DNA of 64,000 bases, from NCBI RefSeq assembly GCF_900129055.1, contig NZ_FQUZ01000002.1:57518-121517 (forward strand), written 5' to 3'. Under the pieces are notes generated by a model. That model had not been told where the DNA came from. It was given only the letters and a program-made list of their open reading frames with translations, and ran no database searches. Position 1 is the stretch's first letter, and every line of letters starts with the position of its first letter. Shown in pieces: positions 1 to 64,000 of this stretch. The position numbers and the translations under genes are program-made. The DNA is from Lampropedia hyalina DSM 16112. GTDB lineage: Bacteria; Pseudomonadota; Gammaproteobacteria; Burkholderiales; Burkholderiaceae_C.

Positions 1-40
1 GGCCGACAGGCCGACAGGCCGACAGGCCGACAGGCCGACA
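1..40. repeat. Tandem 8-bp repeat, five copies of GGCCGACA
   Basis: Five exact head-to-tail copies of GGCCGACA start at the window edge, so the array may continue to the left. A partial sixth unit (GGC) follows before the sequence turns AT-rich. Short arrays like this change copy number by slippage. No function can be assigned. Confidence 0.85.
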
Positions 41-434
41 GGCTACGATAAATCGAAAAAACTGCACGAGAAAAAATTTGGCATATTTTTTCATTTGTCA
101 TAAAAAACAATAAATGTAAATAAATACCATCGAATCATTCCGATCTGCGCGTTACTTTTCAAAAAAGCAATCATATTCTAGCGACAGAACAAATGTTGCT
201 CTCCATGAAAGCAATCACCCACCAAGGGGAGCCGCAATTACCAGGGTTTTTGCAACGCCTCCCCTACTCCAGTAGGGAATTGTTCAACATGGCACAAAAT
301 CGATGATACGATCTGCGCGTTTTTTTGCCGGGCATCGCACAGGTACTCCCTAGAAAATACCGATTCCCACCACCCGGCACGTCGATGAATTTTCGTTTTC
401 GTAACATGGGTGACCATAAAAAGGAGATACAGAA
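41..434. other. AT-rich non-coding leader region of the CoA-transferase gene
   Basis: About 390 bp without a convincing gene, clearly richer in A and T than its surroundings. It holds a 13-bp direct repeat CGATCTGCGCGTT (141-153 and 309-321), a 16-bp palindrome (262-277) and, at 421-428, the strong ribosome binding site AAGGAGAT for the gene at 435. Short frames in it have no recognisable product. It probably carries the promoter and operators of the downstream gene. Confidence 0.6.
262..277. promoter_or_regulatory. 16-bp palindrome, candidate operator
   Basis: CCCTACT-CC-AGTAGGG is a perfect 7-bp inverted repeat around a 2-bp centre in the AT-rich region upstream of the CoA-transferase gene. 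The length suits a dimeric regulator. The cognate protein is unknown. Confidence 0.4.
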
Positions 435-1757
435 ATGGCTTCCGAATTCGCCGAACTCTATCGCAGCAAACTGGTTTCTGCCAAAGAAGCCGCCGCACTT
501 GTGCCCTCCGGGGCCAAGATCACCATGGGCGCAGTGATTTCCCAGCCGCCCGCCACCTTCAAGGCCCTGGCCGAACGTGCCGAAGCCGGTGAAGTCGAAG
601 ACCTGCGTCTGTATTACCTGCTCTCCAGCGGCATTGCCGGCAGCACCGTGATGCGCGACGAACTGTCCGAGCGGATTGCCCCCATCAGCTTCTTCCACGG
701 CGGCGTCGAGCGCGCCCTGGACAACAAGCGTGTGGCCGAAGGCCGTCCGCTGCTGGAGTTCCTGCCCACTTCGTTTGGCCGAACTCCACACATCATGATC
801 GATGTCATCAAGGTCGATACCCTGATGGCCACGGTCTCGCCGATGGACGAGAACGGCTATTTCAGCTTCGGCACCAACGTCGATTACTCCCAGCCCGTCT
901 CGCAAACTGCCAGACACGTGATTCTGGAAGTGAACCCGAACATGCCGCGCGCCTATGGCAACAGCACCGTGCACATCTCGCAGGTCACCGCCATCGTCGA
1001 GCACGAAACCCCGCTGGTCGAGCTGCCCTCCTTTGAGATTGGCGTGGAAGACCGCGCCATCGGCAACATCGTGGCGGGCTTCATCCACGACGGCGACTGT
1101 CTGCAAATGGGCATCGGCGCATTGCCCGATGCCATCTGTGCCGCCCTGGGCGATCGCAAGCACCTGGGTGTGCACACCGAGATGATGATGCCCGGCCTGA
1201 TGAACCTGATGAAGGCAGGCGTGGTGGACAACAGCCGCAAGAAGGTCAATACCGGCAAGAGCGTCTATGCGTTTGCCGCTGGCTCCAAGGAACTGTACGA
1301 ATACCTGCATGAGAACCCACTGGTCGAAGGCCACCCGGTCGATTACGTGAACAACCCGTTCGTGATCTCCCAGAACGACAACGTGGTGTCGGTCAATGCC
1401 ACCATCGAAGTCGATCTGTTCGGTGCCTGCAACTCCGAATTCCTCAAGGGTCGCCAGTTCAGTGCCAGCGGTGGCCAGCTGGACTTCGTGCGCGGAGCCA
1501 ACTACTCCAAGAACGGTCGCTCCATCATTGCCTGCCACTCCACCGCCGCCAAGGGCACTGCCTCGCGCATCGTGCCCAAACTCAGCGGCCCGGTGACCAC
1601 CCCACGCAACGACGTGCACATGATCGTGACCGAACACGGCTACGCCGACCTGAAGGGCAAGACCGCCACCGAACGCGCCCGCGCGCTGATCTCGATTGCG
1701 CACCCCCAGTTCCGTGAGCAACTGGAGCAGGAAGCCAAGGCACTCAGCCTGCTGTAA
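435..1757 (+). CDS. Acetyl-CoA hydrolase/CoA-transferase family protein
   Basis: A 440-residue member of the acetyl-CoA hydrolase / 4-hydroxybutyrate CoA-transferase family, which moves CoA between short acyl groups or hydrolyses acetyl-CoA in the cytosol. The full family length is present. Seen: the GIGALPDA segment, GVHTEM near residues 246-250 with a glutamate (Glu249) where the family carries its catalytic Glu, and the C-terminal VTEHGYADLKG motif. The start is fixed by an AAGGAGAT ribosome site. The gene is monocistronic with a hairpin terminator at 1823. The exact acyl donor and acceptor cannot be read from sequence; acetate, propionate or 4-hydroxybutyrate are possible. Confidence 0.85.
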   Translation: MASEFAELYRSKLVSAKEAAALVPSGAKITMGAVISQPPATFKALAERAEAGEVEDLRLYYLLSSGIAGSTVMRDELSERIAPISFFHGGVERALDNKRVAEGRPLLEFLPTSFGRTPHIMIDVIKVDTLMATVSPMDENGYFSFGTNVDYSQPVSQTARHVILEVNPNMPRAYGNSTVHISQVTAIVEHETPLVELPSFEIGVEDRAIGNIVAGFIHDGDCLQMGIGALPDAICAALGDRKHLGVHTEMMMPGLMNLMKAGVVDNSRKKVNTGKSVYAFAAGSKELYEYLHENPLVEGHPVDYVNNPFVISQNDNVVSVNATIEVDLFGACNSEFLKGRQFSASGGQLDFVRGANYSKNGRSIIACHSTAAKGTASRIVPKLSGPVTTPRNDVHMIVTEHGYADLKGKTATERARALISIAHPQFREQLEQEAKALSLL

Positions 1758-1822
1758 GCCAGACCGGCATCGCAGCCCAGGCGCGTGGAACCACCACTTG
1801 CCTGTGCCGCGTGCTTTTTCCG

Positions 1823-1845
1823 ACGGAGCCTGATGGCTCCGTTTT
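1823..1845 (+). terminator. Rho-independent terminator after the CoA-transferase gene
   Basis: ACGGAGCC-TGAT-GGCTCCGT is a perfect 8-bp stem with a 4-nt loop followed by a short T run. It lies 66 bp after the stop codon and before the transporter gene, so the two are probably separate transcripts. Confidence 0.8.
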
Positions 1846-1910
1846 TCATGGCCGCTTGCCTTGCCCTTGCGATACATTGCACGAGAATGCCCCGGTGAAA
1901 TGCCATCGCA

Positions 1911-3623
1911 ATGCCCTGGAAAACCTGCTCCATGCCCATCCACCTGCCCTCCTCCCTTCGCCACCTCCTTCCCTGTCTGGGCTGGCCCAGACCCACGGCC
2001 CAGTCGCTGCAACAGGACGTGTTTGCAGGCATGACGGTGGGGCTGATGCTGATTCCCCAGGCCGTAGCCTATGCCGCACTGGCCGGCATGCCGCTGGAGA
2101 CGGGCCTGTATGCCGCCATCGTGCCGCTGGTGGTGGCCACATTGCTGGCATCGTCTCCCCGGCTGGGGGTGGGGCCATCGGCACTGACCTCGCTGATGGT
2201 GTCCTCGGCCCTGCTGCCAATGGCCCTGCCCGGCAGTGCCGACTGGATCACCCTGGCGGTGTGGCTGGCCCTGCTGGCCGGACTGGCGCAACTGTGCATG
2301 GGGCTGTTCCGGCTGGACTGGCTGCTGAACGTGGTGACCTCCCCGGTGCTCAACGGCTTCACCCAGGCGGGGGCACTGCTCATCATGGCCTCGCAGGTTC
2401 CCAACATCACCGGCATTGCCTGGCAGCAATGGGGGGCGGTGACGCACTTCGATGCCTTTCTGGCCCTGTGGCTGGCCATGGACACCGAAGGGCTGCAATA
2501 CGGGCTGATTGGCATTGCCGCGTTTGTGCTGGCGCGCCGCCTCGGATCGCGCATTCCCTCGGCCATGCTGATTCTGGCGATTGGCGCAGTGGTCAGTGCG
2601 TGGACGGACTATGGTGCACGCGGTGGGGCGGTGATTGGCGACCTGCATGTGCGCCTGCACGCCCTGGCCCTGCCGGGCTGGATTGGCTGGCCGCTGCTGG
2701 GGCAATTGCTGGTGCCCGCGCTGGTGATCGCGTTGATGAGTTTTGTGGAGGTGGCCGCCTCGGCCAAGAAAGAGCATGAACGCGCAGGCACGAACTGGGT
2801 GCCGCATCAGGACTGGATTGCCCAGGGCATGGCCAAGATCGGCTCGGGCCTGTCGGGCGGCTTTGCCACCAGTGCCTCGTTTTCGCGCTCGGCGGTCAAT
2901 CTGTATGCCGGAGCGGTGTCCGGCTGGTCGGTGCTGTTCACCAGCCTGTTCGTGCTGGCCACCGCCCTGTGGCTGACCCCGCTGCTCTACCATGTGCCGC
3001 TGGCCCTGCTGGGTGCATTGGTGATTACTGCCGTGAGCAATCTGCTGCGCCCTTCGTGGTTCCGCAAACTGTGGGCATTCTCGCGCACGGAAATGCTCAT
3101 CGCGTTGCTGACATTCACCATCACACTGCTGGCCTCACCACGCATTTACTGGGGGGTGCTGGCTGGACTGCTGGCGAATCTGGCCTACTTCATGTACCAG
3201 CGGCTGCACCCACGCATCATAGAAGTGGGCGTATTCCCGGCCGATGGCCGCCTGCGCGACCGCCATCTCTGGGAGCTGTCGCCTCTCTCGGAACAGGTGC
3301 TGAGCCTGCGCATGGATGCGCCGCTGGACTTCGCCTCAGCCAGCGTGCTGGAGAACCGCGTGGTGCAACTGCTGGAGCAACGCCCGCAGACGCGCCATGT
3401 CTGCCTGGTGGCCTCCAGCATCACCGGGCTGGATGCCACCGGCATGGAAACGCTGCAACACATCCGCGACCGCGTACAGCAGCGCGGCGGCACGCTGTTC
3501 CTGAGTGGCATGAAACTGCCGATGGAACTGCGCCTGCGCGACAGCGGCTTCTGCAACGACCCCGAGCGCGTGCGCCTGCTGCCCACCGATGCCGAAACCG
3601 TGCAGGTGTTGCGGCAGCTTTAG
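1911..3623 (+). CDS. SulP family inorganic anion transporter with STAS domain
   Basis: A 570-residue SulP (SLC26-like) inner-membrane permease, probably for sulfate or bicarbonate with a cation. A transmembrane core covers about residues 25-430 and includes the family segments GLMLIPQAVAYA near the start, and SFVEVAASAKKE and GLSGGFATSASFSRSAVN later. A cytoplasmic STAS domain follows at about 450-565 with the typical ASSITGLDATGMETLQ stretch. An alternative start lies at 1932; neither has a strong ribosome site. The gene converges on holA, with 9 bp between stops. The transported ion cannot be decided from sequence. Confidence 0.88.
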   Translation: MPWKTCSMPIHLPSSLRHLLPCLGWPRPTAQSLQQDVFAGMTVGLMLIPQAVAYAALAGMPLETGLYAAIVPLVVATLLASSPRLGVGPSALTSLMVSSALLPMALPGSADWITLAVWLALLAGLAQLCMGLFRLDWLLNVVTSPVLNGFTQAGALLIMASQVPNITGIAWQQWGAVTHFDAFLALWLAMDTEGLQYGLIGIAAFVLARRLGSRIPSAMLILAIGAVVSAWTDYGARGGAVIGDLHVRLHALALPGWIGWPLLGQLLVPALVIALMSFVEVAASAKKEHERAGTNWVPHQDWIAQGMAKIGSGLSGGFATSASFSRSAVNLYAGAVSGWSVLFTSLFVLATALWLTPLLYHVPLALLGALVITAVSNLLRPSWFRKLWAFSRTEMLIALLTFTITLLASPRIYWGVLAGLLANLAYFMYQRLHPRIIEVGVFPADGRLRDRHLWELSPLSEQVLSLRMDAPLDFASASVLENRVVQLLEQRPQTRHVCLVASSITGLDATGMETLQHIRDRVQQRGGTLFLSGMKLPMELRLRDSGFCNDPERVRLLPTDAETVQVLRQL

Positions 3624-3632
3624 AACAATGCG

Positions 3633-4703
3633 TCATCCCGCCAGCGAACGCTGGCACAGGCGGCTCAATTGCAGGGTCAGACGCTGCATGGCCGCCGTGG
3701 GGTCGGTGGGCCAGGCGGTATGCGGCAAGCCTTTGTTGATGCCATCGACGGTGTGTGCCGACTGCACGATGCGCGCAATCGCAGGCAGGCGCAGACGCGG
3801 CAGCACGCGCTCGAAACCCTGTTCCTTCGGCCCCCAGGCGCGGGCCAGCCGCAGTGCCTGGGGCATGGGTGCGCCTTCGTCCAGTGCCTGCCGGGCACGG
3901 TACAGCCCGAGAATGTCATTGGCCAGCACACTGTGCAGGCGCACCACCGCCTCGCCTTCGGCCAGCAGGCCATTGAGGATTTTCTGGCTGCGCAGCACCT
4001 GTCCGGCCAGCGTGGCACTGGAGAGATCGTTGATGCTGTAGCGCGCCACGTTCAGCACGCTGGCGGCAATCTGCTCGTAACCCAATTCGCCAGGCGGGTA
4101 CAACAGCGCGAGTTTTTCCACTTCCTGGTGCGCGGCCATCAGGTTGCCTTCCACGCAGTCGGTGAAGAAGCTGAGAATGCGCAGACCTTCTTCGCCTACG
4201 GGCACATGCTGGCCGTGCCGCTGCATCCGTTGCGCCAGCCAGGCGGGCATGTCGCGCCGGGGCACCGGGTCGATGCGCAACACGGCTCCGGCATCGGCCA
4301 GCGCGCCAAACCACGGGGTGGCCTGCATGGTGCGGTCGGCCTTGGGCAGGATCACCAGCAGCAGGGTGTCGCTGGCTGCGCCACTGGCCGCCGCCTGCTG
4401 CGCCAGCCGCTGCAACACCTGCCCGCCTTCCCTGCCGGGCTTGCCGGTGGGAATGCGGATTTCCACGATCTGCCGCTCGGCAAACAGGCTTTGGCTGGCA
4501 CTGGCAGCCAGCACGGCCGACCAGTCAAACTGGGTGGCCGAACCGCTGAACACCGTGCGCTCGGCAAAGCCCTGCTGGCGTGCAGCAACGCGGATGCTGT
4601 CCAGGGCTTCCTGCTCCAGCAAGGGTTCATCGCCATGCAGCACATACAGCGGAGCCAGCCGCTGCTGCAAGTGGGAGGAGAGTTGTGACGGGCTGAGCTG
4701 CAT
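3633..4703 (-). CDS. holA: DNA polymerase III subunit delta (clamp-loader)
   Basis: A 356-residue HolA, the delta subunit that opens the beta sliding clamp in the replicative clamp loader. The N-terminal half has the degenerate AAA+ fold with YVLHGDEPLLEQEALD at about 19-34. The middle has the FFTDCVEGNLMAAHQEVEKLALL segment and the C-terminal helical collar contains NDLSSATLAG. Length is normal. In many proteobacteria holA directly follows leuS and lptE; here those two genes sit 32 kb away on the same strand, which suggests that the DNA between was inserted. Confidence 0.95.
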   Translation of the reverse strand: MQLSPSQLSSHLQQRLAPLYVLHGDEPLLEQEALDSIRVAARQQGFAERTVFSGSATQFDWSAVLAASASQSLFAERQIVEIRIPTGKPGREGGQVLQRLAQQAAASGAASDTLLLVILPKADRTMQATPWFGALADAGAVLRIDPVPRRDMPAWLAQRMQRHGQHVPVGEEGLRILSFFTDCVEGNLMAAHQEVEKLALLYPPGELGYEQIAASVLNVARYSINDLSSATLAGQVLRSQKILNGLLAEGEAVVRLHSVLANDILGLYRARQALDEGAPMPQALRLARAWGPKEQGFERVLPRLRLPAIARIVQSAHTVDGINKGLPHTAWPTDPTAAMQRLTLQLSRLCQRSLAG

Positions 4704-4729
4704 CAGGTACGCATTCGGGGTGTGCCGCT

Positions 4730-5101
4730 TCAGGCAGCCGATTCAAGGGCCGTCTTGGCGTAGGTATCGGGCTGAATCTCGATCACGTCCACGGTCAGTT
4801 GCACATGAATCTGCCGGGGAATGTGCTGCACCAGTTCGCGCAGGCTCTCCAGCACCTGCTGCGACAGGGCCTGCCGCTCCTGTAGCGAACGGCCCGCCAT
4901 GATGGCTGCCTGCACATGTACAAAGCCCTGCCCCTGTGGATCGGTTCCCACCAGATAGTCATCGAGTGCAATCGCACGGCTCTTGATCTGCGGGGGCTGA
5001 AAATGACCGCTGTCCAGCAGCGTCTGGTTCACCACGGCAAGGGCCTGGCGGGGCGAGAAGCCGTCGATGTTGCGGGTGTATTCGATGGTGATGTGTGGCA
5101 T
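4730..5101 (-). CDS. 5-carboxymethyl-2-hydroxymuconate isomerase-like tautomerase
   Basis: A 123-residue protein of the CHMI branch of the tautomerase superfamily. It starts MPHITIEYTRN, so removal of Met exposes the amino-terminal proline that acts as the catalytic base in this superfamily. The start at 5101 is preferred over a longer frame because it places Pro1 correctly and has AAGGA 7 nt upstream. Family enzymes isomerise 5-carboxymethyl-2-hydroxymuconate in homoprotocatechuate breakdown, but no other gene of that pathway is near, so the physiological substrate is open. It lies at the left edge of the methylamine island, just before holA. Confidence 0.82.
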   Translation of the reverse strand: MPHITIEYTRNIDGFSPRQALAVVNQTLLDSGHFQPPQIKSRAIALDDYLVGTDPQGQGFVHVQAAIMAGRSLQERQALSQQVLESLRELVQHIPRQIHVQLTVDVIEIQPDTYAKTALESAA

Positions 5102-5306
5102 GGGCAAATCCTTGGGACAAATGAAATGGCTCAACAACAGGGGGGATGACTGGCTCTGTGCGCACAGCATGGCACAGGCCCGTGCCAGCTTAGCGAATTT
5201 CCGGCGATCCTGCTGGAAACCGGTGGCCAGTCCGCCGGTTATGGCCCACAGGTCGGCAACGGGCATCCGCAAAGGGAAGAAATTGTAGTGCACCGGGTTT
5301 GGAGAT

Positions 5307-5957
5307 TCAGGACGATTGGTGAAACCACGCCGCAAGGTCCAGCCGCGAACGCAACCGCAGCTTGCGCAACAGGTTCTTGACGTAGATTTTCACCGTGCCG
5401 TCGCTGATGCCCAGCTCCCTGGCCACCAGCTTGTTGCTCAAGCCTCTGGCAATCAAGGCCAGCGTCTGGGCCTCGCGGGTCGTCAATTCGATCTGGTGCA
5501 GCGGTGCAGCAAGCCCTGCCGCCGAGGTTGGTGGCGTTGGCTGGGGCTGTGCCAGCAGTGCGACCATCTGGTCTTTCAGCACCACCGTGCCTTCGCAGCA
5601 TTGCAGCAAATACGCTTGCAGGCGCGACGGCTCCATATCCTTGAGCGCATAGCCGTTGCACCCCAGAGCCAGTGCCTGTAGCAACTCGCTGCGGTCCAGC
5701 GAGGCCGTGAACACGACCACGCGGCAGGCCAGTTCCAGTTGGCGGATTTCATCAAGCACCTGCATCCCGGAAAGCCTGGGCATGTGCCAGTCCAGCAGCA
5801 CGAGGTCGGGGTGCAAACGTCGCGCCATCTCCACGCCTTCACGCCCGCTGCCGCTCTCGCCCACCACCTCGAAGCGGGAATTGCCTGCCAGCAAGGTGAC
5901 CAGTCCGCGCCGGAACATGGGATGGTCGTCGATGACGAGCAGGCGCACCGCACTCAT
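5307..5957 (-). CDS. NarL/LuxR-type response regulator (orphan, next to the dmm operon)
   Basis: A 216-residue two-component regulator. The receiver domain (about 1-120) has the acidic pair Asp10/Asp11 and phospho-acceptor Asp56 in LVLLDWHMP. A C-terminal LuxR helix-turn-helix (about 150-212) contains LTTREAQTLALIARGLSNK. The start at 5957 has GGAGGGG 6 nt upstream. Its recognition helix region closely resembles that of the regulator at 19031, so the two may bind related sites. It is divergent from the dimethylamine monooxygenase operon and has no kinase gene beside it; a role in controlling that operon is inferred. Confidence 0.9.
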   Translation of the reverse strand: MSAVRLLVIDDHPMFRRGLVTLLAGNSRFEVVGESGSGREGVEMARRLHPDLVLLDWHMPRLSGMQVLDEIRQLELACRVVVFTASLDRSELLQALALGCNGYALKDMEPSRLQAYLLQCCEGTVVLKDQMVALLAQPQPTPPTSAAGLAAPLHQIELTTREAQTLALIARGLSNKLVARELGISDGTVKIYVKNLLRKLRLRSRLDLAAWFHQSS

Positions 5958-6074
5958 CGATGCCCCTCCAGCACGCCAGGGCCATGCAGTCGCACCGTGC
6001 AACAGGCGAAGGCAGGGCAAGGCGGCGTATTCATCATGGCAGGCCATTCTACGCAGCGGCCCCGAAGCCGTAAC

Positions 6075-6090
6075 TACCCCCAAGGGAGTA
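6075..6090. promoter_or_regulatory. 16-bp partial dyad, candidate response-regulator site
   Basis: TACCCCCAAGGGAGTA has near-perfect dyad symmetry (TACCCCC against GGGAGTA, one mismatch). It sits in the divergent region between the NarL-type regulator gene and the dmm operon. It matches 12 of 16 bases of a site at 18174-18189 in the divergent region beside the second regulator system. A FrmR-like operator is a less likely reading because the G tract here is symmetric. Confidence 0.5.
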
Positions 6091-6186
6091 TCACCTTGTC
6101 GGGATTGAGGCCGCTGGCAGCAGCACAGAGAATTTCCCCGACAGGCAGACAGCCCGCGAATGCGAAACACCCTCTGGAGCCAGCCC

Positions 6187-6744
6187 ATGACTTTGCACCC
6201 ACCCAGCCCTTGCGGGCATTCGGCCAGCCTCCCGGTCTATCAGGCCCACGCGCTGCGCAACGATGCCCGCCACCACATTCTGGTCTGCGTCGGCCTGCCC
6301 GACGCATCCGACCTGCGCTTTCTGGCAGAACTGCCGCAGCGCGTGCCACACCAGCACCACTGCCTGATGCTGGAAGACGACGGCGATGGCAACCTGCCGC
6401 CCGCCCAGACCGCGCGGCTGATGCCGCTGCTGTCCGAAGCCCGCACCGGCTGGCACCTGTACCTGTCCGGCCCGGAAGCGGGGCTGTGGCCGCTCTACGT
6501 TCAGGCCATTCAGGCGGGCATGCAGCCGCAGGAAATCAGCCTGCACCGCCACGACAGCGCGATGCGCCCGATCTACTGCGTGCACTGCGGCACACGCCAG
6601 CAGGCCGCCAGCCAGGCCCCCCAGCCCATCTGTGGCTGCTGTGGCGTGGCCCTGGAAATCCGCGACCATTTCTCCCGCGTGCAGGGAGCCTATCTGGGGG
6701 TGGTGGCGAATGCCGACCAACCGTATGCGAGGGCCAGCACATGA
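6187..6744 (+). CDS. dmmA: Dimethylamine monooxygenase small subunit, DmmA family
   Basis: A 185-residue soluble protein that matches the small subunit encoded beside haem-dependent N-demethylases. Its end carries a zinc-ribbon-like pair of cysteine knuckles (CVHCG and CGCCG, about residues 128-155), then a conserved tail with RDHFSRVQGAYLGVV. The start at 6187 is chosen for GGAG 8 nt upstream; an in-frame ATG at 6160 is possible. It overlaps the reductase gene by ATGA, so the two are translationally coupled. Subunit letters differ between published dmm systems; the symbol follows common database naming. Its exact role in electron transfer or assembly is not clear from sequence. Confidence 0.75.
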   Translation: MTLHPPSPCGHSASLPVYQAHALRNDARHHILVCVGLPDASDLRFLAELPQRVPHQHHCLMLEDDGDGNLPPAQTARLMPLLSEARTGWHLYLSGPEAGLWPLYVQAIQAGMQPQEISLHRHDSAMRPIYCVHCGTRQQAASQAPQPICGCCGVALEIRDHFSRVQGAYLGVVANADQPYARAST

Positions 6745-7700
6745 GCACGTCCAGTCCCCTCAACGTCACGGTGGCCGCCATCAGGCCCCTGACCCCGCTG
6801 GTGCGCGAGTTCACCTTCACCGCCACCGATGGCAGCCTGCTGCCGCGCTTTTCTGCGGGCAGTCACATCCAGGTGCACCTGCCGCTGGGTGACAGCGGCC
6901 GTGTGCTGCGCAATGCCTATTCGCTGGTGAGCGACCCCGGCGATGGCTCACACTACCGCATCGCGGTGCGGCGGCAGGAGGATTCGCGCGGCGGTTCGCG
7001 TTTTCTGCACGAGCAGGTGCAGCCCGGCGACCGCCTGGGCATTGGCGCACCGGCGAACCTGTTCGCGCCGCATTCGCGCGCCCGCCACCACATTCTGGTG
7101 GCAGGTGGCATCGGCATCACGCCCTTCATGGCCTATGTGCAGGAATTCGAGCGGCGCGGCGACTCCTTTGAGCTGCACCATGCCTGCCGCACCGGCCTGA
7201 CGGATGCCTACCTGAAGCACCTGCAACAGCACCTGGGCGACCGCTTCCACAGCTATGACGCAGAACACGGCAAGCCCCTGCGGCTGGAACAACTGCTGCA
7301 CGACCGACCGCTGGGCACGCATGTGTACTGCTGCGGCCCGCAACGCCTGATCGACGGTGTGCGCGATGCCGCGCGCCAGCAAGGCTGGGCGGATACCCGC
7401 GTGCACTTCGAGGCATTTGCAGCCCCCGAACCGGGGGTTCCCTTCACCGCACACCTGGCGCGCAGTCAGTGCACCGTGCAGGTGGCCAGCGACCAGAGCC
7501 TGCTGGAAGCCCTGGAGGCCGGTGGCATCGGCGTGCCCAACCTGTGCCGGGGTGGCGTGTGCGGCCAGTGCGCCACGCGCTTTCTGGACGGCGCGGTAGA
7601 GCACCGTGACCACTTCCTCTCCAGCGAGGAACGCACGCACCTGCTGATGCCCTGCGTCTCGCGCTGTGGCAGCGACCGCCCGCTTTTGCTTGATCTATAG
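6741..7700 (+). CDS. Dimethylamine monooxygenase reductase, PDR/VanB-type flavin iron-sulfur oxidoreductase
   Basis: A 319-residue phthalate-dioxygenase-reductase type protein passing electrons from NAD(P)H to the oxygenase. Domain order: ferredoxin-reductase-like flavin domain with RNAYSLVSDP (about 55-64), nucleotide-binding domain with LVAGGIGITPFMAY (about 120-133), and a C-terminal plant-type [2Fe-2S] domain with CRGGVCGQC plus a later Cys in LMPCVSR. It starts within the previous gene (ATGA overlap) and is followed after 17 bp by the haem oxygenase gene. In this context it is the electron donor for dimethylamine demethylation. Confidence 0.88.
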   Translation: MSTSSPLNVTVAAIRPLTPLVREFTFTATDGSLLPRFSAGSHIQVHLPLGDSGRVLRNAYSLVSDPGDGSHYRIAVRRQEDSRGGSRFLHEQVQPGDRLGIGAPANLFAPHSRARHHILVAGGIGITPFMAYVQEFERRGDSFELHHACRTGLTDAYLKHLQQHLGDRFHSYDAEHGKPLRLEQLLHDRPLGTHVYCCGPQRLIDGVRDAARQQGWADTRVHFEAFAAPEPGVPFTAHLARSQCTVQVASDQSLLEALEAGGIGVPNLCRGGVCGQCATRFLDGAVEHRDHFLSSEERTHLLMPCVSRCGSDRPLLLDL

Positions 7701-7717
7701 GAATAGGAGACCGCGCC

Positions 7718-8737
7718 ATGACGCTTGAATTCGCACCGTCCATCGAAACCTTCCGCGACGACTTCAGCTACCGCAACAGCCCGCGTGCGATTGCGCGCTT
7801 TCCACTCCCCTTCCCCGAAGACCGCTACATGTACTCGGTGAACATGGAACCGGCCACCTCGCGCGACCCCGGCTCCGTGTTCGAGCACCTGTTCGACATC
7901 GACGAGCACTACCGCTCCGAAATGGCCGAGCGCGCCCTGGTGCTGGAGCGCGACCCGCGCCGCAGCATCACCATGCCGCACATGCAGGAAGCCGCCTGGG
8001 ACGCACTGGAGCGCATCATGGAACAGCTCAGCCACGACTACCCGGACTGGTTCGCGCTGGAACGCCACGGCAGGGAATGCACCTGGCGCAACCGGGCACT
8101 GGGCATCGAACAATCCTTCGTGCTCGACCAGCCCGACACCCTGCCCTACCCGCCACTCGAATACATCATGCGCCAGACCCAGGGCGACATGGCCCTGCTC
8201 GACCAGCGCGAAGGCGACCTGTTCATGGATGCCGGGGTCGTCACCTGCCCGGCCGACTGGTCGCTGGCCTTCGATGCGGGCATGAGCTTCAAGCAGTGGC
8301 ACTCGCCGGTGCCGCTGGCCCACCAGATGGGCGTGTTCGACCGCGCCCTCAAATACCTGCTGAACGTGCAGGTGGGCCAGCCGGTGCGCCGCCTGAACTG
8401 GACACTCACCATCAACCCACGCCTGGACACCTCTGCCGAAACCTACCACGAATGGGGCAGTGACCGTGGCACCGTCACACCCGGCAACGCCGGCCAGAAA
8501 GTGCACCTGCGCGTGGAATTGCAACTGATGCTGCGCCTGCCGCGCAGCAACGCGCTGATGTTCGGCATCCGCACCTACCTCGCCAGCCTGGAAGAACTCG
8601 TCACCCGCCCCGGCTGGGGCCAGCGTCTGCACCGCGTCATGCGCGACCTGCCCGAGCCGATTGCCGACTACAAGGGCATCACCCGCTACCGCCCGCAACT
8701 GGTGCAGTGGCTGCGCCAGCACGACCCCGAAGCCTGA
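7718..8737 (+). CDS. Haem-dependent oxidative N-demethylase (DUF3445), dimethylamine monooxygenase catalytic subunit
   Basis: A 339-residue protein of the DUF3445 / haem-dependent oxidative N-demethylase family, the catalytic subunit of dimethylamine monooxygenase, which releases formaldehyde and methylamine. Family-like segments seen are LERDPRRSITMPHM, the LFMDAGVVTCPADWSL core and the ending HRVMRDLPEPIADYKGI. The haem ligand cannot be assigned with certainty from sequence alone. The start at 7718 has a good ribosome site (AGGAGA). It lies third in a tight four-gene run with the DmmA-type protein, the reductase and DmmD, the arrangement expected of a dmm operon. Confidence 0.88.
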   Translation: MTLEFAPSIETFRDDFSYRNSPRAIARFPLPFPEDRYMYSVNMEPATSRDPGSVFEHLFDIDEHYRSEMAERALVLERDPRRSITMPHMQEAAWDALERIMEQLSHDYPDWFALERHGRECTWRNRALGIEQSFVLDQPDTLPYPPLEYIMRQTQGDMALLDQREGDLFMDAGVVTCPADWSLAFDAGMSFKQWHSPVPLAHQMGVFDRALKYLLNVQVGQPVRRLNWTLTINPRLDTSAETYHEWGSDRGTVTPGNAGQKVHLRVELQLMLRLPRSNALMFGIRTYLASLEELVTRPGWGQRLHRVMRDLPEPIADYKGITRYRPQLVQWLRQHDPEA

Positions 8738-8806
8738 CGGCCCGGCCAGCGGCAAGCCCCCATCCCCTCTGAATCCCCTGAACCACAACCACTGGAGAAT
8801 ATCAAC

Positions 8807-9940
8807 ATGGCAACTCAATGGCGTTTTTCCGCACTCGCCGACCGGCATCGCGCCCTCGGCTCCCAACTCGAAGACTGGCTGGGCATGGGCACCGCCTGGA
8901 CTTACGACACCCCCACCAGCGAGCACTACAAGGCCATCCGCACCCAGGCCGGGCTGATGGACGTTTCCGGCCTGAAAAAAGTGCACTACGTCGGCCCGCA
9001 TGCCGAGCAACTGCTGCAATGGGCCACCACGCGCAACATCGACAAGCTCTACCCCGGCAAATCCGCCTACGTCACCTTCCTGAACGACGATGGCAAATTC
9101 ATCGACGATGGCATCGTTTACCGCACCGGCCCGAATGCCTTCATGGTGGTGCATGGCGGCGGCACCGGCTACGAGGCCCTCACCCAGGGCATACAGGGCA
9201 AGCAGGTGGCCGTGCTGTTCGACGACGACCTGCACGACCTCTCGCTGCAAGGCCCCGCAGCCGTCGATTTTCTGGCAGAGCATGTGCCCGGCATCCGCGG
9301 CCTGAACTACTTCCACCACATGCAGACCCAGCTTTTCGGCAAGCCGGTGATGATCTCGCGCACCGGCTACACCGGCGAACGCGGCTATGAAATCTTCGTC
9401 AAGGCCGCCGATGCGCCTACCGTCTGGGACAGCATCCTCGAAAAAGGCGCGGCCCACGGCATCATCGCCTGTTCGTTCACCACGCTGGACTGGCTGCGCG
9501 TGGAGAGCTACCTGCTGTTCTACCCTTTCGACAACTCCCAGTATTACCCGTTTGCCAATGAAAAGGCTGGCGACACCCTCTGGGAACTGGGGCTGGACTT
9601 CACCGTCTCGCCCGGCAAGCAGGGCTTTCGCGGTGCCGAGGAGCACTACCGCCTGAAAGGCCGGGAACGCTTCAGAATTTACGGCATCGAGATCACCGGC
9701 ACCGATCAGCCTGCGGCGGCTGGCGACACGCTCTGGAATGGCGACACGCAAGTGGGCATCATCACCGGCGGAATGCACTCGCCCCTGACGGGCCGCAACC
9801 TCGCCATTGCCCGGCTGGATGTGGCAGCCGCCGTGCCCGGCACACCACTGCGCGTCAGCGGCAGCCTGGAAGCGACCGCCACCGCCCAGCCCATGCCCTT
9901 CGACGACCCGGACAAGAAAAAGCGCACGGCCAAAGGCTGA
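8807..9940 (+). CDS. dmmD: GcvT-like aminomethyltransferase family protein, DmmD-type
   Basis: A 377-residue protein of the glycine-cleavage T-protein family. The fold is complete: an N-terminal region with GLMDVSGLKKVHYVGPHA, a middle YTGERGYEIFVK segment (about 188-199) and a C-terminal barrel-like part with GGMHSPLTGRNLAIARL. The family binds tetrahydrofolate and moves one-carbon groups. As the last gene of the dmm operon it probably captures formaldehyde from dimethylamine demethylation as methylene-tetrahydrofolate. The purU and folD genes that follow fit that role. Direct demethylation of the amine by this protein is a less favoured reading. Confidence 0.82.
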   Translation: MATQWRFSALADRHRALGSQLEDWLGMGTAWTYDTPTSEHYKAIRTQAGLMDVSGLKKVHYVGPHAEQLLQWATTRNIDKLYPGKSAYVTFLNDDGKFIDDGIVYRTGPNAFMVVHGGGTGYEALTQGIQGKQVAVLFDDDLHDLSLQGPAAVDFLAEHVPGIRGLNYFHHMQTQLFGKPVMISRTGYTGERGYEIFVKAADAPTVWDSILEKGAAHGIIACSFTTLDWLRVESYLLFYPFDNSQYYPFANEKAGDTLWELGLDFTVSPGKQGFRGAEEHYRLKGRERFRIYGIEITGTDQPAAAGDTLWNGDTQVGIITGGMHSPLTGRNLAIARLDVAAAVPGTPLRVSGSLEATATAQPMPFDDPDKKKRTAKG

Positions 9941-10027
9941 CGGCCATGCTGAACCCGCATCCCGTGCGGCACCACAGAGCCTGGTTCAGCGTCGCCTGAC
10001 ACCACTTCCCCGCCCCCTGTCATCGCT

Positions 10028-10053
10028 CCCGCCCCGACTCCGACCGGGGCGGG
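10028..10053 (+). other. GC-rich hairpin between dmmD and purU
   Basis: CCCGCCCCG and CGGGGCGGG form a perfect 9-bp stem with an 8-nt loop, 30 bp before purU. There is no T run, so it is more likely an RNA-stabilising or processing hairpin than a classical terminator. It may set the ratio of purU-folD to dmm transcript. Confidence 0.4.
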
Positions 10054-10083
10054 CTGTTCCACGCCCTTTCACCCCATACCCCC

Positions 10084-10947
10084 ATGACCCCGTCCCGCGA
10101 AAACTTCATACTCACCATCAGTTGCCCGGCCACCACCGGCATCGTGGCCGCCATCTCCACATTCCTGGCCGAGCGCGGCTGCTACATCAGCGAACTCTCC
10201 CAGTTCGACGACGAAGACACCAGCCGCTTCTTCATGCGCTGCGTCTTCCACTTCACCCGCGAAGGCGCGGACATCCAGTCCCTGCGCGAAGCCTTCGCCG
10301 ATGTCTCCGGCCACTTCGACATGGACTGGCAGGTCTTCAGCAGTGCGCAACCCATGAAAGTGCTGCTGATGGTCAGCAAGTTCGACCACTGCCTGGCCGA
10401 CCTGCTGTACCGCCGCAACAAGCACGAAATCGACATGGACATCACCGCCGTCGTCTCCAACCACCTCGACCTGCGCCCGATGGCCGAACGCGAGGGCCTG
10501 CGCTTCATCTACCTGCCCGTCACCAAAGACAACAAGACCCAGCAAGAAAAGGAGCTGCTGAAGATCGTCGAAGAAACCGGCACCGAGCTGGTGGTGCTGG
10601 CCCGCTACATGCAGATTCTTTCCGACGACCTCTGCCGCGCGCTCAGTGGCCGGGCCATCAACATCCACCACAGCTTCCTGCCCGGCTTCAAGGGAGCCAA
10701 GCCCTACCACCAGGCACACAGCCGGGGGGTCAAGCTGATCGGGGCCACCGCCCACTACGTCACCGCCGATCTGGACGAAGGCCCCATCATCGAACAGGCA
10801 GTGCAGCGCGTCGATCACAGCTACCAACCCGATGACATGGTCGCCGTGGGCCGCGCCACCGAAACCGTGGCCCTGGCCAGTGCCGTGAAGTACTACACCC
10901 AGCACCGCGTCTTCCTCAACCAGGACAAAACGGTGGTGTTCAAATGA
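10084..10947 (+). CDS. purU: Formyltetrahydrofolate deformylase
   Basis: A 287-residue PurU that hydrolyses 10-formyl-tetrahydrofolate to formate and free tetrahydrofolate. An N-terminal ACT domain (about 1-85) precedes a formyltransferase fold that contains [14 protein letters not shown], with the catalytic Asn/His, and the later catalytic Asp in TADLDEGP. Its stop overlaps the folD start by ATGA. Placed after the dmm operon with folD, it completes a folate route from methylene-tetrahydrofolate to formate and returns free folate for further demethylation. This is more specific than the general housekeeping role of PurU. Confidence 0.93.
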
Positions 10948-11816
10948 GCGCGATCCGCATCGACGGCAAGGCCGTCGCCGACACCCTGCTGGCCGAAGTC
11001 GGGCAGGACGTGGCCGGGCTGCGCCAGCAGGGCGTACACCCCGCGCTGGCCGTCATTCTGGTGGGCGACGACCCTGCCAGTGATGTCTATGTGCGCAACA
11101 AGGTGCAGCGGGCCGAGGCCGTGGGCATTCGCTCGCTCGAATACCGCCTGCCCGCCAACACCTCCGAAGCCGCACTGCTGGAGCGCGTCCAGGCACTCAA
11201 CGGGGATGCCAGCGTGCACGGCATTCTGGTGCAGATGCCGCTGCCCGCGCACATCAGCGAAGCCAGCGTGATTCAGGCCATCGCCCCGCACAAGGACGTG
11301 GACGGCTTCCACCGCGAGAACGTCGGCAGCCTGTCGCTGGGGCAGGAGAGCCTCGTGCCCTGCACCCCGGCCGGCTGTATGCGGCTGCTGCGCACCGTGC
11401 TGGGCGAAGACGGCCTCAAGGGCCTGCACGCCGTGGTGGTTGGACGCTCCAACATCGTCGGCAAGCCCATGGCCGCGCTGCTGTTGCAGGCCGATTGCAG
11501 CGTCACCGTGGTGCACTCGCGTTCGCGCGATGCCGCCGCGCTGTGCCGCCAGGCCGACATCATGGTCGCTGCCGTGGGCCGCCCGGCCATGATCGGTGCA
11601 GACTGGGTCAAACCCGGTGCCATCGTCATCGACGTGGGCATCAACCGCATCGCCACGCCCGAAGGCAAAACCCGCCTGATCGGCGACGTGGATTACCCAG
11701 CCGTCGCCCCGCTGGCCCACGCCATCACCCCCGTACCCGGCGGTGTCGGCCCCATGACGATTGCCGGACTGCTGGCCAACACCGTCAAGGCCGCCCGGCA
11801 ACAGACCGGGCACTGA
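10944..11816 (+). CDS. folD: Bifunctional methylenetetrahydrofolate dehydrogenase/cyclohydrolase
   Basis: A 290-residue FolD that oxidises 5,10-methylene-tetrahydrofolate with NADP and hydrolyses the methenyl form to 10-formyl-tetrahydrofolate. Seen: [14 protein letters not shown] with the family YxxxK-type catalytic Tyr/Lys (about 40-53), DVDGFH and PCTPAG in the middle, and the C-terminal [14 protein letters not shown] signature. It is coupled to purU by a 4-bp overlap and followed by a strong terminator. This is probably a pathway-dedicated copy; whether the genome holds another folD cannot be seen here. Confidence 0.95.
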
Positions 11817-11839
11817 AAGGACACAGCACCATCCTGTCT

Positions 11840-11913
11840 GGCCCCGTCTATAGGCAGTACGGGGCCGTAACCAAGAAAAAAGAAAGGGAGTGCCAATATG
11901 GCACTCCCTTTTT
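11840..11913 (+). terminator. Double hairpin terminator of the dmm-purU-folD operon
   Basis: Two hairpins in series. GGCCCCGT and ACGGGGCC pair first (11840-11866). Then AAAGGGAGTGCC and GGCACTCCCTTT pair (from 11883), followed by a T run ending at 11913. The second is a textbook rho-independent terminator closing the forward operon. Confidence 0.88.
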
Positions 11914-11926
11914 GCCCTGTCAGCAA

Positions 11927-12006
11927 GGGAAGGTCTGCAAAACCCGCCTTGCGCTGCATCCCATTGGCGGGCGCGGGCTTACCACAAGAGTTTTGCAGAC
12001 CTTCCC
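11927..12006. repeat. Palindromic MITE-like element, short form (80 bp)
   Basis: An element bounded by perfect 17-bp terminal inverted repeats GGGAAGGTCTGCAAAAC and its reverse complement. The interior, read on the minus strand, matches the left half of the element at 51947 almost base for base. It sits between the folD terminator and the 3' end of the ammonium transporter gene. It is too short to encode a transposase, so mobility would need one supplied elsewhere. Confidence 0.85.
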
Positions 12007-12021
12007 AAGGGCATGATGTTC

Positions 12022-13392
12022 TCACCCCAGGTCGCGGTAGCCAATCTCGCCGTGCGAGTTCAGGTCAAGGCCATCGCGTTCGTGTTCGGCATCCACGCGC
12101 AGACCCTTGCAGCAGGCAGCGGCCACCTTGAACGCAATCCAGGCAGTGATGGCAGCGTAAACAATGCTGAATGCCATGGCGGCCAGGTTCACGCCCGATT
12201 GCTCCAGCAGGGTGCGGCCTTCCGGCAGGCCCTGACCTCCCAGCAGCGGCAGGGCGAACAGCGGGGTGAACAGGCCTCCAAAAATGCCGCCCACGCCATG
12301 CACCCCGAATACATCGAAGGCATCGTCCAGTCCGAGGCGGGGCTTGAGCCATTCCACGGCCCAGAGGCACAGCGGCCCAGCCAGCAGGCCCAGCACGATG
12401 GCCCCCATCGGCCCGACAAAACCACAGGCCGGAGTGATCGCGACCAGCCCGGCAATCGCACCGGAAACTGCCCCCAGCATACTGGGTCTGCCCCGGTGCA
12501 GCCACTCCACCAGCACCCAGCCCAGCGTGCCAGCCGCGCTGGCCAGCATGGTGTTGAGCATGATGAGCATGGCAAAGCCATTGGCCGCCAGCGCGCAGCC
12601 GCCACAGAAGCCCAGCCAGCCCACCCACAGCAGCGAGCCGCCGGTCATGCTCATCGTCAGGTTGTGCGGGGCCAGCGATACCGACGAAGTCCCCCAGCCC
12701 TGGCGGCGGCCCAGCAAGGCGGCACCGACCAGCGCGGCAATGCCCACGTTGATGTGCACCACGTTGCCCCCGGCAAAGTCCTGCGGCTCCAGCCCCAGCA
12801 CCCAGCCGCCACCCCAGGCCATGTGGGCCATCGGGATATAGTTGATGACCATCCAGACCGCCATGAACACCAGCACCGCAGAGAACTTCATGCGTTCGGC
12901 AAACCCGCCGACGATGATGGGCGGCGTGATGGCAGCAAACATCATCATGAACAGGATGTACAGGTATTCGGGGATGGTGCCCACCATCGAATCGGTGCCG
13001 ACCCCGGCGAGAAACACTTTGTCGAAGCCGCCCAGCACCGCCTGCCAGGGGCCACCGTCACTGAAGGTGAGGCTGTAGCCGAACAATGCCCACAGCACGG
13101 CCATCAGGGCGACGACGGTGAACACCTGCATCAGTATGGACAGCACGTTGCGCGCGCGGGCCAGCCCGGCATAAAAAAGGGCCAGCCCCGGCAGCATCAT
13201 CAGCAGCACGACCAGGGCACAGAGGGCGACAAAGGCGGTGTCGCCGCTGTCCAGCGCAGGCGCGGCCTGGGCCTGCGCGGGCAGGCCGATGACCATGCCC
13301 AGCAGCAGTGCGAGACTGGCATGGGCCTTGCCGCCGGGCAGGCAAGGCGGTTCGTTCTTCATGGAGACTTGGAGACGCTGGCGGGTATTCAT
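12022..13392 (-). CDS. Ammonium transporter (Amt), last gene of the tmm operon
   Basis: A 456-residue Amt/MEP channel for ammonium, and possibly methylammonium, across the inner membrane. A signal-like first segment ends near AQAAPA, then eleven predicted membrane spans follow. Family motifs seen are FYAGLARARNVLS, FAAITPPIIVGGFAERMKFSA, the DFAGGNVVHINVG signature and DVFGVHGVGGIFGG with the pore histidine. The start at 13392 has AAGGAA upstream. It follows tmm, tdm and the porin on the same strand, so it is probably co-expressed with trimethylamine breakdown. It is a paralogue of the Amt at 34788 and lacks a PII gene of its own. Confidence 0.92.
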   Translation of the reverse strand: MNTRQRLQVSMKNEPPCLPGGKAHASLALLLGMVIGLPAQAQAAPALDSGDTAFVALCALVVLLMMLPGLALFYAGLARARNVLSILMQVFTVVALMAVLWALFGYSLTFSDGGPWQAVLGGFDKVFLAGVGTDSMVGTIPEYLYILFMMMFAAITPPIIVGGFAERMKFSAVLVFMAVWMVINYIPMAHMAWGGGWVLGLEPQDFAGGNVVHINVGIAALVGAALLGRRQGWGTSSVSLAPHNLTMSMTGGSLLWVGWLGFCGGCALAANGFAMLIMLNTMLASAAGTLGWVLVEWLHRGRPSMLGAVSGAIAGLVAITPACGFVGPMGAIVLGLLAGPLCLWAVEWLKPRLGLDDAFDVFGVHGVGGIFGGLFTPLFALPLLGGQGLPEGRTLLEQSGVNLAAMAFSIVYAAITAWIAFKVAAACCKGLRVDAEHERDGLDLNSHGEIGYRDLG

Positions 13393-13434
13393 GAACTTTC
13401 CTTATCGAGGGCTTGCCGGAACCGGGGGACAGAC

Positions 13435-14241
13435 TCAAAAGCGGCGGCTGAGTGTGACCAGCCAGCGGGATGCAGAAGTGTCCACATGCCCGATGCGGTA
13501 GAGCGCGCGGTCGGCATTCGTGCCGGTGACGGCCAGTGCCACCGTCCAGCCTCCATCGAACCCCTTGCTGACCTGCGCCTTGTAATCGCTGAAGTCGTAG
13601 GCACCGTAGTCCTGCACCCGCTGGTGTCCGGCATGCAGGTCAATCGCCCAGCCCTGTGCCAGCGCAATGGCCAGATTCGCCTCGATGTAGCCAGAACCCT
13701 TGCTGTCGTCGCCGTGGCCCATCGAGGCAGCGTTCATGGCGAAGTAGTCGGTGAGGGTGTGCGAGTATTTGAACGTCAGCCATTTCCAGCCGACGCTGGC
13801 ATAGGCTTCCACGGTGTTGTAGGACTCCCCGGCCAGCCGTGCGCCGGGGTAGCCAAAGCGCAGCAGGCCCAGGTCGTAGGCGACATCACCGACATTGCGG
13901 GCATATCCGCCATAGACATCCAGTTCCACGGTCGCACCGGCAATCGCATCGCTGCTGAGGCTGCTGGCCCACACGCCCAGATAGGCTCCGCTGGTGTGCG
14001 CCAGATCGAAGCCACCCTGAATGGCCGGTTTTTCCTGCGAATAGTTGATGCCGCGAAACACATACTGCGAGGTGAGCGCGAGGTTGCTGTCGAGCGTGAA
14101 GGCCGGTGGCGCATCAGCGGCGTTCTGGGTCTGGGTCTGGGTCTGGGCCTGCGCGGTGCCGATGCCTGTGCAGAGCGCGAACACAGCGGCCATGACGGGA
14201 CGATGGCAGCGGTGGCGATGGTGGCCGGGGAGTGGGGGCAT
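13435..14241 (-). CDS. TorF family putative outer-membrane porin
   Basis: A 268-residue secreted protein with an N-terminal signal peptide that ends around AQA (residues 24-34). It then has a beta-strand-rich body with the family start LTSQYVFRGINYSQEKPAIQGGFD and a terminal aromatic residue (SRRF) as in outer-membrane barrels. This is the TorF/gcw_chp family of putative porins, function poorly known. AGGAG lies 7 nt before the start. It sits between tdm and amt in the trimethylamine operon and may let methylated amines through the outer membrane; this is inferred from position only. A short CAGACC-type simple repeat encodes a QTQTQTQ stretch after the signal peptide. Confidence 0.82.
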   Translation of the reverse strand: MPPLPGHHRHRCHRPVMAAVFALCTGIGTAQAQTQTQTQNAADAPPAFTLDSNLALTSQYVFRGINYSQEKPAIQGGFDLAHTSGAYLGVWASSLSSDAIAGATVELDVYGGYARNVGDVAYDLGLLRFGYPGARLAGESYNTVEAYASVGWKWLTFKYSHTLTDYFAMNAASMGHGDDSKGSGYIEANLAIALAQGWAIDLHAGHQRVQDYGAYDFSDYKAQVSKGFDGGWTVALAVTGTNADRALYRIGHVDTSASRWLVTLSRRF

Positions 14242-14288
14242 GTGGAGGCTCCTGGGGTGGTGGGGTGAATGGGTGGCGTGGGTCGGCT

Positions 14289-16628
14289 TCAGGCACGCAC
14301 GCGCGTTTTGTCGGGGTCGTAGTGAGCGAAGCGCACCACCTGGCCGGGGTGGCGTTTCTGGTGGCCATCGAGTGTGCCGATCTCGATGGCAGTGCCGATG
14401 GCCGCAGCCGATGGCTCCAGCCGCGCCAGCGCAATGCTCTGTTGCAGGATGGGCGAATAGCAGGCACTGGTGACCACGCCCACGCGGGCGCGGCCGATGT
14501 ACACGCCATCGCCGTGGTGCACGGCCTCGTTGCCCTCGAGTGCCAGCCCGGCCAGCACCTGGCGCGGGTGGCCCTGGCGTTGCAGCATGGCTTCGCGGCC
14601 CACGAAGTCCACGTCCTTGCTTTTGATCGGCACGGTAAAGCCGATGCCTGCCTCGAACGGATCGGTGCCATCGTCGAATTCGTGCGCGGCAAAGACCAGC
14701 CCGGCCTCGATGCGCAGCATGTCCAGCGCGTGCAGACCCAGCGGTTGCAGCCCCAGCGGGCGGCCCGCTTCCCACACGGCATCCCAGACGGCCTGCGCGT
14801 CCCTGGGATGGCAGAAGATTTCGTAGCCCAGCTCCCCCGTGTAGCCGGTGCGCGAAACCACCACGGGCACGCCCGCAAAGCCGCCGATGCGTGCGGGCAC
14901 GAAGCGGAACCAGCCCAGTTGCGACAGGGGCGTGTGCGCCGGGGCCGTCCACAGGATGGCATCGAGCAGTTCCCGCGAACGCGGCCCCTGCACGGCCAGG
15001 TTGTGCATCTGGTCGGTGGAACTGCGCACCCAGACGCGATAGCCTTTTTCGGCGGCCTGCTGGCGCAGCCACAGCCCGGTGGCCTCCTCGCCGCACACCA
15101 GGCGGAAATTGTGTTCGCCCAGGCGCAGCACCGTGCCATCGTCCTGCACGCCGCCATGCGGGTGGCAGATGGCGGTATAGACCACCTGACCGATGGCGAG
15201 CTTGCGCATGTCGCGCGTGAGGCACCATTGCAGCAGGGCCTGTGCGTCCGGGCCGGTGATCTCGAACTTGCGCAGCGGCGAGAGATCCATGACGGCCACG
15301 GCCTGGCGGCAGGCCCAGTATTCCTGGAGCGTGCCCACGGTGTCGTATTGCGCCGGGAGCCAGAAGCCCCGGTATTCGGCAAAGGCGCGCGTCAGGGCCG
15401 AGGTGCGGGCATGGAAGGCCGTCTGCCGGGTGGGTTGGGGAATGGATTCGGGGGTCATGCGAATGGCGAAGGTGGGCTGAAAGGTGGACGTGGCGGCATA
15501 GACGCGCACCTGGATGTCGGTGGGCTGCCAGCCATTGGCGGGGTCGATGTCGTCCGGGCACGAGGAGCTGACGCAAACCAGATCGGTGAGGGCACGCAGC
15601 AGCACATAGTCACCGGGGCGCGACCACGGCTCATCGACCACCATGGCATCGCTGGCATCCACGCGCGTGTTGAAGAAGAAGTTCAGGGCCTCCCAGGCCA
15701 GGCGCGGGGCCACGCCGTAGGGAGCCAGTGCGCGGTTGAAGTTGTCGCTGCAATTGACGTGGCCGGGGTAGCCCGCATCGTCGTAGTAGCGGGCATGGCA
15801 GGCGGTGGCGAAGGCATCGTGGCGGCCACAGGTGTCCTGTACCAGTTCCACCAGCGGCTCGCACTCGCGCGAGAATGCCTTGGAAGGCAGCCCCGGCTGC
15901 GGGTAGGCGCGGTGCAGCATGGTACGGGTGATGGTGGCATCGAGGCAGGATTCGCGCCCCTGCCGCAATGCCTCCAGCGAGAATGCCTGGAAGTCCGAGC
16001 ACTGACGGCCCTGCACGTCGATGACCTGGATGTACTCGCCCGCACGCACGGTGTAGGCGTGGGCGGTGCCGGGGTCGATGTGGATGTCCTGCAAGGGCGG
16101 GGCCAGCGGCGGCGGTGGAGTGCGTTCTCCAGCCCCTGCGCCAGGGCGTGCCTGCCGTCGCAACTCGATGGGTGTGGTGGTGGCCTGCCCGTCCACCGCC
16201 ATCAGCGGGCCGGGCACGGCCAGCAGCACCCAGCCATCGAGCGGACAATCAAAACACACCTGCGCACCAGGCAGCCCTTGCGGCCCGAACACCGCCAGGG
16301 CCTGCGCCCCTGCCAGCGCGATGCCATGCTCCAGCAGCATGGCACGGGCTTCGATCACGCCATCGGCGGTTGCGTCGAGCGCATCCAGTACGTCCGCGAT
16401 GACACGGCCACCGCCTGCCAGCGCATCGGTGCGGCAGGTGCCGTCGGTGGCAAAAAACAGCAGTTCGCCGGGCTGGCCGCCTTCCAGATCGATCAGCTCG
16501 ATCTGTTCGCCAGCCGCGACCGCCAGCAGCCGGGCACTGCGGCCCGGCACCTGCCAGCGATCCATTCCGGCGGGCCAGGCCTGCAAGCCCGGTTCGCGCG
16601 GGGCCGTGGTGTGCGGTGCGACGGGCAT
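14289..16628 (-). CDS. tdm: Trimethylamine N-oxide demethylase (aldolase), Tdm
   Basis: A 779-residue two-domain protein with the architecture of Tdm, which cleaves trimethylamine N-oxide to dimethylamine and formaldehyde. The N-terminal half holds a DUF1989 domain; its likely metal site is Cys277, His290 and Cys293 (spacing C-x12-H-x2-C), with Cys267 nearby. The C-terminal half (about 400-775) is a GcvT-like folate-binding domain with SRTGYTGELGYEIFCHP, which can trap formaldehyde on tetrahydrofolate. The gene starts 1 bp after the tmm stop (TGA-C-ATG), so the two are coupled. Length and domain order match known Tdm proteins. Confidence 0.93.
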   Translation of the reverse strand: MPVAPHTTAPREPGLQAWPAGMDRWQVPGRSARLLAVAAGEQIELIDLEGGQPGELLFFATDGTCRTDALAGGGRVIADVLDALDATADGVIEARAMLLEHGIALAGAQALAVFGPQGLPGAQVCFDCPLDGWVLLAVPGPLMAVDGQATTTPIELRRQARPGAGAGERTPPPPLAPPLQDIHIDPGTAHAYTVRAGEYIQVIDVQGRQCSDFQAFSLEALRQGRESCLDATITRTMLHRAYPQPGLPSKAFSRECEPLVELVQDTCGRHDAFATACHARYYDDAGYPGHVNCSDNFNRALAPYGVAPRLAWEALNFFFNTRVDASDAMVVDEPWSRPGDYVLLRALTDLVCVSSSCPDDIDPANGWQPTDIQVRVYAATSTFQPTFAIRMTPESIPQPTRQTAFHARTSALTRAFAEYRGFWLPAQYDTVGTLQEYWACRQAVAVMDLSPLRKFEITGPDAQALLQWCLTRDMRKLAIGQVVYTAICHPHGGVQDDGTVLRLGEHNFRLVCGEEATGLWLRQQAAEKGYRVWVRSSTDQMHNLAVQGPRSRELLDAILWTAPAHTPLSQLGWFRFVPARIGGFAGVPVVVSRTGYTGELGYEIFCHPRDAQAVWDAVWEAGRPLGLQPLGLHALDMLRIEAGLVFAAHEFDDGTDPFEAGIGFTVPIKSKDVDFVGREAMLQRQGHPRQVLAGLALEGNEAVHHGDGVYIGRARVGVVTSACYSPILQQSIALARLEPSAAAIGTAIEIGTLDGHQKRHPGQVVRFAHYDPDKTRVRA

Positions 16629-16629
16629 G

Positions 16630-18057
16630 TCAGATTCTCCCGGACATGGCGCGGCGCACCAGCGGCGCGAAATCTTCGTCGGGGTTGAAGCGGCTGTCGT
16701 TGGCCACGCGCTCCAGCGGTGCATCGGACATGTAAGCCTCCAGCGAATCGTCCAGCGCGTCTTTCCACGGCGTGTGGTGCAGCGGTGACATCCGGCCCGT
16801 CATCACCGAGCGGTAGGCATGGTCGCGGAAGGTCATGATGCCTTCCTTCTTGTGTTTCTTCCATTCGAGGAAGATGTCCACCACGCCGTCGATGTCGAAG
16901 CTGGGGTAATCGGTGCGGGCGATCAGGTCTTTCACATACTCGCCCTGGAAGCGGATGCTGTCGGCATCGTCGCCAATGGCTTCTTCCAGCGCGCGCAGGT
17001 GCAGGCTGTCGGCGGTCATCTCCGCCTGGCTGGGCAGGGCGATGCGGCCCTGGATCACGTCGCGCACGAACCACGCCTGCGCATCGAACATGTTGAAGGT
17101 GAACCACTGATCCTGCATGCCCAGGTAGAACAGCTTGGGGTTGTGCTCCCACACCACGCCCTTGTACAGGCCCAGCGGCCACATGCGGTTGCGGGTCTTC
17201 AGGCGCAGATCGTCGGGCAGGAACGGCAGGTGGTGGATGTAGCCGGTGCAGAGGATGATGGCATCGATCTCCTTGCTGCTGCCATCGGCAAAGTGGACGG
17301 TGCGGTTCTCCAGCCGCGTGAGCAGCGGCTTTTCTTCCCAGTTGGTCGGCCACTTGAACCCCATCGGCTTGCTGCGGTAGCAGGTGGTGACGCTTTTTGC
17401 GCCGTACTTCCAGCACTGCGAGCCGATGTCCTCGGCAGAGTAGCTGCTGCCCACCAGCAGCACATCCTTGCCCTGGAATTCCACGGCATCGCGGAAATCG
17501 TGCGCATGCAGGATGCGGCCATTGAAACCGTCCATGCCCTCGAAGTTCGGCGAGTGGGGCGTGGAGAAATGCCCGGATGCCACCACGACGTAATCGAACG
17601 TCTCGGTATAGATGCGGTCGTTCTCCAGATCGTGGGCGGTGACGGTGAACAGGCCGGTCGGCTCGTCGAACACCACCTGGCGCACCGGCGTGCTGAAGCG
17701 CACCCAGGGGCGCACATGGGCCTTTTCCACACGGCCCTTCATGTAGTCCCACAGCACGGCACGCGGCGGGTAGGAGCCGATGCCCTTGCCGAAGTGCTCG
17801 TCGAACGTGTAATCGGCAAACTCCAGCCCCTCCTTGGGGCCGTTGGTCCACAGGTAGCGGTACATGCTGCAATGCACCGGCTCGCCATGTTCGTCCAGGC
17901 CGGTGCGCCAGGTGTAGTTCCACAGGCCGCCCCAGTCGGAACACTTCTCGAAACAGACGATTTCGGGGATGGCGTGGCCGTTACTGGCTTCGGACTGGAA
18001 GGCGCGCATTTGCGCCATGCCGGAGGGGCCTGCGCCGATGATGGCGATACGGGTCAT
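16630..18057 (-). CDS. tmm: Trimethylamine monooxygenase (flavin-containing monooxygenase)
   Basis: A 475-residue bacterial FMO that oxidises trimethylamine to trimethylamine N-oxide with NADPH and oxygen. Seen: the FAD-binding GAGPSGM at residues 8-14, the NADPH-binding [20 protein letters not shown]-type segment typical of bacterial Tmm, and [13 protein letters not shown] as the FMO fingerprint region. Length is as expected. It is the first gene of the tmm-tdm-porin-amt operon and is divergent from the sensor kinase gene. The intergenic region carries the candidate 16-bp site at 18174. No trimethylamine ABC importer is visible in the window. Confidence 0.95.
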
Positions 18058-18173
18058 GGGATGGTTCCTTTCTGAAAATGCAAAGCGGGAAGTTCACCGA
18101 TCAGGCAATCGGTGCGTGGACGGTGAATCCAGTATCAAAGCAAGCCGCCGCCCGCTCAATTGCCCGGTGGAGC

Positions 18174-18189
18174 TAAGCCCAAAGGGGTA
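18174..18189. promoter_or_regulatory. 16-bp candidate response-regulator site between tmm and the kinase gene
   Basis: TAAGCCCAAAGGGGTA shares 12 of 16 bases with the site at 6075-6090. Both lie in divergent promoter regions beside a NarL-type regulator system and a methylamine oxidation operon. It sits about 115 bp upstream of tmm and 20 bp before the sigma-54 promoter of the kinase operon. Confidence 0.5.
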
Positions 18190-18207
18190 ACACCCGGCAC
18201 CACGCCA

Positions 18208-18223
18208 AGGCACGGAACTTGCA
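18208..18223 (+). promoter_or_regulatory. Sigma-54 (-24/-12) promoter of the kinase-regulator-PAS operon
   Basis: AGGCACGGAACTTGCA has the invariant GG and GC at the exact 10-bp gap, and matches the TGGCAC-N5-TTGCA consensus at all but the first base. Transcription would start near 18235, some 50 bp before the kinase gene. It implies dependence on an enhancer-binding protein such as NtrC. Confidence 0.82.
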
Positions 18224-18284
18224 TTGACCACGGCAGAGGCGAGCACGCTCCGAAGCGGCCACCACGGGCGGTTTCCGTGCGGGG

Positions 18285-19034
18285 ATGGGCCGCCACTCCT
18301 TCCACCCACCGCCCCCGACTGCGCCCGCACCTGCAATGACCGCCCCTGTCCCCACGCCCGGCACCCCCTCGCAGCCCGATGCCGCACCCCCCGTGCGCTC
18401 GCGCTACGAAGCCCTGTCGCACGAGCTGCACGACTCCGTGGCCCAGCAACTGGGCTTTCTGGCCTTGCAGGCTCTGCGCGTGGAAAAAATGCTGGATGCC
18501 CACCCGCAGGCCCAGACCATGGTCGAGGAAATGCGGCTGGTGCTCAGCCGCGTGCAGAAACAGGTGCGCGAGATGATTACCGGCGTGCGCACCACCTTGC
18601 TGGAGGTGTCACTGCGCGAGGCATTGCAGGGAGCAGTCGAGGAGTTCTCCTGCCGCAGCAGCATGGTGTTCGACCTGGACAACCGCCTGCCCGATGGCGT
18701 ACTCTCGCCCGCCTGTGAACTCCAGGTGCTGCAAATCGTGCGCGAATCGCTGGCCAATGCCGTGCGCCACTCCCAGGCGGCACAGGTCGGCATCCGGCTC
18801 TGTCTGGATGCCGAGGGCCAGCAGGTCGATGTTTCCATCAGCGACAACGGCGTGGGCATGGCCCCCACCAGCCCACAGCCCTGCGGGGGCCACTACGGCC
18901 TGCTCATCATGCAGGAGCGTGCGCATTCGATTGGTGCATCGCTGTCGGTGCAGCCTGCCCGCACACGGGGCAGTCAAGGCCATCCCGGCACCTGCGTGCA
19001 CCTGCAAGTGCCCTTGGCGGATACCGTGCCATGA
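18285..19034 (+). CDS. NarX-type sensor histidine kinase without a sensor domain
   Basis: A 249-residue kinase of the HisKA_3/HATPase_c class that normally pairs with NarL-type regulators. The phospho-acceptor is His49 in ELHDSVAQQLGF. The ATP-binding part has ESLANAVRHSQAA (N box) and SISDNGVGM (G1 box). There is no membrane segment and no recognisable input domain; the first 36 residues are a Pro/Ala-rich tail. A second start at 18336 would remove most of it. The gene overlaps the regulator gene (ATGA), and a separate PAS-PAS protein follows, which may be the missing input module. Confidence 0.9.
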   Translation: MGRHSFHPPPPTAPAPAMTAPVPTPGTPSQPDAAPPVRSRYEALSHELHDSVAQQLGFLALQALRVEKMLDAHPQAQTMVEEMRLVLSRVQKQVREMITGVRTTLLEVSLREALQGAVEEFSCRSSMVFDLDNRLPDGVLSPACELQVLQIVRESLANAVRHSQAAQVGIRLCLDAEGQQVDVSISDNGVGMAPTSPQPCGGHYGLLIMQERAHSIGASLSVQPARTRGSQGHPGTCVHLQVPLADTVP

Positions 19035-19732
19035 CCGCCCGCGTGCGCATTCTTCTGGTGGACGACCACCCGCTGATGCGGCGCGGCATCGCCGAACTGC
19101 TGGCCAGCACCGAAGACTTCGAGGTGCTGGCCGAAGCCTCCAGCGGCCGCGAAGCCATCCACCTCGCCACCCGCCTGCACCCCGACCTGATCCTGCTCGA
19201 CCAGCACATGCCCGGCGGCCTGTCGGGCTTGCAGGTGCTCGACGAACTGCGACAACTGGAACTGCCGCTGCAAGCCGTCATCCTCACCGCCGAATTGCAG
19301 CGCGGCGAGTTTCTGGCCGCGCTGCAACTGGGCGTATCGGGCTACATCCTCAAGGATGCCGACCCCGAACTGCTGCTCACCCACCTGCGCCGCTGCCGCA
19401 ACGGCGAAATGGCCCTGAGTGACGAAATGGTGGCCCTGCTGGCCCACCGCGACAGCGCGCGCGAGGGCGACATGGCCGCGCAACTGGCCAGCCTGACCCC
19501 ACGCGAAGGCCAGACTCTGGCCCTGATTGCCAAGGGGCTGAGCAACAAGGAAATTGCCCGCGACATCGGCATCAGCGACAGCACGGTCAAGGTGTATGTC
19601 AAGAGCCTGCTGAGCAAACTGAACCTGCGCTCGCGGCTGGAACTGGCCGTCTGGGTGTACCGGAGCGCGGGCCTGAACGACAAGGACATGGACGATGGCA
19701 CAGGAACCCTCCCCCCCCGCACCCGCTGCTGA
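19031..19732 (+). CDS. NarL/LuxR-type response regulator
   Basis: A 233-residue regulator with Asp11/Asp12 and phospho-acceptor Asp57 in LILLDQHMP. A C-terminal LuxR helix-turn-helix has LTPREGQTLALIAKGLSNKEIARDIG. It is coupled to the kinase gene, so the two form a cognate pair. A C-terminal tail after LAVWVYRSAG overlaps the start of the PAS gene by 38 bp. It is a close paralogue of the orphan regulator at 5307, especially in the DNA-binding helix. Control of the divergent tmm operon is inferred from position. Confidence 0.93.
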   Translation: MTARVRILLVDDHPLMRRGIAELLASTEDFEVLAEASSGREAIHLATRLHPDLILLDQHMPGGLSGLQVLDELRQLELPLQAVILTAELQRGEFLAALQLGVSGYILKDADPELLLTHLRRCRNGEMALSDEMVALLAHRDSAREGDMAAQLASLTPREGQTLALIAKGLSNKEIARDIGISDSTVKVYVKSLLSKLNLRSRLELAVWVYRSAGLNDKDMDDGTGTLPPRTRC

Positions 19733-20492
19733 ACCGGCCCGGCCAACCGATGCAGGCTGGCAGTGGATGACCGCCCTGCCCGTCCCGGCCCTGTGCATGG
19801 ACGTGGCCGGCAATGCCGTGGCCTGCAACCCGGCCTGGAGCCGCTTCATGGGTTCGGTGCTGGCCGGACAGGATGTGATGGGCCTGTTCCACCCCGAAGA
19901 CCGCATGGCCTGGATGACGCAACTGATGGCCTGCGTGCACGCCGTGCCCCTGCCGCACACCGGGGCCGCCACAGACGAATCGGCCGCCCTGCGCCTGTTG
20001 CCACCCGGCGGGGCCGTGGCATGGTGCTCCATCGCGCTGCAACGCCATCAGGAATGGGTCTGCATGGTGGCACACGATGTCACCGGCTACCACCGCCGCG
20101 AAGCGCAGTTGCGGGCCGCCTCGCGCGGGGCATTCAGCCTGCTCAACGGCATTCCGGCCATGCTGTACCGGGGCCGCAACGACCGCAACTGGAGCATGGA
20201 AATGGTCAGCGAAGGCTGCCGCATGCTCACCGGCTACTCGCCCCAGGACATCGAACTCGAAGGCCGCCTGCACTTCAACCAGTTGATCGTGCCGCCCGAT
20301 GTGGACTATGTGTGGGACGGCGTGCAGGAAGCCCTGCTGCGCCGCCGTCCGTACCGGCTCTGGTACGCCATCACCTGTGCCGATGGCCGCATCAAACAGG
20401 TGTTTGAAATCGGCCAGGGCATCTACTCGCACAGCAACGAAGTGCTGGGCGTGGAAGGCATGATTACCGAGCGTTTCGAGCCGCCCGCGTGA
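19695..20492 (+). CDS. Stand-alone tandem PAS protein without output domain
   Basis: A 265-residue cytosolic protein with two PAS-like domains (about 25-130 and 145-260) and nothing else. The first contains MDVAGNAVACNPAWSRFMG; the second contains SMEMVSEGCRMLTGYSPQDIELEGR and a C-terminal PAC-like strand set. No kinase, GGDEF or membrane part is present. The start at 19695 overlaps the regulator gene; AAGGA lies upstream. In this operon it could be the detached sensor for the input-less kinase, binding a ligand, haem or flavin; this is inferred. It converges on fghA. Confidence 0.82.
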   Translation: MAQEPSPPAPAAEPARPTDAGWQWMTALPVPALCMDVAGNAVACNPAWSRFMGSVLAGQDVMGLFHPEDRMAWMTQLMACVHAVPLPHTGAATDESAALRLLPPGGAVAWCSIALQRHQEWVCMVAHDVTGYHRREAQLRAASRGAFSLLNGIPAMLYRGRNDRNWSMEMVSEGCRMLTGYSPQDIELEGRLHFNQLIVPPDVDYVWDGVQEALLRRRPYRLWYAITCADGRIKQVFEIGQGIYSHSNEVLGVEGMITERFEPPA

Positions 20493-20514
20493 GAACACGC
20501 CCCAAGAACGGGGT

Positions 20515-21348
20515 TTACGATCGCAGCCACCGGGCATGGTGCGCCATGTGCGCGCCGATGAAGCTGGCAATGAAGTAATAGCTGTGGTCGTAGCCGGGCC
20601 GCAGGTTCAGCTCCAGCGGATGCCCGGCCTGTTCGCACGCGGCGCGCAGACGTTCGGGCTGCAACTGGGTGGCGAGGAATTCGTCGGCCTCGCCCTGCTC
20701 CACCAGCAGCGGCAGACGTTCGGTGGCCGTGGCAATCAAGGCCACCGCATCGTGCGCCCGCCATGCGGCACGGTCTTCTCCCAGATAGGCGGCGAAGGCT
20801 TTCTGGCCCCACGGCACTTCGCTGGGAGCGACGATGGGCGAGAAGGCCGACACACTCGCATAGCGGCCCGGATGCCGCAGGGCCAGTGTCAGCGCACCGT
20901 GGCCGCCCATCGAGTGGCCGAAGATGCCCTGCCGCCCGGTGGTCTGGAAATGCGCGGCCACCAGCGCGGGCAGTTCCTCCACCACATAGTCTTCCATGCG
21001 GAAATGCGCGGCCCAGGGCGACTGCGTGGCATTCAGGTAAAAGCCCGCGCCCTGCCCCAGATCGTAGGCGGCATCGTTGGCCAGGCCCTCGCCGCGCGGG
21101 CTGGTATCGGGTGCGACGAGGATGATGCCGTGCTGCGCCGCGTACTGCTGCGCCCCGGCCTTGGTGATGAAGTTCTGCTCGGTGCAGGTCAGGCCCGAGA
21201 GCCAGTACAGCACCGGGCAGGCCTGGCCCGCCAGCGCGGCAGGCGGCAGGTAAACGCCCAGTTTCATCGGCACGCCCAGCGTGGCCGAAGCGTGTTGCCA
21301 GACTTCCTGGCGACCGCCAAAGCTGGCGTGCTGTTCGATGCGTTCCAT
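20515..21348 (-). CDS. fghA: S-formylglutathione hydrolase
   Basis: A 277-residue esterase-D family enzyme that hydrolyses S-formylglutathione to formate and glutathione, the last step of glutathione-linked formaldehyde oxidation. Catalytic Ser lies in GHSMGGHGAL, Asp in GEADEF and His in YDHSYYF; the family segment LSGLTCTEQNF is near residue 50. It starts 14 bp after the adhC stop, so frmR, adhC and fghA form one minus-strand operon. It removes formaldehyde made by Tdm and dimethylamine monooxygenase. Confidence 0.96.
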   Translation of the reverse strand: MERIEQHASFGGRQEVWQHASATLGVPMKLGVYLPPAALAGQACPVLYWLSGLTCTEQNFITKAGAQQYAAQHGIILVAPDTSPRGEGLANDAAYDLGQGAGFYLNATQSPWAAHFRMEDYVVEELPALVAAHFQTTGRQGIFGHSMGGHGALTLALRHPGRYASVSAFSPIVAPSEVPWGQKAFAAYLGEDRAAWRAHDAVALIATATERLPLLVEQGEADEFLATQLQPERLRAACEQAGHPLELNLRPGYDHSYYFIASFIGAHMAHHARWLRS

Positions 21349-21362
21349 GTGCGGCCTGCCTT

Positions 21363-22834
<1,472 letters not shown>

Positions 22835-22858
22835 GGTGACTGTGGCAAGGGCCTCTTG

Positions 22859-22877
22859 ATACTCTGGGGGAGTATAT
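22859..22877 (-). promoter_or_regulatory. FrmR/RcnR-type operator
   Basis: ATACTCTGGGGGAGTATAT has the TACT / G-tract / AGTA layout recognised by FrmR and RcnR repressors. It sits just upstream of frmR, where bound repressor would block the frmR-adhC-fghA promoter. Confidence 0.75.
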
Positions 22878-22924
22878 GGCAGAAGTCATGACACAGCCCA
22901 CTTCATCCACGCAAAGCCGCGCAA

Positions 22925-22966
22925 AAAACCGCACAGCCTGCCGTGCGATTGCACCGGCAGGCTGTG
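22925..22966 (-). terminator. Rho-independent terminator of the gmaS-mgsABC operon
   Basis: Arms at 22932-22943 and 22955-22966 form a perfect 12-bp stem (CACAGCCTGCCG) with an 11-nt loop. Read on the minus strand it is followed by CGGTTTTTTG. It lies between the mgsC stop and the frmR operator and separates the two minus-strand operons. Confidence 0.85.
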
Positions 22967-23010
22967 TGGCCTGAAAGCGTGTTTACGTTCTGAGCACGCT
23001 TGGGGTGCAA

Positions 23011-24342
23011 TCAGAGCGGCTTGCCGGGAATCCAGCCCGTTCCGGCCAGTGGCACCTGGGCCATCGCGGCCGATTCCAGCGTCAGGGCCACCAGGTCTTC
23101 CGGCTCCAGGTTGTGCAGGTGCGACTTGCCGCAGGCGCGGGCAATGACCTGTGCTTCCATGGTCAGCACCGACAGGTAGTTGGCCAGTCGCCGCCCGGCC
23201 TGCACGGGGTCGAGCCGTTTCGCCAGTTCCGGGTCTTGCGTGGTGATGCCTGCCGGGTCGCGGCCCTCGTGCCAGTCGTCGTAGGCACCGGCGGTGCTGC
23301 CAAGCTTGCGGTACTCGTCTTCGAGGTGCGGGTCGTTGTCGCCCAGTGCCACCAGCGCGGCCGTGCCGATGGCCACGGCATCCGCTCCCAGGGCCAGGGC
23401 CTTGGCCACATCGGCACCGTTGCGAATGCCACCGGAGACGATGAGCTGCACCTTGCGGTGCATGCCCAAATCCTGCAAGGCCTGCACGGCCGGGCGGATG
23501 GCCGCCAGAATCGGGATGCCGACGTGCTCGATGAACACTTCCTGCGTCGCCGCCGTGCCGCCCTGCATGCCGTCGAGCACGACCACATCGGCACCGGCTT
23601 TCACGGCCAATGCCACGTCGTAGTAGGGGCGTGTCGCGCCCACCTTGACGTAGATGGGCTTTTCCCAGTCGGTGATTTCGCGCAGTTCCAGAATCTTGAT
23701 TTCCAGGTCATCCGGCCCCGTCCAGTCCGGGTGGCGGCAGGCCGAACGCTGGTCGATGCCTTCGGGCAGGCAACGCATTCTGGCCACGCGCGGGCTGATT
23801 TTCTGGCCCAGCAACATGCCGCCGCCGCCGGGCTTGGCTCCCTGTCCGATGACGACTTCGATGGCATCGGCCTTGCGCAGGTCGTCGGGGTTCATGCCGT
23901 AGCGCGAGGGCAGGTACTGGTAAACCAGGGTCTTCGACTGGCCGCGCTCTTCCGGGGTCATGCCGCCGTCGCCAGTGGTGGTGCTGGTGCCCGCAATGCT
24001 GGCCCCGCGCCCCAATGCTTCCTTGGCCTGTGCCGACAATGCGCCAAAGCTCATGCCTGCAATGGTGACGGGCGTTTTCAGGTGGATGGGTTTTTTCGCG
24101 AAGCGCGTGCCCAGCACCACATCGGTACCGCATTTCTCGCGGTAGCCTTCGAGCGGATAGCGGCTCACGGACGCGCCCAGGAACAGCAGGTCATCGAAAT
24201 GCGGCAACTTGCGCTTGGTGCCCGCACCGCGAATGTCGTAGATGCCGGTGGCCGCCGCGCGGCGGATTTCCGACAGGGTATAGGGGTCGAAGGTGGCAGA
24301 GAACTGCGGTGCCGTTTGCGGAATGTGTTTGGATTCGCTCAT
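23011..24342 (-). CDS. mgsC: N-methylglutamate synthase subunit C (glutamate synthase-like, FMN domain)
   Basis: A 443-residue FMN-binding protein of the glutamate-synthase central-domain type. It contains the glutamate-synthase core segments SFGALSAQAKEALGRGASIAGTSTTTGDGGM and GQGAKPGGGGMLLGQKIS, and VVLDGMQGGTAAT. With MgsA and MgsB it forms N-methylglutamate synthase, which transfers the methylamine nitrogen and methyl group of gamma-glutamylmethylamide onto 2-oxoglutarate or glutamate. The start lies 1 bp after the mgsB stop. Operon context (gmaS, mgsA, mgsB, mgsC) separates it from ordinary GltB. Confidence 0.92.
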   Translation of the reverse strand: MSESKHIPQTAPQFSATFDPYTLSEIRRAAATGIYDIRGAGTKRKLPHFDDLLFLGASVSRYPLEGYREKCGTDVVLGTRFAKKPIHLKTPVTIAGMSFGALSAQAKEALGRGASIAGTSTTTGDGGMTPEERGQSKTLVYQYLPSRYGMNPDDLRKADAIEVVIGQGAKPGGGGMLLGQKISPRVARMRCLPEGIDQRSACRHPDWTGPDDLEIKILELREITDWEKPIYVKVGATRPYYDVALAVKAGADVVVLDGMQGGTAATQEVFIEHVGIPILAAIRPAVQALQDLGMHRKVQLIVSGGIRNGADVAKALALGADAVAIGTAALVALGDNDPHLEDEYRKLGSTAGAYDDWHEGRDPAGITTQDPELAKRLDPVQAGRRLANYLSVLTMEAQVIARACGKSHLHNLEPEDLVALTLESAAMAQVPLAGTGWIPGKPL

Positions 24343-24343
24343 G

Positions 24344-25036
24344 TCAGTAGGCTCCTGCGTTATCAACATGGAAGTGGTAGAGGGTGCGGGCCGAACCGTA
24401 GCAACGGAACGATGCGGGGTCGAGGTCGCCGTGGCCTGCGCGTTGCAGCAGGTCGGCCAGGATGGCACGCTCGGCTTCGCCCAGCGGCTTTTCCTCGCAG
24501 TCCGCGCCCAGGCTGGCGACCGTGCCACGCACGAAGATGCGTGCCTCGTAGAGCGAATCGCCCAGGGCCTCGCCCGCATTGCCGAGGATGACGAGGTTGC
24601 CCGCCTGCGCCATGAAGGCCGAGAAACTGCCCACCGAGCCGCCAACCACGATGTCCGCACCCTTGAGCGAGATGCCGCAGCGCAGCCCCGCGTCGCCGTC
24701 GATCACCAGCAGGCCACCCTGCGCGGTGGCTCCTGCGGCATTCGAGGCAAAGCCCTGAACGTGCACGGTGCCGCTCATCATGTTTTCGGCCACGCCCGTG
24801 CCCGCGCTGCCGGTGATGGTGACGCTGGCGTGCTGGTTCATGCCGGCGGCGTAGTAGCCGGCATGGCCGTCGATGGTGACCTGCACCGGGGCATTGAGGC
24901 CCGCCGCAATGGCGTGCGCACCGTTGGGGTTCTCGATCGTGACCTGCAAGCCGGACCGCGCCGGGGCTTCCTGGTGCAGGAACTGGTTGATTTCTCGCAG
25001 CGGCGTGGCTGCCAGATCGAAGATCAGACTTTCCAT
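24344..25036 (-). CDS. mgsB: N-methylglutamate synthase subunit B (GXGXG domain protein)
   Basis: A 230-residue protein made only of the GXGXG right-handed beta-helix found at the C-terminus of glutamate synthase large subunits. The repeats GHAGYYAAGMN, GSAGTGVAENM, GDAGLRCGIS and GNAGEALGDS are visible. It is the structural subunit of N-methylglutamate synthase, between the amidotransferase and FMN subunits. It overlaps mgsA by 13 bp and is separated from mgsC by 1 bp, so the three are tightly coupled. Confidence 0.92.
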   Translation of the reverse strand: MESLIFDLAATPLREINQFLHQEAPARSGLQVTIENPNGAHAIAAGLNAPVQVTIDGHAGYYAAGMNQHASVTITGSAGTGVAENMMSGTVHVQGFASNAAGATAQGGLLVIDGDAGLRCGISLKGADIVVGGSVGSFSAFMAQAGNLVILGNAGEALGDSLYEARIFVRGTVASLGADCEEKPLGEAERAILADLLQRAGHGDLDPASFRCYGSARTLYHFHVDNAGAY

Positions 25037-25932
25037 ACGTACATCTCCTCGGGAGCGGGTTCAAAGACATGGGCGTGGGCCACACCCGGCAGGTGCGCCA
25101 GCGAGCGGAACTCGGAGGCAATGGCAACGTAGTCGTCGCTCTCGGCCACCACGGCGGGCTTGCAGGCGAAGGGGTCACGGATCAACGCCAGTTCGGTGGG
25201 CGTGCCCATCAGGAACGTGTAGAAGCCATCGAGCACCTCGAAGCCTTTTTGCAGGGCTTCCTTGAGTTCGTCGCCTTCGCGCAGTCGCCACTCCAGAAAG
25301 CGCGTGGCGGCCTCGGTGTCGTTGTCGGTGTCGAACGCGATGCCGTGCGGGGCCAGCATGCGGCGGATGGCGTAGGGGTTGGAGAGCGAACCGTTGTGTA
25401 CCAGGCAGAAGTCCTCCCCGGCGGTGAACGGGTGGGCGCGGTCGGGCGTGACGGCCGATTCGGTCGCCATGCGGGTGTGGCCCACCAGATGCGTGCCCTG
25501 GAAGTCGGCAAAGCCATACCGCGCGGCCACTTCGGCGGGCGTGCCGATATCCTTGTACAGGTCGATGCTGCGGCCTGCCGAGAACACCTTCAGCAGCGGC
25601 TGGTAGCCCTGCAACCACTGGCGCACGGTCTGCGGCTCGATGGCGAACGAGAGGATGCCGTGGTTGCCCTTGGCCTCCACCTGTGCCTTGGCGTGCAGGT
25701 CCTGGTTGAGCGCGCTGACCAGCTCCTGCCAGTCGTAGCGGTCACCGCCAGCCACATAGCCCGCGAACACGCTGAGCTTGCGCCGCCCCTGTGGCAAGGG
25801 CGCGGTGAACACGGCCAGCCCGGCCGAATCGGGGCCGCGCTCGGTCATGCCGATCAGCATCGGCACCATAAGCGATCCGAGCTGCTCGCGCAGCGCGGGG
25901 TTCTTGATGAGTAATCCAACGATTCCACACAT
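25024..25932 (-). CDS. mgsA: N-methylglutamate synthase subunit A (class II glutamine amidotransferase)
   Basis: A 302-residue class II (Ntn-type) amidotransferase. It starts MCGIVGLL, so Cys1 is the nucleophile after Met removal; this fixes the start at 25932. Further family parts are MTERGPDSAG and GHTRMATES, and the LVHNGSLSN segment. In this operon it releases methylamine from gamma-glutamylmethylamide, replacing glutamine as substrate. It starts 14 bp after gmaS. Confidence 0.93.
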   Translation of the reverse strand: MCGIVGLLIKNPALREQLGSLMVPMLIGMTERGPDSAGLAVFTAPLPQGRRKLSVFAGYVAGGDRYDWQELVSALNQDLHAKAQVEAKGNHGILSFAIEPQTVRQWLQGYQPLLKVFSAGRSIDLYKDIGTPAEVAARYGFADFQGTHLVGHTRMATESAVTPDRAHPFTAGEDFCLVHNGSLSNPYAIRRMLAPHGIAFDTDNDTEAATRFLEWRLREGDELKEALQKGFEVLDGFYTFLMGTPTELALIRDPFACKPAVVAESDDYVAIASEFRSLAHLPGVAHAHVFEPAPEEMYVWKV

Positions 25933-25946
25933 GGGGTTGCTTCCTT

Positions 25947-27344
25947 TCAATAAAACTCAAGGTACTGCTTGATTTCCCACTCCGAGACATGGCGTTGGTA
26001 TTCCACCCACTCCATGCGCTTGAGCCGGAGAAACTCATGGGCCACCGGGCCGAGTGCATCGCAGATCAGCGTGTCGGCCTCCAGGGCATCGAGCGCGATC
26101 ACCAGGCTTTGCGGCAGCAGGCCGATGCCCGCCTCGCTCAACTGCTGCGCGCTCCAGTCGTACAGGTTCACGTTGCGCGGCTCACCCGGATCGAGTCGGC
26201 GTTCGATGCCGTCCAGCCCGGCTGCAATCACGGCGGCGGTGGCCAGGTACGGGTTGGCGGAACCATCGGGCAGGCGCAACTCCAGCCGCCCCTTGGGCAC
26301 GCGGATCATGCTGGAGCGGTTGTTGTCGCCATAGCTGATGTAGGCCGGTGCCCAGGTCGCGCCGGTGAGCGAACGCCCCACCACCAGCCGCTTGTAGGAA
26401 TTGACCGACGGTGCGCACAGGGCCGCCAGCGCGGGAGCGTGTGCCAGCAGGCCACCGAGGAAGTGATAGGCCATTTCCGACAGGTGCAGCCCGCGCGGGT
26501 CGGACTTGTCCTCGAACAGGTTGCGCTGGCCATCGCCAATCGACAGGTGCATGTGCATGCCATTGCCGGGCCGGTTGGAGAACGGCTTGGGCATGAACGA
26601 GCAGATGTAGCCCAGTTCGTTGGCAATCTCGCTGGCCGCCATCTTGAAGAACACGAAGTGGTCGGCCGAAGTCAGGCAGTCCGCGTAGGTGAAGTTCAAC
26701 TCGAACTGGCCGTTCGCGTCTTCGTGGTCGATCTGATAGACATCGATGCCCACCGCACGCATGCCGTTGGAGAGCCGCTCCAGAAACTCGCGGATGCGCG
26801 ACAGCCCCTTGTAGTCGTAGCAGGGCTTGGCCAGCGTGTCGCTGGGGTCGGCGGGCAGCAGGCCGCCATCCTCGCCCCGGCGCAGCAGCGAGAATTCCGG
26901 CTCCAGACCGCTGAACAGCGTCCAGCCGCGCTCGGCCAGCCGGGCCACCTGCTGCTTGAGCGCGACGCGGCTGTCGTAGGCCCAGGGCCTGCCTTCCACA
27001 TGGCCATCGCAGACGATGCGGGCCAGCCCCGGCTGCCAGGGCACGGTGGTGAGCGTGGGCAGATCGCCCACCGCCATGTAATCGGGGCCGTGCGGCTCAA
27101 TGCCCATGCCCCAGATGGCAAAACCGGCAAAGCCTGCCCCCGCCTTCAGCACCGAAGGCAGGTGCGACACGGGCACGGACTTGGCCTTGGCCACCCCGTG
27201 AATGTCCACAAACTGCGCCAGCACATACGAAATGCCACTGGCCTGCAAATACGCCTGCGCCGCCTCGACATTGCTGAAGCGGGGAGGAACCACCAGCTCA
27301 CCTGGCGGCGTTCTTACCAGATGCGGGGTCAAATCGGTTTTCAC
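25947..27344 (-). CDS. gmaS: Gamma-glutamylmethylamide synthetase (glutamine synthetase family)
   Basis: A 465-residue glutamine-synthetase-type enzyme that joins methylamine to glutamate with ATP. The catalytic barrel is complete: [10 protein letters not shown] (metal-binding Glu), [15 protein letters not shown], the ATP/His region [12 protein letters not shown] and [30 protein letters not shown] start at 27344 is chosen because AAGGAG precedes it; the nearby ATG is out of frame. It leads gmaS-mgsABC, which separates it from ordinary GlnA, and has a sigma-54 promoter at 27425. GmaS is the entry step of the N-methylglutamate route for methylamine. Confidence 0.94.
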
Positions 27345-27424
27345 GGTACATGCTCCTTGACGGTCATGAAGAAAGGGGTGGGGAGGAAGGCGGCCTGAAG
27401 GAACAGGCATCGCGATTCCTCTTA

Positions 27425-27440
27425 TGCAACTTTTGTGCCT
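27425..27440 (-). promoter_or_regulatory. Sigma-54 (-24/-12) promoter of gmaS-mgsABC
   Basis: On the minus strand AGGCACAAAAGTTGCA keeps GG and GC at the exact 10-bp gap and differs from consensus only in the first base. It has the same AGGCAC and TTGCA boxes as the promoter at 18208. Transcription would start near 27413, about 70 bp before the GTG start. Confidence 0.85.
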
Positions 27441-27504
27441 ACAATGAAATAACGTTCCCCACAACCCGCGCCGCACCCCGTGCCAATCCCACTAAACTAG
27501 GCGC

Positions 27505-28122
27505 ATGGAAAATTTCAGTGACATCCACCAGCCGGGGCTGGAAGAATCGGTGGGCGCAGTCATCCGTGAACTGCGTCTGAAAGAGGGCCTGACCATTGCG
27601 CAAGTGGCTGAATTGGCTGGCCTGAGCCGGGGCATGCTGTCCAAGATCGAGACCGGCAGCACGATGGCCGGGCTGGACACGCTGGCGCGCATCGCCCGCG
27701 CGCTGGGCGTGGCCATGTCGGTGCTGTTCAGCAAATACGACACCAGCACCGCATCGGCGCAGCATGTCAAGAATGGGGCAGGCATGGAAGTGGTGCGCCG
27801 GGGCACCAAAAGCGGGCACACCTACCACCTGCTGGCCTACGGGCAAGGGCCGGTCAAATCCTTCGAGCCGTTTCTCATCACGATGGAAGACGACAGCCAG
27901 ACCTACCCGACCTTCCAGCATCCGGGCACGGAATTCCTCTACATGCTCGAAGGCGTGCTGGAATACCGCTGCGGCCAGCAAAGCTATGTGCTGGAGCCGG
28001 GCGACGCGCTGAGCTTCAATGGCGAGATTCCGCACGGCCCCGGCGAACTGACGCAAACGCCCATCAAGTTCCTGTCCATCATCGTGTACCCGCACAACCA
28101 GCACGGCCCCGGCCCGGATTGA
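27505..28122 (+). CDS. XRE-cupin transcriptional regulator
   Basis: A 205-residue regulator with an N-terminal Cro/CI helix-turn-helix (about 18-75, LTIAQVAELAGLSRGMLSKIETG) and a C-terminal single cupin (about 120-195, FLYMLEGVLEYRCGQ and LSFNGEIPHGPGEL). Such proteins bind small ligands in the cupin and often control nitrogen or amine genes. It is divergent from gmaS, so it probably modulates the methylamine operon; the ligand might be gamma-glutamylmethylamide or N-methylglutamate, which is speculation. Confidence 0.9.
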   Translation: MENFSDIHQPGLEESVGAVIRELRLKEGLTIAQVAELAGLSRGMLSKIETGSTMAGLDTLARIARALGVAMSVLFSKYDTSTASAQHVKNGAGMEVVRRGTKSGHTYHLLAYGQGPVKSFEPFLITMEDDSQTYPTFQHPGTEFLYMLEGVLEYRCGQQSYVLEPGDALSFNGEIPHGPGELTQTPIKFLSIIVYPHNQHGPGPD

Positions 28123-28188
28123 GCCTCTGCCGGGCACCGCCGCCCATGCAACGCCCCCGCAAAGTGCCGGAACATCGTTCGCCCTTGA

Positions 28189-28210
28189 ATAGATTTCAAG
28201 CAGAATCTAT
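28189..28210. promoter_or_regulatory. Inverted repeat upstream of the MaoC-like gene
   Basis: ATAGATT and AATCTAT form a perfect 7-bp inverted repeat with an 8-bp spacer, about 95 bp before the MaoC-like gene. It could be an operator or a weak hairpin; no regulator is assigned. Confidence 0.35.
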
Positions 28211-28305
28211 CGGGCAGATTCCTGCACCGGGCTGCCGCCCCCAGCCGCCGCATTGCGGCAGCGGCATCCTGCCCCCCGCGAAATCCAATCCAAGGAGCAC
28301 ATTGC

Positions 28306-28758
28306 ATGGCCACCTCCCACCCCGTGTACCTCGAAGACCTTGCCGTGGGCGACATCTTCCGCAGCGCGGAACACGCACTCGATACCGAACAGATATTCGA
28401 CTTCGCACGCCAGTTCGACCCCCAGCCCTTCCACCTCGACCCGCAAGCCGCCCGCGACAGCCTGTTCAAGGGGCTGGCGGCCAGCGGATGGCACACGGCG
28501 GCCATCACCATGAAGCTGCTGGTGGCCAGCCTGCCGCTGAGCGGCGGCATCATCGGGGCAGGCGTGGAGCTGCAATGGCCCCGACCCACCCGGGCGGATG
28601 ATCGCCTGCATGTGGTCAGCACCATCCGCCAGATCGTGCCCTCGCGCTCCAAACCCGACCGGGGCATCATCACCGTCGAATGCCACACACTGAACCAGGA
28701 TGGCGACATCTGCCAGCAGATGGTCACGCAGATCGTCATCCTGCGCAGGCCGGGCTAA
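28306..28758 (+). CDS. MaoC-like hot-dog dehydratase
   Basis: A 150-residue MaoC/hydratase-2 family protein with a hot-dog fold. Seen: the early VYLEDLAVGDIF strand, FARQFDPQPFHLDPQAA with the family catalytic Asp/His pair (D-x-x-x-F-H), and FKGLAASGWHTA. Members hydrate enoyl-CoA or act in fatty or aromatic acid metabolism. Nothing in the methylamine pathway needs such an enzyme, so its place here is unexplained. It converges on the hutD-etf operon. Confidence 0.85.
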   Translation: MATSHPVYLEDLAVGDIFRSAEHALDTEQIFDFARQFDPQPFHLDPQAARDSLFKGLAASGWHTAAITMKLLVASLPLSGGIIGAGVELQWPRPTRADDRLHVVSTIRQIVPSRSKPDRGIITVECHTLNQDGDICQQMVTQIVILRRPG

Positions 28759-28863
28759 GGACTTGTCCTAAGTCATGGGCCGATCTTCGCGTGAACAGGC
28801 CGGGCGCAACTGGAAGCGGATCGTGGCCTGGAACGTGTTTACGCCTGCCACCTGTTTTGCCAA

Positions 28864-29532
28864 CTAGCTCTTTACCAGCACCACCTGAGCCAGCGTACTG
28901 TCGGGCTGCAAGCCTTGCAGGTGAATGCGTCCGCGCACGCCCACGATGCGCAGGCCGCTGTCGGCCCCCAGTTCATAGGCGGCCACGCTGGCAGCGGAAT
29001 CCGCCGTTTTCAGGCCAACGCGCCAGCGGCCTGCCGCCACCAACAGCACGCACACGGCCTGTTCGTGCAGGCCCAGCGACGTGCCCACTGGCCCGGCATG
29101 CCATGCCAGTTCGGCCTCGGCGTGGCCCCGCCGGGTCATCACATTGAGCAGACGGGCCGGGCCGTGTGGCAGTTGGCTGTGCAGCCCGGCTTCACCGGCA
29201 AAACGCTGGCAGTCGCCCGGCTGGCCCCAGCGCAGAACCCCGGCATCCGGTGCGCCGTGCAATTCCAGCCCCGAACCATGCAGCAGCAAGGCCTGCCGCT
29301 CCACGCCTGCGAACGTGGAGAACGGCCCCGGCTGCACGTTGTCGGCCACACTGACGCGGCCTTCCCAAGGGAAGGTCTGCAAAACCCGTTGCGCCGCCCG
29401 CATCCCGCCACCAGGCTGCACCCAGATTTCCCGCGTCACGCCACCGCCATTGCGCCACGGTTGCGCTGGCACATCGGCCAGATGGAACAGGGTCACGCGC
29501 CGGGCCAGTTCCGGGGCAGAGAGGGCATTCAA
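28864..29532 (-). CDS. hutD: HutD/Ves family protein carrying an in-frame repeat-derived insert
   Basis: A 222-residue HutD-type cupin protein. Family parts are seen: PWRNGGGVTREI (about 25-36), VSVADNVQPGPFSTFAGVER and LLNVMTRRG. Between REIWVQP and GRVSVAD it has extra residues including MRAAQRVLQTFP (44-55), which are encoded by a half copy of the palindromic element of this window. The frame stays open. The likely start is a TTG overlapping the etfA stop (TTGA); no in-frame ATG precedes the conserved part. HutD is linked to histidine use elsewhere but has no proven enzyme activity. Confidence 0.8.
   Translation of the reverse strand: MNALSAPELARRVTLFHLADVPAQPWRNGGGVTREIWVQPGGGMRAAQRVLQTFPWEGRVSVADNVQPGPFSTFAGVERQALLLHGSGLELHGAPDAGVLRWGQPGDCQRFAGEAGLHSQLPHGPARLLNVMTRRGHAEAELAWHAGPVGTSLGLHEQAVCVLLVAAGRWRVGLKTADSAASVAAYELGADSGLRIVGVRGRIHLQGLQPDSTLAQVVLVKS
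29369..29408. repeat. Half copy of the palindromic element, inside hutD
   Basis: Begins with the 17-bp terminal repeat GGGAAGGTCTGCAAAAC and continues with the right-end interior of the element at 51947 (read in reverse). It is preceded by CCTTCCCAA, giving a local CCTTCCC-AA-GGGAAGG palindrome. No second terminal repeat follows. It is translated as part of hutD. Confidence 0.85.
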
Positions 29533-30482
29533 GCCGCATCTCCCTGCGGTCGCAAGCCTGCCTGCAATACCGGCAATGCCTCGAACAGATCGCCCACCAC
29601 GCCGTAGTCGGCGATCTGGAAGATCGGGGCTTCCGCATCCTTGTTGATGGCGACGATGCACTGGGCATCCTTGATGCCGGCCAGATGCTGGATGGCTCCC
29701 GAAATGCCCAGGGCCAGATACAACTGCGGCGCGACCACCTTGCCGGTCTGGCCGATCTGCACGGCATTCGGTGCAAAACCCGCATCGACGGCCGCCCGCG
29801 AAGCCCCCACCGCCGCACCCAGGTGATCGGCAAGTGCCTCAACCTTGGCCATGTTCTCCACCGACCCGACACCGCGCCCACCGGAGACGATGAGCCGCGC
29901 CCGGCCCAGATCGGGGCGGCTGCTGGCCACGGCTTCGGTGCCGGTCACGCGGCTGCGGGTGTCGGCTTGCACGGCCTCGGCTGCTTCGATGCGGGCCAGT
30001 GAGGCCGTGGCCTGCACGGGCGCGAACGCACTGGCGCGAATGGTCAGAAAAACGGCTTCGGTCAGCGGCTGTACGCGGGTGGTGACGGCTCCGGCATAGG
30101 CTGGGCGTTCCAGTGCATCGGGGGCGGTGCGGGTCACGTCGCTCAGGTAGGCGGCCTGGGCCAGCGCGGCGGCGCGGGGCAATGCCGCACGGGCTTGCAG
30201 GTTGTGCAGGCCGATGACCCAGCGGTAGCCTGCGCACTGGCGCACGATCTGCCGCGCCAGGGTTTCGGCATTCAGGCTGGCCAGTGCCGGGGCATCGGCC
30301 ACATACACGGTGCCGATGCCAGCCAGTGCCGCAGCTTGCGCGGCCACGGTGGCCATCTGGTGTCCGGCCACCAGAATGTCCACGCAACCGCCCTGCACCA
30401 GTGGCAGGGCAGCGGCCACGGCACTGGCCACGGCAGGGTCAAGATGTTGCCCATCATGGGCGGCGAGGAGGAGTGCGTTCAT
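29529..30482 (-). CDS. etfA: Electron transfer flavoprotein subunit alpha
   Basis: A 317-residue ETF alpha subunit that binds FAD and passes electrons from dehydrogenases to the quinone pool through ETF-quinone oxidoreductase. The C-terminal FAD site is canonical: [13 protein letters not shown], then [17 protein letters not shown] and [18 protein letters not shown]. The frame begins upstream of 30482, but this ATG gives the normal length. It follows etfB by 43 bp and shares TTGA with hutD. With the FAD dehydrogenase at 31372 it makes an ETF-linked oxidation unit. Confidence 0.95.
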
Positions 30483-30525
30483 GGCAGTGCTGAAGTGAAA
30501 CGGTTGCAGGGAAGGTGGTACGGCA

Positions 30526-31281
30526 TCAGGGCTGGAGCACGGGCAGTTCACGCAGGCGTTCGACCAGTGCGGCCACGCTCTCCAGCCGCACACCGGCAGC
30601 GCGGGCGGGCGGTTCGCTGACCTGCAAGGGCCGTGTGGTGGCGGGCACAGCGGCCTGCAAATCGGCAGCCGCCACGGTCTGGAGGGTCGCTTTCTTGGCC
30701 CGCATCATGGCAGGCAGTGTGATGTTGCGCGGCTCGCACAGGCGCAGATCGACGCTGACCACGGCGGGCAAATCCAGTGCCAGTTGCTGGCTGCCCTGGT
30801 CGGCATCGCAGCCGACTTCAAGCCGCGCCCCATCGAGCTGCATCCGGTTGGCGGAAATGGCCTGCGGCCAGTCCAGCAGGGCGGCCAGCATCGGCGCGGT
30901 GGCTCCCAGATCGTCGTCGATGTCCTGCTTGCCGCACAGCACCAAGTCCACGGGTTCGCGGGCCACGAAGGCTTGCAACAGGCGGGCGGTGGCCTGGGGT
31001 TCCAGTGCGCGGCCATCGGTCTCGATCAGCACGGCGGCATCGGCTCCCATGGCCAGTGCGGTGCGCAACACGTCCTGGCTGATGGCCGCGCCCAAGGCCA
31101 CGACCGTGACCTTGCGGGCCAGCCCCCGTTCCTTCAGGCGCACGGCCTGTTCGACTGCCACTTCGTCGAATGGGTTGATGGACATCTTGACACCGCTGGT
31201 CTCGACCCCGGAGCCGTCGCTTTTGACGCGCACCTTGACGTTCGGATCGACCACGCGCTTGATGGATACGAGAATGTGCAT
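30526..31281 (-). CDS. etfB: Electron transfer flavoprotein subunit beta
   Basis: A 251-residue ETF beta subunit. It starts MHILVSIKRVVDPNVKVRVK, and contains NPFDEVAVEQAVRLKE and LVLCGKQDIDDDLGATAPMLAALL, all family-typical. AGGAG lies upstream. It stands between the FAD dehydrogenase and etfA on the minus strand, so this ETF is probably dedicated to that dehydrogenase rather than to fatty-acid oxidation. Confidence 0.95.
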   Translation of the reverse strand: MHILVSIKRVVDPNVKVRVKSDGSGVETSGVKMSINPFDEVAVEQAVRLKERGLARKVTVVALGAAISQDVLRTALAMGADAAVLIETDGRALEPQATARLLQAFVAREPVDLVLCGKQDIDDDLGATAPMLAALLDWPQAISANRMQLDGARLEVGCDADQGSQQLALDLPAVVSVDLRLCEPRNITLPAMMRAKKATLQTVAAADLQAAVPATTRPLQVSEPPARAAGVRLESVAALVERLRELPVLQP

Positions 31282-31371
31282 GGAAAAACTCCTGGGAACG
31301 CCTTCAAAGCCGGTGTGACCCGACCTCGCACACGCCCCGAAAAACAAACAAACAACAGGCAAACGAACGAT

Positions 31372-32556
31372 TCAGGACACCGCGCCCAGGCCGTATTTGC
31401 CAGTCAGCAGATGGCCGTTGCGGAACCGCTCCAGCGCGTAGGGCTGGATGTCCACCTCGGTGGGCAGGCCCAGTGCGCATTGCGCCAGCACCAGCCCGAC
31501 GGCGGGCGAGAGCTTGAAGCCGTGGCCCGAAAAGCCATAGCCCACCACCAGCCCTTGCACGTCCGGCAGGCGGCCCAGCACCGGGTTCCAGTCCGGGGTC
31601 ACGTCGTACACGCCAGTCCAGGAAGAAGCCACGCCCGCCGCATCGAAGCTCGGGAAGCGTTCGGCCACCTGCTCGCCAATCTCCACCATGTAGTCCATGC
31701 TGATGTCGCCCTGCTCGTTGTCGGGTTCGGGCAGGGTCTCGCCGACGATGCCCTCGCTCACCAGCATCTGGTTGCCGCCATAGCTGCGGCAGTACAGCAT
31801 GCCGGGCGAACCCAGATCCTTGTACACCGGCATGCGGAAGGTATAGGCCTCGGGGCCTTCCAATGCCAGCACGCTGTGGCGTTCGGGCACGACCGGGCTG
31901 GGGATTCCCGTCCAGCGTTCGATGTCGCGTGCCCAGATGTTCTGGGTGCTGATGACGGTTGCGGCATGGAACACGCCCCGCGAGGTGCGCACGCCGGTGA
32001 CCTTGCCGCCCTCCAGCAGCAGTTCCTCGACTTCCACGCCCTCCATGATCTTGACTCCCAGATGCCGCGCGGTGCGGGCAAAGCTGGTGGCCACCAGATA
32101 CGCATCGGCAAAGCCGGCCTCGGGTTCGTAGCCGATCAGGGCCGCATCGTCGAAACGGGCAATCGGCAGCAGGCTGCTGGCTTCGGAGCGGCCCAGCAAC
32201 TGCACCTCGATGCCCTGATCCTGCTGCGCGCGCAAGGCAGCGGCCAGCGGCTCCAGCTTCGCGCCCTCGGGGGCCGCAATCAGGTAGCCACACTTGACCA
32301 TGCCAGCCGAGGCCTCCTCATCGCCCAGATAGGCGGCAAAGTCGGTGAATGCCTTCCAGGAAGCCTGCGCCAGACGCACGTTCTCGATGACCGAATAGTG
32401 GGTGCGCAGAATGCCGCTGGACTGGGAGGTGGTGCCCGCGCCGATCTGGGTGCGGTCCAGCACCAGCACGCGGGTGCAGCCCAGGCGGGCCAGATGGTAG
32501 GCCACCGACGTGCCGATGACACCGGCCCCGATGATGATTGCGTCGTACTGTTCCAT
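31372..32556 (-). CDS. FAD-dependent dehydrogenase, sarcosine oxidase beta / DadA-like
   Basis: A 394-residue flavoprotein of the DAO family, closest in style to sarcosine oxidase beta and dimethylglycine dehydrogenase. The N-terminal Rossmann motif is IIIGAGVIGTSVAYHLARLG (about 6-25), then SQSSGILRTHY. The C-terminal part has GVYDVTPDWNPVLG and GYGFSGHGFKLSPAVG. It leads an operon with etfB, etfA and hutD. It is a single subunit: no sarcosine-oxidase alpha, gamma or delta genes follow. An ETF-linked oxidation of N-methylglutamate, sarcosine or another N-methyl amino acid is the best guess from context. Confidence 0.85.
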   Translation of the reverse strand: MEQYDAIIIGAGVIGTSVAYHLARLGCTRVLVLDRTQIGAGTTSQSSGILRTHYSVIENVRLAQASWKAFTDFAAYLGDEEASAGMVKCGYLIAAPEGAKLEPLAAALRAQQDQGIEVQLLGRSEASSLLPIARFDDAALIGYEPEAGFADAYLVATSFARTARHLGVKIMEGVEVEELLLEGGKVTGVRTSRGVFHAATVISTQNIWARDIERWTGIPSPVVPERHSVLALEGPEAYTFRMPVYKDLGSPGMLYCRSYGGNQMLVSEGIVGETLPEPDNEQGDISMDYMVEIGEQVAERFPSFDAAGVASSWTGVYDVTPDWNPVLGRLPDVQGLVVGYGFSGHGFKLSPAVGLVLAQCALGLPTEVDIQPYALERFRNGHLLTGKYGLGAVS

Positions 32557-32709
32557 AGAGACTCCAAGGGGTGGGGAAAAACGAGCCGCCAGCTTAGGGC
32601 GGCCATTGCGGCACGCGGATTGCTTCAGCAAAACTGATGAACAGTATTAGTTTTCGTGAACATCCCGCCAACCCCAGCAAAGTCGCCCACGATGGGCGGC
32701 ACCGTGACC

Positions 32710-33822
32710 ATGCCCAGATTCACCCCCTCCGTATCCCTTTCTGCCCCTGTCAGCGCAACCGGGCGGCACGAACGCGCCCTGCCCGATCTGCACGCCCTGG
32801 CGGCCTTCGTTACGCTGTGCGAGGCCGGTTCGATGGCACAGGCCGCACAGCGGCTGGGCGTGAGCCAGAGCGCGGTCAGCCAGCTTGTCAAGGGGCTGGA
32901 GACGACCTATGGCGTGCAGTTGCTGGACCGCGACGTGCGCCCGGCCCGCCCCACCCGCGCAGGCCACATCCTGCTGGACATGGCCGATGAACTGCTGGCC
33001 CACGCCCGCAGCGTGGCCGAGCACCTGCGCCAGCGGGTGCGGCAAGACCACGCGCAGATTCGCCTGGGCTGTGTCGATTCGTTCGCCGCCACCGTCGGCC
33101 CCGCGCTGATCCGGGCACTGTCCGGCTCCGCACGCGAATTGCAGCTCTGGTCGGGCCTGACCCCCGGACTGAACGCACAATTGCTGGCCCGCGATCTGGA
33201 CCTGGCCATCTGCACCGAAGTGCCCACCGACCCGCGCCTGGCGCAGCACCTGCTGTTTTCCGAATCCTGGGTGGCCGTGTTTCCGCGCGGCATGGACTGC
33301 CCGCCACTGCGGCATGCACACGACCTGAAACAACAACTGCAATCCCTGCCCGCGCTGCCATTGATTCGCTACACACTGCGTTCGGTGATCGGCCAGCAGG
33401 TGGAACGCTTCATCCGCCACCTGGGGCTGGAGCTGCCGCAACGCTATGCCTTCGATGCCACCGACCCGCTGCTCAGCGTGGTGGCCGCCGGGCTGGGCTG
33501 GGCCATCAGCACCCCGCTGTGCCTCTGGCAGTCGCGTGCCTGGCTCGATCAGGTGCAACTGGTGCCCCTGCCTGCCTCGCGGCTGGGCCAGCGCGAGTTC
33601 CACCTGCTCTGCCGGGAAGCGCAGTGGGGCACCACCGCCGACGAAATCGCCCGCCTCACCCGCAGCGTGCTGTTGCAGGACGTGGTGCCCGCCCTGCGCC
33701 ACGCCATGCCGGCACTGCCCGCCGATGCCATTCGCGTGCACACCGCCCCGGCGCGTGATGCGCCATCCACACCGCTTCCATTCCCTGCCCCATCCACCAC
33801 CTACGGAGTTCCACCACCATGA
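32710..33822 (+). CDS. LysR-type transcriptional regulator
   Basis: A LysR regulator with an N-terminal winged helix-turn-helix (LAAFVTLCEAGSMAQAAQRLGVSQSAVSQLVKGLE) and a C-terminal substrate-binding domain. Start is uncertain: ATG at 32710 or 32692, or GTG at 32656; 32710 is used because the longer forms run into the AT-rich promoter region. It is divergent from the FAD-etfBA-hutD operon and its stop overlaps hutG by ATGA, so it probably controls both. The effector is unknown. Confidence 0.88.
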   Translation: MPRFTPSVSLSAPVSATGRHERALPDLHALAAFVTLCEAGSMAQAAQRLGVSQSAVSQLVKGLETTYGVQLLDRDVRPARPTRAGHILLDMADELLAHARSVAEHLRQRVRQDHAQIRLGCVDSFAATVGPALIRALSGSARELQLWSGLTPGLNAQLLARDLDLAICTEVPTDPRLAQHLLFSESWVAVFPRGMDCPPLRHAHDLKQQLQSLPALPLIRYTLRSVIGQQVERFIRHLGLELPQRYAFDATDPLLSVVAAGLGWAISTPLCLWQSRAWLDQVQLVPLPASRLGQREFHLLCREAQWGTTADEIARLTRSVLLQDVVPALRHAMPALPADAIRVHTAPARDAPSTPLPFPAPSTTYGVPPP

Positions 33823-34640
33823 ACACCCCTGTCCTTGCACTGTCCCAGGGCACCTTGCCCGTGCTGCTGTCCATCCCGCATCTGGGCACCCACCTGCCCG
33901 ATGAAATACGGCCTTCCCTGTCCGAAGAAGCGCGCACCGTCGCCGATACCGACTGGCACCTCGACCAGCTCTACGGCTTCGCCAGAGATCAGGGCTATTC
34001 GGTGCTGGAAGCACGGATATCGCGCTACGCCATCGACCTCAACCGCCCGCCCAGCGGCGAAAGCCTCTACCCCGGCCAGACCACCACTGGCCTGTGCCCG
34101 ACCGAAACCTTCCGTGGCGTGCCGCTGTACCAGCCCGGCCAGGAGCCGGACGCGGCAGAAATTACCCGCCGTCGCGAAACCTACTGGCAGCCCTACCACG
34201 ACGCACTGCGCCAGGAGCTGGAACGCCTGCTGGCCCAGCACGGCCAGGTGCTGCTGTGGGAGGCCCACTCCATTGCCAGCGTACTGCCGCGCCTGTTCGA
34301 GGGCCAACTGCCCGACCTGAACCTGGGCACCAACTCGGGTGCAGCCTGCGCCAGCGCAATCCTCGATGCCGTGCAGGAGCCACTGCACCACCTGCCCGGT
34401 GCCAGCCAGTTCAGCCATGTGGTCAATGGCCGCTTCAAGGGCGGCTACATCACCCGGCACTACGGAGAACCCGCCAGGGGCATTCACGCCATCCAGCTTG
34501 AAATGGCGCAGTGCCTCTACATGGACGAAGCCGCCCCGTTCAGCTACCTGCCCGAGCGGGCACGGCAGGTGCAGCCGCTGCTCAAGGCCATGCTCGCCAA
34601 TGCACTGCAACAGGTGCAGCAGGCGGCCAAAACTGCCTGA
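33819..34640 (+). CDS. hutG: N-formylglutamate deformylase
   Basis: A 273-residue N-formylglutamate amidohydrolase that splits N-formylglutamate into formate and glutamate. Seen: LLSIPHLGTHLP, ADTDWHLDQLYGFA, the substrate region SRYAIDLNRPPSGESLYPGQT, and the metal-type WEAHSI and QLEMAQCLYMDE. It normally ends the histidine pathway, but hutHUI genes are absent. Here it follows a LysR gene and faces the N-methylglutamate genes, which raises the possibility that it acts on an N-formylglutamate formed from N-methylglutamate. Confidence 0.9.
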   Translation: MNTPVLALSQGTLPVLLSIPHLGTHLPDEIRPSLSEEARTVADTDWHLDQLYGFARDQGYSVLEARISRYAIDLNRPPSGESLYPGQTTTGLCPTETFRGVPLYQPGQEPDAAEITRRRETYWQPYHDALRQELERLLAQHGQVLLWEAHSIASVLPRLFEGQLPDLNLGTNSGAACASAILDAVQEPLHHLPGASQFSHVVNGRFKGGYITRHYGEPARGIHAIQLEMAQCLYMDEAAPFSYLPERARQVQPLLKAMLANALQQVQQAAKTA

Positions 34641-34643
34641 ATG

Positions 34644-34659
34644 CACTCCTTTGGGCCAT
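34644..34659 (-). promoter_or_regulatory. Weak match to the 16-bp motif upstream of amt-glnK
   Basis: On the minus strand ATGGCCCAAAGGAGTG keeps the CCCAA-x-GG core and 11 of 16 bases of the site at 18174. It lies about 60 bp upstream of the amt sigma-54 promoter. A TGCAC half-site as used by NtrC overlaps it, so it may simply be an NtrC-type enhancer. Confidence 0.3.
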
Positions 34660-34718
34660 GTCCTGCACCACACCAATAAATTCATATAAAGAAACTTTAA
34701 TTCTTTGAATGAATTTTT

Positions 34719-34734
34719 TGGCATGGTATTTGCA
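34719..34734 (+). promoter_or_regulatory. Sigma-54 (-24/-12) promoter of amt-glnK
   Basis: TGGCATGGTATTTGCA keeps every strongly conserved -24/-12 position (TGGCA, then TTTGCA) at the right spacing. It is 54 bp before the amt start, behind an AT-rich stretch. amtB-glnK operons are classic NtrC targets. Confidence 0.9.
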
Positions 34735-34787
34735 CCACGGAAGGCGATTGGTCAGGAGCCAATTGTTCACCACCCACTGGAATCGCC

Positions 34788-36098
34788 ATGACACCTTCCG
34801 AACTTCTTCGCAACAGGCCGGCTGCGGGCCTTCTTGTTCTTCTGGCAGCAGGCCCGGCATGGGCGCAAGAGGGCGGCGTGGCCGATCCGGGGCACACCGC
34901 CTATGTGTTTGCCTGCGCCCTGGCCGTGCTGCTGATGACCATCCCCGGACTGGCCCTGTTCTACGCGGGCCTGGTGCGGGCCAAGAATGTGCTGTCGGTG
35001 CTGATGCAGGTCTTTGCCACCGTCTCCGTCGTCAGCATCCTGTGGGTGCTCTATGGCTACAGCCTCGCCTTCACCGACGGGGGCAGCGCGCAGCCCTTCA
35101 TCGGCGGCCTCTCCAAGGTGTTCCTGCAAGGCGTGACCCCCGAATCGGTCGAAGGGGCCATCCCGGAACTGCTGTTCGTCATGTTCATGGGGCTGTTTGC
35201 CGCAATCACCCCGGCCCTGATCGTCGGCGGTTTTGCCGAGCGCATGAAATTCTCTGCCGTGATGGTCTTCATCATCGTCTGGTTCACCATCAACTACGTC
35301 CCGATGGCCCACATGGGCTGGGGCGGCGGCTGGGTGTTCCAGTGGGAGCCGCAGGACTTTGCCGGGGGCAACGTGGTGCACGTCAATATCGGCATTGCCG
35401 CACTGGTGGCCGCCTGGCTGCTGGGGCCGCGCCGTGAGCCTACCATGGCCCCGCACAACATGACAATGACCATGAGCGGTGCCTCGCTGCTGTGGGTGGG
35501 CTGGCTGGGCTTCTGCGGCGGCTGCGCCCTGCTGGCCAATGGCTTCTCGATGCTGGTGGTCTTCAACACCATGCTGGGGGCCGCTGGCGGAGCCACCGCC
35601 TGGATGCTGGTGGAGTGGCTGCACCGTGGCAAGCCCAGCATGCTGGGCATCGCTTCCGGGGCCATCACCGGGCTGGTGGCCATCACCCCCGCGTGCGGCT
35701 TCGTCGGCCCGGTGGGCGCGATTCTGGTCGGCGCACTGGCCTCGCCCGTCTGCATCTGGGCGGTGGAAAAGCTCAAGCCCATGCTGGGTCAGGACGACGC
35801 ACTGGATGTCTTCGGCATCCACGGCGTGGGCGGCATCGTCGGTGGCCTGCTCACCACCGTGTTCGCACTGCCCATGTTCGCCGGTCAGGGCCTGCCCGAA
35901 GGCCGTTCCCTGCTCGACCAGATGCTCGTGCAGGTCGGGGCCATGGCATTCAGCATCGCCTTCAGTGCCATCACCAGCTGCATCGCGCTCAAGATTGCCG
36001 CCGTGTGCTGCAAGGGCCTGCGCGTGAGCGAAGAACAGGAAGAAGTGGGTCTCGACCCTTCCGAACACGGTGAAGTCGGCTACAAGCTGACCGCCTGA
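34788..36098 (+). CDS. amtB: Ammonium transporter (Amt) paired with PII
   Basis: A 436-residue ammonium channel. It has a cleavable-looking N-terminus (to about AWAQE), eleven membrane spans, FYAGLVRAKNVLSVLMQ, FAERMKFSAVMVF, DFAGGNVVHVNIG and DVFGIHGVGGIVGG with the pore histidine. The next gene is a PII protein, the usual gating partner. A sigma-54 promoter precedes it. It scavenges ammonium under nitrogen limitation. It is a paralogue of the Amt at 12022; sequences agree over most of the core. Confidence 0.94.
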   Translation: MTPSELLRNRPAAGLLVLLAAGPAWAQEGGVADPGHTAYVFACALAVLLMTIPGLALFYAGLVRAKNVLSVLMQVFATVSVVSILWVLYGYSLAFTDGGSAQPFIGGLSKVFLQGVTPESVEGAIPELLFVMFMGLFAAITPALIVGGFAERMKFSAVMVFIIVWFTINYVPMAHMGWGGGWVFQWEPQDFAGGNVVHVNIGIAALVAAWLLGPRREPTMAPHNMTMTMSGASLLWVGWLGFCGGCALLANGFSMLVVFNTMLGAAGGATAWMLVEWLHRGKPSMLGIASGAITGLVAITPACGFVGPVGAILVGALASPVCIWAVEKLKPMLGQDDALDVFGIHGVGGIVGGLLTTVFALPMFAGQGLPEGRSLLDQMLVQVGAMAFSIAFSAITSCIALKIAAVCCKGLRVSEEQEEVGLDPSEHGEVGYKLTA

Positions 36099-36144
36099 CA
36101 ACCACGCATCCCCCCCTGAATTCCCCATCACCGGAGCACCCGCC

Positions 36145-36489
36145 ATGTCCCTCCAACTTGTCACCGCCATCATCAAGCCCTTCAAGCTCGACGAAGTCCG
36201 AACCGCCCTGACCGACCTCGACATCCGGGGCCTCACCGTCACCGAAGTCAAGGGCTTCGGTCGCCAGAAGGGCCACACCGAGCTGTACCGGGGCGCGGAA
36301 TACACCGTGGACTTCCTGCCGAAGATCAAGATCGAACTGGCCATCGACCACTCGCTGCTGGAACGCGTGGTCGAAACCATCACCGCTGCGGCACGCACCG
36401 GCAAGATCGGCGATGGCAAGATATTCGTGCAAAGCCTGGACAACGCGCTGCGCATCCGCACAGGCGAAACCGGCACGGAATCGCTGTAG
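36145..36489 (+). CDS. glnK: PII nitrogen regulatory protein (GlnK type)
   Basis: A 114-residue PII protein. The T-loop has the full KGFGRQKGHTELYRGAEYTVDFLPK type sequence; Tyr53 is the uridylylated tyrosine (Tyr51 in E. coli numbering, shifted by two residues at the N-terminus). TGKIGDGKIFV is also typical. Direct linkage to amtB under one sigma-54 promoter marks it as the GlnK form that blocks AmtB when nitrogen is plentiful. It may also control NtrB/NtrC and so the sigma-54 promoters in this window. Confidence 0.95.
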   Translation: MSLQLVTAIIKPFKLDEVRTALTDLDIRGLTVTEVKGFGRQKGHTELYRGAEYTVDFLPKIKIELAIDHSLLERVVETITAAARTGKIGDGKIFVQSLDNALRIRTGETGTESL

Positions 36490-36539
36490 GGCACATCCGC
36501 CCACGGGATTCGTTGCGGATTCGCTTCAGCTTCACCCCA

Positions 36540-36567
36540 GGGCCTTGGTCGTGCCACGCCAAGGCCC
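36540..36567. terminator. Hairpin between glnK and lptE
   Basis: GGGCCTTGG and CCAAGGCCC form a perfect 9-bp stem with a 10-nt loop between the convergent glnK and lptE genes. No long T run follows on either strand, so efficiency is uncertain, but the location suits a two-way terminator. Confidence 0.6.
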
Positions 36568-36575
36568 GTATTCGT

Positions 36576-37085
36576 TCACGCGCTGCCTGCTGCCACCAGC
36601 CGCCGCATGATCTGCGCGATCAGGTCGTTCTGCATGTCGGCGAACAGCATCTGCTCTTCCGCCTCCTTGGCCAGCGCGGCCGATTCGTCGTAGCTGAGGT
36701 CACGGCTTTGCAGCAGCTCCACCACTTCGCCCGGCTGCCCCCCCAGGGGGTTGCTGATGCGGTAGCGGATGCGCAGGCGCAGTTGCAGCTCGCGCACGCC
36801 GCCGGTGGCCGTCTGGCTGATGACAGCGCGTTCGTGCTGCTCGCTCAACAGCTCCAGCACGCGCTCGGCCAGCTCCGGGGTGCTGGGCGCGCGCAGCACC
36901 GTGATGCCCGTGCCTTCCAGCGTGCGTTGCAACTGCCGTGCAAACACCGATTGGTCTTCGGCCTTGATGTACAGCGACTTGAACGGATAGGACGTGGCTC
37001 CACGCAGGCGAAAGCCACAGGCACTGAGCAACGGGGCGCAGCAGGCCGCAGTGGCCAGCGAGAGGAAAAGACGGCGTTGGGACAT
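36576..37085 (-). CDS. lptE: LPS-assembly lipoprotein LptE
   Basis: A 169-residue outer-membrane lipoprotein that plugs LptD and helps insert lipopolysaccharide. A lipoprotein signal ends in LLSAC (Cys22-23 region), followed by GFRLRGA, the LptE opening motif. The body contains LQRTLEGTGITV and VRELQLRLRIRYRIS. It follows leuS by 38 bp on the same strand. In most relatives holA comes next; here the methylamine island intervenes. Confidence 0.92.
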   Translation of the reverse strand: MSQRRLFLSLATAACCAPLLSACGFRLRGATSYPFKSLYIKAEDQSVFARQLQRTLEGTGITVLRAPSTPELAERVLELLSEQHERAVISQTATGGVRELQLRLRIRYRISNPLGGQPGEVVELLQSRDLSYDESAALAKEAEEQMLFADMQNDLIAQIMRRLVAAGSA

Positions 37086-37123
37086 GGGAGACTTTCGGGG
37101 GGAAACAAACCAGTCAGGCAGGA

Positions 37124-39823
37124 TCAGAGCACGATATTCACCAGCTTGCCGGGCACGACGATGACCTTCTTCGGCGCGGCCCCGTTGGCCTGGCGGGCAA
37201 AGGCATCGGAAGCCAGTGCAGCGGCTTCGATGGCCGCCTTGTCGGCAGTGGCGGGCACGGTGACGTTGCCGCGCAGTTTGCCATTGATTTGCAGCACCAG
37301 TTGCAGTTCATCCTGTTGCAGCGCGCGTTCGTCCACCTGCGGCCAGGGTGCATCGAGAATATCGCCAAAGATGGCGGCATAGCCCAGTTCCGCCCAGAGG
37401 CTGTGGGCAATGTGCGGGGTGGCAGGGTAGAGAATGCGCAGCAGAATGGCAAAGCCTTCGGCAGCGGCCAGATGGTCGGCCTCGCCCTCGGCCTTGAAGG
37501 CTTCCAGCGCGTTGAGCATCTTCATGCCGCCCGATACCACGGTGTTGTACTGCATGCGCTGGTAGTCGAAGTCCACCTGTTTCAGCACTGTGTGGATTTC
37601 CAGCCGCAGGGCCTTGGCCGCCTTGCCGAACTCGGCCTGGGGCGCGGCCTGCCGCTGCAACTGCGCCACCGCACCGGTCGCACCACTCTCGGCCAGCTTC
37701 GCCCCAAAGCCCCAGACGCGGCGCAGAAAGCGGTAGCTGCCTTCCACGGCAGAGTCGTTCCACTCCAGCGTCAGCTCCGGCGGGGCCGTGAACATGGTGT
37801 AGAGGCGGGCGGTGTCCGCGCCGTATTTCTCGATCAGGTCTTGCGGATCGACCCCGTTGTTCTTCGACTTGCTCATGGTGCCGATGCCCTCGTAGTCGAT
37901 GGCCGTGCCCACGGGCAACACGCCATCGGCACTGTCGATGGCTTTCTTCAGCTTCGCGCCAACGATCTTGCCGCTGTCGTCCTGCACGAATTCCACGTCG
38001 CTGGGCCAGAAGTATTCCTTGCCGCCCTTGGCGGTGCGGCGGCTGAAAATATGGTTCAGCACCATGCCCTGCGTGAGCAGCCGGGTGAAAGGCTCGTCCA
38101 CCTTCACCAGCCCCAGATCGCGCATCACCTTCGTCCAGAAACGCGCGTACAGCAGGTGCAGGATGGCGTGCTCGATACCGCCGATGTACTGGTCCATCGG
38201 CATCCAGTAGTCCGCGCCCTCGGCCACCATGCGGTCGCTGTTCTGCGGGTCGCAATAGCGCATGAAGTACCAGGAGGAATCGACGAAGGTATCCATCGTG
38301 TCGGTTTCGCGCCGCGCGGGTTTGCCGCAACAGGGGCAGACCACACCAGCGTGGAAGGCTTCGCTTTTCACCAGCGGATTGCCGGAACCATCGGGCACCA
38401 GGTCTTCGGGCAGGACGACGGGCAAATCCTTCTCGGGCACGGGCTGCGGGCCGCAGTCCTCGCAGTGGATGATCGGAATCGGCGTGCCCCAGTAACGCTG
38501 GCGCGACACCCCCCAGTCGCGCAGACGCCAGGTGGTTTTCTTCTCGCCCAGCCCTTGGCCGGCCAGCAGTTCGGCCACCTTGTCCACGGCCTGCCGGTGG
38601 CCCAGGCCATCGAGCACGCCGGAGTTCACACAGGCCGCGCGTGGCTTGTCGCCATACCATTCCTGCCAGCCTTCGGTGGAGAACGCCTCGCCCTCCACGG
38701 CAATCACCTGCTGGATCGGCAGGCCATACTTCTGCGCAAACGCAAAGTCGCGCTCATCGTGCGCGGGCACGCCCATCACCGCGCCGTCGCCATAGCTCAT
38801 CAGCACATAGTTGCCGACCCAGACTGGCACGGCCTCGCCCGTGAGCGGGTGCGTGACGAACAGGCCGGTGGGCAGGCCTTCCTTCTCCTTGGTGGCCAGT
38901 TCCGCCTCGGTGTTGCCACCCTTTTTGCATTCCTCGATGAAGGCGGCCAGACCGGCATTGTCCGCTGCCGCGTGCAGGGCCAGCGGATGCTCCGGGGCGA
39001 CCGCGCAGAAGGTCACGCCCATGATGGTGTCGGCACGGGTGGTGAACACATACAGGCGGCCATCCTGAATCAACTGGCCATCGCTGCCCCGGATGTCATG
39101 CGGGAAGGCGAAACGCACGCCCTCGCTCTTGCCGATCCAGTTCTCCTGCATCAGCCGTACCTTGTCGGGCCAGCCCGTCAGCGTGGCCTTGTCGTTGCCC
39201 AACTGCACATGGTCGAGCAGCTCCTGCGCGTAATCGGTGATCTTCAGGTAATAGCCGGGAATCTCGCGCTTTTCCACCAGCGCACCGGTGCGCCAGCCGC
39301 GCCCGTCGATGACCTGTTCGTTGGCCAGCACCGTCTGATCGACCGGATCCCAGTTCACCACCTGGGTCTTGCGGTAGGCAATGCCCTTTTCCAGCATCTT
39401 CAGGAACAGCCACTGGTTCCAGCGGTAGTAGGCGGGGTCGCAGGTGGCGATCTCGCGGCTCCAGTCGATCGCCAGCCCCATCGCCTGCATCTGCTTCTTC
39501 ATGTAGGCAATGTTCTCGTACGTCCACTGGGCAGGCGGAACCTTGTTCTTCAGCGCGGCATTCTCGGCAGGCAGGCCAAAGGCATCCCAGCCCATCGGCA
39601 TCAGCACGTTGTGCCCCCGCATGCGCAGGCTGCGCGTGAGCATGTCGTTGATCGTGTAGTTGCGCACATGGCCCATGTGCAGCTTGCCGCTGGGGTAAGG
39701 CAGCATGGAGCAGGCGTAGTACTTGGCCTTGTCCGCATCTTCGGTGACGCGGTAGGCATCGGCAGCAGTCCAGTGGGTCTGGGCGGCATGTTCCACGCTC
39801 AGGTGGTCGTATTTTTCTTGCAT
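37124..39823 (-). CDS. leuS: Leucyl-tRNA synthetase
   Basis: An 899-residue class I synthetase. It has the HIGH-type motif in [14 protein letters not shown] (about 41-54), an editing domain in the middle with [20 protein letters not shown], and the KMSKS-type [11 protein letters not shown] late in the catalytic core. The frame is open far upstream, but [18 protein letters not shown] gives the normal length and N-terminus. It starts the leuS-lptE pair that bounds the island. Confidence 0.97.
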
Positions 39824-39995
39824 GAGGGGTCTGGGCAATCGGAAGGCAGAAAGCGCGGCCATGCACAGACCAAAGCCTGTTGCACCGCAAAGCCGCCATT
39901 TTAGAACCGGTTCCAGCACAGACCGCCCACGATGCCGCCTCTGATGCCACAGCCGTCGCGTTTGGCTGGCATGTGCCTGACAAACAACCGTTTTG

Positions 39996-40007
39996 CATTT
40001 GCAAATG
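39996..40007. promoter_or_regulatory. 12-bp palindrome upstream of the monooxygenase cluster
   Basis: CATTTGCAAATG is perfectly palindromic and is followed by the related GCATTTTCAAAT. It is in an AT-rich stretch about 90 bp before the flavin monooxygenase gene; a second inverted repeat GGAAGG-6-CCTTCC lies at about 40040-40058. Together they look like the promoter region of the 40-47 kb cluster. The regulator is not in the window. Confidence 0.4.
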
Positions 40008-40096
40008 GGCATTTTCAAATAGGAACTTATTCTTTGACGGAAGGCACCCTCCTTCCCTAGCATGGCCGCTTCGCAATTTTTCTGCTTGAGCCGACC

Positions 40097-41455
40097 ATGT
40101 CCACCGCCCCCCGCCAACTCAATCTCAACCTGTTCATCTACCCGAATGGGCACCACGAAGCCGCATGGCGGCATCCGCTGGCGGCGCACCAGCGGGTGCT
40201 GGACGTGAGTTTCTATCAGGAGCTGGCGCAGCAGGCAGAAGCCGCCAAGTTCGATGCCGTGTTCTTTGCCGACGGGCTGGGCATTGGCGACGGAGTGCGC
40301 TATGCCAGCCGCTTCCACCTGGAGCCGATTACGCTCATCAACGCGCTGGCGGCAGCCACGCAGAAGATCGGCTTCATTGCCACGGCTTCCACCACGTTCT
40401 ACGACCCCTACACGCTGGCGCGGCTGCTGGCCTTCACCGACCACCTGAGCCACGGGCGCGTGGGCTGGAACATCGTCACGTCCAGCCTGAAGCGGGCCGC
40501 GCAGAACTACGGGCTGGCAGAACACCCCAGCCATGCCGCACGCTACGCCCGCGCCCATGAATTCGTCGAGGCCATCGGGCGGCTGTGGGACAGTTGGGAA
40601 GATGGCGCATTCATCAACGACCCGGCTTCCGGGCTGTTTGCCGACACCGACCGCATTCACCCCGCCCAATTCAGCGGCGAGCACCTGAGCGTGGCCGGTG
40701 CGCTGAATGTGCCACGCTCGCCACAGGGGCGGCCCGTCTATGTGCAGGCCGGTTCGTCCGAAGCCGGACGCGACTTTGCCGCACAATACGCCGAGGCCAT
40801 CTTCACCGCGCATCAGACGCTGGAGAGTGCCCAGGCGTTCTACCGCGACGTGAAAGAACGCGCCACGCAACGGGGCCGCAACCCGGCGCACGTCAAGATT
40901 CTGCCCGGCCTCAGCCCCTTCATCGGCTCCACCGAAGCCGAGGCCAAGGCACTGCAACGCGAGTTCGACGAGCTGATCCAGCCGGACTTCTCGCTGCTGC
41001 AACTGAAGAACCAGTTGGGGCTGGACGTGGACTTGCGCGGCCATGACCTGGACGCGCCCTTCCCGCTGCACCTGATTCCCGACAACCCCGATCAGGCTGA
41101 ACACAGCCGCTTCCAGTTGGTGTTGGACATCGTCAAGCGCGAGCAGCCCACGCTGCGCCAATTACTGCAAAAGCTGGCCGGGGCGCGCGGGCATTTCGTG
41201 CTGGCGGGCACGCCCGAGCAGATTGCCGACCACATCCAGACCTGGTTCGAGCAGGGCGCGGCCGATGGCATCAATGTGATGCCGCCCTGGTTGCCCGGCG
41301 GCTTCGAGGTCTTCACCCGCGAAGTCGTGCCGATTCTGCGCCAGCGCGGACTGTTCCGCGAGGAATACAGCGGCAGCACGCTGCGCGACCACTTCGGCCT
41401 GCCACGCCCCGAAAGCCAGTTTGCCCCGGCACTGGCCCAGGCGCAGGCGGCCTGA
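40097..41455 (+). CDS. LLM-class flavin-dependent monooxygenase (NtaA/SnaA/DmoA-type)
   Basis: A 452-residue bacterial-luciferase-like monooxygenase that uses reduced FMN from a separate reductase. Seen: [59 protein letters not shown] and [18 protein letters not shown], the NtaA/SnaA/DszA branch pattern. The branch oxidises chelators, sulfones, sulfides or antibiotics. It is related to the gene at 45944, and the two flank transporter genes, so they may act on an imported organosulfur or amine compound. No flavin reductase is in the cluster. Confidence 0.88.
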
Positions 41456-41613
41456 CGGCAGGCAACGCAGTCCCGCATTCCAGCACCCCCATCTGCCATG
41501 AACCCCCTCTGGAAACCTGTGCGCACGCCCCGTACCGGGCGATGTCGGGCCTGTTGCCGACTTTCTGCCCGCGTATTTCCCGTGTCTGCCACACCGTTTT
41601 CAAGGATTCGTTC

Positions 41614-43203
41614 ATGCCTTTGCGATTGTTTGCCCCGTCCACCTATCTGAAAGCCTCCGTGCTGGGCCTGGCTCTGTTGGCCATCTCTGCGTCCAGCCAC
41701 GCCCAGCAACCCGTCTACGGTGGCACCCTCACCTGGGCGTTGCGGGTGGAGCCGCCCACGCTGGTGCCCATCAACACCCCGGCTGGCGGGGCGGTGGATG
41801 TGGGGCCGAAGATCGTCGAGGGGCTGCTGACCTACGACGACCAGCTCAACCCCCGGCCGCTGCTGGCCACGGCCTGGGAGGTCGCGCCGGATGGCCTGCG
41901 CTACGAGTTCACATTGCGTCAGGGCGTGAAGTGGCACGACGGCAAGCCGTTCACCTCCGCCGACGTGGCTTATTCCATCTTCACGCTGAAGGAGCACCAT
42001 TCGCGTGGCCGCGCCACCTTCGCCCAGGTGCGCGAGGTGCAAACGCCTGATGCGCACACCGCCATCCTGCTGCTGGACAAGCCCGCACCCTATCTGCTGA
42101 CTGCGCTGGCTTCCACCGAATCGCCCATCGTGCCTCGCCATCTGTACGAGGGCAAAGACCTGGGCAGCAACCCGCACAACAACGCCCCCATCGGCACCGG
42201 GCCGTTCGTCTTCAAGGACTGGGTGCGTGGCAGCCACATCACACTGGAGCGCAACCCCGATTACTGGGACAAGCCCCGCCCCTACCTGGACAAGGTGGTG
42301 ATCCGCTTCCTGACCGATGCGAGTGCCCGCGCGGCCGCGCTGGAATCGGGGGATGCGCAGATTTCCGGCAACGCGATTGCCTCGGGCGAGATCGAACGCT
42401 TCGAGAAACTGCCGCATCTGCGCGTCGATAAATCGCCCGCCCGCTACACGGTGCCGTACAACCAGATCATCATCAACCACGAGCACCCCGCGCTGCAAAA
42501 ACTGCCGGTGCGCCAGGCGATTGCCCACGCGGTGTCCATCGATCACATCAACCGGCTGGCATGGCACGGACAGGGCACGCCCTCGGCCACCGCCATCAGC
42601 GTGCCCAGCCGCTACCACGATGCGTCGATTCCGTTCCACACATTCGATCTGAAAGCCGCCGAGAAGCTGCTGGACGACGCGGGCTACCCGCGCGGTGCGG
42701 ATGGCAAACGCTTTGCCGTGCGCCTGACTTCCAACCCCTACACCGAGCGGCGCATTGCCGACATCCTGCGCCAGCAGTTGCAGAAGATCGGCATCGACGC
42801 GGCCATCCATGCCTACGACTTCGGCACTTATGTGAACAAGGTCTATACCGAACGCGCCTTCGACATCAGCGTGGAAGCGCAGTCCAACCTGTTCGACCCC
42901 ACCGTGGGCGTGCAGCGCGTGTACTGGTCGAAGAACTTCCAGATCGGCCTGCCCTTCTCCAACGGGGGCCGCTACGCCAACCCGGAAGCCGACCGGCTGC
43001 TGGAAGCCGCCGCCGTGGAGCCTGACGAGGCCCAGCGCAAGCAACTGTTTGCGCAACTGCAACGCACGCTGTGGGAAGACGTGGCTGCCATCAACATCGG
43101 CCAGCCGCCCGAAACCGTGGTGTACGACCGCAGGCTGATCGATGCCGACCCCACCGCCGAACGCATCTACGGCAGCTTTGCCCACCTCTATTTCACTCCC
43201 TGA
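41614..43203 (+). CDS. ABC transporter substrate-binding protein, peptide/opine family 5
   Basis: A 529-residue periplasmic binding protein of the DppA/NikA type. The signal peptide ends near SSHAQQ (residues 24-30). The body has GGTLTWALRVEPPTLVP, the family signature region around VKWHDGKPFTSADVAYSI, and ERNPDYWDKPRPYLDKVV. AAGGA lies before the start at 41614. No matching DppBCDF permease genes are near; the next genes form a MetNIQ-type system, so its partner is uncertain. Confidence 0.9.
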   Translation: MPLRLFAPSTYLKASVLGLALLAISASSHAQQPVYGGTLTWALRVEPPTLVPINTPAGGAVDVGPKIVEGLLTYDDQLNPRPLLATAWEVAPDGLRYEFTLRQGVKWHDGKPFTSADVAYSIFTLKEHHSRGRATFAQVREVQTPDAHTAILLLDKPAPYLLTALASTESPIVPRHLYEGKDLGSNPHNNAPIGTGPFVFKDWVRGSHITLERNPDYWDKPRPYLDKVVIRFLTDASARAAALESGDAQISGNAIASGEIERFEKLPHLRVDKSPARYTVPYNQIIINHEHPALQKLPVRQAIAHAVSIDHINRLAWHGQGTPSATAISVPSRYHDASIPFHTFDLKAAEKLLDDAGYPRGADGKRFAVRLTSNPYTERRIADILRQQLQKIGIDAAIHAYDFGTYVNKVYTERAFDISVEAQSNLFDPTVGVQRVYWSKNFQIGLPFSNGGRYANPEADRLLEAAAVEPDEAQRKQLFAQLQRTLWEDVAAINIGQPPETVVYDRRLIDADPTAERIYGSFAHLYFTP

Positions 43204-43228
43204 AACTTCTGCACCAAGGAACCCCTCC

Positions 43229-44035
43229 ATGAAATTCCCCTCGCTTCCCCAACTGCTCGCATCGCTGGGCATGGGCCTGCTGGTCAGCCTCTCTGCGGCA
43301 GCCAGCCCGGCGGCCTCGCACTCCATCACGCTGGGCGTGACCGCTGGCCCCCATGCGCAGATTGCCGAAGCCGTGGCCGAAGTCGCCAAGACCAAGGGAC
43401 TGGAAGTGCGGCTGGTGGAATTCACCGATGGCCTGCTGCTCAACACCGCCACCGAACGCGGCGAGATCGATGCCAACGCCTTCCAGCACACGCCGTACCT
43501 GAACCAGCAGGTCAAGGACCGGGGGCTGAAAGTCCAGTCCGTGGCCCGCACCGTGCTGATGCCGATTGCCGGATACTCGCGCCGCGTCCAGAGCCTGGAT
43601 GCCCTGCCACAGGGCGCGCAGGTGGCCATTCCCAGCGACCCCACCAACAGTGGCCGTGCCCTGAAACTGCTGGAAGCGGGCGGGCTGCTGAAACTGCGCG
43701 ACGGCGTGAGCTTCGATGCCACGGAACTGGACATCATCGACAACCCGAAGAAGCTGCGCATTCTGCCGCTGGAGCAGGCGCAACTGCCGCGCTCGCTGGA
43801 AGACGTGGATTTCTCCGTCATCAACTCGCACTTCGCCCTCAATGCCGGGCTGGTTCCCAAGCGCGACGCACTGCTGCTGGAAGGCCAGCTCTCGGAATAC
43901 TTCTGCCTGATCGGCGTGGGCGAGAAAAACCTTCAGCAGCCCTGGGTTCCAGTGCTGGTGGAGAGCTTCCGTTCGCCCGAAGTGAAAGCCTTCATCGAGA
44001 AGAAGTTCGAGGGCAACATCATTGCAGGCTGGTAA
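43229..44035 (+). CDS. MetQ/NlpA family substrate-binding protein
   Basis: A 268-residue binding protein of the MetQ family. Seen: SITLGVTAGPHAQIAEAVAEVAK, EFTDGLLLNTATERGEIDANAFQHTPYL and IPSDPTNSGRALKLLE. The N-terminal signal lacks the lipobox Cys found in MetQ lipoproteins, so it is probably a soluble periplasmic protein. It is followed by ATPase and permease genes of the same type. Ligand may be methionine or a related sulfur compound. Confidence 0.9.
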   Translation: MKFPSLPQLLASLGMGLLVSLSAAASPAASHSITLGVTAGPHAQIAEAVAEVAKTKGLEVRLVEFTDGLLLNTATERGEIDANAFQHTPYLNQQVKDRGLKVQSVARTVLMPIAGYSRRVQSLDALPQGAQVAIPSDPTNSGRALKLLEAGGLLKLRDGVSFDATELDIIDNPKKLRILPLEQAQLPRSLEDVDFSVINSHFALNAGLVPKRDALLLEGQLSEYFCLIGVGEKNLQQPWVPVLVESFRSPEVKAFIEKKFEGNIIAGW

Positions 44036-44042
44036 TCACCTC

Positions 44043-45200
44043 ATGAGTGCCCTGCCCCACTGGTCATCGGACGATCCCTCGTCGGCCGCCACCGTGCAGT
44101 TCCTGCCACCGGAACCCACCACGGATGCCTCGCCGCGACGGCCCGCGTCCAGTGCCGCAACCCGCCACCGCCCCATCATCCGCATCGAAGGACTGAGCAA
44201 GTCGTATGTGGCGGGTGAGAACGTGCTCGATGGCATCTCGCTGCACGTCGCCCCCGGCTCCATCCACGGCATCATTGGCCGCTCCGGCGCGGGCAAGAGC
44301 ACGCTGGTGCGCTGCCTGAACCGGCTGGAAACGCCCAGCGCGGGGCAGATCGAAATCGACGGGCAGGACATCACCCGCCTGCACGGCGCGGCCCTGCGGC
44401 AGGCACGGCGCAGCATCGGCATGGTGTTCCAGCATTTCAACCTGCTGTCCTCGCGCACGGCAGCGGGCAATGTCGCCCTGCCGCTGGAACTGGCCGGGCA
44501 CAGTGCCGCACAGATTCGCCAGCGCGTGCCCGAACTGCTGGCCCTGGTGGGGCTGGCGCACAAGGCTGATGCCTATCCGGTGGAACTCTCCGGCGGGCAG
44601 AAGCAGCGCGTGGGCATTGCCCGCGCCCTCGCACTGGAGCCGCGCATCCTGCTCTCGGACGAGGCCACCTCCGCACTCGACCCGGAAACCACCGAACAGA
44701 CGCTGCAACTGCTCAAGCGCATCAACCAGCGGCTGGGGCTGACCATCGTGCTCATCAGCCACGAGATGGAAGTGGTGCGCGACATCGCCAGCCACGTCAC
44801 CGTGCTGGAGCATGGCCGGGTGATCGAATCCGGCCCCACCTACGATGTGTTTGCCTTTCCGCAAACCCCCACCGCACGCCGCTTTCTCAGCAGTATCGTC
44901 GCGCACGACCTGCCCGAGGCACTCGCCAGCCGCATCCAGCCGCAACCCGCGCCCGGCAGTGCGCCCGCCATCCGGCTGGTGCTGGCCCATGCGGCGGCCA
45001 GCATGCCCGTCATCGCGCTGCTGCACCAGCACTTCGGCATTCAGGCCCGCATCCTGCATGGCCGCGTGGACACCATCGGCGGGCAACCGCTGGGCGTGCT
45101 GACGCTGGCCCTGCCCCACGCCGATGTCCGGCTGGACGAGGTGCTGGCCTGGCTGCGCCAACCAGGATTGCACACGGAGTTTCTCGGCCATGCTCTCTGA
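44043..45200 (+). CDS. Methionine-type ABC transporter ATPase (MetN family)
   Basis: A 385-residue ATPase. Walker A GRSGAGKST, the LSGGQKQR signature and Walker B ILLSDEAT are intact, with the switch His in LISHEMEVV. A C-terminal NIL domain (about 305-385), the ligand-sensing part of MetN, is present. A 40-residue N-terminal extension precedes the nucleotide domain. The stop overlaps the permease start. With the genes on each side it makes a complete MetNIQ-like importer. Confidence 0.92.
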   Translation: MSALPHWSSDDPSSAATVQFLPPEPTTDASPRRPASSAATRHRPIIRIEGLSKSYVAGENVLDGISLHVAPGSIHGIIGRSGAGKSTLVRCLNRLETPSAGQIEIDGQDITRLHGAALRQARRSIGMVFQHFNLLSSRTAAGNVALPLELAGHSAAQIRQRVPELLALVGLAHKADAYPVELSGGQKQRVGIARALALEPRILLSDEATSALDPETTEQTLQLLKRINQRLGLTIVLISHEMEVVRDIASHVTVLEHGRVIESGPTYDVFAFPQTPTARRFLSSIVAHDLPEALASRIQPQPAPGSAPAIRLVLAHAAASMPVIALLHQHFGIQARILHGRVDTIGGQPLGVLTLALPHADVRLDEVLAWLRQPGLHTEFLGHAL

Positions 45201-45897
45201 ACTGCTCGCTCCCTTCATCGCCCCCGCGCTGCTCAACATCCTGCTGGTGTCGCTGCAACAGACCCTCGCCATGGTCTCGGTGGCCGCCGTCATCTCCGCG
45301 CTGCTGGGGCTGCCGCTGGGCGTGCTGCTGGTCGTCACCGAACGCGGGCACATCCTGCCGCACCGGTTGCTGCACCGCAGTGTCGGCACCGTGGTGAACC
45401 TGATCCGCTCCACGCCCTTCATCATCCTGATGGTGTCCATCATCCCGCTCACGCGCCTGCTGGTCGGCACCACCGTGGGCACGACCGCCGCCATCGTGCC
45501 GCTGACGATTGCCATCACGCCGCTGTTCGCGCGGCTGGTGGAAGCGGCGGTGCGCGAGGTGGATCGCGGCCTGATCGATGCCGCGCTGGCGATGGGCGGC
45601 TCGCCCTGGCAGATCATTCGCAAGGTGCTGGTTCCCGAAGCCCTGCCCGGCATCGTCGCGGGCCTGACCGTCACGCTGGTGAGCCTGATCGGCTACTCCA
45701 CGATGGCCGGCGTGGTCGGTGGCGGCGGGCTGGGCGATCTGGGCATCCGCTTCGGCTACCAGCGGTTCATGCCCGAAGTCATGCTCATGGTCATCGTCGT
45801 GCTCGTGGTCATGGTGCAGTCCGTGCAATTCGTGGGCGACCGCGCCGCCCGTGCCGTCAATCACCGCCTGCAACGCCGCCGCCAACAACCTGTTTGA
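45190..45897 (+). CDS. Methionine-type ABC transporter permease (MetI family)
   Basis: A 235-residue inner-membrane permease with five or so membrane spans and the EAA loop in AALAMGGSPWQIIRKVLVPEALPG. The start at 45190 overlaps the ATPase stop by 11 bp. MetI family length is normal. Within this cluster the transporter probably imports the substrate of the flanking monooxygenases or releases nutrient sulfur. Confidence 0.92.
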   Translation: MLSELLAPFIAPALLNILLVSLQQTLAMVSVAAVISALLGLPLGVLLVVTERGHILPHRLLHRSVGTVVNLIRSTPFIILMVSIIPLTRLLVGTTVGTTAAIVPLTIAITPLFARLVEAAVREVDRGLIDAALAMGGSPWQIIRKVLVPEALPGIVAGLTVTLVSLIGYSTMAGVVGGGGLGDLGIRFGYQRFMPEVMLMVIVVLVVMVQSVQFVGDRAARAVNHRLQRRRQQPV

Positions 45898-45943
45898 CGG
45901 CAGCGTTTGCGCATCCTCTCTCTCACCTTCACCGCACAACACC

Positions 45944-47275
45944 ATGTCCCATTCACACACCCCCGACGCGGCCCAACCCCGGCGCAGCCTGCACCTCAAC
46001 GTCAATATGCTCAGCTCCGGCTTCCTGCCCTCCGCGTGGCGGTATGCCGACAGCCGACCCGATGCCTTCATCGACATCGACCACTACCTGCAAATTGCCC
46101 GTACCGCCGAACGCGGCAAACTCGACGCGCTGTTCCTGGCCGATCAGGTCTCGATTGCCGACCGCATCGACCTGCGCCCCATCAACGCGCTGGAACCCAC
46201 CGTGCTGCTGGCCGCCCTGTCCACGGCCACCACGCACATCGGCCTCATCGGCACCGCATCCACCACCTACAGCGACCCGTACAACCTCGCGCGGCGTTTC
46301 GCCTCGCTCGACCACATCAGCCACGGGCGCGTGGCCTGGAACATCGTCACCTCCTCCGATGCGGCCGCCAGCCACAACTTCGGCCTGAACGGCCCGCTGG
46401 CACACACCACCCGCTACGAACGCGCCGCCGAATTCGTCGATGTCGTCAAGGCCCTCTGGCACAGTTGGGAGGCCGATGCCCTCGTGGGCGACAAGGCCAC
46501 CGGCCGCTTTGCCGACCCCGCCAAAATCCACGCCATCGACCACAAGGGCACGTTCCTTGACGTGCGCGGCCCGCTCAACGTGCCACGCACCCCGCAAGGC
46601 CGCCCGTTGCTGGTACAGGCTGGCGGCTCCGGTGATGGCCGCGCCCTGGCCGCCCGCCATGCCGATGCGGTGTTCTCCGCCTCGCAGTCGCTGGAAGAAG
46701 CCATTGCCTACGCACACGACCTGCGCCAACGTGCCCAGACCTTCGGGCGCGACCCCGGCAGCATCGTGGTACTGCCCGGCCTGACCACCATCATCGGCGG
46801 CACCGTCGAAGAAGCCGAACGGCGCAAGCGAGACTTGCTCGACCTGCTGGACATCGACTACGCCATCAGCCGCCTCTCCGGCGTGCTCGGCATCGATCCA
46901 TCGCGCCTGCACCCCGACAGAGAACTGCCCGACGACATCCCCCTGCCCCAGGACGGCGGCCACACCTTCTTCCACGCCACCCTCGCACAGGCACGCGCCC
47001 ATCGCTACACATTCCGCCAACTGGTGTACGCCCTGGCGGGCGGCACGGGCCACCGCGTCGTCACCGGCACCCCGGAACAGATTGCCGACGACATTGAACA
47101 CTGGTTCAAGGCAGGCGCGGCAGACGGCTTCAACCTCATGCCCGATGTACTGCCCAGCGGCCTGACCGCCTTCGTGGACGGCGTGGTTCCGCTGCTGCAA
47201 CAACGCGGGCTGTTCCGCCAGGACTACGCAGAAACCACCCTGCGCGAACGCTTCGGCCTGCCCGTGCCGGGTTGA
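45944..47275 (+). CDS. LLM-class flavin-dependent monooxygenase, second copy
   Basis: A 443-residue flavin monooxygenase related to the gene at 40097. Shared segments are ISHGRVAWNIVTSSDAAA and NVPRTPQGRPLLVQAGGSGDGR, and DALFLADQVSIAD. The start at 45944 follows the permease by 46 bp. Differences in the middle suggest a different substrate from the first copy. It is the last gene of the cluster. Confidence 0.88.
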   Translation: MSHSHTPDAAQPRRSLHLNVNMLSSGFLPSAWRYADSRPDAFIDIDHYLQIARTAERGKLDALFLADQVSIADRIDLRPINALEPTVLLAALSTATTHIGLIGTASTTYSDPYNLARRFASLDHISHGRVAWNIVTSSDAAASHNFGLNGPLAHTTRYERAAEFVDVVKALWHSWEADALVGDKATGRFADPAKIHAIDHKGTFLDVRGPLNVPRTPQGRPLLVQAGGSGDGRALAARHADAVFSASQSLEEAIAYAHDLRQRAQTFGRDPGSIVVLPGLTTIIGGTVEEAERRKRDLLDLLDIDYAISRLSGVLGIDPSRLHPDRELPDDIPLPQDGGHTFFHATLAQARAHRYTFRQLVYALAGGTGHRVVTGTPEQIADDIEHWFKAGAADGFNLMPDVLPSGLTAFVDGVVPLLQQRGLFRQDYAETTLRERFGLPVPG

Positions 47276-47305
47276 GGAAGGTCTGCCAGACGCATCAGTG
47301 GCGCA

Positions 47306-48814
47306 TCAGCCCTGCACCACCACCTTCAAATCAAACCCCACCTTCTCCCAGACGCAGGCTTCTTCCTGCAACAGGTAGTAGGACTGGGGATAGGCCTGGC
47401 TCCAGGCTTCGCTGACGGTGGCCCTGGCACTGCGGTTCTTGGGGGTGCTCCATTGCAGGGCTTGCAGTTCCGGGTCGTTGCGGGCGGTGCACAGCAAAAT
47501 GGCCAGCCGCAGGCACAGCAATTGCAGCTCGAACAGGCCGGGATGGTTTTGCAGACGGTCTTGCAGCTTCTTCAGTTTGCCGCGATGCCCCAGGATGAGC
47601 TGCGCGATGTTGTCGCGCTCGGACGGCAGGAAGCCGGGGCAATCGCCGTATTCCAGAATGTACGCGCCGTGGTGGTGATAGCGTTCGTAGGCGATGCTGA
47701 TGCCGATCTCGTGCAGCAGGGCCGCCCATTGCAGTTGTTGCAGGTCTTCGTGGCTGGCCTGGGGCAGGTTCCACTCCTGCCAGATGTGGGTGGCGGTGCT
47801 GGCAATGCGTTCGCCCTGAAGCCGGTCGTAGCCAAAGCGTTGCAGCAGGCTTTGCACGGTTTTCTGGCGAATGTCGCTTTGTTCGTTGTGGGGTTTCTCG
47901 CGCTGGATCAGATCGACCAGCGCGCCCTGACGCAAGGCACCATCGGAGATGTGGAGGGTGGCCACATCGAGGATTTCCATGAGGGCCGTCAGGATACTGA
48001 CACCACCGCCGATGACCGGACGGCGGTCGTCGCGCAGTCCTTCCATGCTCAGGTTGTCGATATGCTGGGCACTGATGAGCTGTGCCTTGAGCTGCGCCAG
48101 TGCCTTGCGGGTGATGGTATTGGGTTCGGCCAGCCCCTGCTGGCAGAGGATTTGCGCCACCGCATTCATGGTTCCCGATGCACCGAAGACGTTTTCGCGC
48201 GGGAACTGGGCGAACAGCCCCAGCCGCTCCTGCAACAGGGCCTTGGCGGCCACCTCGGCCTTGGTAAAGCCCTTGGCAGTGAGCCGCCCCTCCCCAAAGA
48301 AACGCTGCGACCACGACACGCTGCCCAGCGCGAAGGAAGCGGCCTCCAGCGGAGCCTGCCCCTGGCCGACGATGATCTCGGTGGAGCGACCGCCGATGTC
48401 GATCACCATGCGGTATTCGTCCGGGTTGAGGGGCAGGTAGTAGGTCACGCCCTGGTAGATGAGCCGTGCTTCTTCCTGCCCGGAGATGACTTCGATGGGA
48501 TGCCCCAGCAGCTGCTGCGCCTGTTCCAGAAATTGCTTGCGGTTGCGCGCTTCGCGCAGGGTCTGGGTAGCCAGGGCACGCACCCGCGAAGGATGAAAAT
48601 TCTGCAACCGTTCGCCAAATCGTGCCAGACACTGCCAGCCACGCTCCATGGATTCCTGTGACAGATAGCCGTCGGCATCCAGCCCGCCACCCTGGCGCAC
48701 GGTTTCCTTCAGGTATTCGACGCGCTGAAAATGGTCACCATGCAGGTTGCTGATTTCCAGCCGGAAGCTGTTGGAGCCGAGGTCCACGGCGGCAATGAGT
48801 TCTCCATCTTTCAT
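47306..48814 (-). CDS. ppx: Ppx/GppA family exopolyphosphatase
   Basis: A 502-residue phosphatase of the actin-like ATPase fold. The N-terminus has AVDLGSNSFRLEI, then SGQEEARLIYQGV and VIDIGGRSTEIIVG, the phosphate-binding motifs. The C-terminal part is an HD-like helical domain (HEIGISIAYERYHHHGAYIL). It shortens polyphosphate or hydrolyses pppGpp. ATG at 48814 is preferred; TTG at 48844 would extend it by ten residues. No ppk gene is in the window. Confidence 0.92.
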   Translation of the reverse strand: MKDGELIAAVDLGSNSFRLEISNLHGDHFQRVEYLKETVRQGGGLDADGYLSQESMERGWQCLARFGERLQNFHPSRVRALATQTLREARNRKQFLEQAQQLLGHPIEVISGQEEARLIYQGVTYYLPLNPDEYRMVIDIGGRSTEIIVGQGQAPLEAASFALGSVSWSQRFFGEGRLTAKGFTKAEVAAKALLQERLGLFAQFPRENVFGASGTMNAVAQILCQQGLAEPNTITRKALAQLKAQLISAQHIDNLSMEGLRDDRRPVIGGGVSILTALMEILDVATLHISDGALRQGALVDLIQREKPHNEQSDIRQKTVQSLLQRFGYDRLQGERIASTATHIWQEWNLPQASHEDLQQLQWAALLHEIGISIAYERYHHHGAYILEYGDCPGFLPSERDNIAQLILGHRGKLKKLQDRLQNHPGLFELQLLCLRLAILLCTARNDPELQALQWSTPKNRSARATVSEAWSQAYPQSYYLLQEEACVWEKVGFDLKVVVQG

Positions 48815-48983
48815 GGTCTTTTTTGGGGGGGTCAGTGGGTGCAAGGGAATCTGACCACGAGAGGATGCAGCCAGGATGAGGGAGAGTGCGAATATGCCAC
48901 GCGCATGGCAGGAATCGATACTAACCCACCATCATTACTGCGGCATGTGACATTTTTGTGTCATATGCCGCACATGGCTTGGC

Positions 48984-50456
48984 TCAATGGCGGCTGGCGG
49001 CCAGTCCGGGTGCACCGGTTTGGTTCCTGGCACCAGGGTGGTGCAGATAGCGTTCCAGCCAGTCCCAGATGGCACGATCCTGGCTGTAGGCGACGTTGAA
49101 GCGCAGCCAGCCGGTGGGGGCACCGTCCACCAGGAACAATTGTCCGGGGCCGAACATGATGCCTTCGGCGGTGGCCGCGCTGGCCAGTTCGGCACTGTCG
49201 GCCACGGCCGGGTGCCGCGCCCAGATGTACATGCCTTCGTTGGGTTCGTAGAACGGCTCGAAGCCGTGGCTGTGCAGGCGCAGTGACACTTCCTCGTGCC
49301 CGGCCTTGAGCCGGTCGCGCAGGCTTTTGAGGTGCTTGCGCCAGCGGCCATCGGTGACGACGTTGTACACCAGCTTCTCGGCCACCTCGGAACTGGTCAG
49401 GCCAGAGAGCATTTTCAGGTGCGCCAGCCGCGCCATCCAATCGGGATTGGCCAGCATGAAGCCCACGCGCAGATTGGGCGAGATGGTCTTGGAGAAACTG
49501 CCGACATAAACGACGCGCTGGAGCTGGTCGAGGCTGGCCAGCGAGGGCTGGTTCTCGTCGTCCATGTCGGCGTAGAGGTCGTTTTCCACCAGGGTCAGGT
49601 CGTACTGGTTGGCCATCTGGAGCAGCCGGTGCAGTTGCGAGAGGCTGGCCCGCGAGCCGCTCGGGCTTTGCAGGCGCGGCTGGGTGAAGAATACGCGCGG
49701 CCGGTGCTGGTGCAGCAGGCGTTGCAGTTCTTCCAGGTCGTAGCCGGATGGGGTGCGCGGTACGCCCAGCAGGCGTGCTCCCTGAAAGCGCAGGATATTC
49801 ATCAGGTTGGGGTAGCCGGGGTTGTCCACCAGCACGGTGTCGCCCGGCTTGACCAGGCTGCGCACGGCCCAGTCCAGTGCCTGGCTGGAGCCGTGGCTGA
49901 ACAGCACCTGGGCGGGGCGCACCAATATCTGCTGCTTGTGCTCCAGGCTGTGGGCAATGTGGGTGCGCAGGGGCAGATGCCCCATCGGGTCTCCATAGCC
50001 ACCCAGCCGCAGACCCTCGGCGGCCACCTGGCGGAAGCTGCGCCGCACGGCATCCTCGAACAGCCAGTCGTTGGGCAGCCAGCCACAGCCGGGCTTCATG
50101 GGCAGGGTGCGGTTCTCGAAAATCTGCTGCAAGTACCAGACATCATTGAAGCTCGGGCGGCGTGTCGCACCGATGCCGCTGGAGGCAACGGCCACGGGCT
50201 GTGCAATCGGGCCGTCCTCGTCGCGGCGACAGACGAAGAAGCCCTGATTGGCGCGTGACACCAGCACCCCTTGCGCCACCAGCCGGTCGTAGGCCTCCAC
50301 CACGGTGAAAACGCTGACCGAGTGCCGCGCAGCAAAGGCTCGGATGGAAGGAACCTTGGCTCCCGGCTTGAGTGCGTGGCTGGCCACCAGCTCGCGCACG
50401 CCATCGATGATCTGGCTGATGAGGGGGGTAGGGGATTCGGGTTTCAGGGTAATCAT
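48984..50456 (-). CDS. gabR: MocR/PdxR-type GntR regulator with aminotransferase domain, GabR-like
   Basis: A 490-residue MocR-family regulator. An N-terminal GntR winged helix (about 10-75, PSIRAFAARHSVSVFTVVEAYDRL) is fused to a class I aminotransferase-like domain that binds PLP, with the Lys in GSFSKTISPNLRVGF. It is divergent from gabT and bounded by the GABA genes, so it is very probably the GABA-responsive activator. Direct repeats at 50508-50536 are a likely binding site. Confidence 0.88.
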   Translation of the reverse strand: MITLKPESPTPLISQIIDGVRELVASHALKPGAKVPSIRAFAARHSVSVFTVVEAYDRLVAQGVLVSRANQGFFVCRRDEDGPIAQPVAVASSGIGATRRPSFNDVWYLQQIFENRTLPMKPGCGWLPNDWLFEDAVRRSFRQVAAEGLRLGGYGDPMGHLPLRTHIAHSLEHKQQILVRPAQVLFSHGSSQALDWAVRSLVKPGDTVLVDNPGYPNLMNILRFQGARLLGVPRTPSGYDLEELQRLLHQHRPRVFFTQPRLQSPSGSRASLSQLHRLLQMANQYDLTLVENDLYADMDDENQPSLASLDQLQRVVYVGSFSKTISPNLRVGFMLANPDWMARLAHLKMLSGLTSSEVAEKLVYNVVTDGRWRKHLKSLRDRLKAGHEEVSLRLHSHGFEPFYEPNEGMYIWARHPAVADSAELASAATAEGIMFGPGQLFLVDGAPTGWLRFNVAYSQDRAIWDWLERYLHHPGARNQTGAPGLAASRH

Positions 50457-50507
50457 TTTGAGGCGATTCCATTCACAGTCTTGTCAAACTTCGCATGGGA
50501 AAGTCAT

Positions 50508-50536
50508 GGTTGCGTCATCAGGGTGTATCGGTTGCG
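50508..50536. promoter_or_regulatory. Direct repeats, candidate GabR site
   Basis: GGTTGCG occurs at 50508-50514 and 50530-50536, 22 bp apart (two helical turns), in the gabR-gabT divergent region. MocR regulators usually bind direct repeats of this spacing. Confidence 0.5.
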
Positions 50537-50640
50537 GGGCCAGTACAGTGGCGACCGGAATCGGGATTGCTGTACATGGACGCTGAGCGGCTGGATTCTT
50601 AAAGTTGCAAACCATTATCAACTCTCATGCGGAACCACCC

Positions 50641-51936
50641 ATGTCAAGCAAAGAACGTACCAATGCCGCCCTGATGCAACGCCGCAAGAACGCCCTGCCA
50701 CGCGGCGTGGGGCAATCGCACGAGGTCTTCATCGACCGCGCCAAGAACGCCGAATTCTGGGATGTGGAAGGCCAGCGTTATATCGACTTCGCAGGCGGCA
50801 TCGCAGTGCTCAACACCGGCCACCTGCACGATGGCGTGACCGCAGCGGTCAAGGCCCAACTGGAGCAGTACACCCACACCTGTTTCCAGGTGGTGGCCTA
50901 TGAGCCGTATGTGGAGCTGGCCGAGGAGCTTAATGCCATTGCCCCCGGAACGGAACCCAAGAAAACCCTATTCCTGACCACCGGCGCGGAAGCCGTCGAA
51001 AACGCCGTCAAGATTGCCCGTGCCTACACCGGCCGCCCCGGCCTGATCGCCTTTGCGGGCGGCTACCACGGCCGCACCAACATGACGCTGGCCCTGACCG
51101 GCAAGGTCGCACCCTACAAGATCGGCTTCGGCCCCTTCCCCGGTGATGTCTATCACGCCCGCTTCCCCAATGCGCTGCATGGCGTGAGCGTGGAAGACGC
51201 GCTGCAATCGGTGGAAGCCATCTTCAAGAACGACATCGAAGCCAGCCGCGTGGCCGCCTTCATCGTCGAGCCGGTGCAGGGCGAAGGCGGTTTCAATGTC
51301 GCCCCGCCCGAATTCATCGTGGGCCTGAAGAAGCTGGCCGAGCAGCACGGCATCCTGCTGATTGCCGACGAAGTGCAGACCGGCGCAGGCCGTACCGGCA
51401 CATTTTATGCTTGTGAACAATGGCCGGTGGCTCCCGACCTGATTACCACGGCCAAGTCGCTGGCAGGTGGCTTCCCGCTCTCGGGCGTGATTGGCCGTGC
51501 CGACGTGATGGATGCCCCCGCCCCCGGTGGCCTGGGCGGCACCTACGCGGGCAGCCCGCTGTCCTGCGCTGCCGCGCTGGCCGTGCTGAAGGCATTCCGC
51601 GAGGAAAACCTGCTGGAGCGCAGCAAGGCCGTGGGCGCACGCCTGACCGAAAGCCTGCGCAAGCTGGCCGAAACCACTCCGGCCATCTGCGACGTGCGCG
51701 GCCTGGGTGCCATGGTGGCTTTCGAACTTGGCAAGAACGGCAACCCGAATGAACCCGATGCCGAACTGACCAAGCGCATCACCGCCGAAGCCGCCAAACG
51801 GCATCTGGTGCTGCTGTCCTGCGGAACCTACGGCAACGTCATCCGCATTCTGGTGCCGCTGACCGCCTCCGATGCCCTGCTGGATGAAGGGCTGGACATC
51901 ATCGCCCAGAGCGTGCAAGCAGCCCTCCAGTCGTAA
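50641..51936 (+). CDS. gabT: 4-aminobutyrate aminotransferase
   Basis: A 431-residue class III aminotransferase that moves the amino group of GABA to 2-oxoglutarate, giving succinic semialdehyde. Seen: TTGAEAVENAVKIAR (PLP phosphate), ADEVQTGAGRTG and the PLP Lys in TTAKSLAGGFPLSG. The start is the ATG at 50641. It is followed by a palindromic element, then the GABA permease and semialdehyde dehydrogenase genes. Confidence 0.94.
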   Translation: MSSKERTNAALMQRRKNALPRGVGQSHEVFIDRAKNAEFWDVEGQRYIDFAGGIAVLNTGHLHDGVTAAVKAQLEQYTHTCFQVVAYEPYVELAEELNAIAPGTEPKKTLFLTTGAEAVENAVKIARAYTGRPGLIAFAGGYHGRTNMTLALTGKVAPYKIGFGPFPGDVYHARFPNALHGVSVEDALQSVEAIFKNDIEASRVAAFIVEPVQGEGGFNVAPPEFIVGLKKLAEQHGILLIADEVQTGAGRTGTFYACEQWPVAPDLITTAKSLAGGFPLSGVIGRADVMDAPAPGGLGGTYAGSPLSCAAALAVLKAFREENLLERSKAVGARLTESLRKLAETTPAICDVRGLGAMVAFELGKNGNPNEPDAELTKRITAEAAKRHLVLLSCGTYGNVIRILVPLTASDALLDEGLDIIAQSVQAALQS

Positions 51937-51946
51937 AGACAAGCCA

Positions 51947-52109
51947 GGGAAGGTCTGCAAAACTCTTGCGGTAAGCCCGCGCCCGCCAGTGGGATGCAGC
52001 GCAAGGCGGATTTTGCGGTCAATAGCGGGGCTATTGACCGCAGAAGCCAACGCCGCGATGCGCCCAGTGGTGGGATGCGGGCGGCGCAACGGGTTTTGCA
52101 GACCTTCCC
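51947..52109. repeat. Palindromic MITE-like element, long form (163 bp)
   Basis: Bounded by perfect 17-bp terminal inverted repeats GGGAAGGTCTGCAAAAC and its complement. A further perfect inverted repeat TGCGGTCAATAGC (52014-52026 and 52030-52042) is central. The left half matches the elements at 11927 and 56497; the right end matches the half copy in hutD. It lies between gabT and gabP. The RNA would fold into a long hairpin and could affect gabP expression. Confidence 0.88.
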
Positions 52110-52298
52110 TAGGGAAACGTCTGCGCGGTTTCGCTGCGGCGAATCCGCCAGGCCCTCCGCCCGCCAGACGGGCGGGCAATCGCGGGAGCGGATCGAAAGC
52201 ACGCTCCCAATCATCCCCCGGTGGGGCGTGGCGGTGCTGCATGGTGCGTTTTCGTGGGTGTTGCAACCGACCAGCCTCCCCCTCCAAGGAACCCAACC

Positions 52299-53744
52299 AT
52301 GTCCAACACCCATGATCCTTCTGCCACACACGAAGGCAACCAGCTCAAGGCCGCACTCAAGACCCGCCACCTGACCATGATGTCGATTGCCGGGGTCATT
52401 GGTGCGGCCCTTTTCGTTGGCTCGGGCAAAATCATTGCCAACACCGGCCCTGCCGTCATCCTGGCCTACGCTGCCGGGGGCATCGTCGTCATGCTCATCA
52501 TGCGCATGCTCGGCGAGATGGCCACCTCCGCACCCGATACCGGCTCCTTCTCCACCTATGCCGACCAGGCCATTGGCCGCTGGGCCGGCTTCACCATCGG
52601 CTGGCTGTACTGGTGGTTCTGGGCCTTGCTGATGGCCTGGGAAGCCTATGTCGCCGGCATGATCCTGCACGAATGGTTCCCGCAGATTTCGATCAACGTC
52701 TTCACGCTGGTGGCCACCTCCTTGCTGATTCTGGTGAACTTCTTCAACGTCAGGAACTATGGTGAATTCGAGTTCTGGTTCGCGCTCATCAAGGTCATCG
52801 CCATCGTCTGCTTCATCCTCGTCTGTACGCTGGCCGTGGTGAACCTCTGGCCCACCGGCGAAGTGCGCGGCATCTCCAACCTTACGGCACAGGGCGGCTT
52901 CATGCCCAACGGCTTCAAGGCCGTCATCGTCGCCATGCTCGGGGTGATGTTCGCCTTCCTCGGCGCGGAAATCGTCACCATCGCCGCCTCCGAATCGAAG
53001 AACCCCGCCGACCAGATCGTCAAGGCCACCAACTCCGTGGTCTGGCGCATCTGCCTGTTCTACATCGGCTCCATCTTCCTGATCGTCGCGCTGGTGCCGT
53101 GGAACGACCCGATGCTGGGCCAGTCCGGCTACGGCTCGTACCGCCGCACCCTGGAGCTGCTGGGCATCCCCGGTGCGCAATGGGTCATGAACTTCGTCGT
53201 GCTGACCTCGGTGAGCAGTTGCCTGATCTCCGCCCACTACACCGCCTCGCGGATGCTGTACTCGCTGGCCAAGCGCGGTGATGCCCCCAGGATGCTGATG
53301 CAGACCCGTGGCAACACCGGCATTCCCGTCTATGCCGTCATCGCCTCCTGCTCGCTGGCCGTCCTCATCGCCATCATCAACTTCATCGACGCACTGCGCC
53401 CCAAGGACATCCTGGACGTGCTGATGAACACCACCGGCATGATCGCCATGCTTGTCTATCTGGTCGTCGCCTTCTCCCAGCTCAAGATGCGCCGCAAGCT
53501 CGAAGCCGAAGGCAAGCCCATCCGCCTCAAGATGTGGCTGTTCCCGTGGCTGACCTATGCCGTCATCGTCTTCATCATCGGCTCGCTCATCACCATGCTG
53601 TTCGTTGCGGAATACCGCCCGCTGGTCATCTCCACCGGCGTGGCCGCCCTCATCGTCGTGATCGCCGGTTTCGTCGTGCACTCGCGCAACGACAAGGCCG
53701 CCGCCCTGGCATCCACTGCCACCCCCACGGCATCCCGCATCTGA
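52299..53744 (+). CDS. gabP: GABA / amino acid permease (APC superfamily)
   Basis: A 481-residue permease with about twelve membrane spans. The first span has the APC substrate loop IAGVIGAALFVGSGKII; GGFMPNGFKAVIVAMLGVMFAFLGAEIVTIAASES is typical of the GabP/AnsP branch. The start at 52299 has AAGGA upstream. It imports GABA for the neighbouring GabT and GabD. It is preceded by the palindromic element and a GC-rich spacer. Confidence 0.9.
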   Translation: MSNTHDPSATHEGNQLKAALKTRHLTMMSIAGVIGAALFVGSGKIIANTGPAVILAYAAGGIVVMLIMRMLGEMATSAPDTGSFSTYADQAIGRWAGFTIGWLYWWFWALLMAWEAYVAGMILHEWFPQISINVFTLVATSLLILVNFFNVRNYGEFEFWFALIKVIAIVCFILVCTLAVVNLWPTGEVRGISNLTAQGGFMPNGFKAVIVAMLGVMFAFLGAEIVTIAASESKNPADQIVKATNSVVWRICLFYIGSIFLIVALVPWNDPMLGQSGYGSYRRTLELLGIPGAQWVMNFVVLTSVSSCLISAHYTASRMLYSLAKRGDAPRMLMQTRGNTGIPVYAVIASCSLAVLIAIINFIDALRPKDILDVLMNTTGMIAMLVYLVVAFSQLKMRRKLEAEGKPIRLKMWLFPWLTYAVIVFIIGSLITMLFVAEYRPLVISTGVAALIVVIAGFVVHSRNDKAAALASTATPTASRI

Positions 53745-53784
53745 TACCCTTTTGACTTTCGTTCCGACCCATACACCCCATACC

Positions 53785-55266
53785 ATGACACAAGCCAACA
53801 CCACCCCGCTCTCGCTGCTGCAAGACCCCAGCCTACTCCAGACCGATGCCCTCATCAACGGCCAGTGGGAAACCGCCGCCAGCCGCTTTGCCGTGCACGA
53901 CCCCGCCACCGGCCAGCACCTGGCCGACGTGGCCAATCTCAGCGTGGCCCAGGCACAGCAGGCCATCGATGCCGCCAACGCCGCATGGCCTGCCTGGCGC
54001 AACCTCACCGGCAAGCAACGCCATGCCCTGCTGCTGCGCTGGTTCCAGTTGCTCACCCAGCACCAGGAAGACCTCGCACGCATCATGACCGCCGAACAGG
54101 GCAAACCGCTGGCCGAAACCCGGGGCGAAGTCGCCTACGGTGCCAGCTTCGTCGAGTGGTACGCCGAAGAAGCCAAGCGCGGCAACGGCGAAACCCTGCC
54201 GCAGTTCGACAACAACCGCCGCCTGCTCGTCATCAAGCAGCCCATTGGCGTGTGCGCCGCCATCACCCCGTGGAACTTCCCGCTGGCCATGATTACCCGC
54301 AAGGTCGCCCCGGCACTGGCCGCAGGCTGCACGGTCGTCATCAAGCCCGCCGAACTCACCCCGCTCACTGCCCTGGCCGTGGCCGAACTGGCGCAACGCG
54401 CGGGCATCCCTGCCGGCGTGGTGAACGTGCTCACCGCCGACAGCGAGCAGAGCATTGCCATCGGCAAGCTGCTGTGCGAAAGCGACATCGTGCGCCACCT
54501 CAGCTTCACCGGCAGCACCGAAGTGGGCCGCATCCTCATGGCCCAGTGCGCCCCCACCGTCAAGAAACTGGCCCTCGAACTGGGCGGCAACGCCCCGTTC
54601 ATCGTCTTTGACGATGCCGACATCGACTCCGCCGTGGAAGGAGCGATTGCCAGCAAATACCGCAATGCAGGCCAGACCTGCGTCTGCGCCAACCGCCTGT
54701 ATGTGCAGGACAGCGTGTACGATGCCTTCGTCGAGAAATTCGCCGCCCGCGTCGCCGCCTTCAAGGTCGGCAACGGCTTCGAGGACGGCGTGGTGCAGGG
54801 GCCGCTGATCGAACCCGCCGCCCTCGACAAAGTGCAAAGCCACGTCGATGATGCCGTCGCCAAGGGTGGCAAGGTGCTCACCGGCGGCCAGCGACTGCAC
54901 GGCCAGTTCTTCGCCCCCACCGTCATTGCCGAAGCCACCGCCGACATGAAGGTCGCCCGCGAAGAAACCTTCGGCCCGCTCGCCCCGGTGTTCCGTTTCC
55001 ACACCGAAGCCGAAGCCATTGCCGCCGCCAACGCCACCGAATTCGGCCTCGCCAGCTACTTCTACAGCCGCGACGTAGGCCGCATCTTCCGCGTCGGCGA
55101 AGCCCTCGAATACGGCATGGTGGGCATCAACGTCGGCATCATCGCCACCGAACACGTCCCGTTTGGCGGCGTGAAACAATCCGGCCTGGGCCGCGAAGGC
55201 TCCCGCCACGGCATGGACGAATACCTGGAAATCAAATACCTCTGCGTGGGCGACATCCTGAAGTAA
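53785..55266 (+). CDS. gabD: Succinate-semialdehyde dehydrogenase (NADP type)
   Basis: A 493-residue aldehyde dehydrogenase. Catalytic Cys is in GQTCVCANRLYVQ and the Glu in LELGGNAP; ITPWNFPLAMITRKVAPALAAGCT and SFTGSTEVGRILM are typical of GabD. It oxidises succinic semialdehyde to succinate. It is the last gene of the GABA cluster, followed by a strong terminator. Confidence 0.94.
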   Translation: MTQANTTPLSLLQDPSLLQTDALINGQWETAASRFAVHDPATGQHLADVANLSVAQAQQAIDAANAAWPAWRNLTGKQRHALLLRWFQLLTQHQEDLARIMTAEQGKPLAETRGEVAYGASFVEWYAEEAKRGNGETLPQFDNNRRLLVIKQPIGVCAAITPWNFPLAMITRKVAPALAAGCTVVIKPAELTPLTALAVAELAQRAGIPAGVVNVLTADSEQSIAIGKLLCESDIVRHLSFTGSTEVGRILMAQCAPTVKKLALELGGNAPFIVFDDADIDSAVEGAIASKYRNAGQTCVCANRLYVQDSVYDAFVEKFAARVAAFKVGNGFEDGVVQGPLIEPAALDKVQSHVDDAVAKGGKVLTGGQRLHGQFFAPTVIAEATADMKVAREETFGPLAPVFRFHTEAEAIAAANATEFGLASYFYSRDVGRIFRVGEALEYGMVGINVGIIATEHVPFGGVKQSGLGREGSRHGMDEYLEIKYLCVGDILK

Positions 55267-55296
55267 ACCCACGGTTATCCAGACAGCAAAATCATC

Positions 55297-55331
55297 AGGC
55301 GGAATAACGATAGCGTATTCCGCCTTTTTTT
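55297..55331 (+). terminator. Rho-independent terminator of the GABA operon
   Basis: GGCGGAATA and TATTCCGCC form a perfect 9-bp stem with a 9-nt loop, followed by seven T residues. It is 30 bp after the gabD stop. Confidence 0.93.
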
Positions 55332-55369
55332 GCGTCATGGCGGGATATGCCCTTGGCTATCCTAGCCTA

Positions 55370-55714
55370 TCAATCCCAATAACTATTTCGTGCACAAGCA
55401 TAATAAAGAATTCCGAACGACTGTATTGCCAATGCAGCAACAATCGGCTTGGGATTTACAATGCTCGGATTACCAAATAGCCCAAGCCACTGGGCCACAC
55501 ATGCCAGTAGACAAACAATGCAGAAAATAGATGCAGACTTCGTCCTTGCGCGATGCAGCAGAATAATACTGGCAACCAGCGTAACCAAGGAAAAAACCAA
55601 AGGCGCAAAAGACAGAATACTGTTCGCCATTTTCACATGATGCACCGTATCCTGTATCCGACCACAACCACTCAGCAACGGAATGGTCAGCATTGGTAGA
55701 ACCATCTTTTTCAT
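55370..55714 (-). CDS. Small lipoprotein with two membrane segments, unknown function
   Basis: A 114-residue protein starting MKKMVLPMLTIPLLSGCG, a clear lipobox. Two hydrophobic stretches follow (SILSFAPLVFSLVTLVASIILL and a C-terminal one). I do not recognise a family. The gene lies in AT-rich DNA with poor codon match to its neighbours, which suggests transfer. The frame stays open upstream to 55837; the start at 55714 is chosen because it gives a proper signal. It could instead be an integral membrane protein. Confidence 0.6.
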   Translation of the reverse strand: MKKMVLPMLTIPLLSGCGRIQDTVHHVKMANSILSFAPLVFSLVTLVASIILLHRARTKSASIFCIVCLLACVAQWLGLFGNPSIVNPKPIVAALAIQSFGILYYACARNSYWD

Positions 55715-55772
55715 ATAAGCACTTTCATAGTATTTCAATACAAAACAAAAGCAAGTAAGATATAAAATCTTC

Positions 55773-56072
55773 TTATCTACTCCACTCACTCTCATTAAAT
55801 ACGCTAGGCGAAAATATATACCCTCTTTCTTCATCAATCACACAAAGGCGCATCGAATAAGTATCCCCTCCATATTTTTTCTTATAGCCAACCTCCACAA
55901 CTATATTTCCTTTCTTTTTATAAATATCAAAAGCCTCCGCATCCACAGAAAAATCAACATTTTTACTCACAAAATCTACGCATGCTTTCTCAGCCTCTTT
56001 TTTTTCATTGTCCGAAATCCCTGAACATGCAGCCAAAAACAGGCAACACAAGATACAAGTAATTTTTTTCAC
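55773..56072 (-). CDS. Small secreted lipoprotein, unknown function
   Basis: A 99-residue protein with GTG start (AAGGA upstream) and lipoprotein signal CLFLAACSG. The mature part is charged and Lys-rich with VGYKKKYGGDTYSMRLCVIDE. No family is recognised. It shares the AT-rich composition of the next gene downstream (55714) and may be co-transcribed. The frame is intact. Confidence 0.65.
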   Translation of the reverse strand: MKKITCILCCLFLAACSGISDNEKKEAEKACVDFVSKNVDFSVDAEAFDIYKKKGNIVVEVGYKKKYGGDTYSMRLCVIDEERGYIFSPSVFNESEWSR

Positions 56073-56201
56073 AGTTTTCCTTTGTTAATTATATGAACAA
56101 CATGAATTTAAACTATATGAATTCATGCAACTTTGTGTGTTCATTAAGCCTTGCTGGCTAGGGCGTGCCATCAATGTAGACACTTCTAATGCAACACCAA
56201 A

Positions 56202-56248
56202 TGTCACTATTAGTATACATGTCACGATCAGTATGTGTCACGATTGGT
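56202..56248 (+). promoter_or_regulatory. Three tandem TGTCAC repeats upstream of the Cro-like gene
   Basis: TGTCAC occurs at 56202, 56220 and 56236, each followed by an AT-rich tail (TATTAGTA, GATCAGTA, GATTGGT). Spacing is 18 and 16 bp. The last copy ends 23 bp before the XRE gene, as expected for an autoregulated operator. Confidence 0.6.
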
Positions 56249-56270
56249 GAACTTTTTATAGAAACGCGGG

Positions 56271-56486
56271 ATGTACCTATCCCTGCGAAAGCGTTTCGGC
56301 CAACGTGTGCGAGAGTTGCGCAAGTCAGCGGGCTTCACACAGGAAGCATTCGCCGACCGTTGCGGCTATGTGCGTGCCTATATGAGCCGCATCGAAACCG
56401 GTGGCGCGAATCTGTCGATGGATGCCATCGAGACGCTGGCAGCTGCGCTGAATGTCCCGGTCAGCAAACTGTTCGAGAACCTCTGA
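56271..56486 (+). CDS. Small XRE-family DNA-binding protein
   Basis: A 71-residue Cro/CI helix-turn-helix protein (RVRELRKSAGFTQEAFADRCGYVRAYMSRIETG), nothing else. Size and form resemble restriction-modification controller proteins or antitoxin-type repressors, but no methylase, endonuclease or toxin gene is adjacent. It is GC-richer than the lipoprotein genes beside it. Three tandem repeats upstream suggest autoregulation. Confidence 0.82.
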   Translation: MYLSLRKRFGQRVRELRKSAGFTQEAFADRCGYVRAYMSRIETGGANLSMDAIETLAAALNVPVSKLFENL

Positions 56487-56496
56487 ATATCATCTA

Positions 56497-56559
56497 GGGA
56501 AGGTCTGCAAAACTCTTGCGGTAAGCCCGCGCCCGCCAGTGGGATGCAGCGCAAGGCGG
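56497..56559. repeat. Half copy (left end) of the palindromic element
   Basis: Starts with the 17-bp terminal repeat GGGAAGGTCTGCAAAAC and matches the left half of the element at 51947 through AAGGCGG. No right terminal repeat is found downstream. It starts 11 bp after the XRE stop codon. Confidence 0.85.
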
Positions 56560-56600
56560 CGCATGTGGCCATTGCAACGGCCTTTGACACACTAGCTGTC

Positions 56601-56702
56601 GTCATTGCGGCGAAGGCCGCAATCCAGTCACCCCATGTGCCATTGGGCAATACCGGTGTTTTTTCAACGTCGTCACTGGATTGCGGCCTTCGCCGCAATG
56701 AC
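56601..56702. repeat. Large palindrome with 28-bp arms
   Basis: Arms at 56601-56628 and 56675-56702 are perfect inverted repeats containing ATTGCGGCGAAGGCCGCAAT, with a 46-bp loop. It belongs to a different repeat type from the 17-bp-ended element. With the half element before it, it fills the gene-free stretch 56487-56873, where no coding frame is convincing. Confidence 0.85.
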
Positions 56703-56873
56703 AGGGCAATGGTCAGTTCACGAATGGTGGAAATGGAAGTCGGGCTTTGCCAGAAACGCAGGGAAATCAGTAGTCATTAGGGCGTGTCATCCATCAGATT
56801 CACCCCAGCGTTGGAGTCAATGCGTCAATTGATTCCGTGTGGCAGAGAACCCTGCCCCAGGCACAACACCGTT

Positions 56874-58034
56874 TCAGGGTTCCGACGATGGGCCGCTCTG
56901 TGGCGCAGCTGCCGTCGCGTCTTCCGGCCATTGCGCCACACGCAGCCGCTGACCACTGTTGCTGACGCGGTGCTGTCCGGCCGTCATCACCACGTCTGCG
57001 GCAGCCAGTCCTTCGCGCACTTCCACCCAGCCGGGCTGGCGCAGTCCCAGTTGCACGGCCACCCGTTCGCTCTGGTACACACCAGCTTCAGCCTCTGCCG
57101 TGGTCGAAGCTGGGGTGATGCGGATGACGCTGGCCCCTTCGGCATTGGAGAGCACGGCCTCTTCGGGCACGGCCAGCGCGTCGGGGCGTTCTTCCAGCAA
57201 CAGCGAGAGCCGCGCGAACATGCCGGGTCGCAGGCGGTACTGCGGGTTGGGCAGGCGGGCGCGAATCGCAATCGAGCGGCCCTGTTCGTCGATCAACGGG
57301 TCGATGGCCATCAATTCGGCAGTGTGGGTTTCACCAGGCAGGGCATCGACGCTGAACTGCACGGGCTGGCCGACGGACAACTGCGGCAAATACCGCTCCG
57401 GCAGGCGGAAGTCCACGTGCATCACGGCCATGTCTTGCAGGCTGACGACTTCGTCGCCTTCGCGCAGGTAGTCGCCCACATGCACCCGGCCAATGCCCGC
57501 CACGGCATCGAACGGGGCCACCAGCCGCAGTCGCTCCACGGTGGTCTGCGCCAGTGCCAGCCTGGCCTGGGCCACTTGCAGGTCGGCAGCACTTTCGTCC
57601 AGGCCGCGCTGGCTGATGAAGCCCTTGGCCACCAGTTCACGGTTGCGCTGGTGGTTGGCACGGGCGAGGCCCATTTCGGCCTGGGCCTGCTGCAACTGGG
57701 CACGCTGCAACTGGCTGTCCTGCTCCAGCAGCACCTGCCCCTTGCGCACCTGCTGGCCATCCTTGAAGTGGATGCGGGTGACCATGCCGCTGGCCTGGGG
57801 GCGCAGGCTGACGCTCTGGCGCGAAACCAACGTGCCGGTGGCCTGCACTTCATCGCGCATGGGCAGCGTGCGCACCCGCTGCACTTCGATGAGTGGCAGC
57901 GAACGCGCCGGTGCAGCCGCAGGCACGGCCGTCGCAGCAGGTGCACGGCGTTCCGGCTGTTGCCACCACCATGCAGCCACACCCGCAACACACAGGGCCA
58001 GAACAATGGAAACTCGGGTCAGGGTTGGGCGCAT
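56874..58034 (-). CDS. RND efflux periplasmic adaptor (membrane fusion protein)
   Basis: A 386-residue HlyD/AcrA-type adaptor. An N-terminal anchor (residues 9-25) is followed by a lipoyl-like part (GMVTRIHFKDGQQVRKGQVLLEQD), an alpha hairpin rich in Gln/Ala, a beta barrel (VAPFDAVAGIGRVHVGDYLREGDEVVSL) and a membrane-proximal domain. The RND pump gene that usually follows is missing: downstream lie repeats and the XRE gene. It may be an orphan that works with a pump encoded elsewhere, or the pump was lost. Confidence 0.88.
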   Translation of the reverse strand: MRPTLTRVSIVLALCVAGVAAWWWQQPERRAPAATAVPAAAPARSLPLIEVQRVRTLPMRDEVQATGTLVSRQSVSLRPQASGMVTRIHFKDGQQVRKGQVLLEQDSQLQRAQLQQAQAEMGLARANHQRNRELVAKGFISQRGLDESAADLQVAQARLALAQTTVERLRLVAPFDAVAGIGRVHVGDYLREGDEVVSLQDMAVMHVDFRLPERYLPQLSVGQPVQFSVDALPGETHTAELMAIDPLIDEQGRSIAIRARLPNPQYRLRPGMFARLSLLLEERPDALAVPEEAVLSNAEGASVIRITPASTTAEAEAGVYQSERVAVQLGLRQPGWVEVREGLAAADVVMTAGQHRVSNSGQRLRVAQWPEDATAAAPQSGPSSEP

Positions 58035-58257
58035 GGGAATGAAAGCAACGGTGATGAAGTGAAAAGACCAGAAAACAAGGTACGAGAGGGCCGATTATCC
58101 CCAGTATGGAAAAACAGGGGCATGGAACCCGGCATTGTGGGCGGACACACAGGTGTAGGGACTTTCATCATTTTTGCAGGGATGCCATGCGAAGATGGTT
58201 CGAGCACTGTCTATCCCTTCTACGGGGCAGTGCTTTTTGCGGTTTTCCCCCATTGCT

Positions 58258-59868
58258 ATGACAGAAATAGAATTCAAGTTCGGTATTCCCCCCCAGCGGC
58301 ATCAGGCCGTGGAAGCAGCCGTGCGGCGTGGCGCAGTCACCCGCACCCATTTGCAGGCCCGTTACTTCGACACGGCCGACAATGCCCTCACCTCCCGTGG
58401 CATCGCGCTGCGGGTGCGCAAAGAGGAGCGACGCTGGATTCAGACCGTCAAGGCGGCTGGAGCCGACGCCATCCAGCGGCTGGAGCACAACGTGGACCTG
58501 GGCGTATTCCCCGCCGGAGTGGCCCCCGAGCCAGACCCGAACCTCCATGCGGGAACCCCCGCCGGGGACGCACTGGCCCAGGCCCTGGCAGATACCGAAC
58601 AGCCGCTGGCACTGACCTACAGCACCGACATCTGGCGACTGACGCGGCTGCTGCGCATTCCCGGTGGCTGGGTGGAACTGGCACTGGACAGCGGCCACAT
58701 TGCCGCCGCCGATCCCGGCAACCCGGCAGCCACCGTGAAAACCGAGGTGCTGGAGCTGGAACTGGAGCTGATTCGCGGCCACATCGACGAACTCACGGCT
58801 CTGGCACAACGCTGGGCCACGCGCCACGGCCTGTGGTTCAGCACCGTCAGCAAGGCCGAGCGCGGCGAACGCCTGCGCCAGGGACTGACAGAAGTGCCCC
58901 CGGTCAAGGCCGCCAGTGTGCGCTACCGCCCGGCGCAGATGCAATCGCCCCACGGTGCGGTGGTGTTGCAGGCCGCGCTGGCCTCGTGCCTGGCACAAAT
59001 CCTGCCCAACGCCAGCGAAGTGGGAGCAGGCAGTGACGATGCCGAACAGGTTCACCAGTTGCGCATCGGCATCCGGCGTTTGCGCACGGCCCTGCGCGAA
59101 CTCGCACCGCTGGCTCCCACGCTCATCAAGCCGCAGTGGGAAGCCCCACTGGTGGCGGCCTTCCGCGCACTGGGGGAATTGCGCGACCGCGAAGAGGTGC
59201 TGGAAACCGCCCAGGCGCAATTGCTGGCTGCCGGCGGGCCGGAACTTGACCTGCCCGCCAGCGGCGAAACCCGCCCGGCCAGCGACATCGTGCGCACGCC
59301 CGCCTTCCAGACCGCACTGCTGGGCTTGATCGGCCTGACGGCACAAGACCCACACCTGCTGCGCGACATGGCCAACCAGCAGCAGGCCCTCGCACAAGCC
59401 GTAGAGGCAACAACCAGCGACGACGAAGCCGAGGCACAAACCATCGATGCCCTGCCCGCCGTCATGGATGCGGACACCACCCACCGCTACCTGCGCCTGC
59501 GCCTCAAACGCCTGCACGCCGCCAGTCTGCGCGATGGCAAGCAGTTCATGAAGCTGGACATGGAAGACCGGCACCGCACCCGCAAACGCCTCAAACGCCT
59601 GCGCTACCTGCTGGAGTTTGTGCAGCCGCTGTTCGACAAGCGTGCCAGCAACGCCTACCTGGGCCAACTGCGCCCGGCACAAGACGCACTGGGCGGCTAC
59701 AACGACGAAGTCGTCGCGCTGGCCACCTACCAAAGCCTGAGCCAGACCGAGCCACGCGCCTGGTTCGGCGTGGGCTGGTTTGCCGCCCGCCAGCACAGCC
59801 TGGCCAGCGACTGCGCCCGCCAACTGCAAAGCCTGAAAACCGCGCCACGCTTCTGGGACAAGGCGTAG
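58258..59868 (+). CDS. CYTH and CHAD domain protein (inorganic triphosphatase-like)
   Basis: A 536-residue protein. The N-terminal CYTH domain begins MTEIEFKF, the ExExK motif, and continues with ARYFDTADNALTSRGIALRVRKE; it hydrolyses tripolyphosphate. The C-terminal CHAD domain (about 240-530) is helical with conserved His and Arg (HQLRIGIRRLRTALRELAP), which binds polyphosphate. The start at 58258 fits the motif. It may act with the exopolyphosphatase at 47306 in polyphosphate turnover, though the genes are 10 kb apart. Confidence 0.9.
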   Translation: MTEIEFKFGIPPQRHQAVEAAVRRGAVTRTHLQARYFDTADNALTSRGIALRVRKEERRWIQTVKAAGADAIQRLEHNVDLGVFPAGVAPEPDPNLHAGTPAGDALAQALADTEQPLALTYSTDIWRLTRLLRIPGGWVELALDSGHIAAADPGNPAATVKTEVLELELELIRGHIDELTALAQRWATRHGLWFSTVSKAERGERLRQGLTEVPPVKAASVRYRPAQMQSPHGAVVLQAALASCLAQILPNASEVGAGSDDAEQVHQLRIGIRRLRTALRELAPLAPTLIKPQWEAPLVAAFRALGELRDREEVLETAQAQLLAAGGPELDLPASGETRPASDIVRTPAFQTALLGLIGLTAQDPHLLRDMANQQQALAQAVEATTSDDEAEAQTIDALPAVMDADTTHRYLRLRLKRLHAASLRDGKQFMKLDMEDRHRTRKRLKRLRYLLEFVQPLFDKRASNAYLGQLRPAQDALGGYNDEVVALATYQSLSQTEPRAWFGVGWFAARQHSLASDCARQLQSLKTAPRFWDKA

Positions 59869-59976
59869 TCACACCACACCGGCGGCCACGGCCATTTGGC
59901 CGCTATCATTGCAAAGATTCATCAGGGGCAGGCAGACAGGCTGCCCCTGTGCTTTGTCAAGAAAAAAAGGAATGCC

Positions 59977-60819
<843 letters not shown>

Positions 60820-61044
60820 AGACCCGAAAACTCGAAAACCTGAGCAAAGAATGCGACTTTCTTGCCACACTCTGCAAAATATTTCAAGAAATCGTCACGA
60901 CAATCGGTAGATAATGCTTACGGGCTTTGTCCCGATTTCAGTTTGCGGTGATTTACAGGTTTCAGTGCGCAGTAGAGGGGTTTCTCGCTAACGCGGCTCC
61001 GGGGCTCCATCGCTTCAGTCAATGTGTTTTTAGGAGTCCCTTTC
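60820..61044 (+). other. Non-coding leader of the RNA-binding protein gene
   Basis: 225 bp between the MoxR gene and the RRM gene, with no coding frame. It contains AT-rich segments and a long potential 5' leader ending in TAGGAG. RRM proteins of this type often have cold-responsive leaders; no specific structure could be confirmed by eye. Confidence 0.4.
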
Positions 61045-61434
61045 ATGGGCAATAAGTTGTATGTCGGCAATCTTCCCTACTCGGTTCGCGACGGCGATCT
61101 GGAGCAGGCGTTCAGCCAATTCGGCGTGGTCACCAGTGCCAAGGTCATGATGGAGCGTGACACCAACCGTTCCAAGGGTTTTGGTTTCGTGGAAATGGCT
61201 TCCGACGCAGAAGCCCAGGATGCCATCAACGGCCTGAACGGTCAGCCTCTGGGCGGCCGTAACGTGGTGGTCAATGAAGCCCGTCCGCTGGAACCCCGTC
61301 CCCCCCGCAGCGGTGGCTTCGGTGGTGGTCGCAGTGGCGGCGGCTTCGGCGGTGGCCGTGGCGGCGAAGGCGGCGGCGGTGGCTTCCGCAGCCCCTACGG
61401 TGGCTCGCGCGGTGGCAACCAAGGCGGTTACTGA
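61045..61434 (+). CDS. Glycine-rich RRM RNA-binding protein
   Basis: A 129-residue protein with one RNA recognition motif: RNP2 LYVGNLPY (about 4-11) and RNP1 KGFGFVEM (about 45-52). A Gly/Arg-rich tail (about 87-129, FGGGRSGGGFGGG) follows. Bacterial proteins of this form are RNA chaperones, often induced by cold. The start at 61045 has TAGGAG upstream. It is monocistronic with a double terminator. Confidence 0.92.
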   Translation: MGNKLYVGNLPYSVRDGDLEQAFSQFGVVTSAKVMMERDTNRSKGFGFVEMASDAEAQDAINGLNGQPLGGRNVVVNEARPLEPRPPRSGGFGGGRSGGGFGGGRGGEGGGGGFRSPYGGSRGGNQGGY

Positions 61435-61442
61435 TTCCCCAT

Positions 61443-61510
61443 TCAACCCCTGCCGGTGATTGTCCAGCAGGGGTTGAACAAAAAAACCGGCTTTTGTGGC
61501 CGGTTTTTTT
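61443..61510 (+). terminator. Double terminator between the RRM and SDR genes
   Basis: First hairpin TCAACCCCTG with CAGGGGTTGA (61443-61477). Second hairpin AAAAAACCGGC with GCCGGTTTTTT (61481-61510), a symmetrical bidirectional terminator with T runs on both strands. It ends both the RRM gene and the convergent SDR gene. Confidence 0.92.
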
Positions 61511-61529
61511 ACGTCCTTTTACGTCCTTG

Positions 61530-62342
61530 TTACAGCGAATCGCCCTCTTTGCTGCGTGGCTTGCGCCCGCGTCCAGCCAGTGCGCGATCGAAGACGGCAT
61601 CGGGCAGTACCCGCAACAGGCGCGCCACCCAGCCCATTTGCCACGGAATCACGCAGTAACTGCGCTGTGCTTCGATGACCGCATAGGCCTTGGCGGCAAA
61701 GCGGTCGGCAGGCATCAGGAACGGCATGGGGAATGGGTTGTCTGCCGTCATCGGCGTGGCAATGAAGCCGGGGCTGATGGTGGTGACTTTCACACCCGTG
61801 CCGCGCAGTTCCCCGCGCAGGCTTTCGCAATAGGCGATGACCCCGGCCTTGCTGCTGCAATAGCCACCGTGGCCGGGCAGGCCGCGCACGCCCGCCACGC
61901 TGGCAATGCCCACCAGCGTGCCACTGCCGCGCTGCTGCATGGGCTGGATGAAGGGCTGGAAGGTGGCGGCCATGCCCAGGTTGTTGGTCGCCCAGATGCG
62001 CTGCATGACGGCCAGATCGCCCCGGCGACCACTGTCCACGCCGTGGCTGATGCCTGCGTTCGCAATCACCACGTCGGGCACGCCCTGCTGTTGCAGGCAG
62101 TGCTGTGTCGCCGCCTGGATGCTGGCGGGCTGGCTGACATCGGCTCCGTACACAGCATATTGCGCGGGCGGCAGGTTTCGTGCCTGCGCCCAGGCCTGCA
62201 TGGCCTCGACTCGGCGTGCCACCAGTGCCAGCCGCCAGCCCTGTGCGGCATAGTGTGCAGCCAATGCCTGCCCCAGACCGCTGGACGCGCCGGTGATGAA
62301 GACCAGTGGCAATGGGGAACGGGGTGCGGCAGGACGGGACAT
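61530..62342 (-). CDS. Short-chain dehydrogenase/reductase
   Basis: A 270-residue classical SDR. The NAD(P) motif is ITGASSGLGQAL (about 16-27); NAG appears in VIANAGIS, catalytic Ser in GIASVAGVRGLPG and Tyr-Lys in GGYCSSKAG, where Tyr is followed by CSSK. The C-terminal stretch is basic (GRGRKPRSKEG). Substrate cannot be assigned. It starts 26 bp after the mutS stop, so it is probably co-transcribed with mutS. Confidence 0.88.
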   Translation of the reverse strand: MSRPAAPRSPLPLVFITGASSGLGQALAAHYAAQGWRLALVARRVEAMQAWAQARNLPPAQYAVYGADVSQPASIQAATQHCLQQQGVPDVVIANAGISHGVDSGRRGDLAVMQRIWATNNLGMAATFQPFIQPMQQRGSGTLVGIASVAGVRGLPGHGGYCSSKAGVIAYCESLRGELRGTGVKVTTISPGFIATPMTADNPFPMPFLMPADRFAAKAYAVIEAQRSYCVIPWQMGWVARLLRVLPDAVFDRALAGRGRKPRSKEGDSL

Positions 62343-62367
62343 GGCCAATGGCTTTCGGTGGCGGTGT

Positions 62368-64000
62368 TCAGCGGGCGGATGCCGCATCGGGCAACATGGC
62401 CTGCAATGCGTACAGGGCATCCAGAGCCGCGCGGGGGGTGAGGTTGTCCACGTCCAGCCGTGCGAGTGCATCGGCCAGCTCCTGCAAGGCAGGTTCTGCG
62501 GGCGAGGCGGGCTGTGGCGATGGCACAGACGCTGGCGCACCGTCCACGGCTCCGGCTTGCGCTGCATCGGCAAACAGATCAGCCTGCGGGCTGTGCCCCT
62601 GTTCCTGCTGCTGGAGCCGCTCCAGCGTATGGCGGGCATGGTGAATCAGCGCGGCAGGCATTCCGGCCAGCCTGGCCACCTGGATGCCGTAGCTGCGGCT
62701 GGCCGGGCCGGGCTGCAATTCGTGCAGGAACACGATGCGCTGGCCGGTTTCGGCGGCGGTGACGTGCATGTTCACGGCATGGGGCAGGCTGGCGGGCAGT
62801 TGCGTCAGCTCGAAGTAATGGGTGGCGAACAGCGTGAAGGCCTGGGTCTTGTCGTGCAGGTGTGTGGCAATGCTGCCCGCCAGTGCCAGACCGTCGTAGG
62901 TGGAAGTGCCCCGGCCGATTTCATCCATCAGCACCAGCGAGTGTGCCGTGGCGGTGTGCAGAATCTGCGCCGCCTCGGTCATCTCCAGCATGAAGGTGGA
63001 TTGCGCATTGGCCAGATCGTCGGCTGCCCCGATGCGGGTGTGGATGCCGTCGATTGGCCCCAGCCGACAGTGTGCGGCAGGCACATGGCTGCCGATGCTC
63101 GCCAGCAGCACGATCAGGGCAACCTGCCGCATGTAGGTGGACTTGCCGCCCATGTTGGGGCCGGTGATGATCTGCATGCGCGTGCGCCCGCCCATGCGCG
63201 TGTCGTTGGCAATGAACGGGGTCTGCGTGGTTTCGGCCAGCCGCGCCTCCACCACCGGGTGGCGGCCCTGTTCGATGTCGATGCACGGCTCGATGCTGAA
63301 CTGCGGCGCGCTCCAGCCCAGCGTGAGCGAACGCTCGGCCAGCGTGCACAGCACGTCCAGCTCGGCCAGCGCGCCCGCCAGTTGCATCAGTGCGTGAATG
63401 TGCGGCTGCAACTGCGTCAGCAATTGGGCGTAGAGGTATTTCTCGCGGGCCAGCGCACGCTCTTGCGCGGACAGGGCCTTGTCCTCGAAGGCTTTCAGCT
63501 CCGGCGTGATGAAGCGTTCGGCATTCTTCAGGGTCTGGCGGCGGCGGTAGTCGTCGGGCACTTTGTCCGCCTGTCCTTGCGAGACTTCGATGTAGAAACC
63601 ATGTACCTTGTTGTACTGCACGCGCAGATTGGCAATGCCGGTGCGGGCGCGCTCGCGCCCTTCCAGGGCCAGCAGGAAATCGTCACAGTGGTCGCGGATA
63701 CCGCGCAGTTCATCGAGTTCGGCATCGAAACCGGCGGCCATGACCCCACCATCGCGAATGAGCACCGCTGGCTCGTCCAGAATGGCCGCCTGCAACAGAT
63801 CGGCCACGCCCGGCGGGGGCGGCAGTTGCCGCAACAGACGCTGCACCGGCGAATCGGCAGGCAGGGCGATCTGCGCCAGCTCGGCCGCATGGCGCAGGGT
63901 GTGGCGCAAGGCGACCAGCTCGCGCGGGCGCACCTGTTCCAGCGAGATGCGCGCGCTGATGCGCTCCACATCGGCCACCTGGCGCAAAGCCTGCTGCAAC
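62368..64000 (-). CDS. mutS: DNA mismatch repair protein MutS (3' part, start beyond the window)
   Basis: The C-terminal 543 residues of MutS; the gene runs off the right edge, so the mismatch-binding N-terminus is missing. Present are the lever/clamp region ([11 protein letters not shown]) and the ATPase with Walker [13 protein letters not shown], Walker [17 protein letters not shown], then FATHYFEL and a helical dimerisation end. It is followed by the SDR gene on the same strand. Confidence 0.96.

Follow-up and report, generated by a model that had tools for sequence, protein, structure and literature searches.

Lampropedia hyalina DSM 16112 does carry a trimethylamine (TMA) utilization block, most of which follows a familiar pattern, but the usual final enzyme, MgdABCD, was not found in the genome. 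In its place there appears to be a different enzyme set, encoded just past position 27344 of the window (the whole 64,000-nucleotide stretch analyzed). From sequence, we propose with a probability of roughly 0.62 that a SoxB-like FAD oxidoreductase (here DAO) and its ETF, together with HutG and HutD, replace MgdABCD and lead through N-formylglutamate to formate. A role for DAO in the N-methylglutamate step is well supported by comparative genomics, and the conversion of N-methylglutamate to formate probably proceeds by way of N-formylglutamate. We infer the N-formyl intermediate itself, the substrate and electron acceptor of DAO, the second oxidation and the role of HutD.

The trimethylamine block and its extent

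An earlier note on this DNA had placed tmm, tdm, dmmABC-dmmD, gmaS, mgsABC, folD/purU and frmR-adhC-fghA together at 6187–27344. All are indeed present there as open frames, a grouping far beyond chance, and both the gene identities and the enzyme order from TMA to N-methylglutamate were correct. Start-site analysis agrees with the two bounds, which fall at the likely starts of dmmA and gmaS.

The forward strand begins with dmmA, a dimethylamine monooxygenase subunit (6187–6744; PF22289; NF041259, 94 bits against a cut-off of 60), followed by dmmB (6741–7700), a ferredoxin-type reductase subunit. The dmmB start was set at 6741 by start-site analysis, inside a longer frame (5739–7700) with Fer2 and DmmA-like_N matches, and the gene lies between dmmA and a dmmC-type, HODM_asu-like heme subunit (7718–8737; PF11927, 2.9e-71). 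Next on this strand are GcvT-like dmmD (8807–9940; GCV_T, 2.8e-58; 84% to L. cohaerens), purU (10084–10947; TIGR00655) and folD (10944–11816; PRK14188), the last two above their cut-offs. The reverse strand encodes the trimethylamine N-oxide (TMAO) demethylase tdm (14289–16628, start from start-site analysis; NF053776, 1143 bits, cut-off 1100) and the trimethylamine monooxygenase tmm (16630–18057; NF058570, 816 bits, cut-off 675). Also on the reverse strand are fghA (20515–21348, start likewise from start-site analysis; TIGR02821, 402 bits, cut-off 282), adhC (21363–22475; TIGR02818, 731 bits, cut-off 544) and frmR (22508–22834; PF02583; PRK11352, 123 bits, just under the cut-off of 133). They are followed on the same strand by mgsC (23011–24342; PF01645, Glu_synthase, 1.1e-91; close homologues in sampled genomes), mgsB (24344–25036; PF01493, GXGXG), mgsA (25024–25932; GATase_6/7) and gmaS (25947–27344; TIGR03105, 639 bits, cut-off 470).

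The same interval holds genes that the earlier note had omitted. These are the ammonium transporter family gene amtB1 (12022–13392, reverse; TIGR00836 above cut-off), a TorF-family putative porin (13435–14244, reverse; TIGR02001, 166 bits, cut-off 47) and a forward-strand trio at 18285–20492. The trio consists of a NarQ/NarX-like histidine kinase core with no sensor-domain match (18285–19034; HisKA_3, HATPase_c), a NarL-type response regulator (19031–19732; Response_reg, GerE) and a PAS protein (19695–20492; PF08447).

Gene-order comparison with a known methylamine user, Ruegeria pomeroyi DSS-3, identified the cluster as a known type that is matched from tmm to MgsABC. According to the available parts of PMC13390433 and PMC5520151, tmm, tdm, dmmDABC and gmaS-mgsABC lie in one region of that genome (SPO1548–1588), as their counterparts do here, and the TMAO transporter tmoXWV is induced together with the TMA cluster. 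The block was therefore not "unusually complete", since R. pomeroyi clusters the entire aerobic TMA pathway, mgdABCD included (PMC13390433, in the part available). Those parts also describe mgdABCD, TmaR (an AraC regulator) and TmoR (a GntR regulator) in R. pomeroyi, but none of these was annotated in the block. The block instead has two transporters of the Amt family, the kinase/NarL/PAS trio, and regulators of the XRE-cupin and LysR types. Its annotated genes likewise do not include tmoXWV, which we take to be located in the R. pomeroyi TMA cluster.

Nor did the interval prove self-contained, because as bounded it stops at N-methylglutamate. A homology search of the L. hyalina contigs gave no SoxD match in the whole genome; the same search was positive in 19 of 200 genomes of the family and 68 of 399 of the order. 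Nor did a SoxA model, which scored above cut-off in no control genome, turn up a full-length SoxA-type subunit in the genome: its only matches over 34 bits fall in the GcvT regions of Tdm and DmmD. Enzymes encoded immediately beyond 27344 most likely carry out the N-methylglutamate step. The relevant unit extends to 36489, and we take the block as 6187–36489.

Genes beyond gmaS and the identity of DAO

Divergent from gmaS is an XRE-cupin regulator (27505–28122, forward; HTH_3, Cupin_2). The segment 28864–34640 comprises DAO-etfB-etfA-hutD and a divergent LysR-hutG pair. On the reverse strand, DAO (31372–32556; PF01266; SoxB-type relatives in PDB), a proposed N-methylglutamate dehydrogenase of the SoxB/MgdA superfamily, is followed by etfB (30526–31281; PF01012, 1e-36), etfA (29529–30482; ETF_alpha, ETF) and the bicupin gene hutD (28864–29532; PF05962, 1.5e-35, 123 bits against a gathering cut-off of 25; PDB 5fcc HutD, 2.5e-10), whose proposed TTG start, placed by inference, overlaps the etfA stop. 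An open frame opposite hutD (28915–29607, forward) was rejected; both strands are similar in relatives, and the minus strand matches better and has the HutD domain. On the forward strand lie the LysR regulator (32692–33822, start uncertain; PF03466, PF00126), hutG for N-formylglutamate deformylase (33819–34640; TIGR02017, 361 bits against an equivalog cut-off of 279), amt2 of the ammonium transporter family (34788–36098; TIGR00836 above cut-off) and a P-II protein gene (36145–36489; PRK10665, 165 bits, under the cut-off of 181). HutG is named formylglutamate amidohydrolase in the accessible part of PMC12772324.

DAO falls below the cut-offs of all five NCBIfam families listed. Against the SoxB model (TIGR01373, cut-off 529) it scores 131 bits; MgdA of genome G400, for comparison, reaches 483 and is likewise under. 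Identity between DAO and MgdA is 26–27%. In the alignment, from which the DAO row of G585 was left out (wrong reading frame), the column of TSOX-beta His173, which we take to be the flavin-anchoring (covalent FMN) histidine of the beta subunit, holds His in 5/5 MgdA and Ala in 18/18 DAO sequences. DAO does share the FAD amine oxidoreductase family with the beta subunits of heterotetrameric sarcosine oxidase (PDB 2gag) and of Pyrococcus 1y56. Both the Arg and the GFK-Lys motifs of 2gag_B are conserved in the DAO alignment, whereas 1y56_B retains Arg only; the low SoxB score and the failure to detect SoxD or full-length SoxA set DAO apart from both.

The functional counterpart would be MgdABCD itself (mgdABCD in Methyloversatilis, soxBDAG in Methylocella). 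It would share its substrate with DAO, glutamate would be returned in both cases, and MgdA belongs to the same superfamily. The DAO set differs in lacking any detected SoxD or full-length SoxA and the FMN-anchoring His, in having ETF genes adjoining, and in the attached HutG and HutD. In the accessible parts of the literature, MgdABCD is predicted to yield methylene-H4F (PMC5023235), and a figure legend presents formaldehyde as a branch point (PMC5023228).

A proposed route through N-formylglutamate

In the route that we propose, Tmm would convert TMA to TMAO, Tdm TMAO to dimethylamine, and DmmABC/DmmD dimethylamine to methylamine, from which GmaS would form gamma-glutamylmethylamide and MgsABC N-methylglutamate. 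DAO, not MgdABCD, would then oxidize N-methylglutamate, passing electrons to EtfAB and on to ubiquinone via ETF-QO. The first oxidation would give an N-methylene iminium or its hydrate, and a second oxidation, of the hydrate, would give N-formylglutamate. HutG would split this into formate and glutamate, the latter cycling back to MgsABC, and HutD may bind or sense N-formylglutamate. To our knowledge, the function of HutD is unsettled; N-formylglutamate is presumably its ligand. A tetrahydrofolate-binding subunit would be dispensable at the N-methylglutamate step. A four-electron oxidation is unusual among SoxB-like enzymes, which normally carry out one two-electron oxidation. We consider it an even chance that this constitutes a second, non-orthologous N-methylglutamate pathway, in which an ETF-linked, SoxB-like four-electron oxidation to N-formylglutamate is followed by release of formate by a dedicated HutG.

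We also considered DmmD, which is GcvT-like, as a folate partner of DAO. However, the 57 kb around DAO in genome G577 contain no dmm, tmm or tdm homologue, so DmmD need not adjoin DAO. Histidine use as the role of HutG in L. hyalina was discounted, as no hutH was detected.

Distribution of the genes and alternative explanations

We surveyed 200 genomes of the family and 399 of the order. With the MgsC-like matches of G082 and G115 (39–40% identity) excluded and taken as other glutamate synthases, mgsC is present in 9 of the former and 42 of the latter, 50 distinct genomes in all; DAO was found in 10 of these 50. In all counts below, related genomes cannot be treated as independent. SoxD occurs in 37 of the 40 mgsC genomes without DAO as against one of the ten with it (Fisher p = 8e-7). 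The single exception, G256, has SoxD on a different contig from mgs. Both DAO and SoxD are lacking in three of the mgsC genomes (G171, G341 and G505, which are 83, 84 and 91% complete).

HutD is found in all ten DAO+mgs genomes and in 1/40 of the other mgsC genomes (p = 1e-9; 3e-6 by a rough genus count), where the lone copy sits between hutH and hutG. HutG is above cut-off in all ten as well, and in each of them both genes are located in the DAO or mgs locus. The two proteins resemble those of the histidine pathway, with HutG above the TIGR02017 cut-off and HutD matching PF05962 and PDB 5fcc. In contrast to that pathway, none of the ten genomes has a histidase (hutH) above cut-off (L. hyalina has no match at all, and G103 carries a HutH-like protein below cut-off), HutG and HutD adjoin an amine oxidoreductase, and HutG forms a tree group of its own. 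In the HutG tree, 11 of 13 DAO- or mgs-linked sequences cluster separately from 10 others; those of G259 and G302 lie outside the DAO-linked group (support 88/89).

These distributions bear on an unlikely alternative in which DAO-ETF is an N-methylglutamate dehydrogenase that releases formaldehyde and glutamate, the formaldehyde passing to frmR-adhC-fghA and H4F, with HutG and HutD clearing N-formylglutamate as a side-product. It would need only the two-electron oxidation that is normal for SoxB-like enzymes, and adhC-fghA-frmR and purU-folD do lie within the same block. However, HutG and HutD, invariably present and closely placed in the ten genomes and found in none of the five mgd-type stretches examined, would be much for a mere clean-up role.

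Less probable still, DAO-etf-hutD-hutG might serve another compound, such as a different N-methyl amino acid or a histidine-related one, leaving N-methylglutamate to an unrecognized enzyme elsewhere. DAO occurs in 19 genomes, nine of which have no close mgsC, and eight of those nine have hutH above cut-off. Moreover, in six of the nine (G082, G090, G118, G509, G576 and G585) neither HutG nor HutD was seen in the stretch examined around DAO. The DAO family may thus have other substrates. Against this explanation for the DAO+mgs genomes, DAO is present in 7/9 family genomes with mgs but only 3/191 without (p = 2e-9), and nine of the ten DAO+mgs genomes have no SoxD and none has hutH above cut-off. 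In favor of the proposed set, hutD, etfB, etfA, ETF-QO, hutG and DAO are grouped in G259, which has no close mgsC. Less in keeping with it, G033 and G138 have etfB on the far side of the amt and P-II genes, and no etfB was seen in the DAO stretches of G434 and G103. The XRE-cupin gene adjoins gmaS in 10/10 DAO+mgs genomes.

Finally, an ordinary R. pomeroyi-type cluster whose mgd genes simply escaped assembly, to which the fit of Tmm to MgsABC with the known pathway and an assembly of 58 contigs with 99.14% completeness might lend themselves, is very unlikely, because one would hardly expect the same gap to recur in so many assemblies: SoxD was likewise not found in eight of the other nine DAO+mgs genomes.

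Relation to known methylamine pathways

Methylotrophic Proteobacteria are known to oxidize methylamine by two routes. One is the N-methylglutamate pathway, which is identified in genomes by its gmaS, mgs and mgd genes (PMC5023228, in the part available). Genomes in which DAO has replaced MgdABCD would score as incomplete for it. In mostly open-access literature we found nothing combining 'N-methylglutamate' and 'formylglutamate', and among the matches listed no title pointed to an alternative N-methylglutamate dehydrogenase; none is mentioned in the available portions of PMC5023228, PMC5023235 and PMC8292978. In the accessible part of PMC9800807, a paper that mentions both N-methylglutamate and hutG, the name HutG denotes a formimidoylglutamase associated with metformin plasmids; the methylamine user there is listed with MgdABCD.

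If the N-formylglutamate intermediate is real, the one-carbon unit would exit as formate, bypassing formaldehyde, in a new C1 route. The methyl group of the amine would reach formate without free formaldehyde or folate by borrowing parts of the histidine pathway, and 10 of the 50 mgsC genomes sampled from the order would have a stand-in for MgdABCD. HutG and HutD would gain testable roles outside histidine breakdown.

Genomic position of the block

The block had also been called a catabolic island, for which there is some support. None of the annotated ORFs was recognized as a mobility gene, no tRNA was found, and no 13-base word is common to 4601–5400 and 36301–36700. The hallmarks of an island (mobility genes, tRNA or end repeats, odd composition) were not found, GC content being 0.65–0.68 in the block and 0.63 in the flanks. 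The support lies in the position: the block lies between holA on the left (3633–4703, reverse; TIGR01128, 179 bits, cut-off 80) and lptE on the right (36576–37085, reverse; PF04390). In E. coli K-12 leuS-lptE and holA are neighbors; here they are 31.9 kb apart, and this separation by the block fits an insertion.

The gene block and its precedents

The genes that an earlier note had placed at 6187–27344, a set for methylated amines and formaldehyde, are all present in this genome (3.18 Mb in 58 contigs, 99% complete), and the block ends given there coincide with the likely gene starts of dmmA (6187) and gmaS (27344). The same interval also holds amtB, a TorF-type porin and three regulatory genes (histidine kinase core, NarL-type regulator and PAS protein). 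The description of the block as unusually complete does not hold. Ruegeria pomeroyi has the same enzymes clustered at SPO1548–1588, with dmmDABC, gmaS-mgsABC and mgdABCD as co-transcription units (PMC13390433; PMC5520151). A complete block is thus not new by itself. The TMA/DMA half is common to Lampropedia cohaerens (Comamonadaceae, Burkholderiales) in identical order (tmm 86%, tdm 75%, dmmD 84%), and this species provides the closest Tdm found in the named genome collection (73%). The window's own genus is represented by two sampled genomes, and neither gave a match to mgsC or to the oxidoreductase gene described below.

A candidate dehydrogenase next to the block

Just past the block, a minus-strand run comprises in succession DAO (31372–32556), etfB, etfA and hutD (28864–29532), with LysR and hutG genes divergent from DAO. 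DAO encodes an FAD oxidoreductase of the SoxB/MgdA superfamily, which we propose as an N-methylglutamate dehydrogenase. Its relatives in PDB searches were the sarcosine oxidase beta subunit (2gag_B, 7e-34) and a Pyrococcus chain (1y56_B, 3.6e-42), and its score stayed below cut-off for each of the five listed NCBIfam families. A MaoC-like hydratase (28306–28758) lies between an XRE regulator and hutD.

The usual N-methylglutamate dehydrogenase is MgdABCD, with SoxD- and SoxA-type partner subunits. A search found no SoxD in the window's own genome; it was sensitive, being positive in 19 genomes of the 200-genome family sample and 68 of the 399-genome order sample, but in none of 14 control genomes. 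The SoxA model gave 14 matches in this genome, those above 34 bits being confined to the GcvT portions of Tdm and DmmD, and no control genome was over the cut-off.

The gene mgsC was found in 9 of 200 genomes of the family sample (two weak MgsC matches left out) and 42 of 399 of the order sample, the order being taken as Burkholderiales from the L. cohaerens lineage. The window's genome (G000) is in both, giving 50 distinct genomes, all from one order, related, and some with incomplete assemblies. DAO is present in ten: G000, G033, G103, G137, G138, G167, G185, G256, G434 and G577. SoxD was found in 37 of the 40 without DAO (36 in the order sample plus G059; the G558 match is partial). In 29 of these 36 it is on the mgs contig, 6.8–8.1 kb away start to start, and in seven on another contig. 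Three mgsC genomes (G171, G341 and G505) had neither, and G256 alone of the ten with DAO has SoxD, on a contig other than that of mgs. With G256 counted as both, the replacement pattern gives a Fisher p of 8e-7 over the 50 related genomes. In the family sample, DAO occurs in 7/9 mgs genomes versus 3/191 others (p 2e-9, genomes likewise related).

Association with HutG and HutD

Among 27 genomes searched, HutG was over cut-off in all 19 with DAO and in one of eight without it (G059). HutH exceeded its cut-off in none of the ten DAO+mgs genomes (the G103 match reached 405 bits against a cut-off of 539), in 8/9 DAO genomes without a close mgsC, and in G059. Eleven of the 50 mgs genomes carry HutD, which we take to be a protein binding N-formylglutamate: all ten DAO genomes plus G059, in which hutH and hutG flank it on contig C102. 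The HutD–DAO association has a two-sided p of 1e-9, which becomes 3e-6 when genera are roughly counted (10/10 versus 1/15, the three genomes with neither DAO nor SoxD left out).

The association extends to gene neighborhoods. In nine of the ten DAO+mgs genomes no more than 1.3 kb separates HutG from DAO; in G256 the distance is about 20 kb, HutG being there beside LysR and close to mgs. HutD follows etfA or DAO in nine, the exception being G137, whose DAO contig breaks off within etfB and whose HutD is on the contig carrying mgs. The fetched DAO stretch includes etfB in eight (with amt and P-II genes intervening in G033 and G138); it was not seen in those of G434 and G103. Neither HutD nor HutG was seen in the examined stretches of five mgd-type clusters (G059, G224, G270, G313 and G400). 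As for DAO genomes without a close mgsC, G259 has hutD (a weak match), etfB, etfA, ETF-QO, hutG and DAO in one stretch, and G335 has DAO, hutD, etfBA, LysR and hutG and no hutH; six more yielded no HutG or HutD around DAO.

A tree of 23 HutG sequences places the 11 linked ones from G335 and the ten DAO+mgs genomes in one group (support 88/89) and 8/10 others in a separate group (99/98). Four sequences, the linked and unlinked copies from G259 and G302, fall outside both. The linkage label requires two changes on this tree, versus 7.8 in shuffles.

Key residues and the proposed route

The first histidine of the KHDHVAW motif corresponds to His173 in the chain numbering of 2gag_B, presumably the residue that anchors FMN covalently in the beta subunit. 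In our alignment this column is His in 5/5 MgdA and Ala in 18/18 DAO sequences. The arginine of IRSNY/LRTHY and the lysine of GFK, which we take to be carboxylate ligands, are kept in both. Loss of His173 fits an enzyme that would no longer work at an alpha–beta FMN interface and would need another acceptor, here putatively ETF.

DAO, with ETF as its electron acceptor, would convert N-methylglutamate to N-formylglutamate, which would then yield formate and glutamate. This is the simplest reading of an N-methyl-amino-acid-type amine oxidoreductase, ETF, HutD and an N-formylglutamate deformylase found together where mgs would supply N-methylglutamate and histidase is not seen. On this sequence evidence, the dehydrogenase role of DAO is better supported than the N-formyl intermediate. 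The proposed products, N-formylglutamate and formate, differ from methylene-H4F, the predicted product of MgdABCD (PMC5023235), although for M. extorquens formaldehyde is drawn as the branch point (PMC5023228).

Possible insertion and transfer

The genes leuS (37124 on), lptE (36576–37085) and holA (3633–4703) are on the same strand, lptE and holA being 31.9 kb apart; in E. coli K-12, nadD-holA-lptE-leuS are contiguous. No tRNA or shared border word was found as an island mark, and GC content of the block is only slightly higher than that of its flanks. MgsC (23011–24342) is 95% identical to that of G577 and 92% to those of G224, G270 and G313, all from other families, and 72–74% to those of its own family; this greater closeness to other families suggests transfer. 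In G224, G270 and G313, SoxD is encoded near mgs, and DAO gave no match. Their GmaS and MgsA (stretches L073–L075) are only about 63–71% and their MgsB 77–79% like those of the window, and such unevenness relative to MgsC hints at exchange within the operon.

Regulators and neighboring genes

The kinase core, NarL-type regulator and PAS trio (18285–20492) adjoins dmm (HODM) genes or tmm, as it also does in L. cohaerens, G185, G256, G224 and G270, the last four divided equally between DAO type and mgd type. Elsewhere the trio occurs at 6085–8226 of fetched stretch L005, 11699–14557 of L032, 11461–14736 of L110, 1442–5323 of L106 and 1851–5879 of L108. It is a candidate sensor system for methylated amines that would stand in for TmaR/TmoR. 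A second NarL-type response regulator (5307–5957) is divergent from dmmA and has an L. cohaerens counterpart at the same place. The XRE-cupin regulator (27505–28122) adjoins gmaS in 10/10 DAO+mgs genomes, with a homologue next to the mgd genes in G400, G059 and G313, three of the five mgd-type clusters examined.

Further along the window, an NtaA/DmoA-family FMN monooxygenase (45719–47275) adjoins a methionine-type ABC transporter, and a MocR-type regulator (48984–50456) adjoins a GABA-use cluster (50605–55266) of GABA transaminase, GABA permease and succinate-semialdehyde dehydrogenase.
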